64,000 nucleotides of DNA from Druceiella hillmani (Eukaryota; Arthropoda; Insecta; Lepidoptera; Hepialidae): positions 8,316,501 to 8,380,500 of the forward strand of contig JAYKKI010000006.1 in NCBI GenBank assembly GCA_039881145.1, in the 5' to 3' direction. Positions 1-64,000 of the stretch are shown in pieces. The position numbers and the translations under genes are program-made. The stretch's first letter is position 1. Each line of letters starts with the position of its first letter. The notes under the pieces are model-generated. The model did not search any database. It saw only the letters and a list, made by a program, of their open reading frames with translations, and was not told the origin of the DNA.

Positions 1-2261
1 GGTCAAAAATAGGTGATACAGAAATAAAGCTTTATGTTTGTATTAAAATTATTGTCAAAGTGTTGTTTACTTAGTTTGTTATATTATACAACAGGATTAT
101 AAGTTATTTGATTACAAATTACAAGAGGTAAATATAAAACATGGTATATTTCAATGTCTATATTAATTAATATTAATAACAAATAATGATTTTTTACTCT
201 GAATAATTGTATGCTTTTTTTTTAATAAACTGACCGTGATGTTTACTATCCTTAAACAAATTACATTTACAAAAAACATTAATAATTGACAAAAAACGAC
301 ATTTAAGTTCAGGAAAACTCTGACAACAAATTTAATACCTCACTGTTAAAAAAACACTTCTTCTTTCGGGAATCTTCCGGAACCTAGTAACGAAGGGGTC
401 TGACTGTACTATTATTCCGTTCACTAAATCGGTATTAGTAAGTTTCCGAGCCATTTTGTGAGCATGGTCGCATACAAATGCCTACAAATTTTTGTTTTAA
501 GCTCCAGCACTCTCTTTGGCTAATTCCTTAATAGCCATTAGTTAATCCTTTGCAATTTATGAGCCATGTATTAGTACTTTGTGGACGAAAGCTGAGAAAT
601 TACGCAATTTATATTTTTATACCAAAAAGTCGCCCGGTTTCCAAACCTAATTAACTAGATGACTCCACATTAACATTTTATCTAAAAGATAAAGCTTGCA
701 AAATTGTAGAAAAACAGTCAATTGAATCTCTGCTCAAGGTTTTGGCTGAAACATCTGAATGGAACAAACATTTATTCGCGATATTTCCTTCGTTCAATGT
801 CTTGCTTTCGCCACGTCGTGCATCACACCACAACTGATTTTGATGCTACACTATCTTATCAGCTAAAATTAATTTTTTTTCGTCGGTTGACCTAACCTAC
901 CAATTTTTAAAATCGATTCTATAAGAAAGGTTAAGGAAATATTACAAAAAAAGAATCCATGACTGTAGAGGTGACAAACTGATTTCAAAACGATTTTCAT
1001 CACTTTCCTTCCGCAAACAACTACCCATGTCATTACTTTCTTCAACACATTGCAAATTTTACCAAAATTTTACATCATATTCAATTGCAAAGAATATTGG
1101 ATGTTGAAAACGCGTCTGATGTGGATGTTGTCAGATACAATGAAGCTATCTTTGCTTTAAAATAAGATTCCTGATTTTTAGATACAGTAGAACTTTTCTT
1201 CACATATTGGAAACGAATAGATCTCCAGTATCTTGTCGAAGAGGGGCGGGGATTTTTCCAAAATGTTGGTTTTGCTATCTATAACCTCTCGTACCGATAA
1301 AACTCTATTTCCCAATTAAAGTTAAATTAACTGACTCCAATGGAATACTATTTAAAATAAATTTCTCTCACTCAGATCTGCGAACTTGTGTGATATAATA
1401 AATTTTGCAACTCGATCTCGGTTTTTTATTCCATCACTACCATATTGCTAAGATATCACTTTTTTGGCATTCAGTACACTTTAATATGATGGTAAAGATT
1501 TACTAGAAGTCTTCACTTACTCACTTTTATTAAAAAAGTTCATTATCAGCAAATATTGAAGTTCCGTAAGGTTAGCCTTAACAAAAAGTGATATAACTTC
1601 ATCCTTAGTGCGGATTTCTTGATGCTGGCGCATCCGAACACATCTAAACTAGTCACTACAATGCTTCACTAGTTTTTATTTATTACAGTTTACATGTTTT
1701 TAGTATTTCCCTTTACTTTTACGCAAATTAAATTATATTTTAGGATTAACGTTTATTTAAAGGACTAATGTCTGTATTCTTTATATTACATCAAAGTTTT
1801 CTAACAGCACTGATATGATACGTTCGTGTTTTTCTTTAGTATGTCATTTTGCTAAATCCCAGAACTCAAACAAAAAACGGAGGAGAAAGGAGTATTTTAG
1901 TGAATTAACTGAAAAGTAGAATACTCAGTTTAAATATCATTGTAAACATCTCGTAGATATGCTACGAAAAACGAACACCAAGCAAAAAGCTGTAATACCT
2001 ACAGATTATGTCGGGCTGTGTTGGATGATATATTTTACGTTATTGCTAAAATATTATAAATACTACAAAACATATAAAATTAAAATATATTAGATATTAC
2101 AAATATTATAATACATACTATAGGTATGTATTATAGTATTTAATATATTTTAATTTGTTTTCCGTACTAGTTATTAAGGTAGTTAGAAGTGAGAATTTAA
2201 GGTATTCTTTTTTTCGATTTATGACCAGTGAATGGAACCACCGTACATTACAACATTATTA
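1..2261. other. Intergenic AT-rich DNA, nothing recognised except the palindrome at 2077-2156
   Basis: No reading frame with recognisable motifs and no RNA gene could be identified. Scattered poly-A/T runs only. Confidence 0.6.
2077..2156. repeat. AT-rich palindrome
   Basis: The core TATAATACATAC-TATAG-GTATGTATTATA (about 2107-2136) has perfect 12 bp arms. Outer flanks AAATTAAAATATATTA and TAATATATTTTAATTT extend the symmetry with a gap on the left. Confidence 0.6.
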
Positions 2262-2311
<50 letters not shown>

Positions 2312-2330
2312 CATATATATATGTATATAT

Positions 2331-2362
<32 letters not shown>

Positions 2363-2363
2363 G
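2262..2363. repeat. (TA)n microsatellite
   Basis: Interrupted TA dinucleotide repeat of about 100 bases. The reading frame across it encodes only IYIYIY and is not a gene. Confidence 0.95.
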
Positions 2364-5300
2364 TTTGTGTCCTCGAGTACTATTTATTCTAACGTTCTGT
2401 AATTAACCAAATAGTATAGAGAGTACATAAAACACTCACTACTGTTCGTTTAATATAATATAATTTCCTATGAGCATTGCTTTTCAATATAAATATCATT
2501 GTTTGGTTTAATTTTTTACAAAAACTGGTGAAATTTAATTTAGAAAGATTCCATAATTTCATTCCAAATCGTTTCAGCTCTGCGTAGGTGACTGAATACT
2601 GAGTCGTTATTGTGTACGCCTTTACATTTTATGAAACCGAAATATTCCGCTCAGGGTACAAAAGTGGTTGTGAAATACATCAAAACTTGTCACACACGAG
2701 TAGAACTCGCACTATGGCTCTGTACATACTTAGCTAGAAGCGTTCGCTGTGTTTTAATTAAACTCTTGTGTTTAATAATGTTTATATTAAATTGTTTAAA
2801 ATAATAATTGTTGTAATACGAAAATATGTTGTTCACCACGAAAATATGTTGTCTGGTATGTCTTTTATAAGTTTAAAACAAATTCTCAAAAAGTTATAAT
2901 ATTTAAAATTATGTCTATGGTTTTTAGTAAATTTAACATTTTTGATAAATTTTCAATAACCATATTCTTTTATAAATTTCGGAGTCAGGGGGCGGGGCAA
3001 ATACATATTTTTCATACATATCAACGTTAAATTGTTCCTGAAAAAGGGCTCTTACAGACAGATAGATGGACATGTGATTCCACTTATTTGGGATTCGTTC
3101 TTTTTATTTCGAAGCACGGAATCATAATAGCGACTGGATGCGGAATGTGTTTATTGAAATAAAATGCGTATATGAATTATAAAAATATGCAAATAACACA
3201 CTCAAAAGAAACATTTCTTGTCTCCCACCATCTATTGTCTTTTTCAATAATACGCATCTATAATTAGTCTCGAACAGCTGATATCAAATAAACATATATA
3301 TCCAAATAAACGGCAACTGCCACGTTATTATAACTGAGTTTTATTACTGCAACTGTTTCTCTTCCGGTTGAAATAATAAACTGGAAAAACTATTTACCAT
3401 ATTTTTCACTCAAAATGAATAGTGATTAAAATGGAAAATAGGCATTGTGGTTTTCAATCAAAGGTCAAGTGATATTTTTAGGTTTTAAGAGACCTTACAC
3501 CTCAAGCGACAATATTAAGAACAGAAAAGAATTGTTAATATTATAAAGAGCAAATATTTCTCCTTAAGGAATAAGTTTCTCAACTTACCGACATTCAAAA
3601 AATAAACAGTTTATCAATGGTAATTTTGATTTTATATTAGGCTTTATAAATCCTGCTTTATTAATTAATATGTTGTACGAGTCGGTAATTTCTGTTTAAA
3701 AATAAAACAATTTTTCATTTAGAGAATGCTGAACCAAGGAAGATAACTGAAGTGATCCAGATCGATAAATTAATTAAATGAACCTCCATATCTGTCAATC
3801 AGTGGGGTAAGATTATTGGACTTTCCAAATTTTATTTAGATATTTGTTTTAATTTTGGGTTAAATAACGTAAGAATGGGCAGGGCATATATTTTTTAGAA
3901 TGGTCATTTTTCTGTAAAAATCATTTCGAGCCCCTAAGAGATTTTTTTGAAATATCGGCATATTTAGAAATATTTTCAATTTGTAATGATTTAAATTAAT
4001 CTTCCCGTTTATAATTTGATGTTTAATTGACTTTATTTATAATAATTATTTTTTATCCTTTCAAATTTGTTAAACCTTTACGATAACATTTCTTCAGCTA
4101 ATATTTTCTATGGAATGAATTTAATAATAATTTTATAAACGTTATGACATCTGTTTTTTATATTTTACTTAGGTTACTAATAAAACATTCATTATTTTAG
4201 GCCGATTAGTTAAAGTTTCATCCACCTATCAATTACAAGCAAGATCAACGCCATGTTGATCTCATGCTATCTTCGGTAGTTCAATTCAGCGCTAAGAATT
4301 GAAAAAAAAGTAGGATTATTAATAGCTCACTTCACATCACACATTATTAATAGCAATTTCTAAAGTAACATTTATTAAAATAAATAAAATATTCTTATGT
4401 AAACACAAATACACGTTTAAGGACGTACATACAAATACTCCAGAACGGATATGTACCGGTCCTAAACTCACTAATATTCGCGTAGCGACGCCGCTTCCTA
4501 ATGTGCAGCAACTTTAAAGCCAACTTGCCGTATCTTGAATGCTTATATTGTAACTAAAATGACAATATGCGTTTTATATGGTTTTGTAAACAGCTTTATT
4601 TACTTTGAGATATTAAAATTATATCGATACGACAATTATAAATATTAGTACTATTCCAGTTTTCATTCGGAATTTGTCATTGATCAAGCCAGGTAATTAG
4701 AATGGCTGCGTACAATCATTTTATCTTCCATGTGCGGCTTTATCGAGGCAGAAATAACTAGTGACCACTAATTGATATCTACCATTCTTCTACTTTATGA
4801 CCTGCCCTATAGCTGATTTAATTGCTTTCTTCTGCCTATAAATTAAAAAGCCGACCTGAAAACGTAACCGCTGAATGTCATATTTTTACATTTACAAGAA
4901 TTTAAATACAAGAAAATGATTTTTCTGATATTTTCTACTGCTATTGACGCGCTTGCCTTTACCGTCCTTTCCAAAATGCTTGTATTCTAGAAATTAACAA
5001 CTTTGGACATATTTTTTGATATAAATAATTTAATTTATCGTTAACGATAAATATGACTAATAAGAATCCAATAGTTTTAGGGTCAGATTATTATAAACTG
5101 ACATATCCTAGAATATAAGTGTGTCCTTTTAATTAATCGTGAAAAATTATTTCAATGAACAATCATTGTAGGTGCGAAAATGTTTTTATTAGAGGACCCT
5201 GCCTTAAAGCGACCTCTGAACAATCTTTAATTTAACACGGCATCACATATCGAATAATAGAAAATATCATTTTACTTATGTAGTTAGCCCTAAATAACAA

Positions 5301-5371
5301 AATTTACAATGAAATATTCATATATATTTGAACATCTATTATTCCTTGTCATATGTTTTGCTGAAGCACTC
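2364..5371. other. Intergenic, no gene recognised
   Basis: Only short frames without motifs. Local duplication GAAAATATGTTGT is at 2819-2850. By the ~16 kb spacing of the Gr cluster a further Gr copy might be expected near here. I searched for exon signatures (TYxxxxxQF, YKLLEV, the 154 bp exon) by eye and found none. Confidence 0.55.
3040..3130. repeat. Dispersed repeat remnant
   Basis: CAGACAGATAGATGGACATG, then GATTCGTTCTTTTTATTTCG and CACGGAATC. It resembles 6535-6620 and 21770-21840, where the theme GACA..GTGATTCC...GGTTC.TTTTT..GGAACCACAAA recurs. It is probably the tail of an old MITE or SINE. Confidence 0.35.
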
Positions 5372-6125
5372 ACAAATGTTCGAATTTAATGACCTCTGCA
5401 TAAAACAAAGCCGCAAATCATTCATTTTCTAACTAGCTTTGCCTTTTCAGAAAGTATTATTAAGTTAATTTTAAGATTAGTATACATGTTACGTCACATA
5501 TAACAAAACATATGAAAGTAACTTGTTTAAGTAAGTAAATTTTTATCGAAACAATTTATATCTTCTTTTTAGATTGTTCATTGCAATAAAGCGTAGCCTA
5601 GATGTTACTCCAAAGTTAACAAACCAAAGAAAACTTAATCTAAATCCTTTTAGCTCTTCATGTGTACTTGAACAGTGGTACTTGAACAAATAAACATACT
5701 CACAAACACATTTTAAAAAACAATTTATGTTTTATTGCTTTAATTTTTTTTATCTCAAATATATTTCTCGTAAATACCTTTAAATTCACAAATAAGTCAA
5801 TTCTACAGTTTTATCATTCTATCTAACGTAATGTGAAAGTGTGTTTGTTTGTTCTTCTTTCACATCGCAAATTAGCGAAAGAATGTTGTGATTTTTTTAC
5901 AAATAGATAGGATAGGAAATGACAAAAATATTTTTTAGAATTGTAAAATTCTAATCTGAAACTGAATAATTTCAGAAAGTGTATAAGGACCCAATGTTGC
6001 TACGAAATGATGAGTCGACATGATTTTTGAATCGATACGTAAGCAATATAAAATAGCAACAGAATCATAAAGTCTACTTCTCTATTTAGGGCCCTAACTA
6101 AAATATTGTAAACATTTAATGTTAC
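5372..6125. repeat. Dispersed ~750 bp repeat, copy 1
   Basis: Collinear with 56415-57165. Shared blocks include CATAAAACAAAG, TTCATTGCAATAAAGCG (compare TCGATTGCAATAAAACT), CTTGAACAAATAAACATACT, TTTATCATTCT, GTGTTTGTTTGTT and AGGGCCCT. It is non-coding. The inner phrase GTTTGTTCTTCTTTCAC resembles the monomers at 57140-57740. The class is unknown. Confidence 0.7.
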
Positions 6126-6159
6126 ATAATATTCCTATTAAAATATTTACAATATTTTA
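6099..6159. repeat. Inverted repeat, ~22 bp arms
   Basis: TAAAATATTGTAAACATTTAAT pairs with ATTAAAATATTTACAATATTTTA around a ~16-base loop, with one mismatch and one extra base. It sits at the end of dispersed repeat copy 1. Confidence 0.65.
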
Positions 6160-6529
6160 ATTTTTAGAACAAAAAAGCATTGTCTGCAATAAATGTCACA
6201 GGCCCATATTGAAAAAAAAAAATTATGTGACATAACTACAAATTAACGACTATTGGATTGTTTTCTTTACTTGTGCCGTAAGACCTTGCTTCCTGCTAAA
6301 TTTCATTATGCTTGTTCAACGGGAAGTAACCTATAGGTTTTGATTTATTTGCGCGTGTCAAAAAATGCGGTATAAATGGCCATATTTCTAGGGTTTTTTT
6401 ATTATGTTGATATAAAAGCTAGATTTTCTATATAAGTATTCTCCAAGAGATCATAGACTTATTTAGAAGTATTTGGATTTTAACTTGATACCTCTACGCG
6501 TTCCCGAGAAACAGGGTTTTTGCATAGGG

Positions 6530-6625
6530 TTTTGATGAGAGATAGGATACGGACAATGACGTGATCCTCTAAAGGTTCATTTTTTCGTTTTGAGAAAGGA
6601 AACCACAAAGACAGTCAAATGTCCT
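6530..6625. repeat. Dispersed repeat remnant
   Basis: GATACGGACAATGACGTGAT then AGGTTCATTTTTTCGTTTTG and AAAGGAAACCACAAAGACAG, similar to 21770-21840. Confidence 0.35.
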
Positions 6626-7869
6626 GTATTTTTGACGTACTTCGATTTTCCAGCGATTGAGTTTATTAATTTATATATTTTTTAATGTTATAATGCATAT
6701 TGGGCGCTATTCGCATATGGAATACTGTAAATGCTTATGTGTTTCGGTGAATCAACAGTATAGGGTAATGCATTCGGCTATTCATTAAAATAGCGCCATT
6801 AAGTCAAATGGACTGTAGCATGATTGCCAATTGGGTATATGATACGATCAGATAATGATCTCGCATGACAAGGGAGCGTCCAATAGATAGGAAGTGTTAC
6901 TCGGCAGAAGAAGCAATCCTAAATACATTAACCGAAGACCCTCCATGCAGGATTCGTGTGACTATCATTTCTCTTAGGTTACTTAAAAGGATTGCCGGGT
7001 ATGCGAAGATACGCGTCATCCGTTTCACTATCCCACTTCACAAAAACTGACCGAAGAAAATTTCGCTCGCCTTCATATTTTTATTTTATATTTATAACAA
7101 GTTGTAAAATATTTTGAACAATTTTTTTAAGATTTATTGCAACATTTTACAAATACTGAAGTTAAGGAAATGTGATCAGAACTGCTACATGAATGAGGAT
7201 TTAAATACTAATTACATTATTGAAACAATAAATTAAATTAAATGTCTTGCTACATAATATAGTTTCCCAAATTGGCGAAGACTTCCTTCGTGCGGTGGTA
7301 AACATTACTCGCCATGTAGTGTCCACGCGCACACTTAACCGCACGCAAGTATCGTGTGTTCGAAAAATGGTCATCCGTGATTAATTTTTTTTCAATTATC
7401 TGGAAAGGAAAATATCTGCTTTATTTTATTTTAGTGTCAATCAACTATTTATCAGTCAATGAATAGCGTTTTTTTTGTCGCACGTTTGTTCACGGGTACC
7501 GTGTGTAGATATGTATATATAATGTGTAATGATTTTGTATTTAGCGATGTGTATTGCCTCACGTTGATGTAGAAACGTATTCTATTAATGTTTTTATTTT
7601 GCATATTACATCATTTTAAAGTTGATTGTCGGTTTAATTAAGTCATATGATAGTAAAAATTTACTTTGCATGCGTGTACTTGTAAATATACTATTAAAAA
7701 TGAATCTCCACGTTCAAGATGTTTTGGAAAAAAATAAAGGAATACGCCGTTTAAGCTTCAATGTAAATCTAAAATGCTTTTAGAATATTTGTCTACCTGC
7801 CTCTCTTTATTATTGTATCACGTAAAAACTACTAAAATGGTTTGAATTTAATTTTTGATAGAATACTCC
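6626..7869. other. Intergenic, no gene recognised
   Basis: A 61-codon frame at 6865-7050 has no recognisable motif. The segment 7260-7365 is GC-richer than its surroundings but does not fold as a tRNA on inspection. Confidence 0.5.
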
Positions 7870-8100
7870 GAATCAGTTAGTTTAGATTAGGTTCAGTTGG
7901 TTAGGTTATATAATGGTAGGTTAGACTGTAGTTGGGTAAATTTGATTGGGTTTGGTTAGGTGTGTGAGCCGGAGCGGGTTATGTGAGGTTAAGTTAGATA
8001 AGGTTATGTTTGTTTTGGTTTACTTATGCAGGGGTAAAATAGTTTAGGTTTGGTTATGCTGGGTGAAATTAAGTTATTTAAGTACAGGTTAGATTATGCT
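7870..8100 (+). repeat. GGTTAGGTT-rich island (degenerate TTAGG-like)
   Basis: Many variants of (G)GTTAGGTT are dispersed over ~230 bp (TTAGATTAGGTTCAGTTGGT, then TAGGTTATATAATGGTAGGT). They recall the insect telomere motif TTAGG but are interrupted and irregular. No head-to-tail TTAGG run of more than two units is present, so this is at most an ancient interstitial relic. Confidence 0.5.
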
Positions 8101-8744
8101 TATATCGTTATCAAGTACTGTTATCAAAAATAATATTTTTATCGAATACAGTATGAAAGTTAAGACAGATATATTTTCCATGGAAGTACAAAATATCCGC
8201 TAGGTGGACTTGAACAAAACAGAAGAATTTCTCCTTCCCCTCCTTCCATCATCACTCGTTCTACTTAACTCGGGTAATACATTTCTACATTTTTCCGTTT
8301 GTTTTTAAAATAAAAAAATTATAACTGGGGAAGAATTACAATAAAAAATTATTCTTAGATATATGTTCTTTTTTTTCAACTGAAAAGTACCAAGCAAAAA
8401 TTACTGAACTGATTTGAACGAAAGTTTTGTTGCCGCGTGAACGACAGGTTTATTATTGATTTACTATACGTTTTGTTTTTTTGAGCGTCACTTAAGGGTA
8501 GTAAACCGATTTGAATAAACCTTTTGATTTTTAAATTCCAGTGCTTAATATCTAGATTAAAGTCAATTATTTTTGGCCAAATATTTTGCAGGAACATTAA
8601 AATTCATTTATTAATACTTTAAATAAGAATATTCTATTAATCGATATAATATCCTATTAATTACCTCACTCTGAAACTATATATATCCACTTACCTTTGT
8701 CCATAATTAATGCCTAATATTACTTTGATTGACACATTTATTAC

Positions 8745-9440
8745 CAGTTTTCTCTTAACAATATGATATAGCAAACACATGATATAACTTTCCGTTACAC
8801 TTATTTGGTGTTCTTTTGTTTTTTTGTCACGTGTGAAATATATTACTCTTAAATGGATTTTTGGAATAGCGAATCCTTATAATTTTGATACATCTCTCAG
8901 TTCATCGATCTTTCCATCCGCCGGTTACAGCTTTACAGTTTCTGTAATTATATATCTATTTAATGAAATGTTTCAAGAACATGATATAACAAGTTTTCGT
9001 TGAAGTTATGTTGCTCTTTTATTATTTTGTTACGTGGCAAATATTCTACCCAGAAACAGACTTTTTTACATTTTTATATACTTCTTGGCGAAACAAGAAA
9101 TCCTTATAATTTCGACAAGTACATCCGTCCATACATTCTTCCATCCATCGGTCATACCTTTACAGTTTTTGTAATTTTTGACCCATTGTAATGAAATCTT
9201 GCAAGAATATGATATAACAACTTTTCGTCGAAGTTATTACATTCTTTGTTACCTTTGTCTTGTGTAAAATATTTTACTTTGAAATTATTTTTTTAAGTTT
9301 TTTTAATACACAGCTTAATGGTCATCATTACCTCATTCATTCATCCATCTGTCAGTCACATAATTACAATGTCCCGCTTAAACTTTTCAGAATTAATAAA
9401 TTAATAAAAATTAAATTTCTCGTCACATTAATCGATAATC
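8745..9440. repeat. Tandem array A, monomers ~200-230 bp
   Basis: Anchor sequences recur at about 8922 (CGGTTACAGCTTTACAG), 9149 (CGGTCATACCTTTACAG) and 9350 (TGTCAGTCACATAATTACAA). Each is followed by a variant of AATGAAATNTTNCAAGAANATG and then ATATAACAANTTTTCGT. Upstream of each anchor is a run of CATCC/GTCC units. Spacing is about 227 and 201 bp. Reading frames at 9000-9191 and 9260-9460 fall inside monomers and look incidental. Confidence 0.75.
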
Positions 9441-9977
9441 TTATATATACTTTTTTTTAGAATTACTGAAATTGGTTAGATTACTAATAAAGGAGATGGT
9501 AAACCAAATCAGTAAGACCGAGCGTGTGTGTTTAAAATTGATGAATATAAACTGTAAGATTAATTACAGCTGTTTGGTTTAAAGTTCAAATTAATATAAG
9601 ATTTTCTCCAGGTAAATTTATTTCAAATTTGAAATTTATTATAGTCGTCCAACAAGGTTATATTTTCATTTTTTAATTAAATCAGTCAAGAATTCGCTTC
9701 TACCTTTGGTCGCCGTTGAAAAAAACTTCAGACATTCAGTTTTGCTTGTGCATACAATATATCATATATGTCGGATACAAAACGGTTAGTTTTAAAATTT
9801 TATGTTGGATTCAGCTTACGAGGTGCATATTAATATCAATGGACTTCTCATTACTGTTCATGAATATTCACTTAACATTATTTATGTTTCAATTAGTAGA
9901 CATAATGATCAATGTAATTAAGTCACATCAGTATGCGTTAAACAAATCAGATGACATCCCGTAATGCGATGTTTAAC

Positions 9978-10549
9978 GTATATTAGTTAAATACAAGAAT
10001 TTACTTTTACTAAATATTTATTTATTTGTTCTGTCTAAATTAAACTTTATTTGCAGTACAATTAGTGAGAAGAATGAGGTTAGTAAATGATTTATATTAT
10101 TTTGCTTCATTTTAATGACTGAAAATTCTAATTAATGCCAGTAAGTAGAGTATTTTGACACTTTCCAAGTTAGTGATTTGAAAATTAGGGTGATGTGTCA
10201 ACCTGCAAATTATTTGGAAGTCTAATATTTCGCAATCGGGAAAAATATTGAAAATCGGGAAATATATTTTTAAACGTTTATCAAATGATTCGCGCTTTTC
10301 AACTTACACTTATAGGGAAATAAATTAATTTTATTTATATCTCGCTACATGCTTAATTAAAATTCGGTCTGAAGCAATTTTTTGTCAGTATATTATTCTG
10401 AAACTGTCAGGAGGTGAAAAACGAACCCACACAAAAACGAATGTAACGAAGTTATGAGCTCTTTGTTCCAACACACAATTCTAAAAAAAGTAATGAAACA
10501 AAAGTGGTTTACCTTTTATCTATAATTTTACGTATATTGTTTTTTAAAA
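9978..10549. repeat. Direct repeat R1 (572 bp), near-identical to R2
   Basis: It runs from GTATATTAGTTAAATACAAG to ATTGTTTTTTAAAA and matches 12583-13158 with only scattered substitutions and a small indel (near 10256). It is non-coding. It lies downstream of array A as R2 lies downstream of array B, which suggests duplication of a larger unit. LTRs of a small element were considered, but the ends lack TG...CA. Confidence 0.9.
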
Positions 10550-11624
10550 GTAAATGTCTTTAAAACATAATGAAACTGACAGGAGAACCGGGCAAGTGTG
10601 AATCGTGTTCTACTTCGACCCACATTATTTAAAATCACATACACTTTGAAATATATATTTTAAATCAATACTTTTTAATTTAAAGAATACAATGTTAATA
10701 CAAAATTAACCTTTTTAGACTATATTTAAAATTATGAGGTTCATAATAACTTAATTTACTATTATTTTGTTTTTTATAACATAAAAAGTATTATGGATAA
10801 CAGTGATATTAGTACTTTTTATATAAAATATATGCAATATCCACTAGAAATTTGAGCCAAGCCATTAAGATTGTTAAAATAAATATAATTGAAACATAAA
10901 ATAAGGAAACTTTGACTGTCTCCAAATCGTTTCTTTTAAATTTTCGTTTGGAAATGCATTTATACTCTATACATAGAGCTATGTTATTGACAAATCACCC
11001 ATTTAGGTGAAAAAATATGAATCCTTCCGATACGTTGACTTATAAAATGAATATATGTTTACGCAAACTCAATTTCAATCAACAGTGCCAAAAAGCAATT
11101 TATGAAATTATTATATACTGTAATTGCTGGAGTGTAATTTAAATGTTTCAAAATAACTACTATCTCCATTATTCGGAGTAAGTCACGTTTCAATTAAATT
11201 ATGGATCGTTTGTGGTTTTCATTGTCTATTCAGGTAGCATCCACACTTTATGTGAGGTCTAATGTATGGACGTAATTTATATATATAATTAACTGCCTAG
11301 TTACTGATTGTTTATGAGTCTAGCTTGATGGAACTCCTATCCCAAATGAAATATATTATATCCGAGTATACCCGGATGTATGATATGTAAATAATGTCAG
11401 AAATAAAATAACCTAGGTATTCTTTTAGCAGCACAAGAATATGTTACATGTAACAACCGACAATTGGGGCTAAACAACAGCACGATTCCACTTTACCTCA
11501 AATAACTATGTGAAATAACTGCACCTTTAGGTGTCAACTGTTCAGTTGAGTTTCCCTACATCGAAACACATATCGAACAAAGACAATCATTGAATTTATA
11601 AAAGAATAATCATTGTATTTTGAC
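10550..11624. other. Spacer between R1 and array B, nothing recognised
   Basis: AT-rich, no open frame of note and no RNA gene seen. Confidence 0.55.
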
Positions 11625-12400
11625 ACGTGCGTATATTTCTTATAATTTCGATACGTCAGTCCGTCGGTCCGTTCGTCCATCCGCCGGTCACAGCCTTACA
11701 ATTAAACATATTTGAATGAAATTTTGTAATAACATGACGTAATAAATTTTCGTCAAATTTATTTGTCCTCTTTTTATTATTTTCACGTGTGAAGTATTTT
11801 ACCATGTTTACCGTTCTTATAATTTGGACGCGTCAGTCCGTTGATCCATTTGTACATCCATCGGTCACAGCCTTACAAGTTTTATATTTTTAGATCTATT
11901 TGAATAAAATTTTGCAATAACATTAGGTAACAAATTTTTATCAAAGCTACTTGGTTATTTTGTTATTATTTTCATGTATCAAGTATTTTACCCTGAAATG
12001 AATTTTTTTTAAACATACCTCTTGGCGAAAGAAGTAATTCTTATAATTTCGATACACTAGTCCATTGACCCTTTGGTCCATCCGTCGTTCACAACCTCAC
12101 AGTTTCTTTAATTTAAACCTACTTGAATGAAATTTTGCAACAATACGATGTAACAACGATTCCTTAAAATTATTTGGACCTTTTTTATTATTGTCATGTG
12201 CGATACATTTAATCCTGAAATGAATTTTTACATATTTTAATACACAAGATATCCTTATAATTTTGACATTTATTTCCGTCCATCGATTCGTTCATCCGAC
12301 GGTCACAGCTTTACAGTCTACATACAAATTATAGAATTTTAGACTTACTTGATTGAAGTTTTGGAAGAAAATTTGCGAGAATATTTGGTAAATTGATATT
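11625..12400. repeat. Tandem array B, same monomer family as array A
   Basis: Anchors CGGTCACAGCCTTACA and variants occur at about 11685, 11862, 12085 and 12300, spaced 177, 223 and 215 bp. Monomers share TTATAATTTCGATACGTCAG, strings of GTCCGT/CATCCG, then TTGAATGAAATTTTGCAA and TTATTATTTTCACGTGTGAA. The sequence divergence between monomers shows the array is old. Orientation is the same as array A. Confidence 0.78.
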
Positions 12401-12582
12401 AATGACCAAAGAGGTAAAAAAGCGCGGTAGTCTACTTTGTGTATTCTAATATACACTTTGACTAATTATTTTGAGGTATTTTGCGTAGGATGTCCTTTTT
12501 ATAAGCAGAGTATTATAAAATAATTATTTTCATAATTCTCAAACTTGAAATTCTTTTATTTTTTTTAACCTATTTGTACTTT

Positions 12583-13158
12583 GTATATTAGTTAAATACA
12601 AGAATTTACTTTTACTAAATATTTATTTATTTCTTCTGTCTAAATTAAACTTTATTTGCAGTACAATTAGTGAGAAAAATGAGGTTAGTAAATGATTTAT
12701 ATTATTTTACTTCATTTTAATGACTGAAAATTCTAATTAATGCCAGTACGTAGAGTATTATGACACTTTCCAAGTTAGTGATTTGAAAATTAGGGTTATG
12801 TGTCAAACTGCAAATTATTTGGAAGCCTAATATTTCGCAATCGGGAAAAAAATTGAAAATCGAACTTCAAATATATTTTTAAACGCTTATCAAATGATTC
12901 GCGCATTTCAACTTACACTTATAGAGAAATAAATTAATTTTATTTATATCTCGCTACATGCTTAATTAAAATTCGGTCTGAAGCAATTTTTTGTAAGTAT
13001 ATTATTCTGAAACTATCAGGAGGTGAAAAACGAACCCACACAAAAACGAATGTAACGAAGTTATGAGCTCTATGTTCCAACACACAATTCTAAAAAAAGT
13101 AATGAAATAAAAGTGATTTACCTTTTATCTATAATTTTACGTATATTGTTTTTTAAAA
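12583..13158. repeat. Direct repeat R2 (576 bp), partner of R1
   Basis: Starts 2605 bp after R1 and is collinear with it throughout. Differences include CGAACTTCAAATAT here against CGGGAAATAT in R1. Right after it, the last bases (TTTTTTAAAA and ATTTTACGTATATTG) are duplicated locally up to about 13186. Confidence 0.9.
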
Positions 13159-13529
13159 CTGTTTTTTAAAAATTTTACGTATATTGACTTTTTCCGCAAT
13201 TTTACACATTTCCTAAATTATATAATTACGTATTAAACATAACGTATGTGACTCTTCGTTGACAATTTCAGAGAGCATTATATAGACGTCTATTACTTTC
13301 GTATATTTAAATTTAATATATTTTTTGCATTTGCATTGCATTATTTAATTTTGTGTCATGTAAAACTATAGAAATATTTCTTGATTATTTTTTTTAATTA
13401 AAGGATATTGAATTCCGTTTTATATTTTACTTGGCCATAATTATACATCTTCTTTGACGTTGAGCTAATAGATGTTGCGAATATATGTTTGTAGTACAAA
13501 TTCATTTTCAAAGGAGCTTTTAGGAGGGA

Positions 13530-13643
<114 letters not shown>

Positions 13644-15479
13644 CAAGATTATACAATAAAATAATTAAATACGTTAAGCGAAATTAAGGTGCTAATCATC
13701 ACTCATGGTGAAAAAAATGTGACGAAAGAGAAAACAGAAAAAATTTAACATATACTCGTATTTCATTGAACGTAAAATACTAAAACAAAATAAACAAAAT
13801 CTAAAATAGTATTGAGTCCGTTCTGCTCTACTAAATTCATAAATAATTTCAGAACTTTTTTAAGGTTAAGTGCTATGAACTTGAGTTAACTTGTGACTTA
13901 ATCATAAAAATATATTTAAGTTTTTCAACTTAAATGAAGTCAATACGTGTTAAAAGTTATTTTAAATATGCATTTAATAATACTTTAAATTTGTCCGCAA
14001 AACTCAATTTAAGAATAATTTAATATAATATTTATAAAGCTTTCTATGGTATTTAAATTTTACGAAAAACTTTAGCAAAGTTTATAAATTAGATCCATCT
14101 TTTGCTATAAATCTCTAAAGTCAAAGCTTTCGCACAGCAAGTGTATTCATCGAAATAAAAGAAATACTATTTTCTGAATTATTAAATTTATTATTTTATT
14201 AATATTCCAACAATAAAAATAGTTATAACAGTAAATCCACGTTAAGAAGAATTCAGTCGCAATCTAAACCGCTACTGACAAGTCTTGGTTCTTAAATTAG
14301 AGTACGAGTTATTGTTAACTCTTTATCTTACTGTCCTAACACAAATATTCGGACAACATTTTAAAACTAGATCTTAATGGTTTACATTAATATATATATA
14401 AATAATTCCTTGGTTATGCATGCTGTTTTAGGCACTATCAATTTTACACTTCTAGATATTGTCAACTATCCATTAATAACTTGGTCTACTCTTAGATTGC
14501 TAAGAGTTTTAATAAAAATAATGTTAGAGATAAAACATTTTTAAAATAAAATATATTACATTTCAGTGTTGCACAAATGCCATTATATATTTACATATAT
14601 GTGCATGTATTTATTTATATATATGTTTTTGCCTTTGTATATTTATATACATGTTTTTTCTGCAATTTTAGAAAAACATATATAATGACACATTATTGCG
14701 GCCAAATGAAAGTTTGTTTCTAATTTGCTCAGAATGAACATGAAACATGCTCAGAATTAAATCAATATTTTACAAATATCACAACGCCTTATCTGTAAGT
14801 CACTTGCGGTACCCTACAATGAATTACACGTCGATCAATAATCCTTAAAGAGCGCTGTCATTATAATTCAACACTTGCAGGCATTTCTAAATATATTCTC
14901 CTGTCGTCTTTCAAAAGCAAGTAATTTGTTTCACATTGTTTGCAACTAGCCGAATTGCGATACTTCCCAAAGATAGTGAACACGTCCACTTTACTAGTGG
15001 CCTCCAGCTTGTGATCAATTTGATGTTCAACTTCAGGACGTCGTAATTTTTTTAGAGATATAATAGTCGTATTTCACAATGTGATCATTGTCACAAATTA
15101 AAGTGCTGCAGTGTTTTTAATATAATAATATAATAGACGTGTTTTACCACGTGATCATTATCATAAATACAAATATTGACAAGTGGAAGCTCATGTATTT
15201 AAAAATTAAGATTAGAAAAAAACGATAAATCGTAAAATATCTTCAAACCTTATCAAAGATTGACTGTTAAAATTTATAGCCAAACATACGAAAACACACT
15301 TAGACAAACATAATATATACAAGTCTAAGAACAAAGTGAGTGATATATGAGCTGTTGAGTACACAAAGCATTTGTAAAATGAAAATCTGTCTCAAAGCAA
15401 ACACGTTACGCTTTTTCATAATTATTCGTTAGCATTTCCTTTCCCCTTTTTAATTTTTTTAGTGAATAGGCCAGTGTAA
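13644..15479. other. Intergenic, nothing recognised
   Basis: AT-rich DNA with short ATATAT runs near 14385-14400 and 14585-14660. Confidence 0.55.
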
Positions 15480-15700
15480 TCAGTGTGTTCTCGAGAGTAA
15501 TGAATTTTCTATACGAAGCGCTATAGTTGCGCAACGGAAATAACTAGAGCAGAATAAAGGACATGTAAAGCAAAGAACGTTCTCTCCTTTATACGAGTAC
15601 TCGGTGTCGACAGTTGGAAATGTTTTCGCTTTAAACAATACATGCAATATTTATGAAACTAATATTTCAAATATTCAAAAGCAGAAAGGAAAATTCACGA
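15480..15700. repeat. Homologous 3' flank of Gr pseudogene 1
   Basis: The segment around GCGCTATAGTTGCGCAACGG to CTCTCCTTTATACGAGTACT resembles 47810-47930 (CGCTATTATTGTGCAACGG to CTCTCCCATGAGTACTGG). Both lie roughly 1.5 kb downstream of a Gr exon 3. The run AAATATTCAAAAGCAG here (about 15668) also resembles 31015-31030, downstream of the intact Gr. These matches suggest the duplication unit extended at least 1.4 kb past the gene. Confidence 0.55.
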
Positions 15701-15921
15701 TTCGTTTTCATTTTCACTTCGCATTTACTCATCGATGAAAATTAATTTAATAATGTGTTACTTGACTGACCAACAAACTTTAATAATTTATGTTAGTTTT
15801 ATGTAGCCAAACTATTTCTCGTAGTTCAGTTCTGGCATGCTTGTAATCTTCTTTCATGACTTGTTCATAATCTTTAGTCGTGCTTTTTTCTTTTGTTCAC
15901 ATACCGCAATCTATATCGACA

Positions 15922-15946
15922 CGACAACAACAACAACAACAACAAA
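15922..15946. repeat. (CAA)n microsatellite
   Basis: Seven to eight CAA units in intergenic DNA. Confidence 0.9.
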
Positions 15947-16933
15947 ATGGGATATTCGTTCATTCTGGTGTTAATTGTTTGTAAAAAATAAGAACAATGT
16001 TTGAACAATATTTTAAATTTGAACTTATTTGGCATAAACTGATGTAAATTAAATTATGAAATCAGTATTACATTGTAATGAAAATAAGAAATTTAAAGTT
16101 TGGGTAATTCATGAACGAAGTATCTATACACTTAAGTGTAAAATTTCGGTGTATCTACAGGGTTGTACATGTGGATGTATGTTTCACCCACACTGTGCCG
16201 GTGATGGTGAGCGTATTTGGTTTTACAGCAATAGGGTACAATTTTTTATCACCTCTCGATACGGTGGTCCTTGGGAACATATTATTTTCTAACATGCCAA
16301 TATTTTTATTCTTAACACCGACTTGTTTCATATAAAGTTCCATATAATATTCATACTAAAGTTTTTAAAATGAATTCCTGAAAACTAACATTTGTGAAAA
16401 GGCAAGTAAATTTGCAAGTTTTACATAATTTAATTTGCAGTTTTTTTTTCATTTAAAATTATTTAGGTTTAACGCTCCCTTGTTACCGAAATATCATTTG
16501 GTAATTTACATTCCAAAATAAAGTTTTCAATATCCGGTAAAGGAGACATTATTGTTTATACTGCAGTTTGCATTTTCGTTTAATAATTTTGAAATCAGTG
16601 TGTTAATATAAATTGAACAGAATAAATGGCACTGAAGTTATTGATTATTTGGCCGTAACCGTTTACGTATATTTATTCTCTAATATCTTACAACAGAGCA
16701 TTATTCAACTCGCGGTGTCGTTTGATAGCAATTTAAAAACACAAAGAAATTCTCCTACATTTTTTTCAAGTCAGTACTATATCTTTTGTTCTTTTAATTT
16801 TATTTTAATATATCGCTTTAGGATTCCTTCAGTTAAATATACCTAGAATAATATACATGTTATTTGTGTAAATGATAAAACGTCCTTAAAAACCGTTCCA
16901 TTCTATTATTTAAAATGATTATTTATAACACAT

Positions 16934-17153
16934 TAAATTTATAGTAAATCTGTAAAACCGAGCTAGAACTGTGGTGCAAGTAGCAGTGAGAGCGATTAAG
17001 CTGGAAATGAATTAGAGGTCCAGAACGGAAGCACCGCGAACAATAAATTGCACTGGTGCTTGCAGCAGCTGGTTGATTTCTTTAAAATTAGTCTGTCTTG
17101 TTCATCTGAAACCAATGAAATAACACTATAATCAGTAAATTTTGAAAAATAAG

Positions 17154-17212
<59 letters not shown>

Positions 17213-20200
17213 TATATGTAATATATGTACATATATTACATTTACGAAAAGTAATAAATCGGAAGAGGAGGAAAGAAATTGTTTTTAATAAAGTTATTTC
17301 TGAATATATTTACATGAAATTTATAAGTGGGTTTAGTTATTGTATAAAATTCGAAGAAATACGGTAGACGAAAATACTTTAAGAATTACCATAAATATAA
17401 AAAATGTGTATTTAACAAATTAAATAGACACGTATAAAACTCATATCAAACAATACTTACCAAAATAACACGTGGCTAAAAGTTTGTTTGTTGTCCTTAT
17501 GTTCTGAATTCTTTCAGTTTGAATACCATCGGCGTAGAAGCATATGACGAAATTAACCGTTATATGGAAACATCATAATAAAAATAAAATTATGAATGCT
17601 TCGTTCAGTGTGTCCTGTGAAAAGATGTACAATTGCTATGTTTCTCCTAAAAAAATTCATTCAGTGTGCTTTAGAACATGGTGAATAACATTTCATTGCA
17701 CATCGTGATTTTTAAGCAAGAGGAGTTCGAGGCTTTTACCCTGTTGCATGCTGTTAAATATTTCATTGTACGTCTGAGATATTTTTCACCCAACACATGA
17801 GAATATCAACCATTGAAACATTTTTAAATGGTAAATTATTATTTTCAATTTAAGGCCAACTTCCTTTCCATTAAAGTATTTTAAATAGTTTTCTGATATT
17901 AACGTCTTAAACGTTAGGTTTTGAAATTTGTTGAGATTTTTTCTTTGATAATAATATGTATTACATATTAATCTATAGGTTTGGTCACGAGTGGTATCAT
18001 GACCGCACGATACATTTGTTATGTAGAGGTTCAAGTTTAAAAACTGTACGTTTTGGTTTAATTATCGCATGCCACTCAATACATTGTTGTGATAATAGAG
18101 AAAGTATGTTAAAAATCCGTCATTGGCCTGTGAACTTGTCAAGTTAATTATAAAAGTCACGATATTGCATGGAAATTTTGGTGTAATGTTTTTCGCGCAC
18201 AAAATGGTTTAATTTTAAATAACGCAAAAATGTAAACGAATTATGTCGTGAAAGATTAATTGTGTCATATCTGCTTCCACAGTTATAAAAAAAGAAATAA
18301 TTCACTTAGAAGAGTTAAATTCATAAAAAATATTTAAAAAACCGTTTAAAATAAATGAAACTCTTTTGAAAAACTGTGTTTTCTCCTTAAGTAACCGCCA
18401 CTGAAATTAAAAACATAACGATTATTTTTCTATATGCAATAATTTTAGCGCAATACCGTTCCTGAAAATTTTATTATATTCCTTTACTAAACATACTTAT
18501 CATCATAATAAAAATCATAAAAAATATTTAAGTAGGTAAAGATAACATAATTAACTAAATGACTAATATGTCAAAGGCACCACAGTTTGACAATGATTTT
18601 TATAATGAATTAGATTTTAATTTTAGTACTTCTGTGTACCTTCCATACTAGCCAAATCTTTATCATATGTATGTTGTAGTAGAGGAAATTGACAAACGAT
18701 GAGAGATAAAATTCCTTCTAAAGCAGAGGTAATCAGATGGCGCAGTATAGGATGAATAATGTGGATGCAACAGTAGAGCCCACCGTAACTATTATATAAT
18801 TCTGAGAGATGAGAAAGAGTAAATAAAAATGTAAAAAGAAGTGTTCGTGGTACGAGTGCCCAATTTTTATAATTATATGACAATGATAACAGAGGTACTA
18901 TTAAATTTCAAAACGTTATTGGCGTATTAAATCAAAGCCTGGTTTGGAAATACTTAACAATTTTTGTGGAACAAGCTTTTGAATATGAACTCAAATGACA
19001 GTGTCCAGAATAATTAGAGGCACCAATCTTCGTTTTGCGATTTAGGTGATCAGATACTATGTACTATAGTAAATAAAGAATACATAAAACTATTTTTGGC
19101 TATATCTAAATTATATTATTAAACTGCCTGAATACTGAAAACGGAAACTAGTTTTACTGTTTCAGTAAATTAATACCAAGAAAAGAATCAGACGGTGAAT
19201 ACTAAACTTCGAGCAGAAAACGGTGAGCATGTTATTGTCCTTATAAACATCGACAGCTGACAAGTGCTATAATTAATTGGTGTAGCGGACATTTTAATAT
19301 AAAAATTTTAATAATAAATAAAGAACCAAGATAATACCTGTTTCCACGCAAATCTGAGTAAATTATTGATCGCCGTCAATGTATAGTGAAGATAAAACAA
19401 TACATGAAACTAGCTGAAAAGTTTAATAACAATTAACAAAACCCTAGAAAAAATATCACAAGCAGAAAGACACTGACTTGATCCCTTCAACTCCATTTAA
19501 AACTTATACTATATTATGATTTTTTTGAATTATTCCAGCCTCCTTTATTCATAATGCTTAAGTTATAATACCATTTAGATTGTATACTAAAAGAAATTAA
19601 GTTATTAATGAATTACCTGGACATTGAATGCCGAAATTAACATATCACACACTTCCAATAACTTGTAGCAAGCTTGATACATATCCGAAATTCTGATAAT
19701 ATTTTCCGCAGCGTCATCAGCACTATTTATATCAAACACGACATTGTTCATCATGTTAATACTAATAACATACTCTCCATGTGCGCCATTATTGCTTTCT
19801 AGTCGTTTCAAATGATCAATTAAAAAGGAAAAACGTGCTTTTATTGCTCTAACTGTATAAAATTAAACATTTCTGCGGTAACTATGGTAAAATCTTGTAT
19901 ATTATGTATATTTTCGATGATATTGGAACCCGTAAATAGATAAATAAGTTCAATAATTTGTATGGTAATATGAAATATAAATATAATTATCACCATTACA
20001 AAACTAATTATTTTCATGTATATGTATGCTTCAGACGTGGAGACGAGTTTAAGCTTCGTGCCGATTTGAATTATTTTTTCACACATTGTGGGAACAAATT
20101 TTGAGATAAAAAATTTGTCCATTTTAAAGTAATAACTACAGAAAAAAATTCATTAAACTTGTTACCCCAACTACAATGTCCCAATAAAAATAACGAATAT

Positions 20201-20315
20201 GAAGTGAATAGATTTGGGCGAATGTACAAAACAAAACCACTAGAAAAGTACACGTTTTATAATAGCGCTTATATTGATTAAATTGTAGTAAATAATCTCT
20301 TTTTGAACGAGATGC
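16934..20315 (-). pseudogene. Gustatory receptor pseudogene 1 (left copy)
   Basis: This locus has the same exon layout as the intact Gr at 32229-36468. The exon 1 relic is 19617-20315, with [14 protein letters not shown] and YKLLEVCDML aligning to the intact protein and the same donor context CAG|GTAATT. Exon 2 is 17461-17614, exactly 154 bp, with acceptor TCACAG and donor TTTG|GTAAGTA. Exon 3 is 16934-17105, with acceptor TTTCAG. Exon 1 needs at least three frame changes, including a net 4-base loss where the intact copy reads FIQLVRAV. Exon 2 has TGA where the intact copy has the TGG tryptophan (residue 265). Exon 3 has a one-base deletion after DEQDRLILKK and an in-frame TAA after SVLDL. 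The C-terminal signature has decayed from [10 protein letters not shown] to ATCTTVLARF. No functional product is expected. Splice sites survive although the reading frame does not. Confidence 0.85.
17157..17239. repeat. (TA)n microsatellite in intron 2 of Gr pseudogene 1
   Basis: TA repeat followed by the palindromic run TACATATATGTAATATATGT, just upstream (in gene orientation) of the exon 3 relic. Confidence 0.95.
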
Positions 20316-21052
20316 AGCGTCAGTGCGAACGTAAAACGCTGCGTTGTTGCGTCACCACTTCATTTATTTTGTATTGAAATGGAATAAAAGTAACAAATCC
20401 CTTAAAAACGAAAGCTCTATAACAAAATGTCAAACCTATCTATATGCATTCACCAACATTCGAAAATTATTGAATCTATCGAGCTAAAATGGAAAGTATA
20501 ATTCAATGAGAAAAATTTTAAAATCGCAAAATTTCGGAGAAGTATTTTTTTTTTAAATCTATTTTATATTCATTTAAAATATGTATAACTATGTTATGAT
20601 ACAAAAGAAAATTTAAAAAGAAAGTTTAGGAAAATCAAATCCGTTAGATGTGCGTCGAACCTGTTGTCCACTAGTCTCATCACGTATAGATACTTAGATA
20701 GATGGAAAAGTGTTAATCTTTTAGAGTATTTATCTCTCTATTAACGGATAATAATATTATTTTTCGACATAGAAATGGATTTTAAAATATCAAGTTATGG
20801 TGGTTGCCCTGCATCTTTCACAAGCCCCAAAGTACGACTTGAATTTTTTAGTAACTATAAGGTCTGAAATTAATCGTCCCTAAGTGTTGGATATATTTGT
20901 TTCCAATTCTTCTGCAGGAAAATAGATGAGTTTTTACAGCCAGTAGGCTGTAAAAGTTGTGAACTTTTTTTTAAACTGATTTTGAATAGAAAAATTTAAA
21001 AACATAGGGATAAACACGTGAATGTTTTCATAGGGGTACATTTTGAGATGTA

Positions 21053-21060
21053 CAAATATA

Positions 21061-21109
<49 letters not shown>

Positions 21110-21113
21110 ATTA
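21053..21113. repeat. (TA)n microsatellite
   Basis: Interrupted TA repeat of about 60 bases in intergenic DNA. Confidence 0.92.
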
Positions 21114-21764
21114 TAAGAAATATTTGGTGCCCAATATAGTTCTTATGGATCGCATGTATTCACTGTATAGAAATGTATTAATAATTTAACGATCACTATA
21201 ACAACGTTAATGAAATGCTCATCTATCTTTAGCCTCGAGTCTAATCTGGTATTCGAATCAAGCATCAGCAATTGTAAAAATGAATACACATGTATTGGTG
21301 AGTTCACGGCACGTCAATGTTATATGAATTTATGTACCGTAATCAGTTTTATGTCAAACTATATTGGAATTTCAATTTGTACATTAATATGATTAAGAAC
21401 CATTCGTATGATTGTTTTAAACGTGTTAGGTAAAATAACAGCTTCTATTTTAAATATTATTAATAACACTAGAATGCGGAAATAAAATATTTTATTTCCG
21501 ATTATGTTGCGGGGATAAAATATTTATTTCCGAATTTTCCGATATACCTCTGAATACATACTATCTAATATTCTGAAAAAATATTTTGATGTTCGTATCA
21601 TTAGTACATTAACATAATAAATATGGAATCAAACTTTGCGCACCCACCCCTAAAATTAAAATAAAATTTTTAATGAATGTTTGCTATTGAGATACGTGTG
21701 GATAAATTTGTTTTATTATTATATCAAATTTCAAATTTCTACGCCAACTGGTTTCTGAAAGAAA

Positions 21765-21840
21765 GTTGTGCCTGATAGACAGATTGATAAGTGGGTGTTC
21801 CTTCTGATTGTTCCTTCTAAGGAAAGGAACCACAAAAAAC
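21765..21840. repeat. Dispersed repeat remnant
   Basis: GATAGACAGATTGATAAGTG then GTTCCTTCTAAGGAAAGGAA and CCACAAAAAAC, similar to 3040-3130 and 6530-6625. Confidence 0.35.
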
Positions 21841-22739
21841 TAGAACTGGCGCTGCTCGGTTCAGAACACACTAGATGAAGGCGTAAATATTTAAGTATAC
21901 TTATATAGTTCCATTAAATTATTCACAAATATTATTAATATTTCATCCTGTAAATATATTGCCTAAAATATGTCTTGCGGGCATAAAATTTTCCTTAATA
22001 TCCCATAAATTTTCAATTTAGAATCAAGGCTACAGTGTTTTGGTAAATTTCTAATAACATGGTTTTTCGCGTAATTTTGAATTTAGCACCTTCGGAGAGA
22101 GAAAGAGTGTGGGTAAATTTTCTGCGGCTAGTATACAATAAAGTGCTATCTATATATATTCGGAGCTATCTTACATATAATTCTAAACAAAGGCCGAATA
22201 TCTGTGTACTCGAAACATACTCGGCTTGAGATAAAGTCTATTTATGCTCATGTCCAAATTGTATTATTTTCACCCGATACTGACCGACAAATTTTTTCTC
22301 TACAGACTGCTTTATATTTTGCTATCTGTTTTGGTGTTTTTTCTTTTAAATAAATTTTCATGTCTCTTGTTTTCAGGAAAATTTCATTATTATTCTGTCT
22401 TCCAAAACCTTTTTAGCTATATTTTAATAGGGAATAAAATAAGTTCAGTGGTGTTGAATATTCAAGTATAAAAATTGCTAAACCGAAAAGTAATAGTGAA
22501 GTATGCTGATATGGGAATAAAAATATATTTATATCGATATTATATGACATAATTCAACAGTAAAATTGTAACTACTTTTCATTATAATATTACCCGTCTG
22601 TCATGGCTACACTCGAGGCAATTCCACCAGACAAACAAATCAATTTTAAAACATTTACAACCTAGCACTTAATGCTCGGCGACTGTCTAACGCAGTTTTT
22701 TAGGGATCGAATAACAAGCATTTAGTATCTTTCATTTCA

Positions 22740-22790
22740 GCATGCGTGAAATAACGTTAACACTTTGTGGTAACGATATTTCACGCATGC
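22740..22790. repeat. Hairpin with 20 bp arms
   Basis: The left arm GCATGCGTGAAATAACGTTA (22740-22759) and right arm TAACGATATTTCACGCATGC (22771-22790) are inverted with one mismatch around an 11-base loop. No gene abuts it. It could be a cruciform-forming relic of a foldback element. Confidence 0.85.
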
Positions 22791-23224
22791 AAAGCCACGT
22801 GTATCGATGCATGTTAAATTCGATAACGATTCATAGTCAAGATCAAAAATGAAACACTGAAATGTGTATCCCGGACGGTGAACATAATAACATAGCATTT
22901 ATTTTTATGAGTTGAAGTTCACAAATACCGGCTTATGGCAATAATAATATTAATTACAATTATTTAAATTTATATTCCTAATTTATAAATAACTCGGTCA
23001 TTTTTAATATTATTTATTTCAACGACGATAAATAATCAATTTTCTTTAACTGTTACAAGGTTTATTTAATTTCATCTAAACGTTATATATTTTCACAATT
23101 GGTAGAAAAATGTTTGTTTTTTCAAACTTTTTTCAAAATTAAATTTTATATTAGCCATTCTTATTGATGTAAATATCTTATTGATGTAATATTAAATGAA
23201 GATTTGGTGAAATTGAAATAATGA

Positions 23225-23560
23225 TACTAGTATAAATACGCCATCTATTATAATTAAACCAAACTGCTTTGTCAGGCACATAACGTTTTGTATACTAGTC
23301 AGACAAAATAGGCGCCAGCAATAAGATCCAAGTAGGCGTCAGCAATAAGATTGACGGCGCGCCATCCGGACGTCAGCTAATAAATAACAGCAACGTGTAC
23401 GGGTACGACTGTCAGTCGGTTGACGTCAGTCACGTCTGCTCAATGTTAGGATTAAAGTGTAATTATGCGGACATAACAATCTTAACAACAATAAAATATT
23501 TCAAATATGGCGGTGCCGTTATTTAACACCGTTCAACTTATATGTGAAAATAAGACTTGT
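23225..23560 (+). promoter_or_regulatory. Possible promoter/LTR-like block
   Basis: GC-richer DNA with TATAAATA at 23232, TCAG about 40 bases downstream, and the sequences GTCAGTCGGTTGACGTCAGT and ATTAAAGTG further on. Inside, the 17 bp unit GGCGYCAGCAATAAGAT is present twice (about 23310 and 23335). The arrangement recalls an LTR, but ends and coding parts are not seen. Confidence 0.2.
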
Positions 23561-23714
23561 TCAACTGTTTACTAGTCTGCCTCCTCTAATGAAACTGTAA
23601 TAAATTTTAAGTCAGTTATTTAAGTCAGTAATTTATTTTGTGGCGATAGCATGTTTTTCTCGTGAACACACTCCTAACTCCCAATGAAAAACGAGCAAGC
23701 TATTTGTTTGGTAT

Positions 23715-23716
23715 AT

Positions 23717-23751
<35 letters not shown>

Positions 23752-23758
23752 ATATATC
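23715..23758. repeat. Compound (TA)n(TG)n microsatellite
   Basis: TA repeat passing into nine TG units and back to TA. Confidence 0.92.
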
Positions 23759-24884
23759 ATCCGCTAATTTTTTTAACAAATTCTGGAACTATTTTCCATA
23801 AATTTGCATCCATACTTTTGGTCAAAATTATATGCAAAACCTTATGCAGGCACGCACAAATCACACAAAACAAATAGACTCAATAATAATATGATCTTAC
23901 TTCATACCTATTACCGATTGGTGTAATATTACAGAGATACCGTCATAAACTCAAGCTTATTTTGGGGAAATGTAAAGGTATAATAATAAAAATAATAATG
24001 ATAATATTAAACAACACGCTGTGACGTCACGTTTGTACACGGATGGGAAGGAGCGCGGAGCGACGGGAATGTACGCCGTGCGATTTCTACTCGTGTTTAA
24101 CATTTTTTTTCACCATGTGCTCAATTTATTCCATCAACTCATGGTTTGATATAACTTTCTTCAGAAAACCTCAAAAGCTGATTGACTTTTTTTGCAACCA
24201 AATCTAGAATCTTTTTTTTCAACTAAATCGCTCATAAATATTTTTAATGTTTAAGAAGCTTTTTGGCCGAAATATACCAGTTGCTGAAAATTTCAATGCA
24301 AATCACAATTTGCGCTGCTTCTTTATAAACCACAATTTCCTCTTTAATAATTTTTTTGTGAATAGCAAGAGTGTCGTCGCCATGGTATGTTGGGGATTAT
24401 TTATAAGACATAGGGGAAATACGTACAAAATGACATATATGTACAAAATGACATAGGCTGGTTATTTTGAATTTGGCCGACTTTAACACAAAACTGACAG
24501 TGACACCAAGCGGCTATAACGGCAGTCCATAATCTGTCCAATTTTGAACGCATTCATTTCATTCGTGTTGGTGTCATGGCCGATAATAAGTATTCACACG
24601 TTACGAGTTCTATTCACACTGTCAAATTGTTTGTTCAAATGGTAAGTTTTTTGCTATTGTATGTATTTATCTAGCATTTGTTTTATTCCTCAACACTTAT
24701 CTTCAAATTAAATAGTTTATTTTTAGAAAAAGAACTCTTTGTATCATTATTTACATATTTTATTGTTTTAAAACGCTCTACAGACAAAACGATGTGCATA
24801 TATAACGGACCAAATGGCATAGGTATGTAATTTTTTCCATAGCTTTTGTGTTATATGTAGGTATGTATTTTTTTAGATACCAAA

Positions 24885-26012
24885 ATGCCACGCAATTGGC
24901 TGATCGGCAATCTTGGAGAACGGACTCAGTAAAGAAAGCCATCGAGGCAGTTTGAGATAAAAAAATCAGCTGGTTATTGGCACTGGTTTTAGGCACTAAT
25001 AAAACTTTGTAGTCAAATTCAAAAGACCTTGGTTGTTGGAAAGCTATCGTTCCATCTGATGTGGAAAGGCAATTAATTGAGCATATAAAATTCCTTGAAA
25101 GTCGTTTGTTCCGATTGCCACGAGCATCAGTACAAGAATTAGCTTTTAAGATGGCTGATAAAAATGGTTTTTCTTATAAATTTAACATCTAAAGGCAAAA
25201 GTCCTGCCTTTTTTAAGACTGATTAGATGGATTTCTAAGACGTAATATAAATATACCTTTTTGCCAACCAGAAGCCACTTCAGCAGCTCGCGCTCAAGCT
25301 TTAAATTGGTCGCAAGTTCAAAAGTTTTATCAGTTGTTAAAGTTTTATCAGTTGGAAGTTTGCTAGAATCTGTTGGCTATAGACCGCACCGTATTTATAA
25401 TGCTGATGAATCTGGGCTATCTACAGTACAAAAACCTGAAAAGATTTTAGCTATCACGAGAAGGAAACAAGTCGGAGTTATACCTAGTGCGGAGCATGGA
25501 GCAAACACCACTGTTGTTTGCTGTGTTAATGCTGTTGGAACTTTCGTCCCGCCGATGATGACATTTCCTAGAAAAAATATGAAAAACGAACTTATAGATG
25601 AAGCTCCTCCTGGCACTTTAGGTGTAGCTCAACAAATTAGGCTAGATGACCTCCGAAATATTTATGAAATGGATAAAGCATTTCCAAAGTTTTCTAAAAG
25701 CAAGCATTGACGATAAAATAATTCTAATTTTCTATGGACATGCAAGTAATGAAGGCCTTTAAAGCTTTGAAATATGCAAAAGAAAACGGGATTAATATTA
25801 CATATCTGCCTCCACATTGCACTCATCACATGCAATCTCTTGACGTCTCCTTTTTTGGGCCTTTGAAGACCTACTATAACCAAGAAATTGCTAAATGGCT
25901 GAAGTCACATCCTGGACGTGTTGTTACGCATCTTCAGATCGCTGGCTTGTTCAATGAAGCATATGGCAAGGCAGCTACTAAGAATTTACAAGCACTGGCA
26001 TTTGGCCCCTGA
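24885..26012 (+). pseudogene. pogo-type DDE transposase, multiply frameshifted
   Basis: The order of conserved blocks is that of Tigger/jerky-like transposases. N-terminal helix-turn-helix: MPRN then, shifted, DRQSWRTDSVKKAIEAV followed by a stop. Second DNA-binding segment: DVERQLIEHIKFLESRLFRL and PEATSAARAQALNWSQVQ. Catalytic DDE_1 domain from about 25321: RIYNADESGLSTV (first Asp), IILIFYGHASN at ~25720 and SLDVSFFGPLK at ~25840 (third Asp). Family members read LDGHASH at the second position. Here Asp is replaced by Tyr (FYGHAS), so a catalytic residue is lost in addition to the frameshift right after HASN and several stops. A short duplication of the AAAGTTTTATCAGTTG unit (~25318-25352) disrupts the centre. 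The product is dead. In life it would cut and paste the element at TA sites. Confidence 0.8.
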
Positions 26013-26112
26013 ACCCTGACATATTTTTGGATTATATGTACGAGCCCGCTGAACCACGAACATACCGCTGGAAGACAACTGGAATGAACAGCGTCCTCAG
26101 CGTGCAACGGTA

Positions 26113-26830
26113 ATGAGCTCCGTCGAATCTGAACAGGTTTTGACACGACCTTCACAACAAGTAGATGATTCAGTTCCTGTGACAAATACGTCTCAGGTCG
26201 CTGCGGCTGCTCTGTTAGCTCTTGTTCAAACGCGGTCCCATGATACGATATTTGAAGAAAATAATGCAGCCGAAATAATAGCACTTACCGACCCACAAGC
26301 TGAAAATTCATCTCAGGTTCCAACAACAAACTCTGGTTTAGAAGTTGTTTTACCAATGCCTTCCATCGTCTTTTGCTCTTGCTGTTACTATTGAGGTGCT
26401 TTCTCTGGTGCCAAAAGGATGTTGTATTAGTGGCCAAGAGAAACGCAAACCAAAAATTGGACAGAGCTCGTTGGTGTTGCCTTGTACTCCTAATATGTTG
26501 GAAATAAAATATAAAAATAAGTCCAAAGCTCCCCCAACAAAGAAAAAACGCAAAGCCACCAAAAAATTATATGTAGAAAATGATGAAGAAGAAGATTTTC
26601 CTAATATTTCTCATGACGATGAAGAGGACTGTGCTTGCATTTACTGTAACGACCTTTATTCAAGATCTAAGCCCGGAGAAGACTGGTTGCGGTGCTTACA
26701 TGTTTGCTTTGGGCTCATGCTTGTTGCGCTAATATTCCAAGAAGAAATAAACGTTTCATTTGCAAATTATGCCAATAAATTTGAAGCTATTGCATGTTTG
26801 TCACTTTGTCCATTAGCAATATGTTACTTT
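26113..26830 (+). pseudogene. C-terminal region of the pogo-type transposase with PHD-like zinc finger
   Basis: This follows the DDE domain in the order expected for insect jerky/Tigger-like proteins. A Ser/Thr-rich linker (MSSVESEQVLTRPSQQ...) leads to a basic and acidic patch (PPTKKKRKATKKLY, then a run of Glu/Asp). Next comes a Cys-rich module starting CACIYCNDLYSRSKPGEDWL. After one frame change the module continues LWAHACCANIPRRNKRFICK with LCQ and a stop. The CxxC...WAHxxC...CxxC spacing fits the PHD-like finger found at the C-terminus of this transposase type. At least two frameshifts split the region. The basic patch may have been a nuclear localisation signal. Confidence 0.7.
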
Positions 26831-29642
26831 GCCCGAAGCATATGGACAAAATGGATTATGATTGATCACAGTTAAATATTATTTTCTGTAGATTTTTTGC
26901 TAAAAATGTTTATTAGTTTCGATAATTTAAGAACCAAAGATGAATGATGTAAACTACGGATATGCTGTGGACTACCAATAAAAAGTTATAATGCAAACAT
27001 AAAACTATGTGTCATTTTGTACATATTTACCTTACGATTTCTGACGGTACGGCACACCGCGGGAATCCGAATTTGATTCTCGAGCGCTGGGCTATTGTTC
27101 TAATTGGTTGCAAGAGGTTAGTCTCGTACATGTATGAATTGTGTACATAAAACTACATAAGTAAATTAATGAACACTATACTGCAATAGTAGTGGATGTT
27201 ACAAGTGTGCTGCCAGTTTACCTAACATTTAACGGTAGTAGGTTTTTGAGACAAGGAAATATATTATTTTTGCAAATCATAAATTAGAACGTATTTCAGA
27301 AAAAAAGAAAACATAATGTTTTTTGTTAAAAGTAATTTTAATTTTGAATTTGAGAAAATAGGACAATGATACACTAAGTAAAAAATACTTCAAAATATGA
27401 AACAACCAAAAATTAATATGAGAAAAAATATGAAGTTAGAGTTAACATGTAATCAATTGTATACAGATATAATGGAATAAAATTGATAACTTTAATGTCA
27501 TTTACTCTGTGCGTAGTTTAAAAAGATACTAATATCAATATAAATCGATATAAATGCGAATTACGACAAGTAATAATAATTTCTTTGCTTAAGAATACAA
27601 TATTCCGGCTTATTTTACAAGTTAATAAGCATTAGAGTAAATACATGTGCTCTAACTCATCATAGCCCTAATTTCTTAATCATAACTACGCAATAAATAT
27701 ATCCTACAATCTGGCCGTTCACTCATTCTACCGCTCTCTATTCTTTTTATCCTAGACCCTTCTCATGTTCCCTCTTGCCTATTAGATTGATTGTTGTTTC
27801 TAATTATCACATTTATTAAATGACTTTGTACTTTTATTTTTCTTCATTGTGACCACAAACTTTTCTATTTAACTGCGCTACTAACTAATTGCGTGAAAAA
27901 ACGTTCGCTCTCGTATAAACATTCACCCAACATACTTGACCTCCGTTGAAGTTAATTAATAAAATAAATTAATAAAATTAAGAAGTGTGATACCTTCGTC
28001 GCTCCGGTCGTGTATCAGTTTTGTTTAAAATAAACTCGAAAAACGTATGTATTAACGAACCTAAGATTCTCCACATATTTATATTAATACAGCTTACGTT
28101 AATTTAAGTAAGTGGCTTAAATGAATTAAAGTTACCAGTTATGGATATATAAAACATAAGTAAAACATCGTTTAATTAGATTTTGTCATTATTAAATGAA
28201 GACTAAGGATGACGATAGATCGTTAATATTTCATTACTATTTTGACCAAGAAAAATATTTTCATAAACACTACCCAAATTGAAGATCCAAAATGTTACAA
28301 AATATTACAAATAAGAGATACGACATGTCTTTTTTTCGTCATTGTTACCCACTCATGGGAGAGATCTAATTTTGTATTATGCGTGTTTTATAATAATCTT
28401 GTAAACTTCCGTCGCTCCATTTTCATATCCTAAAGAAAAAAAAAAATTATTACTCAACGGTTAAGTGTAAAATTTTGCTTAACGTACATCAGTTATGTAT
28501 AAATATTTGCTTAAAATCTTATTATATTCATTAACTAATTGAAAATACAGACCAAATGAAGGTTTGTAACATACATATTTTTGTATTTTTTCATGATTAA
28601 AGGTATCCAATACCCTTTCTCTTAATCAGGCATGTTATACAACTTTCTAAAGAATATACGGAAACGAAATACGGAACGTATAAATTTGTTGTAAGAATGT
28701 TTAAAATATTTTTTCCTGTGTGTGGCGAAGTTCGTGTCAGGTGGTTTAGAAATTTAATTGTAGATCCTTAATCGGCGCAACAAAATAGCTCGCTGTTTAT
28801 ATTCGAGCTTTTACCATGAATTGATTACCGGATTTAATTTCGAACTAGGCAAGCTTAGCATTTACAAGATCATAGACCGTTTTAATTCTGAGCGTATCTC
28901 GTAAAAATATGAATTATACCATTGGTTAAAACTTCATATATACTCAAATTAACATAGATTGCAATGGCAAATTTACATAATAGCAGTGATAACACAGACA
29001 CTTCAGCAAGCCATCAACGTAATCTGTGTTGACCAGAAAAAGAGAACCTATGTAGTTATCGATGCCACAGAATGGACAGATACGTACCTGAAAACCAACA
29101 ATGTAATGGCACATTTTAGTGAAAGATATCGAAATATATTATTAGTTATGCCATTTTAAACAATTCTATCGTGTTTTCATAGTCAATATTTTTTACCAGT
29201 ATGTAGAAATATTAGTAAAGTTAATACAATTTTGCCCCATGTCTCTTCACTGTCCTGTTTTTTCAAGCTATTTGTTTATTGCATGCGTCAAGCAAAGCAT
29301 TAAGCAAGTCTTCTTTCTTTCAAGATATTAAGATTATTTTATTTATTGCCAATCCGTTCGTAGTGATCGAATAACTTAAGCAGTTCATATATTAATTAAA
29401 TATGTAAAAAACAAAATCGAACAAAAATTAGACATTAAATGAACACACGGCGTCCGACATTAAAATAAATCACATGAACAATTAAGAGTCTAACACACTA
29501 ACCATCAAGCAAATAGTTCCTACATATTTAAGTACGCTTAAAAATATTTTAAAATACATTAATAATTACATTTATATATTTTAATTATTTCTATTTGGAT
29601 ATACGTTAATAATTACACGTAATATGTTTAATATTGTTAATT

Positions 29643-29741
29643 GGTGTAGTATATTGGTTAGACGATAAGTTATACTGACATTGCTAATTTAGCAACTAGC
29701 AATGCCAGTTTAACTTATATTCTAATCATTATACTCTAGCC
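29643..29741. repeat. ~99 bp imperfect hairpin element
   Basis: Arms of ~44 bp pair around a 10-base loop (ATTTAGCAAC). The inner arm CTGACATTGCTA pairs with TAGCAATGCCAG, and pairing continues through ATAAGTTA/TAACTTAT and GGTTAG/CTAATC to GTAGTATA/TATACTC at the base. It has mismatches but no large bulge. Size and shape fit either a tiny MITE or a pre-miRNA-like foldback. No known miRNA seed is claimed. Confidence 0.65.
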
Positions 29742-29851
29742 ACTAGATCTTCATTGAATTAAATATAAATTGACGACTAATTATTTTCTGATAATTAAGA
29801 AGTGTATTTTAAACCATAGTCGAAAAAATAAATATATTTTAGTTTTTCAAT

Positions 29852-29920
29852 TGATTCGACACCAAGTAACATTTTACCAAATAACATTCGACACCAAGTA
29901 AAATTTTACGAAATAAATAA
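29852..29920. repeat. Short tandem duplication (~32 bp unit)
   Basis: ATTCGACACCAAGTAACATT then TTACCAAATAA is repeated with small changes as ATTCGACACCAAGTAAAATT then TTACGAAATAA. Confidence 0.75.
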
Positions 29921-31416
29921 AATCATAATAAATGTTTAGTATGATTTCTCTCTTTATTCGAAATAAATAAAAGTCTTGTTATATTTGAAGACTTAATATT
30001 CATTAATTGTGTATTTTATGAAAATAATTAAAATACTATAATATGTTTAATAGTAGATAAAAGACTTAGTCAAAAAGAAAATTTTAAAAAAATGCAAACA
30101 TTTACATTGTGAAATTTACCATTTCTCATAAATTAGGTGTACATTTTGAGACCTTTCTTCACAGTATTTTAAAATCCAACGATCTATTAGTATCACTGAA
30201 TAATAAAAATAATAAATTCCTGTTTAATATTTATAAATAAGTACGCAAATTGACTTGGACTAACTAGGAAGTTGTTAAGGAAATTAAAAGGGTATATGAA
30301 TGTTTTTCAATGTTTTTATCTTTAATATCAATGCACTTCTAATATTTAATGATTAATATTTCTATGCCTTTATAAAAATCCGAAAAATCTTTATCTTCAA
30401 AATGGCTAAAGACGCCCCCCTGCAACTCTTTCTCACCCAAAATGTTTTCCCCGTAACGACAACACTTTACATTTAATCAACGACGTATGGGACTTCTTAA
30501 AAAATTATTCAAAAATTCTTCATCATTTCAGTAAGTATTATTTAACCAAACCATTTCCCGTAACCACCTCCTTCTATTTTTAACAATTTTCATTCACGCT
30601 CGTAACCTTGACTCGTGTTTCCTTTATTTATTTAGTTACTATAACACTCTTATATTAACGTACATGGGTGGTCTTATTACTGCAAGAGCAATTACTCTCT
30701 AATAATTGAACGAATATTTTAACTTTACACGAAATTACTCTTATTTTTTTCGTTATTTCCTGAACATGTACACAATTATTATAACGCATGTTGCACTGCT
30801 ATGTTAAGGTTAAATAATAACTACACGTTTTATAATAAAAATTGATTTTTTCAGTTATTTTCAATAATTTGTATGAAGTTTTTTGAAGTTTTTTGAGCTG
30901 CAAATACAGGTCACGAGCTGGTCGACTGTTGTTCATAAACTGGTATAGCCTACTTATCTATGATAAATTCTGTACTATTGTGTATTCATTCTTATTACTA
31001 TTGTGAACACTATTCAAATATTCAAAAGTAGCTTTTTAACGTAATTAAATTTCCTGTATCGAAAACACTTTTATTGATAGATTAAAGCTGCTGTGAAAAG
31101 TATAGTAGTGGCAAAAAAAACAAAATTCGTAACCTACCCCAATATAGCCAAATTGCCCTAACCCTTAACAATAGAAAAAGTCAATAAGAAAAAAATCGCC
31201 ACCACTTTACCTGTAGGGCAGTTACCATAAATTTTCTCTAAAACATTTTCTTTCTCGACTTTGTAGGAGTAACAAATTTGTTTAAACATGCATAATATCA
31301 ATTATATACCACTAAAAATCTGCAAGTAAAGCGGTTGTGATATACACATAGACAGAAAGATGGCAATAGTGACACTCTCAGGGTTGCTAGTTTGGCTACG
31401 AAAACACAAAATGGTT

Positions 31417-31444
31417 CAAGGCGTCATTTGATGTTGACGCCTTG
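31417..31444. repeat. Perfect 10 bp stem-loop
   Basis: CAAGGCGTCA and TGACGCCTTG are exact reverse complements around an 8-base loop, unusually GC-rich for the region. No coding sequence ends here, so a terminator role is not indicated. Confidence 0.6.
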
Positions 31445-32228
31445 TACAATAAAATAGTTCTAAGAAACCAATCAACAAGTATTTCAAACATAATCACCTA
31501 AGAAATTAAATAAATAAGAAGGATAAATGGGATGGATATTTCCATTAATTAAATCGTTTTTTAATATTATAATCGTACAAGTTATAACAATGGAATCACA
31601 CAATTTATACGTATATTAATGTATTGTTAAAAACAAATGGGAATAAAAGAAAAAAAAGGATTTCGGAGCAATGTTATTTAAACAATTTATAATTAATTTT
31701 TTTTAATTAATACTACGTTTGCTTTAACGCTTACTAATCATTGAAATATGTTTTCGATAATTTAATGTTAAGAGTAAATTTTTCATTATCTAATAAAGGT
31801 CGATGTTGAAGTTCGTGTTTGTGTTTAATTTTTAAATCATTTTCTTAACACACAGCTACGCAGAGTAAATAATACCAATAATATTGACTGTTAGACCTTG
31901 AATATGTATAATTTATTACATGTTAAAATGAACTATTAACTGTTATCTGTGTTATATATTTCAAACTATTTTTATTATTATCTTTTATTTATTATTTTTG
32001 TTATAAACTTTATTTATTTTTATTTTTAATATTTTTATTATTAACTTATATTCATTTTAACATTTTACCTTAAGATTGACTCAGCTAACGATCTTTACAG
32101 TATCAATTCATGTAGAGTATTTATTCATATTATTTGGATAAATGTTAGCTAAATTATTGAGAGTAGTTTTAATGTCTCCCTTTAAGTAACATTACGTAGA
32201 TGTCATTTAAGATAATTTTGCAATAAAT

Positions 32229-34349
32229 TTAATTCAATGTAAAGTTGTAAAATTGAGCGAGTACTATGGTGTACGTAGCAATAACAGCGAAAAAACTGAA
32301 AATGAAATTATAGTTCAGAACGAAAGCGCCGCAAACTGTAAATTGTACCGGGTTTCCCAGAAGTTGGTTTATTTTATTCAACAGCATTCTCTCTTGTTCA
32401 TCTGAAATAGTTTAAAAATTACTATGAACATTAAAATTGGCAAAAATATTGAAATAATTAGAGTTGGCGAATGTTCTTATTACCTTAAAAACTAGCGTGA
32501 AAAAAGTTATGACGCACGCCTGCACATATGTGTTTGTGTGTATATATATGTATGTATATTTCTGTAGGTAATAACATATTTTTGCATAACCTCGTGTTAG
32601 TACGATAAAAAAGAAAAGATGAAAATATGTAGGAAAATAAAACAATTTTCGACATGAATAAAAACAGAAAAAATTTGAAACAAAAAGAATTTAAACCTAT
32701 TGAACAATTGAATGTCACAAGACGTAAAAAGGCACGTATGCAAAAAAAAACGAACAAGACGTAAAGCTAGCAGAATGGCACGTCGCAACGTGCTATCAAA
32801 ATTTTATATTTATTATTATTATTAAATTTTATTATTACGCCATTAGATATTTCATATCCAAAGAAGTGTTTGGCAAGAAAGAATTACGAGGCGATATGAG
32901 AGGTCGAAATGTAGAAAAAAGTATTCAAAGAGATGTACTGAAAGAAATATTATTTTGTGTACATTACAGATGTCTAAAATTAATTTCTAATTTTAAGGTA
33001 CTTAACAAATTACTGTGTAAATTCCATAAGTATCAACAAAATAACAGTATTTTAACGTAACCGAACTATATGTCCATTTTGAAAACCATCAAATGAGGCA
33101 AATAGCACTACACTTAGTAAATGCATTCTACATTGGGCGTTTCTTTCCCAGCTCTAACGAATATAACGTTGATATTTCGTAGACTTTTATTTACAGTGAA
33201 AGCTGTGACCAAGATATCATGTAATATGAAAATATTTAAATTGATTAAACAAACAGAAAGACAATATAAATTATTCTTGGTTCTTAATAAGATTCCTAAT
33301 TCATAATCTTCGCCCTCATCTTTAGATAGTTGTTTGAGTACTATCGCTGGGAAAATTCTGTAATGGCACAAATTTTTTAGTGAATATACTTTGCTGGCAT
33401 ATTTTTGAGACAGCAGTCATCACCAGTTGCCATTTCTTCAAGATCAATATCTAGTTTTGCTGAAGATTATTAATTTTACTTTAATCAAACCTGGATGCTA
33501 GTTATTGAAATTAGCAGAGATTGTTTGACAGATAAATGTTAAGGTGTGGAAAACTTATTGTTTTAACATTCAAGATATTTACTAGAGCAAATATTTTGTC
33601 ATATTATACACACATACATAAAGAAACTGGTGCGCTATAGCAAGTATTGGAGAGTATATGACTTCATGAAGAAAATTTATTTAAAACGTATTATCTGGGA
33701 AAGGAAAAGCAGTCACTTTGGTAAAAGTAAGTCTTGAAGTATCATAACATGAAATATATAACTAGTGGTGCTTGATTGTAGGAAAATCCAAGATATTAAA
33801 TACTTACCAAAATAACATGTCGCCGTAAGTTTGTTTGTAGTCCTTATAGCTATAATTCTATTAGTTTCAATACCACCAGCGAAGACGCATATGACACAGA
33901 GGATTGTCACGTAGAAACACCACAATAAAATGAAATTTATGAATCTAGGGTTCATTTCATCCTGTAAAAATTTATACTGTTGTTATACTTCACCTTAAAA
34001 GCTTGATTTAGTACATTTTATAAGAATATCAATAACGTTTTATTGTACACCCTGATGTCGTTGTTGTTCGAGGTTTTCAAAATTTGATATGGCGCAAATA
34101 TTTGATTACACATCTGTGAGAGTTTTTTAATTCAATAATTTTTTTCAGATTTAAATATTTTTCTCTTCCATTAAATTATGATAAATAAATTCTCAAAATA
34201 CCGTTCGAAAGGAATTAGGATTTTTATCTTTGTTGTTAATTGTTTTTAAATTCCAAAACTAAATGTTATCTATCCTGGATGACAGCATGGCATTAATTTC
34301 GTGAAAAGTATGTAGTTAATTCCGTATAAATATGTCACTATATAATCAC

Positions 34350-34402
<53 letters not shown>

Positions 34403-34416
34403 TATGTATATATATA

Positions 34417-34487
<71 letters not shown>

Positions 34488-36468
34488 TATGTATATTATC
34501 AGCAACTACTTTAAATTAGGGAGTAATATAAGATTCTAAACTAAATTAATATTATGTGACACGTACAGTAATAACAATTTTGACTATTACACAGATAAAT
34601 GTGTAAAATATTAAGAAACCAAAAAAATTTTAACAAAAGGTGAAGGTATTAAAGACAAGTAAACAGAATATTGTAAACATCTTCGAAATATTCCAGCATT
34701 CACGAATACTATCAAAATGGAACAATTTTACAAACGCTCCTTGCTATCATATCGGACGAAGTTAAAATTACCATAAAACAAATGAAAAAAACAATTTCTC
34801 GATTTTCAGATGAAATACCAGCGGAATTCTGAAAACATCTAGGTGATCCAATAGTGCATGAATTGCATAACAAACGAATTCATGGTTTCACGATAACCAA
34901 CTCATGGTGAAACAGGCACCGGATACCATTTGACAGAGGAAAAGGAGATATAACAAAGTATAGGAATTATAGAGCTAATAAAATGATATCAAAACTTTCT
35001 GAGTGGATGAGGATCCAAAAAAATAGATTGAAACAAATTATAATTCTTACTGCTAACCAGAGGAACGCACTCAAATTCAAATTCAAACCGTTTTAATAAG
35101 GCTCTAAAAATTAACAACAAAACTTGGGCATAATTTTCACAGATTTGACAAAGACATTTGATTATCTCACCAGGGATCTGACCTAGGAATCACTTATACA
35201 GCAACAAGTACTGGAATGTTTTATCAGACTCATTCAAAGTATGTACAAAACTGTCACCGCCCAAATTTTAGATCCTGTATGCACAAGTTAAACGTCAGAA
35301 ATTGAAGTTGGAATGTAAGAAGGTTCTACAATCAGTTGAATGCTATTTAATACACGTGTGAACTATCTACCTAGACTCTAACAGAAATCATTGCTTCGTA
35401 AATAATATTGAACTCGTAAATAACATTTTAGTAAAACAATTTAAATAGTACCAGATTCCGTGAAAATCCGAGAAGATGGTTGACTGCTGTTAAAGTGTAC
35501 ACTAATGTTGCGGCGACAAAATAAAACAGCTGAAAAATAAATTAGACGGTTAAACAATTTTGAAACAAATGTAAGAAGCGCAATAATATTTATACAATCT
35601 CTCCTATTCGCTTGGAATTGTATAGTATGTTGTCGATTTTATAAAATGATTTAGATATTAAATATTAAAAATTCTTAAAATTTTAATGAAAGAAATTATG
35701 TTATTAAATAATTACCTGGACGCTAAATGCTGTATTTAACAACTCACACACTTCTAGTAACTTGTAATGAGTATTATATAAATCCAAAATGTTTATATTA
35801 TCTTCAACAATATCATCGGTTATATTAAGTACGACATTCGTCAACGTATGGACAAAAATTACATTATTTCGGTTTGCGTCATTATTTCTTTCCAATCGTT
35901 TCAATTCATCAATTAAAAGAGAAAACCGCAGATTTACTGCTCTGACCAATTGTATGAAGTTGCACATTTCGATGACAGATGTAAAGAAAATTTGCAAATT
36001 ATGTATTTGGTCGATGATATCGAATTTTAAAGATAGATAAATGTGGTCAATAATTTGCACGACGATGTAAAACACGAACAAGAATATCACCATAATAAAA
36101 CTAATTCTTTTCATATTTCGGTAAACTTCAATTTTATCGATGCGTTTGAGCTTCACATCAATTTTATAAATTCTTCTGTACATACTGGTGAACAAATTCT
36201 GAGATAAAAAATTCAACCATATTAAATCAACGACTATAATTAGTAATTCTATTAAGCCCATTACTATAAAGACAATATCCAAGGAACTACCACGAAGATA
36301 AAAATAATAGATTTGGGCAAATATACAAAACGGAACATATAAAACAATGCATGTCTTATAGTGATGTTCAAATTTATTCAATCGTAGCAGACAATCACGT
36401 TTTACAAAGCAAAATGCGTGACAAATCGTGAGGGGATTAAGACTACTTTTTATAGAATGATCTGCCAT
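32229..36468 (-). CDS. Gustatory receptor (Gr, 7tm_7 family), intact three-exon gene
   Basis: Complement of three exons: 35716-36468 (251 codons, donor CAG|GTAATT), 33808-33961 (acceptor TTTACAG, donor TTTG|GTAAGTA) and 32229-32401 (acceptor ATTTCAG). Splicing is phase 0, then phase 1, giving 359 residues and TAA with no internal stop. The start ATG sits in a CAACAATGG context and is followed by MADHSIK. Hydrophobic segments lie near residues 40-58, 61-88, 122-146, 160-178, 258-281 and 334-353. Residues 229-251 match the Gr pattern YxxHYxLLEV...FxxQ. The C-terminal exon ends with TYTIVLAQF at 345-353, fitting the family's TYhhhhhQF signature. Insect Grs are ligand-gated cation channels in the dendrites of taste neurons. 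The ligand cannot be told from sequence. The usual length is 350-450, so 359 is normal. Two decayed paralogues flank it, and it is the only member here with a full reading frame. Expression is not shown. Confidence 0.85.
34348..34485. repeat. (TA)n microsatellite in intron 1 of the intact Gr
   Basis: About 135 bases of TA repeat with a few interruptions, between exon 2 and the LINE fossil. The IYIY frame across it is not a gene. Confidence 0.96.
34755..35390 (+). mobile_element. LINE reverse transcriptase fossil (RTE/CR1-like)
   Basis: Plus-strand translation gives [19 protein letters not shown], the thumbprint upstream of RT block A in non-LTR retrotransposons (usually KSPGxDGIPAEF). Further on, [18 protein letters not shown] matches RT block A (FxDxxKAFDxVxR) with its Asp kept. 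[16 protein letters not shown], then GM(stop)EGSTIS(stop)MLFN, match block B (GVRQGSxLSPxLFN). Several stops and frame changes show long decay. The fragment sits in intron 1 of the intact Gr, antisense to it. Assignment to RTE over CR1/Jockey is tentative. Confidence 0.65.
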
Positions 36469-36481
36469 TGTTGCTGACTAA

Positions 36482-36492
36482 AGTACTGACAA
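36482..36492 (-). promoter_or_regulatory. Candidate initiator (TCAGTA) upstream of the intact Gr
   Basis: On the minus strand the sequence TTGTCAGTACT lies about 15-25 bases before the Gr start codon. TCAGT is the core of the arthropod initiator element. No clear TATA box is seen at the expected -30 position. Such a short 5' leader is possible, but the match is short and could be chance. Confidence 0.2.
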
Positions 36493-38499
36493 TTCCCTAC
36501 TAAAGAAATGAAAAGCTGAACTACAATTATCGCCCTTAAAAACAGACACACACTTATCACCAATATTAATTTTTTTAACCCTGATTTGTCGTTCTAACTT
36601 GGTACCTAATTTTACTATTTGGGTTACTTTATATCTACTTTATAGCTACTTTATGTATACTTTATAGCTACTTTATATCAAGCCATACTGGCTTGATCTA
36701 AAGAAATTTATAAAAGAAAATAAAAACGATCATTTCATAGTAGTCGTCCATTTACGAAAGCATAAATCTGCTAAGCACTACTAGAGTTTTGTATTTACTC
36801 AAATATATTCATATTCTTGTCGATTTGGTACAGCAAGTACTGCCACCGCGGGTGGCTTTTCGACATTGAACCAAGAGTTAAACAGCTTTCAGTGTGCCCA
36901 AAGGGCATCATCATATCACGTTGTTCCATTTTGAGTATTGAACTATATGAATGTCATTTGACGGAAAAAAAAACCGATTATACTCTTAATTTAGAGTCTT
37001 TCTTAAGTTTTTTTTAAGTGGATTCTTTTTATAATAATTAAACGCTTGAATGTAAACATCTCTCCTCGAATAAAATATATGATAAATTATTTTCATCTAA
37101 TATTTTCGAAAAGAACTAAACGAAATTCTTGCTACATAAATTTACAAATATTTAATATGCAAAATGTAAGGGTATACGTATATCTCTTAATTTAATTTCT
37201 ATATGTCTTATTTTTTTATATTTTATTTCTCATGTAATAATTTAATACGTTACATCGACTTTGAAGGGGCTTTCACGAAGAATATTAAAATTTGTCGTAT
37301 GTTTTTTTTTATGTTTGTCGTATGTTTAATTTTAAATTGTATATATGAAAAATGTGCAAAAATAGGGTATTCCCCTTTTTTCCTAAATTACTGAGTAAGC
37401 AATCATAAAAAAGACAGGGCTGCTAATTTTTTAATTAGAACCTTTCAAAAAATTATGGCGTTTATGCTATATTTTATACTGTTTGAAATGAGCACTGTGT
37501 TTTTACGCCTGCCGTGGTTATAGTGGCAATATATTTATGTGAAAAATTAATATTTATAAATAGTTTAATGAAATTACTATGCACCTTTAAATGTTTATAA
37601 GTCCCTAAATGTGTACAGAAAATTTGCGGGTTCTACACAAGACTTCGTCCTTATGAACTCTCTTGAATCTATTTTCTTTGCAATCTGGCATCTGCATCGC
37701 TTAAGAAATCTTTACGGTCACTAATTTTTTAAGATCAGATTAATATAGAAGTTACCATTAAAGTGATTTAAAATAATTAACGTCTTTTAATTAATGGGTA
37801 AATATATATTATATATATAGATAATAGATAATAGATAAATTAATTAATGGGTAAATATATATTATTATGTAGATAATAGATAAATTAAATACACAACGCT
37901 ACTAAAAATGTCATCTTTGATTGGAAAAATAAAATATATTTTTAAACAAATAAAATAAAAAAAAATGTAATACTAGCAACTAAAGTACGCCTCATATTAA
38001 CATCGTCTGACGCAAGTAAAAATTAAAATGTAGGTAAAAGGTAATTTAAAACAGTTACATAGCTTATTGAATAACAAACATTATCTTATAACGAGAATTG
38101 TCAATGAACGGGATTTCGACTTTATAAATAATGTTTAAATTGGAAATCTACCAAGTTTATTTCGGGTCGAGTAGACTCAAATACAACAATAGCAGGGTTT
38201 AATTATAATACTCTTATGAAAGGCCTTGGAATCGTGTTTGTATTGTGTAAAGTCTCAATGCCATTATTGATTTTTTGATCCAAATATATGAGACATAACA
38301 AAAATATAAATAAACATGTTGAGTAAAATTAGCACTCAGACGTTGAGGGTTCCGTACATATTTAGGCACATTGTGTAAACATTTAAGAATTCATTTCTGT
38401 AAATAATTATAGTGTTTCTATGAAAATTTAATGATAATTGTTCATATAAAATTTAAAAAAAAATATTTCAATTTCATCATCAATATACATATAATATCA
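36493..38499. other. Intergenic upstream of the intact Gr
   Basis: It contains a small tandem repeat of CTACTTTATAG/TATACTTTATAG at 36633-36680 and the duplication at 37789. No gene is recognised. Confidence 0.5.
37789..37886. repeat. Short tandem duplication (~52 bp unit)
   Basis: TTAATTAATGGGTAAATATA followed by TATTAT and GATAATAGATAAATTA occurs twice in a row (about 37789 and 37841). Confidence 0.75.
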
Positions 38500-39688
38500 G
38501 GTGACCGAGCGATGCTCGGTATATTTCGAGTTTCCCATAGAAAAGTGAAATTGCTTGTTTCATGGTATTATATTTAGTATTAGATTTTCTTTTCCATCCC
38601 TTTCCCCCTCCCCTTAGTCTTTGTTTTCGGGTTCGGCCTTCAGTCTCGCCTTCCCGTTCACCTTCGTGTTCAACTTCGCATTTTCGCCTTTGCTTTCGTG
38701 TTTGCTTTCGCATTCGTCTTCGCGTTTGCCTTCGTTTTCGCCCTTGCGTTCACCTTCGCGTTCGCCCTCCCGTTCGTCTTCCACTTTCCCTTCGCCTTCC
38801 ACTCCTCTCACCTTAACCCCCCCTCCATCTTTACATACCCCTTCCCTCCCTCTCCCACCCTTCCTCCGTCCCCATTCCCTTCCCTTCACCTTCCTCTTCC
38901 CTTCCACTCCCTCTCCATCTTCCCTTCCTCTTACCTTCTAATTCACCTTCTTCTTACCTCCCCCTCCCCATTCTCCTCCTCCACTTCTCCTTCCCCTTCA
39001 CCATTACCTTTTCTTTCCCTTTACCTCCCTCTACCCTACCTCTCCACCTTCCCTTCCCCCCTTACCTCTCCCTCCCCAACCTCCTCCTCCACTTCTCCTT
39101 CCCCTTCAACCATCACCTTTCCCTTCCCTTTACCTCCCCCTACCCATACCTCTACACCCCACTTCATCTTTCCCTTCACCATGCTCTTCCCCTGCGGCAT
39201 CACCTATCTCTTGCCTTAACCTCCCCCTACCCCTCCACTTCGCCTTCCCCTTCAGCTCCCGCTTCTCTTTCCCTTTTCGTCCCCTCCTCTTTTCCTACCT
39301 CTCCCACTCCCCAGGTAGGAAGCTACCCTCACTTCACCATCACCTTTCCATTCCCCTTACCTCCCCCTACACACCACTTCCCCTTCTACGCCCCTTCTCC
39401 TTCCCCTTTCACTTACCTCTCCCACCCTACCCTTCCCCACTCGTTTTCTTAAGTTTTTTCCATCCAAAAGTTATTAAGTCATACAATAGTTTTCATAGTA
39501 ATTTTGAAAATTTTAAATGGCTGCCATTTCCAAAATAATGAACCGACATGGCTCATCTTTGGAATTCATTAATATAATCACCCACACAATAAATGGGTAA
39601 AATACCAAATTTCATCATCGTTAGAGCCGTTTCCGAGAAACCATTTACATATATATATACATACAAGAATTGCTCGTTTAATAGTATA

Positions 39689-39690
<2 letters not shown>
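38500..39690. repeat. Probable unclassified repeat element containing a polypyrimidine tract
   Basis: It begins with a small hairpin ACCGAGC-GAT-GCTCGGT (38504-38520) and ends with a segment of repeat-like text (39480-39690): AATTTCATCATCGTTAGAGC, then GAGAAACCATTTACATATA and AAGAATTGCTCGTTTAATAG. That style of end is common in dispersed arthropod repeats. Between them lies the CT-rich tract listed separately. Long reading frames here translate to Ser/Pro/Phe or FAFAFV repeats and are not genes. No transposase or RT was found. Confidence 0.4.
38590..39460 (+). repeat. ~870 bp polypyrimidine (CT-rich) tract with degenerate TTCGCN hexamers
   Basis: The first ~210 bases are a degenerate hexamer array of TTCGCN/TTCGTN type (for example TTCGCGTTTGCCTTCGTTTT). 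The rest is almost pure C and T (CTTCCCCTTCACC-like). Purines are rare on the plus strand over the whole stretch, in sharp contrast to the AT-rich surroundings. Frames through it are low complexity and should not be taken as proteins. Such tracts can form triplex (H-DNA) structures in principle. Confidence 0.85.
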
Positions 39691-39759
<69 letters not shown>

Positions 39760-39760
39760 G
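39690..39760. repeat. (TA)n microsatellite
   Basis: TA repeat immediately following the end of the repeat element at 38500-39690, at a position where insect repeats often carry simple-sequence tails. Confidence 0.93.
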
Positions 39761-42700
39761 CTAATTCACTTTTCACAGTCTTAAATACGTCTTAAACACC
39801 TAAAATACTATGGAATATAGGATCATCGCTCTTGTCTTAAGTCAAACTATGAGTAATCTAGCAGCAAGGTTTTTCTTCATAATTTTGACTTTTCAGTTTC
39901 ATGTACAAAAGAAAAACATTTTCAGCAATATCTCAAAACCAGCCCTCATATATTACTGGTAAAATATATTTTGTCTCTAACAATTTACCTCAATTAATTA
40001 ATAATCCACACGATTGAAGGAATTAAAAAAATAGAGTATTTAACATCTTGGCCTGAATGTTTAAGAGTGATCATCATTGAATTGTACGCCGGTTAGTATA
40101 GTTAATCACATTTTAAGCATTTACCATAAAGGATTCCTGGAAGAAACGGTTGTGACAGAGAATCACGCAGATAGGTGATTACTTACGTGTGTGGGGGAAG
40201 CCTTGAGCGAGTTAATATTATGTGAAGTAGTTTTGCCAAGTAATCAGTTTTATTAAACTCTATATTTGGATTTGTACTTGTGTACGCATAGAAAATGAGT
40301 CCATTTATTATTCAACTTAAACGTGTATGGCTAAACACTATAGGCTAAACATCAATTATGAGGAACAGGGCAAAAGACGTTTATCGTGCGCTTATTTATT
40401 TATCTGGGCACGTTGTTGTTTTACGCATGTTATAATCTTAGCTTTATTTTCACTATATGGATATTGAAGAGTTGCCTCTAGATAAATCGTGCAATTGCCA
40501 TTTATGTGATTATTTTACCATATTTTAATAAAATAGTGGCTTCTCTTTTAGACATAATAAATTTCTCTCTAATTAATAAATCTTGGAACTATTAATAAAA
40601 CTGTCTTTTTTGTAATAATTATTCCACATGTCTTCCAACATATTATACATGGGTAATTGCTGTAGTAACAGTAAACAAGTTTGTTTCTACATGAGAGGCA
40701 CGGCGAATTATTTAATTTAATTTTTCATTTAAAAGTCTAATCGAGCGGCGTACGTAATTTTATCGATAAGTAACCGGAAATTTTCGGTCCTAACCTTTTT
40801 TTTGTTGTTTTTGGCTGTTTGACTGTTAATTTTAACATTTCAAGTTACTTGTAAATATTTGCTTCAAACTGATATTGCATATTTTTACTACCAGAATAAT
40901 TTTGACGATCTTTTAAGCAATACATGGTTATCTATAACCACATGTTGCTTAAAAACACTCGTAATATAGAAAATTGTTTATATAATTAGAGGAGAAATTT
41001 TAACTAAATTTTAGAGACGTGCATGAGTTAATCTTCGAACAAAATGCCTTCAAAACTTGTTTATTTGCTGCCTTCAACATGGTTATTTTCTTTTATTAGA
41101 AATGTAACAGATTGCATATGATAGCTACGGTCGCGCACGACCTTTGGGGGAGCTTTGCGTCGACTAAAGAAAGTTACTGATATGTACGTAAGATGAAATT
41201 AGTTGCCATTTTTTCATGTTTCCGTGATAAACCTGAAAAACAAACCGTTTACAATACTGACTTCAAGAATACCTTTCATTTCATTTTTGTACAGTTTTTC
41301 ATCTATGCACGAGATATTACAGATTATCAACACGTAACGATAAAGAGACAAATAATAACGGTTAATTTTGTCTATTTATTGCTCACAACACTTTGCAGTT
41401 TATTTGTCTTATCATCCTTGATTTTCTCCGTCCCTTGCGTAATTGTCAAATAAATGGTAAAAACTTTGTCTGGTCAGTATGTAGTCCACTACAATTTATA
41501 TAATTTTTATGCAACATAGATCCACATATCTGCCTGAATTTCACAGGTCTACAAAATTTGAGTTCTTCGATTAATAAATTAAATTTATGCATCAATAAAC
41601 TATGTAACAGAGAAACAATTAATGTGACAATACTTAAAAAATAATTACCAAATATTGGTCTAAAAATATGAAGTAGACAAATATATTATCAAACTATAAG
41701 TTTAAACAAATGAATATAAACCAAAAATATTATACCCATGTGTTAATTAAATTTGTCTCTTCTCGATTTAAAAAAAAAAACAAAATCAGACTTAATTTTA
41801 CACTCTTCACCGCATAGCCAATGTTGCCAAAGCTATTGAATAGAGCTAGCTGAGCAAAACAAAAGTAGAGTGTGAGCAGTTTTGTTTAATTGGTTAACAA
41901 TTATTAATTAATTAATTTATAAAATGTAAGGCTAGGTTCTACTCGTAGTCGGCTAATATTATCTATATTCAAAGAGGAGCATAAAACTTGCTTATATTAT
42001 TGCCAAGCACATTTGTTTTATATAAATATTGTTGGTGCGTATATTATTTTTTCAAATTATTATGAAAACATATAATAAAAAATGTATCTAAACTTTACTA
42101 GGTGAAGCTATATCCAGCGTATACCTGAAATTAATTAGACCGCTGGTGATCAAAGTGTTTGCCTTAATTGTTAAAGTCAAGTACTTCTGTCAGTAGTCGA
42201 ATTTTAAACAAAAGTTGTGCTAAAATACTGAAGTTTAAAAAAATTGGAATGTGAAAACAATGTATCATTTTTTTATAATAAATTGCACTCTTATCACCTA
42301 CTCTGCGATAGTCGATTTAAAATAGTGTCCTTAAGTAAGTAAATCTCAAAACTCTAACTTATCATACATGCCACAAAACTCTGTATATTTTCTGCCTATA
42401 TACGTTCTCTTCATTTATCCATGGGGGTAGTCACTTTCCGTAACGGACAATTTAGTGTTAATCATTTGGCAAACTACTTCTTTCAATGTTTTCAAAAATT
42501 CTTTGTTTGCTTCAACATCATCTCCACACTTTTAGTACGTTTATATATAATCCCATCCTCACTATTCTATCATCACACCTTTTTCTATTTGATTTGAAGT
42601 TAAGGTCACAGTTGATCGTGAAAATTTGACTAAATGTAAAAAAAATGTTCTGTCGAGTACATTTTTACATTCGTTTCGAAATAATTTATAGCCAAAAAGA

Positions 42701-45700
42701 GTATTAACGTAAGCAATATGCGAAGGTCCTCATTAAACTATTTTGCTTTTATACAATTCGCACCAATGAGTTTGAATTTAAAATCTTATCAAAGTTCTTA
42801 ATAAAATGAGTGTTAGACCAACAGAGTTGAAATTAATATGAAATGAAAATTTTCAATTAATATTCCATTTCATATTATGGCAAGATTTATCAAATACGCC
42901 GAAGAACAGGTGTCGCAACATATTAATTGTTTTCTATAAAATAATTATTATTTCCATATAATTGCCATATAATATATCTCACATTTCTAAACCACCAACG
43001 TTTATATCCGTCGTTTTTAAGAAGTAAGAAGGAAGCGACCCGACGTGAAACTAACTGGTTACTGGCAATTGCGTACATGCAGTCGTTGTTAGCTTGTTTT
43101 GCTTACGTTGTTTTTTGGCATCACCGGTACATTTCAATTTCTCGATCCTGGATTGTTTATAAACCTCTGCTGTTTGTTGTTCTCGCTTTGTGATGGGACT
43201 GCTGTCGTTCAAATCTCTTTAACTGCCATACATCAGCTATGTGTATTGAATTTCGAGTTAAATTTTTCTTCTGCTTTTTGAACTCATTACGAGAAATGGA
43301 AGATCGAAGAAGAGAGAAAATGGCATTTGCTGAAATTCACTTAAACAGCACCTCTCATTTATCGTTTTCTTTCGATCCGTTGGACTTTATTGAGGACAGT
43401 AGACTTTGAGCTTTAATGATTATTTTTTACTTTAATTATGAATATTGAATTTTTTTTCATATAATAGGCTACGTGATAAAAATCAAGATCTGCCAAAAAT
43501 ATAATATCGGATACAATAACATTTATATACTTATGAGATTTTCTAAGATTAACAAACGTGGAAACCTGAAAAAGATTTTAATTCAGCTATTTTCTTAGTA
43601 AAATATTGTGCGATATATATACTGAGATGGGACTTCTAATAATGATCCATTTTTATATTACAAAAAAGAGCTACTTGCTCAATATATTAATTAGGTATTC
43701 GTCAACGGTACTATTTTAAAAAGTTCTCCTTAAAATTGGTATCGTCAAATTAAAATAAACTGACATTCCCCACTCCAGGCCCACAAAAATTATTATTTTA
43801 TTTGCGGGACACAGTATACGCTTTTAAATGAAAACTCCAGAATATGAATTGAAATAGCATGAAAAAAATTTCATCTACGTCATATACGTCAAGAGACATC
43901 TACTCAAACAACGTGATATAAAATTGGTAGTTTTACAAATGACAAAAATGGCTGGGGCGATCAGACCAGTATACATAAATGAACAATATAATTTTTATAT
44001 ACTATATTATTATTTGTCATTTATTTTATGTCTTATACTTATTTTATTTATTACTTTGCATGTAAAATGTCTACTGATGTTCAACAACAGAACACAATGT
44101 TAGTAAGTGGAATAAAAATAAAAATTGAATTTGAATTAAAAATTCTGCAATAATTGAAAGGTCGTATTAGAAACCTTAAGAAAGTCTTGTAGTAGAAAAA
44201 AAACACTTCGCTGCGTAAATTAAAAAAAGCTGCGTCTTTGGTTTTTTCAAAATAAGCTTTTCTCTGATAAATGTTTTTTTTTATTTCTTGTCAGTACTGG
44301 TTCTCATATACTGAACTGTGATTAATAATATGGAGATGAGCTTTACAATTTTTTTTCAAAACAACCTTGAATAGTCAGTTTTCTAATTATACAAAACTAT
44401 TCATCTTAAAAATAGTGGTTAAGTCAATTCCTCGGGAAAGAGATTTAATATTGAATTATATCTGCTTGCATATTTTGCTTCTATCAAATCTATCTAATCG
44501 TAAATGCAACAAGTTCTCCTCTTATAATCTATGTTGTAATCGAACATAATGTTCAACAGAACGTTCCGAACAGAACGTTCTCAATAATGAATAATTCGAA
44601 AAATATTTACTGAAATAAGCAACGTTCATCTTAAGTTATGAAACACTTTTCATAGTCAGGATATTATAACGATTTTAAACAAATAATTTCTGCAGATTTT
44701 ATTAACATTAAAGCAGTTAATTAGGTCGAAAATGTGTACATACAATTATAAAAATTAATGGCATAAAGTAATTTTGTGAAACTGCCCGCGGCTTGCTCAT
44801 CCTAATTTATTTAAGGTAACATTTTCTAAGGTATTTTCAAGGTAACATTTTCTTCAACAATAATGTTTTAATCTCAAACACAGCTTTGACCGCAATAATA
44901 CACCTGTTAAATACGGGTAGACCTACCACCATACACTTAAACACTACTATCGCTCCGTATACGTTTAGGGTTTATTTAATTGGCATAGTAAGTCAGCTTA
45001 ATAAAATCCAAAGAATAAAGCAAGTCTATAATAATCAATACTATCGTTTTCGCATATCATGCCATCCCCCAGTTTACTATTATAATATACACTAATTCAA
45101 TTTTAAAGCGAAGGCTAAACGTTCCGCAATTTACACGCAGAATCATCATAAAGAAATGTGTTGCGACGCTACTAACTCCATATTCCGCTTTGAATATTGA
45201 CGATTGTATTATATCGCAGAAAAAATGTCATTCTTTTAATTTAGTGAGTTTTTTAAAGTTTTTTTTCCGGGAAATTTCCTTTATGATAAAGGAATATTAA
45301 AATTTAATAATTCTTTTGTAATTCCAAAAAAAACAGTTATTTCAAAACAATGAAAGTCCGATCAATAAATGATATAGATTATATTCTCACATTGTCAAGA
45401 AAATTAATCATTTAAACAACAGCCTATATATACGTTCATGGTTAAATAAAATTTCTGTGAAATTAGTTACAAAACCTTAATATTATTTATCGTGTTCAGA
45501 TTTAGAATCATGGTGGTGAGCTGTTGTTTTTAGTTACGCTAATAGTTTTTGGTTTATCTTTTACAATAAACGAACTGTGGAAGGTGTAGGGTATTGTGAT
45601 ATTGCCGTTTTAATGAAAGATAATATTAAGTTACAGACTAAATCTAAAATGGAAAACAAATTCATTGCCATATAAAGTAATTGATTGATAAAGAACGCGT

Positions 45701-46969
45701 TACAAATGTGATGTATGCAATTTTCACTTCTGTTGTATGCAATAGGTGATCGCAACTGTTGAAGCAAATTTATAAAACGCAATATCAAGGACATCGAAGA
45801 CTTGAATAAAAATAAGATTTACGTTCCAGTGCACACATATGTTATGTAATGGTCAACAAAACCAATGTACATAAATACATTTGGAAATAGAATTTGGAAA
45901 ATCCATTCCTTGTTCTCTAATAATATTAACCGCGTAGAGATTAGAGATGGAATATAGTTGTAACATGAGTACTTAAAACAGATTGAATGGATTCTCGTTC
46001 AATGAAAGTGATAAAAAATTAATTTTATTTGGTGTTAATTATAATTAAATAAAACGTATCTAGGACAGTTAAAAAATAGATGAAAGGAACATGTTTGGAA
46101 ATGCAAATGCTACTGAATATAAAGGATTGGAGAAATTGAAATGGGAATATAGAGCAAAAATCATAACATCGGTGAAAGAAAACATAAAGTCGGAAAAAAT
46201 GAAAACAATGATATATTAATGGAAGAAATGAAACGTGTATGTAAATGTATTAAAATTATCGCAAATATTTGAAAGACTATTTAATTTTCAATCATTACAC
46301 TTATTTGGTAACAAGTACATTTCTAATAACTTTCTTTTTCATTATTTTGAAGTTTCGAGGTTTCGTAGGGAGACGTTTGAGGGAATTATTTTAAAAGCAT
46401 AAACAAAGGGATATATGGTGATTAACTATTAAACCTATTATAATACATTTCAAGTCTCTGTGTCTAGGATTTCTGAATAAATGTTTGGCTAATTTTAGTA
46501 AAATTTTTAGAAACTGTCTTATAAAAAATTCTAAAATAAATAGTTTTAAATTCCTTACATATCACTCTTTCATTCAGGATATTAAAGAATAAATATCTTT
46601 CCTAACGCTTTTGAGATATACACGAGTTAAAAACGGGGAGAAAATGAATTACATATAGATGTAGACGGGCAGAAGAACGACCGCGTAAATCTCACAAGGT
46701 CGTTTTTTTCCTTTTTAGGTATATTACTTTGAAAATTACAGTAAAATTTAGAATCGTGATAACCGAATGGGGGAGTAGAAAGAAAAGGTGGCGGAAAGAA
46801 AAATTTTCCTTAGGTACAAATTGTACCCTGCGAAAATAGAAAAATAATTTAATTTTGAAATGATTTTATTTGGAAAAATATTATTTTTAAATTTTCTTAT
46901 TCTACTCAATAAAATACTACTCTCGACAGCATTACTGTGCTCCATAATATTATATTCAAACCAGAAGCG
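39761..46969. other. Long intergenic stretch, no gene recognised
   Basis: Frames up to 86 codons (41193-41453) show no motif. The segment 43020-43330 is GC-richer with a 60-codon frame, also unrecognised. Small duplication AAGGTAACATTTTCT at ~44813 and ~44840. Confidence 0.5.
44551..44583. repeat. Repeated palindrome AGAACGTTC
   Basis: GAACGTTC occurs twice within about 22 bases with a further GAAC between. It superficially resembles a heat-shock element (alternating GAA/TTC), but the middle unit is one base out of register. Confidence 0.3.
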
Positions 46970-47115
46970 AAACTAATCCAACATAAACTATCCCAGCTTA
47001 AACTTACCTGACTTAGCCAAACTCAGATTGACCGATCCTAACCCAAACTGATCAAACCTATATAATGCAACGTAAACTCAATATAAACCAACATTTAATA
47101 TAACCCAGGGTAAGT
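46970..47115 (-). repeat. CCTAACC-rich island, opposite orientation
   Basis: The plus strand carries CTTAAACTTACCTGACTTAG, CCGATCCTAACCCAAACTGA and similar AACCTA/CCTAA variants. On the minus strand this reads as the same GTTAGG/GTTTGGGTTAGG theme as 7870-8100. It is degenerate and non-coding. Confidence 0.4.
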
Positions 47116-47809
47116 AATAATATTTTTTGGGTTATTGGAGAGCATTAGAGGGAGGAAATTATAAATGCTGAAAATTAATTTTCTTTCCCTTTAGGAAAAA
47201 CTGGATTTTAAAAAATCATTTCAAATTAATCTATATCTACCAAATTTCATCAGTGAAAGTTTCATGCAAATTGATTTAGTTTTTTTGCAGTGCTTAAACA
47301 AACAGATAAATAGGTAAATAAAGTACGGACATGCAAAAAAACGTCTCTTACTAAATATTCGAAGAGGGCAAAATGTAACCTAAAGGTTAATTTAAACTCT
47401 TCGCAATATTCCAGTGAGAGTTTTATTCAAATATGCGTTGCAATTTTTGCGTGATATTCGAACTAATGCATATACAGACCGTAATTTTGGAAAAATGCAT
47501 TTTGTATATACATATTTAGCATAGCTGAAAATGGAAAAATACTGATAGACAAAATGAATTATTGCAATCCAAATTTGTATAGAAATATGAATTAACAATA
47601 ATTATTAACATCGTTGATTTAGAAGTTTACGAATATTGTTGAATAGGTCATTTTTAAAATTATACTGTTAGACTTATTAATGCGGCAGATTGTAATATTT
47701 TGACATACTCATTCATCAAAATAAACACGGTTCAAGCAAAAATTGATTCAAACATTTGTAGGTATCGTACTTCAATTTTTATGTTTTGTGTGGAGGGTGA
47801 AATATCGAA

Positions 47810-48060
47810 AGTAATGAATCTTCTCTGTGAAACGCTATTATTGTGCAACGGTAGCGTAATGAACTAGAACAGAACACGCGTAACGTGAATTAACACTTCT
47901 CTCCCATGAGTACTGGTTGTAATAAGTTGTTATACTTTGGCTGCAAATAGTTAGTAGAAAGTATGTAATTCAAAAATGTTAAGAACCAAACGCCTGATAG
48001 AAAACTGAGGATCTCACATTCAGCCAACGATGAAAAATAGTAAAGCGACGTCTTACACGA
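47810..48060. repeat. Homologous 3' flank of Gr pseudogene 3
   Basis: This is the counterpart of 15480-15700 at nearly the same distance from the Gr exon 3 relic. The shared blocks are GTGCAACGG, GAACTAGAACAGAA, CTTCTCTCC and GAGTACTGG. The sequence is non-coding, and no conserved element beyond common descent is evident. Confidence 0.5.
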
Positions 48061-48926
48061 TTGTTTAATTTTTAATTCAATATTTTTGTGTTTTTTTCAA
48101 ACTACTTTCCATGGTCTATTTCTAAAAAAATAATTTATGCTCGTTCGTTTTTATTTATTTACTTTCACAGACGCAAGGCAAAATATATAGTTGGTTTTGA
48201 CTCTAGAGCAATCCCCCTGAGCCAACAAACAATAAATTTTATAAGAATATGAGGCGTAGGCATAATTAAAATGGGCCATAACTTTTTTTCTGTTGACGAA
48301 TTGTCCAATAACGGCAATAATAAAGACCAAATTATCTGGAAAGCTTAATTGAAATAAAACGTTTTTTTTCTCAAAAGAGTTGTTACATTCAGTTTCATAC
48401 TAAATATGAATTTTGTACGTGTAATATTATTATGAGGATAGAAAAATTTTGAAAACTTGAAAACAATGAATTACATAAATTTAATTCATACTCAGACATT
48501 ACATTTTATCTTACGTACATAGTATACAAGACAGAAAATTCTTAAAAAGATTTACATAATAAATTTAGCTAGGTTTAAACGTGTTTTATATAAGCACAGA
48601 ATTTTGTAGGTATGTATATGTGAATAACGTGTATTGGTGAGTCCATGTTTCGCACATTCTGTGTCTTTAATGTTGAGTGCGATTTTAATCTACAATTATT
48701 TTGTCGTAATGCTTACTAACTAGTGATTTTTCTGTCAATAGTAAGGGAGATGTCAATGTTTATGTTGCAGTTCGTATTTATTTTGAAACGAATTTCCTAA
48801 CCCGGACTACATAGAGCATACGACATTGAAGACGTCGATTACTCGACCAGGCCCAAAATTTTTCGCACGTTGGAACTAACTATGTTCTTGTTTTTTTTAC
48901 CCTTATTTATTTATATTCGACCCCGG

Positions 48927-48985
48927 AGAAAAATCATGATTTCTTTTCTGCACAAAAATGGCAGAAAAGAAATCATGATTTTTCT
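48927..48985. repeat. Perfect 25 bp inverted repeat, 9-base loop
   Basis: The left arm (48927-48951, starting AGAAAAATCATGATTTC) and right arm (48961-48985) are exact reverse complements around ACAAAAATG. Each arm also holds the palindrome AATCATGATT. It lies about 210 bases past the exon 3 relic of Gr pseudogene 3. The exactness implies recent origin or template-switch repair. Confidence 0.9.
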
Positions 48986-49196
48986 ATTTCAAATGTTATT
49001 ACCTATTAAAATCACTTTAATTATTTTTAACATCTTACTTAAAATTCATTCAGCTAACGGATTTTGCCGAGTCAATTTCAATAGAATAATTATTTACCAT
49101 ATTTGTTTCAATGTTTGCTAAATTGCTGAAAATAGTATTATAACGTCTATTTCAATATTAAGTAGCTGATATTTGAGTTGGTGGTTTCTAGGAAAT

Positions 49197-52100
49197 TTAA
49201 TTTATTTTACCGTTGTAAAATTTAATGAATTCTGTGGCGTATGTAGAAGCAACAACGATCAAACGGAAAGTGAAGTTGAGCGCCCGAACGAAAGTGCCTC
49301 GCACTGTAAAAGTCTTGATAATATATAAAACTGTCTTGATAATATATAATAAACGAAAAATTATTATGGTAAAAAATAAGCGTAAAAATGCAAAGAAATA
49401 AACAAAAAGTTTATTGCACGAGTTATATAATTTTACTTAATAAAATTAATGGAATGAAAAGAAAATTAAAAACAAATAATAATATAACATTTTATTAATT
49501 ATATATGTATGTTTTTCCTACATATACAAATATATGTGTGTATTAATAACTACGCGTTGACTTGACAACGGAAAAATTATTACTGAAAGCAAAGTAAGTA
49601 AAATAAATATTTTCATTATTTGAAATAAAACACCGAGAATGACAAAAACTTCAATCTGCTGAACAAGTAGTGAGAAAAGGTAAATATAGAAGTATCAAAT
49701 TACAAATGTTTAAGACATTGTAATTCCCGGCGAAACATACAGACACATCGGAATAATTATTGTCTAAAGTAAAGTTACGGGTATCCTAAACTTTCTAGGA
49801 TTATTGTTACTCAAACCAGATTGGTATAAAAACAATAGAATTTATTCTTGCCCACCAAGGTCAACAGCACTATACATTCTAAATATAAAGTCAAAATTAG
49901 GTGTTCCTATCCCGGTTGCGATGAGAGCTATGTTGAAAAATTTTACTTATAGTGGTAACGTACTTATCTCACCAGGATATCACATAATAATAAAATTCGT
50001 ACTGGTAAAATAGACTAAATTAGGATATATATTGGTAGACTCGGCATAGTACGTATTCTCCATTACTATCGTCATAATTGGTTCTTAACGGTAACCTCCT
50101 CAAAGTCCCTTGGTTCACAATCTTTTCTTTAAAGTGACTCATTCAAATGGTATTGCTGGGGATATGAACCAATCTAAAGTATGCAATTGTACAAATCTGT
50201 GTTTATACTGTCGTTCGAATTCAAGTGTTCAGCAATTCAGTACTATTATGACAAGATTTTTTTCATATACTTTATGTAGCTTATTCTAGAGTAAAATAAT
50301 CCAGTAGTCATTTAATTACAACTTTAAGGGTATTGACTACCACAAATATGTTATCACGTTGATTCACAAAAAATTGGCGCATTAGAGCAAGTATTAAAGT
50401 TTGTGAGACTTGACGACTAAAATTTATTTAAAACATCTTATCCCCAATTTAATAGAGAAGAAGGTTAGGGCGAAGATGTTTTAAAATATATAAATATTAT
50501 TGATCAGAGCAGTGTTGCTATGTTAACATAAAATACATATGTAAATGAATACCAGACATATCGGAATGGATCCCCGACCACTTAACGAAACTTTTTAATG
50601 GAACTCATAAATATATATCAATGAACTTTTTAACGCAACTCAATAGATGGAAAAATCTACGTTTACTATCGGGTTATTCAAGTTTAGTAAAGGTTTATCA
50701 CTATGTAACTGGCAGAAAAATTACGATCATAAATATCATTAATGCACTACGTTATTTTCTTAATTTCGTTTTTCTGTGCTGCACTCTGCTGTGTCTGTTA
50801 TGATATCTTGTTTGAGATTGATGTGTATGTAAAACTTTGCCCCCGAACGGAATCTTTAATATTTCAGCCTCCTTAAATATATGTATATAAGATGAACGAA
50901 GGCTGGTTATTAAATTTTTAACATATATTAAGAAGAGAACTGTTTATGCAACATTTAAATAAGCATATGTAAAACTCGTGTCATGGAATATTTGCCGAAA
51001 TTACGTTTGCCAAAGTTTGCTTGTAGTCCTTGAAAGTAATACTTCTTTCAGTTTTACCACTCTCAGAGAAAAAGCATGCGTTACGGATGATCATTATGCT
51101 GAAACACAATAGTGAAATAAAATTTATTAATGTAACGTTTAATGTATGCTGTAAAATGTTAAACCATTCTTGTATTTCCTTTAAAAAACCCTATGTGGTA
51201 TATTTTATAATAGTCTAAATTATTTTTCATTTCCTGTCGTGATATTTTAGGCATTAGAATTACGAGATTTCCACACTCAACATAAATTTCGAAGAATTGT
51301 TTCAAGATTTGTAACGAAATTTTTATGTTACATGTGATTGCTTAGAACTCTGAGAAGTGCAAAGTAAGTGAAGTGCAGATAAAGTAATGTTGGTGGAATA
51401 GTGTATTTTTAATAGTATAACTCTGCGTAACTAATAATATTTTATGAGCATTCTTTACCATAAGAAAAATATTTGATCTCGCTAATTATTTAGTTTATTA
51501 GACTCGACTCGAATCGACTAGTGGACTAGCGATTGAATTGCTAATATTGTTTCCATACGCCATAGATTTCCCAGGAGAAAATTAATAATATCCTTCATAT
51601 CCCACCGCCAGCCTAGTATTACCTTCCCGGCACCAAATTCAGGTTTTGGCTTTTGAAATTTCGGTTTGCCTGATTCCATTATTGGTGTTTCCACGTTTAA
51701 TAAATATATGTATGTCACCTTCTTTTTAACAGCAGGTATTAATTGCTTCTGTCAATAAAAATAACGTTTGAATTTTTTCAAAATTTTTAACGTATATTTA
51801 CGCAAAAAGTGCTTGACGGCATAATTCATTTAAGGCCTTAGCGCTAAATATCACAAGGAATAAGCATAAGCATACCTTAGCTTATTTCTAAATGACAGTA
51901 AACAATCCTGGAATTTTCGGCGATCTTTGAAATGTTATCAAATAATTTCAAAACAAGCACCATAATGGTCCGTAGTAGTGAAGAACTAATAATATATTAG
52001 TACCGATATGTTACTCCGCATTGAAATAGTTCAACAGATGAAAGAATATATTACCTTAAAAATTGAAATATGTTAGGTCATAGTTTTCAGTAACTGAAAT

Positions 52101-53395
52101 GAATTATAAATATATTAATCGATATAAACTCGACTGTATTAATTGTTTTCTGAATATAAATAATCAGGAAACGAGTAAGACAGTTGATTTTAGCACGACT
52201 TGATCCAATTTGAATTACTTTCAACAGAGCAAAATCCGATGCAATGAAAATGGCTGTAATATTAAAAATATAGAAAACAGGAAAAAAATTCTGAACGAAT
52301 TTTATTCAATTATAAATGGGGCCATATTAACCGGATTGGCTGGTTAAGCTTGGCGGTAATCTATTGTACTATGGTTACATACATGGCGGAAACATTATCA
52401 GAAACTTAAAAGAAAAAGTACAATATTTAAACGAAAGGACAAACAATTGGAAGAAAAGAAACTATCACAAAGCAAAAATGCCCGTGGTACGTAATTCTAA
52501 TAATTACATGGCAATGGTAACAGCGATTATAATAAGATTCGAACGATTGTCAGGGTATTTCTTCAACATGTCTCGGTTTGCACAGCATAAGTCTTACAAA
52601 CCACACTGTTGGCGTGGCATATACCTATAAATGTGAACTGCAATAAGGTGAAAAATTAAAGTTATAAGACATAGATTTACATAGCCAAATACTACAATAG
52701 AGAATACGGTTGGAATACAAACATTTAATTTTTAACCTTCTCCAAAACAAACATGGGGACTGTCTTAATAATAGAAAAAAAAGAAAGGGTGTCTTATTTC
52801 CTAATACCGGAAAAAATGTATGTGTGTGTGTGTGTGTGTGTGTTTATCTAATTCTGGTTATTTTAATTCACCAGTTGAAAGAGAAAAACAACGTTTTGGC
52901 ACTCTAATTGTATGAAATTAAATATTTCTGCAATCAATCTATTATCTAGAATACAAGTTTACCCCGAGTAAGCTTGTATTGTAGGTATTGTGTCAATGAT
53001 TTTGAATCTCAAAAGGTTAACAAACATTTACGAAAATTTCCATGACGATACGAAATGTAATTATGAGTGTCATTAGCATAAAACTTATTATTCTCACGTT
53101 GATGTAAAGTTCAAGTTTTTTTAATGAATATGAACTTCATGTAACTGTTAGTAGTAATTCTGTAAATTTTGTTGAACAAATTATAAGATACGAAATTCGT
53201 TAAGGTTATAGAAATGACTACAGTAAATAAAGTCATAGAATCCACTACCGTAACTGTTATATCCAAAGAACTATCACGTAAATAAAGAGAGTTGGTTGGA
53301 GTGAATGTAAAAAATAAAACATGTAGGAAATCATACGTTTTATAATTGTATCCACATTTATTCAATCCTACTAAACAATCTTTTGTGAAGCAAGA
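49197..53395 (-). pseudogene. Gustatory receptor pseudogene 3 (right copy, truncated)
   Basis: Exon 1 relic is about 52850-53395. It opens SCFTKDCLVGLNK and continues NYKTYDF..SLYLRDSSLDIT, aligning residue by residue with the intact Gr ([25 protein letters not shown]). It then frameshifts near KLELYINVRIISF and ends with FNFIQLE just before a (TG)n tract at 52818-52843. The part of exon 1 matching intact residues ~193-251 is missing. Exon 2 is 50996-51149, again 154 bp and open (LINFISLLCF), but its donor reads TTTCG|GCAAATA instead of GTAAGTA. Exon 3 is 49197-49312 and keeps TFTVRGTFVRALNFTF and STYATEFIKF. Its first third is lost at a short duplication (49313-49350). Intron 2 and the 3' flank also match the intact copy. 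No functional product is expected. Confidence 0.82.
52818..52843. repeat. (TG)n microsatellite at the truncation of Gr pseudogene 3 exon 1
   Basis: Twelve to thirteen TG units. Gr homology stops within a few bases of it, so it marks or caused the break. Confidence 0.93.
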
Positions 53396-53401
53396 TACTT
53401 A

Positions 53402-53421
53402 ATCATCATCATCATCATCAT
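53402..53421. repeat. (ATC)n microsatellite at the 5' edge of Gr pseudogene 3
   Basis: Six ATC units directly beyond the last recognisable exon 1 codons. Read on the minus strand it is (TGA)n, as at the 3' tail of RTE-like LINEs, so it may mark an insertion. Confidence 0.85.
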
Positions 53422-53639
53422 ATATATTAATACGCTAAAGTTAAGATGTTACACTCCCTTTTTAGAAAAACCCTCACAACTAATCCACATAAATTATATA
53501 TCATTTTATAGATAATTGCTTGCTCTACCGGCATCCACAACTAAAAAATTTATTATTGCTATTGTTTTTGCAAATTAATTAATTATTAAAATTATATACA
53601 CAAAACAGCAATGCTGCCATCTAACGGCTCAACGTCAAT

Positions 53640-53800
53640 ATGATTGACGGTCGGTAAAATTTTTGTTTAATTTCAAATCCACTCACGTATAAATAAAGTG
53701 GCGCTTTAGCTCAATGCTTTTGATACTTGCGCCTCTATATGTCAATTTTAGTAAAATGGAATAAATAATGTGACGACTTCGCACGGGTCACGCTAGTATA
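53640..53800. repeat. Dispersed repeat 3' end (Helitron/MITE-like text)
   Basis: Ends with GTGACGACTTCGCACGGGTC then ACGCTAGTAT, a GC-richer terminal phrase ending in CTAGT of a type often seen at the ends of dispersed arthropod repeats. No helicase or transposase is seen nearby. Confidence 0.3.
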
Positions 53801-54399
53801 TTGTAAGAGGATAAAGGCTATTTTTATATAGCCCCTTTCCGCCAAAACGCGATATCAAGTTTAAATTTATGTAATGTACTGAAGCCCTATATCGATGTAA
53901 ATGATTTATACAAAAAAAAGGTAACCATCCAAAATATATTTCTTTAGGTTCATACAATAATCTTACTCACTTGCCGTTAAAACCTTATAGAGTACCCTGA
54001 TCGATCCACAATCTTGAAGGTCGACATAATGGGAGGTCTTATAGCAGAAGTAAAGGGAAAAGTTTAAATATCAATGATTTGTAATTCTATGTAAAATTAT
54101 CTATTTTTATCATTTTCTGAAATCCGTGAAGTATATTATAAGCAATAAATTTAAGCTGTAAAAACAATTTGTTTTTAAATAACTTGAAACATTTAAAAAG
54201 AATCAAAAAGTTTATTGTTTCGGCCGTCTTCTTGACATTCAGATAATTTTCTGTACTATTACCAGTATGGTCTTCGAATTCTGATAACGCAGTCTGAAGC
54301 TTCTATCGCTTCAAAAATCTTTGCTTCTTGACGACTCTTAATACTAATGAAACAATTGCATCAACCTGGAATCACTTCTATTCCTTTATTGTTGCAAAA

Positions 54400-54525
54400 T
54401 TCGTAATAAAAAATTAAATACCAATCAATTTCAGAATATTAAAATAATCATCAATCAGTTTCAAAATACTAAAATACTCTTTTTCAATCAATTTTCAAAC
54501 CAATCAACTTCAGAATACTAAAAAA
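54400..54525. repeat. Degenerate ~38 bp tandem repeat upstream of the LINE 3' end
   Basis: Variants of CAATCAATTTCAGAATATTA with AAATA recur about three times (CAATCAGTTTCAAAATACTA, then CAATCAACTTCAGAATACTA). It is non-coding. Confidence 0.6.
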
Positions 54526-54551
54526 TTTCTTCATCTACCTTGAATCTGCAA

Positions 54552-55135
54552 TCAACGCCGGTAACGATTCGACTCCAGAACTGAGAAGACGAAAAACTGC
54601 AGCCAACATATGCTTTCATAGACTAAGAAGATTTCTGAAAGCCAATAATATCAGAAAAGACACTAAAGTACTGTTATATAAAAACTTAATCACACATGCA
54701 TCTGAAAGGCAGATATGTCCCAAACCGGTGAAAAAACCCTTGCAATTTTCAAATGAAAAATCCTCAGCTCCATCTTTGGTGGGTCCTTTGACAACGGGTT
54801 TTGTTGAAGGAGAACTAATGCCGAACTTTGTCAATTATTTAAAGAAACACATATAATAACATTTATAAAAATTCAACATATGAAGTGGGCCGGCATTGTA
54901 ATTAGAATGAAGGAAGAGACAACGACAAAACGATTTTTTTTGGCCAAACCAACTGGCTCATGAGGAAGAGGAAAACCCAAATTACTATGGGCGGACTGCC
55001 AATAAAGTGTTTTCAATGCTCTCACCGTAACAAATTGGAAAACCGTGGCGCCCAGAAGGAAGGCTTGGAACAGTCTGCTTGAGATAGCCAGGGGTCCGCC
55101 GAGGACGGTTGAGCTACTGATGATGATGATAAAAA
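54552..55135 (+). mobile_element. 3' end of an RTE-like LINE ORF
   Basis: Translation reads TAANICFHRLRRFLKANNI, KDTKVLLYKNLITHAS and, after one frame change, IQHMKWAGIVIRMKEETTTK, GRGKPKLLWADC and VTNWKTVAPRRKAWNSLLE. These are the C-terminal blocks of RTE/craniofacial-development-protein-2-like LINE polyproteins (family forms: LRWAGHVxRM, RRGRPKxRWxDC, NWRxxARDRxxWR). The fragment ends close to a short (ATG)n run at 55118-55130, as RTE 3' ends often do. Frameshifts and stops make it non-functional. The 5' part is absent, consistent with 5' truncation during target-primed reverse transcription. Confidence 0.7.
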
Positions 55136-55464
55136 TACTTGTTACGTTCATGTCGTATGAGTTGACACAAAACGATCCATATTAGGTTAAAATTTTATTA
55201 AAATTCCGGTGAGAATTAAACTTTAGCCAGAGGTGGCTTAGAATAATTACATAGCTTATTGTGTAATAAATATTTTGTAAAAATAAAGGTGGGGCTACAG
55301 TTTTTCATAATGTTTAACCTACATATATAGGAAATTTTGTTCGGATCGAGGAGATACGAATAAACAAACAGCCGTGTATTTTAAAACCTAAACAAAATAT
55401 TTTAGGATTGTACTTGTGCTGTATACAATACAATTGTGACATTATTACCCTTTTGATTCAAGCA

Positions 55465-55488
55465 CATACATATATATATATATATATT

Positions 55489-55562
<74 letters not shown>

Positions 55563-55589
55563 TATATATATATATATATATATATATAG
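55465..55589. repeat. (TA)n microsatellite
   Basis: TA repeat with ATG/CAT interruptions, about 125 bases. Confidence 0.95.
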
Positions 55590-56159
55590 CGTAAAAAAAT
55601 GTACGACAACCTTGTGGAACTTTATTTCAAAAACATCTACAATTCACACAGATTCCAAAAACATTGTTTCAATCAATTCTGTAAACATTCGAAAAATACC
55701 TGCTTTATTGAAATAACTTCGCATTCGCAGAAATGCTTATGATCAAAACAACCGCTTATCAGAATTCTTTTGCTATCTCTTTTCCACTCGTATGGTCTTT
55801 TTATTGTTCTCGGTAACCGTCAAGCGACCCCCTCTACTCCTTCCCTGCTTTCGCTTCTTCTTTCGCTTGTTTAGTGACTTGCTTATCGCTCGGAGCTAAC
55901 TACGTATTTTTTGCTGTTTTTTTTCTCTACCACTGTTTCATTTGTTGACCTACGCTTGAAACGGACCTTGTTTGTACTTGTGATTTGGATTTTGTTTGAC
56001 TGACTGCGTTACAAAATACCTCAAAAAACTCTCAGTAAGCCCCACGTACGTGTCGCAAACAATACCCTAATCGCGAACCCTAGCCCGATCACACAGTCTT
56101 TCTTTGTGAAGGAAGACCTAGAAATGCTGACCTAAGTGGAAGAATCTTCTTCCACTAGT

Positions 56160-56338
56160 GTTCGGTGGATTTCTCGATTTACTGGTGTTGCAAGTGTAGT
56201 ACACCACATTTTAAGAAGAAATAATTTAACTCGTTGTACCATGTACAACGAGTGCAAGCACTGCTAATTGCTGATTATCAACGACGAAAAAAATTCTGCC
56301 GGAGATGCTGCGTCACTGCAGGCAAAATCTGCCTTTAA
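56160..56338 (+). mobile_element. mariner/Tc-like (IS630 superfamily) transposase fragment
   Basis: The plus-strand frame reads SVRWISRFTGVASVVHHILR with RNNL, a helix-turn-helix of the kind seen in insect Tc/mariner-like transposases. After a frame change it continues HVQRVQALLIADYQRRKKFC, the linker into the DDE domain (family form PYHVQxVQxLxxxDYxRRxxFC). The frame break coincides with an 11 bp perfect palindrome (56229-56253). The catalytic domain is not visible downstream. The flanks 55740-56160 and the following dispersed repeat hide the element ends. Confidence 0.5.
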
Positions 56339-56383
56339 TTAATTTAGTCTTATGGAGTGATAAATTATGTTTCAATAGAATGT

Positions 56384-56430
56384 AAATTCCAAGATTTGTT
56401 CTGGTGACGCAGTAACAAATCTTGGAATTT
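56384..56430. repeat. Perfect 17 bp inverted repeat at the edge of dispersed repeat copy 2
   Basis: AAATTCCAAGATTTGTT (56384-56400) and AACAAATCTTGGAATTT (56414-56430) are exact reverse complements with a 13-base spacer. The right arm is part of the dispersed repeat, while the left arm lies outside it. Confidence 0.85.
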
Positions 56431-57165
56431 AATAATCTGCACATAAAACAAAGCGGTTGATGATTCATTTTCAAAATATCTTTGCCCTTTTCCGAGAGTA
56501 GTAATAAGTTAATGGTAAGATTAAAGCTAGTAATGCTACTTATAACAAACATATAAAAGTAGTATAAAAGTGAAACATATGAAATTAAGTGAACACAATT
56601 TGTATTGAAACATTAAATGGCCATATTTTCTTTTTAGTGGGTCGATTGCAATAAAACTATGTTACCTCAGAACTAACAGAAGACCCCAGTAAATACTTCA
56701 TCGAAATCCTTTTCGCTGTTCTTGTGTGGTGCTTCAACAAATAAACTTACTCACATTTAAAAAAACATTAATAATAAAACCTACAATTAAATATTTCCAC
56801 AATACAATCAATTTTGTGTTTTATTACTTTTATCATCTTACCCCAAATATTTTTCCGTTAATATCTTCAATGTACAGCGAGGGCAATTTTATAGTTTTAT
56901 CATTCTGTCGAATGTTATGTGTTTGTTTGTTTTTCTTACACGTTACAAAGTAGCAACGAAATGAGGTTTTTTTTACAAATGAATAAGCGGAGGGTTAGGA
57001 AATGATAAAGAATTTTTTTCTTTCGGGAAAATTCTTATCTAAAACTGAAAAAGTTTATTAAGGAATAAGGTCCCAACGTTTTTAATCGTTAATCAGGCAA
57101 TATAAAAGAGCAATACAATCATTCAGTTTATTTCTTTATTCAGGGCCCTGCCTATAATATTATAA
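56415..57165. repeat. Dispersed ~750 bp repeat, copy 2
   Basis: Second copy of the element at 5372-6125, in the same orientation and 51 kb away, with many substitutions and small indels. It starts on the right arm of a perfect 17 bp inverted repeat (56384-56430) and runs into the degenerate tandem array beginning near 57140. Confidence 0.7.
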
Positions 57166-57740
57166 ATGCAAAATTTTGTTCTTTGTCCTTCTTTTACGTC
57201 ACATCTGACCAATATATCGGTGTGATTTCTTGCCCAGTGATAGATGGCTTATCGTAAAATGACATAGGTTATTCCTTTCTTCCGGCTGAGAAATCTTATT
57301 TTAAATAAAAATACAACCGTGATCATACTATAAATACAGAAGTACGTTTATTTGTCTTTCTTTCACGTTGCTATGAAGGTACGTATTGACGTGATATTTT
57401 TACGGAGATGATAGGCAAACTGGGAAATGGCACAGATCATTTTTCAACCAGGGAAATCTCATATTAACTAATATTATAATCCTAACCTATACTCTAAATA
57501 TGAAAGCGCATTTATTTATCCTTCTTTCATATAGAGTTCTAATTGTCCCGGGGAATCTCACCCTAACTAACATTATATTCGCATCAATAATGTAAATGCA
57601 AATATATTTTTGTTTGTACTTCTTTCACGTCCAACTGGAACAAAGTATGGAAATTTTATGCCTAGAGGTAGTTGGTGGACCGGGATATGATATAGGTTCG
57701 TTATCACCCTAGGAAGTCTCATCCTAGCCAATATTATAAC
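57140..57740. repeat. Degenerate tandem array, ~100-170 bp monomers
   Basis: The phrase ATTATAAATGC...TTGTCCTTCTTTTACGTC recurs at about 57150, 57322, 57489 and 57585 as variants (CTTTCTTTCACG, CCTTCTTTCAT, ACTTCTTTCACG). It is followed by blocks on the theme of TAGGTTCGTTATCACCC and AATCTCA..CTAACTAATATTATA. This monomer resembles a widespread arthropod dispersed repeat. It is non-coding. Confidence 0.6.
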
Positions 57741-58988
57741 TCTATCTAATACACACACAGGTTACACTCCGCGGTTAACAGAGTTACTGGTAAAATGAAA
57801 GTGACGGAATGAATAAAACAAAGAAGTAATTGTCTGAAAGAATGGAGCGTGACAAATTAAATCTCCGAGGAAAATATAATTATTACATAATTGTTTAGGT
57901 TCTGTCATTTTATATATATTTATGTTAGTTGTGTCTGATTTTGATAGAGCGTAAACACTTGATTACACTGTCCTATCTAGAAACTCCTTTATAATAAATT
58001 TTGACACACTTTTTGCAGCTGGTTTTCAAATTTTCCTCTGCGGGCTCTTAAATGAAACATTTAAGATTTAAATTCTAGAACATACAGTTTTAGAACAATT
58101 GTAGCAAGTTACTGATAAATTGCAGCAAATTACCTTTATGAATATGTCATCTTTTACCGGAGAGCTATACTACTCGACAATGGTAGAACAGTGTATCATC
58201 GTATGCTGATATATCTTATCTGATTCTTTAATAATTGTATAGAACTATATGAAAAATTACTTATCATTAATGCTCTTGATAAATCCAACATTTGACCCAA
58301 ATACTACTAATTGGATTAAATATATTAGATACGGGGTTTATGTAAATTGATTACTAATTTTTCTATATTTTTTCTACATGTTATGAAATAAAATTTCTAA
58401 TAGATAAATTGTTGTTTAAACTCAGTTTGCAATACATAAGAAGCGTACAGGTATTACGAGCAAAATATTCCGGTTGTTTTTTTATTCTTATTCTAGATAT
58501 TCGTCAAATATAATGAACGAATGTCAGATTATAGACTGTTTTATCTCAAACGTATATAAAACCTAATTGCATGAAAGAACTAATTACGTTGCTGTAAATA
58601 AAGGGCTGAGTACGTAAGTCAAGATAAACTTAAAAATCTAAACTAGTTGATGTCAGATTGAGCTAAACTTGCGTATGTAGCCATGTAGAAAGTGCAAAAA
58701 ATAATCGTATATTTGAATCGTTATGAAAATAATCGTATATTTAAAAAATAAACCTTTATCGTTCTTGCGTATCTTAAAAATGGTTTGGATCAGACCCGTC
58801 CAACATACGGCTCCGTTGCGGCTTAAAAAAGGCCTACATCCGATCCACGAGCTAGTTAAAACTTTAAAAACATTAATAGGATATTGTGCAAATATCCATA
58901 AAAACATCCTTATGTCAGTTGCACTACATCTCTACTACTCAATAAATGACACAATAACTCATAGTGAAAATCAATAATGTGTACATTT

Positions 58989-59459
58989 TGTAGATGGAAC
59001 CCGACGTCGCGATACGGAACCCTACAAAACACGTCAGTCTAATTGTCTTGCTCCCGCGAAAATTGTAGTTGTAAGATATTTTCGACCTTGCAGTCTCCGC
59101 TATACAGTCTGTATTTAGCTTGTGCGTGTACTCATACGTAGACAACGATTGCGTTAGCTGGCGCCCCAATATCTAGAGTAAACACTCCTGGTACCTATGA
59201 GATATCTCTCGATGTTTCTATGAGTTGCCGATATAAATAGCCGCAGTTTTCGCCACGGAGTCAGTTCAAGTCAGGAGACGAAAGGAAAAAGAAAGAAATG
59301 CGATAACCAGCGGACGATTATATATAGCGATAAATAACGGGCTATTGAATATCTCTCTTGCGATTTCGCTTTGTTGTGTTGCGGTGAAATAAAGTTTGCA
59401 GTCTTTTGAAGGTATGGGTATTTTCTTTAATATCGAACCCCGAGTGCGTAAAATTTACA
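58989..59459 (+). mobile_element. Candidate solo LTR or LTR-retrotransposon 5' end
   Basis: This GC-richer block begins TGTAGATGGAACCCGACGTC and may end ...AAATTTACA (TG...CA). Inside is TATAAATA (59234-59241), then TCAGTTCAAGTCAGG about 30 bases downstream as an initiator, and AATAAA (59388-59393) as a polyadenylation signal. TATA, initiator and AATAAA in this order are typical of an insect Ty3/BEL LTR. No second LTR, primer-binding site or gag/pol was recognised in the window, so it may be a solo LTR or another promoter. Confidence 0.3.
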
Positions 59460-60039
59460 TACAATTTCCTTATAAAATTCTCGCACACCAGGACTCGCCC
59501 CAACTCAATTACCCCTTTGATACCCACACGGTCAGATCGCATCACCGTAATCAGTTGGCTACTGAAGCTTGTCAACGACGTGCGCAAACATTTTGTTTCA
59601 CTCGTGTTCGGTTGCAATCGTGTTACATTTATCTATTTCGTAAATCCATATTGGGTGAAGTTTATTGCAGTGAAAAGTGGTGAAATAAGGTGGTAGTATA
59701 TATATTTAAAATAGTTTTTGTTGTACATTGTTTGAGATTAGGAACAACATGCTCACCTCTAAAGTTTATAAATTTTGTCATATTTACCTAAGTACATAGT
59801 TACTAATAATAAATAATTCATTAAATGTAGAGTCATTTAATGAATTGTACTCCATGATTATGAATACATGTGGTGTGGTGTAATATCGTATTTGGTTACC
59901 GTATTGATATATTTCGAATTGTACGTGTTTCAAAATTTGAATTAAAATTTTCTTAACATACTCGTATTTACCAAAAGGTATGTCTGTACAAAATGTTATT
60001 TTGTTGTACGGTTGTTGCAGAACAGGATATTAATTGAAC

Positions 60040-61806
60040 AAAACGTAAATTTGATACAGAATGTCGAATATTTAAAAAAAAGTTGGAATGAAACCTTTTT
60101 TGTCACAGAACACAAGATAAGATCTCCCAATGTACCAACTTACTATTGGGAATTTACTATGCCTCATATCTCAAGACAAAATATCAATTTCCAAGGAGTA
60201 CAATATTAAACGACTTTATTCTACAAAACACGAATCTAAATACGATGTGTACAAAGGTCAAATTCGAATAGATCGTATAAATTCGTTGAAAAAAAATATA
60301 GTCGATCGATAGGCAATGTTTAAAATACCAAAAGAAAATTCTGACGTAGTTATACAAAATTAGCTTTATGGTAGCAAAAGCCATTGCCAAGTAAAGCAAA
60401 CCCCCATCCAATGGAGAATTTGTCAAGGAATGCTTCGAAATATTCATATCGATAGCGTATCTGGAGCATACACATTAGTTAAAGATATTATCTTTTTATA
60501 TCAAACTATAGCAATGAGAATGGATAATATGTCCCAGTATATGGAATCGTCTCTAAAAACACAATTTAAAAAAAGGCGTTTTCTATAGTTTCGCTTTCGA
60601 CGAAAGTACTAATATGTCAGATACAGCGCAATTGGCAGTTTTTGCAAGAGGAGTAACAAAAGACTAGACAATAACCGAGGAGTTGCTTGATTTGTATTTA
60701 TTGAAATATACAACCACAGGCAAGGTATCTTCGAAGAAATAAAGAGTTGCGTGGAAAAATATGAGCCTCAAATCGAAAATATTTGCGGCTTAACTACAAA
60801 TTGTGCACCAGTAATAGCAGGAAGAGCAAATTATTTAATGCACAATAGCATCATACACACAATCATATAGCATCATTGTACGAGTATTACCCATCAAGAA
60901 CAGGTTTGTGCAAACGTACTTAGGCTGAAACACGTGATGGATAAAGTAGTGCAGACAGTTAATTTTACACTTGATGAAGGTGCAGATCATGAAAACATCA
61001 TGAAGACGTATATTGCACGAAGAACTATACTGCATTCGCTGTCTTAAAAGAGCACTGAAGCGATTCTATTCTTTGCTCAAAGATGTAAATATTTTTCTTG
61101 AAAACAAAGGCCAAGATATTAGTTTTCTAACTGATGAGCAGTGGTTGGCTGATCTGGTTTTCCAAATTGAAATAACTAAGTATCTCTCTGATATTAATCT
61201 AAAATTGCAACTGGAACAAAGGCAGTTAGTACATTGGGAGACCTTATCTTCAAGAGATACGAAGACAATGAACTTTGGCAAGTACGCGTCGTTGTTATGA
61301 AGATTGAGGATTGAGTTTGAGGAGAGATTCATAGACTTCAAATCACAAATACCCAACATGAAAGCATTTCATGTCAAAATCCATTTAATGTTGAAGTTGA
61401 AAGCACCGAGTTAAACCTTCAGTTGGTATTGATTGATATAAAAAGCAATTCTCTCCTAAAAAACAGCATATCATGGTTTTGCCTTCCGAACGGGCTGATT
61501 GAATTTCACAAAAAGTATATTAACCGCAACCAATACTCGAACCTTACCAAATTAGCTCTTTAACAAGTTTCCTTACTTGGTAGTACATATATTTGCGAAC
61601 AGCTTTTTTCCATGAAACATGATAAGTCTGAAACGAGATCATTTTTTTCAGGCACCCTTTTTATAGGCTATCTGCGCATTGCCACTTCTAAAATATCAGC
61701 TGACATAGATACACTGTGCAAACAAAACAAATGTCATACATCCCTATTTCAAACCAAGGTAAAGGAAGCGGTGATGACAGAACGCTACGTTGCATATTTC
61801 TGTTGA
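60040..61806 (+). pseudogene. hAT-superfamily transposase (GTF2IRD2/ZBED-like), decayed
   Basis: Blocks follow the order of GTF2IRD2-type hAT proteins. KRKFDTECRIFKKK is at 60040. A broken BED-like finger (EYNIKRLYSTKHESKYDVYK) follows at about 60200, with one zinc-ligand His replaced by Leu. FAFDESTNMSDTAQLAVFAR lies near 60595 and holds the first catalytic Asp. FEEIKSCVEKYEPQIENICG then HQEQVCANVLRLKHVMDKVV come at about 60730-60950. LKRFYSLLKDVNIFLENKG is near 61070. The hAT dimerisation end YICEQLFSMKHDKS..LRIATSKISADIDTLC is at 61590-61720. Many stops and frame changes separate the blocks. Terminal inverted repeats were not identified, so element borders are unknown. It is a dead relic. 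Domesticated GTF2IRD2-like genes exist, but the disruptions argue against that here. Confidence 0.72.
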
Positions 61807-63491
61807 CATTACATCTCAGGGTTCGTTCCCTATATATGACAGTAGCCTACATTTGCTTACATCTTTACTCTTATATCAGCAGTTTTACATTTTGAATTTA
61901 AGTGTTTAACTGCATATCTCACTTACTTATTTTATGAGTATAATATAAAATTTGTAATAACTATCTATTTCAAAATATTTACTCATTTCTATACAGTAAG
62001 TAGGGGTTTAAACCCTTTTGAAAGAATATTTTAGTTTTGTTCATATACTCTTAATAAATTATATAAATTAATATAAATAAAAAAATAACACCAATGTTTA
62101 ATACATAAATCAAATTTTCGTATTTTTTTCATTTAATATTTTAATAGAATCCTGTATATTTTGTGAGCGATATTCCTCCGGACTGAATGATATTTATAAT
62201 AGTTTTCCATTATTTCCAATATTTTCTTACTCAGTTGGATTGTTGTTCATCTGTGATAGCTACTAGAAACAAATGCGATGACTCTTTAATGAACACGGAA
62301 ACGTGTTCCAAGAAATCTAAATTAATGTTTAATTTTGTTTTAAAAGATACTTTTGTTGATGATGGATAATCTTAAAGAAATGCGCTAAAATATTTAAATG
62401 TGCATATATTAAATGTTATCTAATTTTACTTAGTAGTAACATACATGGATATATATGTGCATACATACATGAGGTTATGTTTATGCACAAATAATCAATA
62501 ATTTGTGATATTTTTGTATTCATATTTTCGTAATATTTTTCTTAGTTGAAAATCCTATTATAAGAAAACAACATTTTGATTTTTATCAATGTATGTCTAT
62601 GCTAGCTATTCACTATATTCTAATGGTGGTAATTTCCACTTGATATGTTTGTTGGACCTGTATTAACAAGATAATTCTGAACTTTAAAAATGTTTCCAAT
62701 GCAATGTTTTAAGAAGTTAAGGAAAAAGTAAGTGACAATTAGGGAAAAAGTAAGTATGAAAGCAATAATTAGAAATCTGTTGTTTTTCTCTTCAACACAC
62801 TTTCATAGCTGTAATTTAATGACTTTATATTCTAGTTAAGCTTTCTTGGAAAGAAGTTACGTAGAGGAATCGAAATTATCGATTATAATTTTATACCCAT
62901 ACATAGGTAGTCTACAATACAATAGTCATCTTATTATAGTGTATAAATTAAACCCTACTATTTTTCTGTTCGAGTTTACGGGACCCAAACTAAATTTTAT
63001 TGGTACACAGCTTAAATATCACATAAAACATTTCACTCTATATATTCAGTTTATACGTTGCGAAACAATTTCTTTTTTAATACAATGCACGGTATAATTA
63101 TTTTAAATCCAATTTAGTAAAACTTGAATTCTTGCTTACGTCCTGTTCGGGTCACTTTGATTTAATACAAACGATATGAATATTAGATATATTTCAGAAT
63201 TCAAATTTGTTGTAATAATGTATAATATATACATATATCCTTGAATTTAGATAAATTTTCTTTGTGTCATATCCGCAATGTTGTTTTTGAACACGTTGTG
63301 TTTTAAATTTATCAATATAAATTCTATATTAATAAAGAGACGAAAGTTGTACGTCAGCGCAACTATTATTGAAAGAGATTGTAAAGCGAAAATTCTTGAA
63401 CAGATAGAAATTTCAGATTGTAATGAAAGTGTATAGGGATTCAAATACCATAAAAATGACGTGTAAAAAAGCGGAAATTTATTTGACTTAC
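61807..63491. other. Intergenic, nothing recognised
   Basis: AT-rich with short unrecognised frames. The phrase GGAAAAAGTAAGTGA/GGAAAAAGTAAGTAT is duplicated near 62720-62757. Confidence 0.5.
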
Positions 63492-63603
63492 TTGTATTAT
63501 TATGCGAACTAATTTCATTTTGGTCAATGTTCAAAGCAGAATAAGAGTATACCTGCATCGCTTCATATCGTTTTACTGATGGCGCTTTGCATACACTTTT
63601 CAT
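63492..63603 (-). CDS. Possible 5' coding exon, unrecognised
   Basis: On the minus strand the ATG at 63603 opens MKSVCKAPSVKRYEAMQVYS and reaches a strong donor context (ACAA|GTAAGTCA, GT at 63490-63491). Another possible donor, CAG|GTATAC, follows the codons for YEAMQ. The frame is also open for some 20 codons upstream of the ATG (SSGRGIGKKRN). No domain is recognised and no partner exon was found. It may be a chance frame. Confidence 0.15.
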
Positions 63604-64000
63604 GTTTCTTTTTTTACCAATTCCCCTTCCCGATGAGCAAAGATCAGAAACAAATAAACATGTATTAAATTACGAAACAAAAAACACATTGGTGGTCAAT
63701 ATATTCACTATGTAATAAATATCTGAGTTGAAAGCTTGGTGAAAAATTAATTGGCATTAGTACGTTTTTCATTATTGCTCTGAATATTTTGCTGTAATGC
63801 TTTATGTTAGAATTTGTAAAACATAGACCTGAACAAACGCAGTTTAACCCTAATGGAAAAATCTTCTTTTATTATATAGTAAATGCAAGGATATACCATA
63901 AAATGACATTAAATTATTTGAATAAAATTATTTGAAAGTATTTTTTCAAATAATTCATAGAGGCCATGAAAATATTTTACTCAAAATAAAACTAGCGGCC

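Follow-up and report, generated by a model that had tools for sequence, protein, structure and literature searches.

A tandem cluster of an insect-type Gr chemoreceptor gene in Druceiella hillmani, with one open copy between two pseudogenes

Three loci on the minus strand of a 64,000-nucleotide stretch of the Druceiella hillmani genome (contig JAYKKI010000006.1; called the window here), at about 20.3-16.9, 36.5-32.2 and 53.4-49.2 kb, represent three copies of a single 7tm_7 (Gr-type) chemoreceptor gene; we refer to them as copy 1, copy 2 (the middle copy) and copy 3. Their arrangement raises the question of how the three copies arose, and of when and how the outer two were lost. The initial annotation had read the locus as a tandem Gr cluster in birth-and-death turnover, with one live gene between two pseudogenes, and this reading is borne out by the homology of the three loci, the 7tm_7 match, the lesions in the outer copies and the constraint on the middle branch.

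The middle gene and its family

In the middle copy, four exons together give an open frame of 385 codons and a stop; every intron is GT-AG, the intron phases run 0, 0, 1, and AATAAA signals start about 100 bp past the stop codon.

35716..36468, minus strand: middle copy exon 1, 251 codons, phase 0 at its end, donor GTAATT
35452..35529, minus strand: middle copy exon 2, 26 codons (78 nt), in phase 0 at both ends
33808..33961, minus strand: middle copy exon 3, 154 nt
32229..32401, minus strand: middle copy exon 4, 173 nt including the stop, encoding TYTIVLAQF

A spliced receptor of 359 amino acids had been proposed before; that model is the present one minus the 78-nt exon 2, whose omission leaves the frame open because both its ends are in phase 0, and it has to be replaced by a model of 385 amino acids and four exons. 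Copy 1 retains exon 2 together with its splice sites, and with this exon included the 7tm_7 score goes up from 50.1 to 68.8, a gain of 18.7 bits. The residues it encodes fall inside the match to Gr43a (residues 228-380) with two single-residue gaps, while the 359-residue model loses a hydrophobic segment at 243-261. The exon is thus likely to be part of the middle gene and to carry part of a membrane-spanning segment, and we infer that splicing in vivo joins all four exons into the message for a 385-residue receptor. That a short phase-0 exon is so easily missed while the frame stays open is a caution for gene models.

The 385-residue protein matches Pfam PF08395 (7tm_7) at 68.8 bits, against a cut-off of 26.6, over residues 41-379, and no other Pfam family is listed for it at E up to 1; with exon 1 by itself there is no Pfam match. 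The family motif TYhhhhhQF is present in full as TYTIVLAQF at residues 371-379, and the long first exon followed by short C-terminal exons is likewise Gr-like. A Kyte-Doolittle scan finds eight candidate transmembrane segments, of which 203-221 is the weakest, where seven are expected for the family; the same scan of the 359-residue model gives seven, the segment at 243-261 being the one lost. The nearest solved structure by sequence is Gr43a (8jm9; E 3.9e-4), which we take to be the Drosophila fructose receptor and to which the C-terminal 153 amino acids of the middle receptor can be aligned. The profile match and the motif together support the assignment of the middle gene to the insect-type Gr (7tm_7) chemoreceptors, and by family membership its product should be a subunit of a ligand-gated cation channel for a tastant, predicted to be tetrameric and expressed in taste neurons.

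One feature departs from the family pattern. The last Gr intron is typically placed before TYhhhhhQF (PMC2680840), whereas the last intron of the middle gene is in phase 1 inside codon 329, with the TY following about 42 codons further on at 371. The usual last intron is absent from exon 4 (32229-32401) in all three copies, through which the alignment is continuous, so it was probably already lacking in their ancestor. Loss of this intron is rare (PMC2667405). Intronless and single-exon Gr lineages are nevertheless on record (PMC6175461, PMC9339325), so its absence is no argument against Gr membership; it is a lineage feature that could help to place this receptor clade.

A protein search for relatives of the 385 amino acids retained none of 2347 candidates at E 1e-3, and pattern scans with exon 1 gave 24 matches in genome contigs and 6 in viral contigs, none of them confirmed. 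The collections searched hold mainly microbes and viruses, so the lack of relatives in them says little about novelty.

Homology of the three loci and the extent of the duplicated unit

The self-comparison proposed in the initial annotation puts the homology of the three loci far beyond chance. With simple repeats masked, and at E up to 0.05 for matches more than 5 kb apart, 23 plus-strand HSPs were found: 12 lie on the gene diagonals, four in colinear flanks, five belong to one repeat pair 51 kb apart and two are unrelated. The minus-strand control gave five HSPs at any distance, two of them more than 5 kb apart. The gene-diagonal HSPs take in introns, as had been claimed for intron sequence common to the copies. 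Profiles of exons 1, 3 and 4 each matched all three loci at E < 8e-84 throughout, the best two loci per profile reaching E 2.4e-91 to 2.6e-205; the exon-2 profile matched copies 1 and 2 only (E 1.3e-22 and 5.9e-26).

16937..20315, minus strand: copy 1, pseudogene, homologous from near codon 20 through to its end
49200..53402, minus strand: copy 3, pseudogene with frameshifting indels (insertions of single bases, and deletions)
15491..15537: copy 1 3' flank, colinear with copy 3 3' flank 47805-47851, E 1.3e-5
16468..16543: copy 1 3' flank, colinear with middle copy 3' flank 31723-31799, E 0.007
38016..38198: middle copy 5' flank, colinear with copy 3 5' flank 55209-55377, two pieces, E 0.002 and 0.007

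Only the middle locus has an open frame, as first described; both others carry frameshifts and stops. Copy 1 has deletions of 1, 1, 4, 2 and 1 nt, a 6-nt insertion and two in-register stops past codon 21 (codons 291 and 360), and these five frameshifts and two stops are distributed over all four exons. Its three introns are present with GT and AG intact in each. No start region is recognisable in copy 1 by comparison of the middle copy's N-terminal codons with the DNA upstream, where 175 of 200 shuffles scored as well. In copy 3, two in-register stops lie past codon 21 (codons 145 and 191), a CA microsatellite stands in place of the end of exon 1, the exon-2 profile gives no match, the 5' part of exon 4 is absent together with its acceptor, and the exon-3 donor is GC. 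A weak match to the N-terminal codons of the middle copy at 53800-53831, 400 bp upstream of copy 3, is possibly the detached start of copy 3 exon 1; as a claimed start (53831-53800) it was dropped, since 3 of 200 shuffles reach its score.

This erosion limits what the loci share. Common intron positions, described for all three, hold for copies 1 and 2, while copy 3 is without exon 2, the donor of exon 1 and the acceptor of exon 4. The 154-nt exon keeps its exact length in copies 1 and 2 and measures 153 nt by aligned boundaries in copy 3. The C-terminal TYxxxxxQF, described for all three, is complete in the middle copy only: copy 1 reads TCTTVLARF and copy 3 TYATEFIKF. The introns of processed pseudogenes are absent, whereas copy 1 has three and copy 3 retains intron DNA; the copies are therefore not retrocopies.

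Beyond the genes, common 3' flanks are supported by weak colinear matches of copy 1 with copy 3 and with the middle copy. Flank matches reach 0.4-1.4 kb downstream and 1.5-2.0 kb upstream, each weak (E 1e-5 to 0.007) and on the expected diagonals, the farthest pairing copies 1 and 3 at 1.4 kb downstream of exon 4, and the middle copy and copy 3 at 1.5-2.0 kb upstream of exon 1. Measured on copy 3 (47805-55377), the duplicated unit is thus at least about 7.6 kb long, a length that joins matches from two different pairs. Large-unit tandem duplication, as first suggested, stands to this extent and not for a unit of 16-17 kb: the masked self-comparison gave no further spacer match at a 16-17 kb offset. 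The regular spacing of 16-17 kb on which that suggestion was built could not be upheld either, because two intervals cannot establish regularity, and the offsets vary by exon from 15.3 to 17.2 kb (16.1 and 17.0 by exon 1, 16.3 and 17.2 by exon 3, 15.3 and 17.0 by exon 4).

A period of this length predicts a further copy at about 0.3-4 kb, and no exon profile matched there at E up to 10 (1-16.7 kb covered). In the same 1-16.7 kb, tblastn with the middle copy gave four matches at chance level (E 2.0 to 8.4). The tblastn match at 1141-1088 lies at the predicted place but has E 6.8, and we do not count it as a copy. An array of 16-17 kb units is therefore not what is found, with homology over about 7.6 kb only and no copy at the next period; an old unit of that size may have been eroded past recognition. 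A spacer comparison with lax scoring was unusable, its reversed-sequence controls going down to E 9e-21 from AT-rich DNA (window GC 0.27-0.35 per 4 kb).

Selection and the timing of the outer deaths

For divergence and stop counts the first 21 codons were left out, copies 1 and 3 being unalignable there; this region holds one further in-register stop in copy 1 and four in copy 3, all uncounted. Over the remaining codons, coding identity is 68.8% between copies 1 and 2, 64.8% between 2 and 3 and 63.4% between 1 and 3. In 366 noncoding columns aligned in all three copies the identities are 0.574, 0.563 and 0.560 for the same pairs, and their near-equality supports a roughly simultaneous split. 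No pair is clearly closest by noncoding distance: the closest pair was 1-2 in 1074 of 2000 bootstraps, 2-3 in 527 and 1-3 in 399.

The three branches were compared with codon models in which any codon containing a gap or reading as a stop counted as missing data. In a three-branch model with noncoding equilibrium frequencies and the other branches fixed at 1, the middle branch has an omega of 0.51 (p=0.012). With all omegas free the values are 0.58 for the middle copy (p=0.061), 0.63 for copy 1 (p=0.054) and 2.0 for copy 3 (p=0.012); an F3x4 model, whose log-likelihood is 44 below that of the noncoding-equilibrium model, gives 0.50 (p=0.021), 0.60 (p=0.038) and 2.84 (p=0.0015). These values suggest some constraint on the middle branch, that is, purifying selection on the middle copy. 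The middle copy also has no lesions against seven in copy 1, the probability of none being 0.007 to 0.0009 for 5 to 7 expected, a figure that presumes similar branch lengths.

The dN/dS comparison foreseen in the initial annotation thus came out in part as predicted: the middle copy is constrained (omega 0.51, p=0.012; p=0.061 with all omegas free), but both others do not fit strict neutrality cleanly. An omega of 1 for copies 1 and 3 jointly is rejected at p=0.0076, and in 60 simulations with omega 1 for both dead copies the observed likelihood ratio was reached in one, an omega of copy 1 as low as observed in two, and one of copy 3 as high in one. We do not read the omega above 1 of copy 3 as positive selection; model misfit or real non-neutrality remains, and no simple story here accounts for the value.

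The number of stops bears on when the outer copies died. Under lifelong neutrality, and with the codons of the middle copy as the starting point, 8.8 stops are expected in copy 1 and 9.1 in copy 3, against two observed in each (P 0.0071 and 0.0056; combined P 9e-5); with shorter branches the expectations are 6.7 and 7.0 (P 0.037 and 0.029). From this shortage it seems that both outer copies were coding over much of the time since they separated, and died late. Late deaths are also favoured by a coding identity between copies 1 and 3 (527/831) that is higher than their noncoding identity (205/366; p=0.017). Between these two copies, indel density does not differ clearly, at 8/783 in coding and 11/588 in noncoding DNA (Fisher p=0.24; one-sided Poisson 0.045), and identity by codon position is flat at 0.647, 0.621 and 0.634.

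A lesion common to both outer copies favours a different timing.

19847..19858, minus strand: site of the 4-bp deletion in copy 1, the same as in copy 3
52902..52913, minus strand: site of the 4-bp deletion in copy 3, the same as in copy 1

The middle copy retains these 4 bp at 35940-35955, and because its frame is continuous through the site, the loss is most simply taken as derived. With the observed deletion lengths, the probability of such a coincidence is 0.0014. The common deletion favours one early death, after which a copy carrying the frameshift would have been duplicated into two pseudogenes, with a rearrangement placing the live copy between them. The flat codon-position pattern points the same way, as does copy 1, whose omega does not differ significantly from 1 at the 5% level under the model of better fit. 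We nonetheless regard this course as unlikely, since it has to accommodate the shortage of stops in both copies, the live copy located between two pseudogenes, and noncoding distances in which copies 1 and 3 are not the closest pair; in the F3x4 model an omega of 1 for copy 1 is also rejected. The stop count and the common frameshift could be reconciled by recurrence of the deletion, by short-tract conversion, or by an early death after which few stops happened to accumulate. Gene conversion effects are described as negligible for Drosophila chemosensory families in PMC4122928, which does not favour conversion of the 4-bp lesion. It is very doubtful that two paralogues that are not neighbours and had long been functional both acquired this frameshift late, by conversion of a null lesion or recurrence at a fragile site, while the live copy between them was skipped. 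If they did, receptor copies would die in a partly contagious or site-biased way and not independently. The common frameshift set against the stop shortage makes a small test case of whether lesions spread among receptor pseudogenes or each dies by itself.

We thus consider it probable that the cluster arose by tandem duplication with a near-simultaneous split, followed by late, separate deaths of the outer copies and constraint on the middle one. One insect-type Gr gene would have been multiplied into a short tandem array by duplication of units of at least about 7.6 kb; the three copies would have split at about one time and long remained coding; the outer two would later have lost function, separately as we infer, and the middle copy would have been kept under purifying selection. 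The common 4-bp deletion, the lack of a codon-position pattern in the differences of copies 1 and 3, their coding and noncoding indel densities without a clear difference, the omega above 1 of copy 3 and the p of 0.061 for the middle branch with all omegas free speak against this account. That the outer copies are separate gene-sized insertions into unrelated DNA, so that their spacing is uninformative, would suit the lack of intergenic matches past the near flanks, the variable offsets over just two intervals and the transposon remnant in one of these, but the colinear noncoding matches in introns and (more weakly) in flanks, the common orientation and the kept introns make it distinctly unlikely. 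Scarcely credible, finally, is that the outer loci are working genes with other exon joins, or assembly errors: copy 1 does have GT and AG at all its introns and few lesions for its age, yet its five frameshifts and two stops span four exons and its N-terminus is unrecognisable, and in copy 3 exon 2 is missing and exons 1 and 4 are incomplete.

Known Gr clusters and further elements in the window

The three-locus cluster is an ordinary case of known Gr family turnover, and mostly a worked example of it. Gr clusters with intact, broken and fragmentary copies are on record (PMC2667405 and PMC3011837). The papers PMC2667405, PMC6175461 and PMC9339325 describe adjoining paralogues, a mix of intact and broken copies, and fragments in the duplicated sugar-receptor complex of D. 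grimshawi and among cockroach and Spodoptera Grs; the present cluster differs from these in details only, its copies being old (63-69% coding identity) and its pseudogenes sharing a frameshift. The DpGr47b duplicate of D. pseudoobscura is likewise a dead, truncated Gr copy in a family under turnover, although it is described as recent (PMC3011837), whereas the copies here are strongly diverged.

A further piece of the family lies between copy 1 and the middle copy.

24255..24339, plus strand: inverted piece with a broken frame, probably a relic of exon 4 from a related Gr

It matches the exon-4 profile at E 6e-4 and 13.3 bits, the best match in each of 20 shuffled windows being at most 4.6 bits, and none of 200 shuffles scored as high in a Smith-Waterman comparison on a pre-chosen 220 bp; it is thus a probable fourth piece. 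A Pfam scan of the 136 ORF pieces of at least 62 amino acids, from which low-entropy pieces had been removed, gave two families at E 0.01, DDE_1 and FN3_7, with one piece each. The same scan missed exon 1 of the live gene, so weak further Gr relics may exist. Rfam and tRNA scans of the window gave nothing.

The DDE_1 piece (ORF 25728-26009; 24.1 bits, cut-off 22) belongs to a DNA transposon remnant of about 2.6 kb at 24411-27034, presumably pogo/Tigger-like, which lies in one of the intervals between copies and ends in short inverted repeats (24411-24439 and 27006-27034; 86% alike, E 0.043). A noncoding direct repeat, about 65% alike, occurs at 5351-6112 and 56394-57166, 51 kb or about three spacings apart. 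We do not take it as a further array unit: no exon profile matches where it would place a copy, it has no long ORF, and three partial copies adjoin it at 57173-57723. Two direct repeats of about 575 bp at 9978-10549 and 12583-13158 are 96% identical and start 2.6 kb apart; shorter repeats (about 65-73% alike) adjoin them, and TG...CA ends were not seen. The stretch 38400-39540 is strongly C+T-rich, with tandem repeats of 12, 70 and 108 bp, and the GC skew is -0.30 in the bin 36001-40000.
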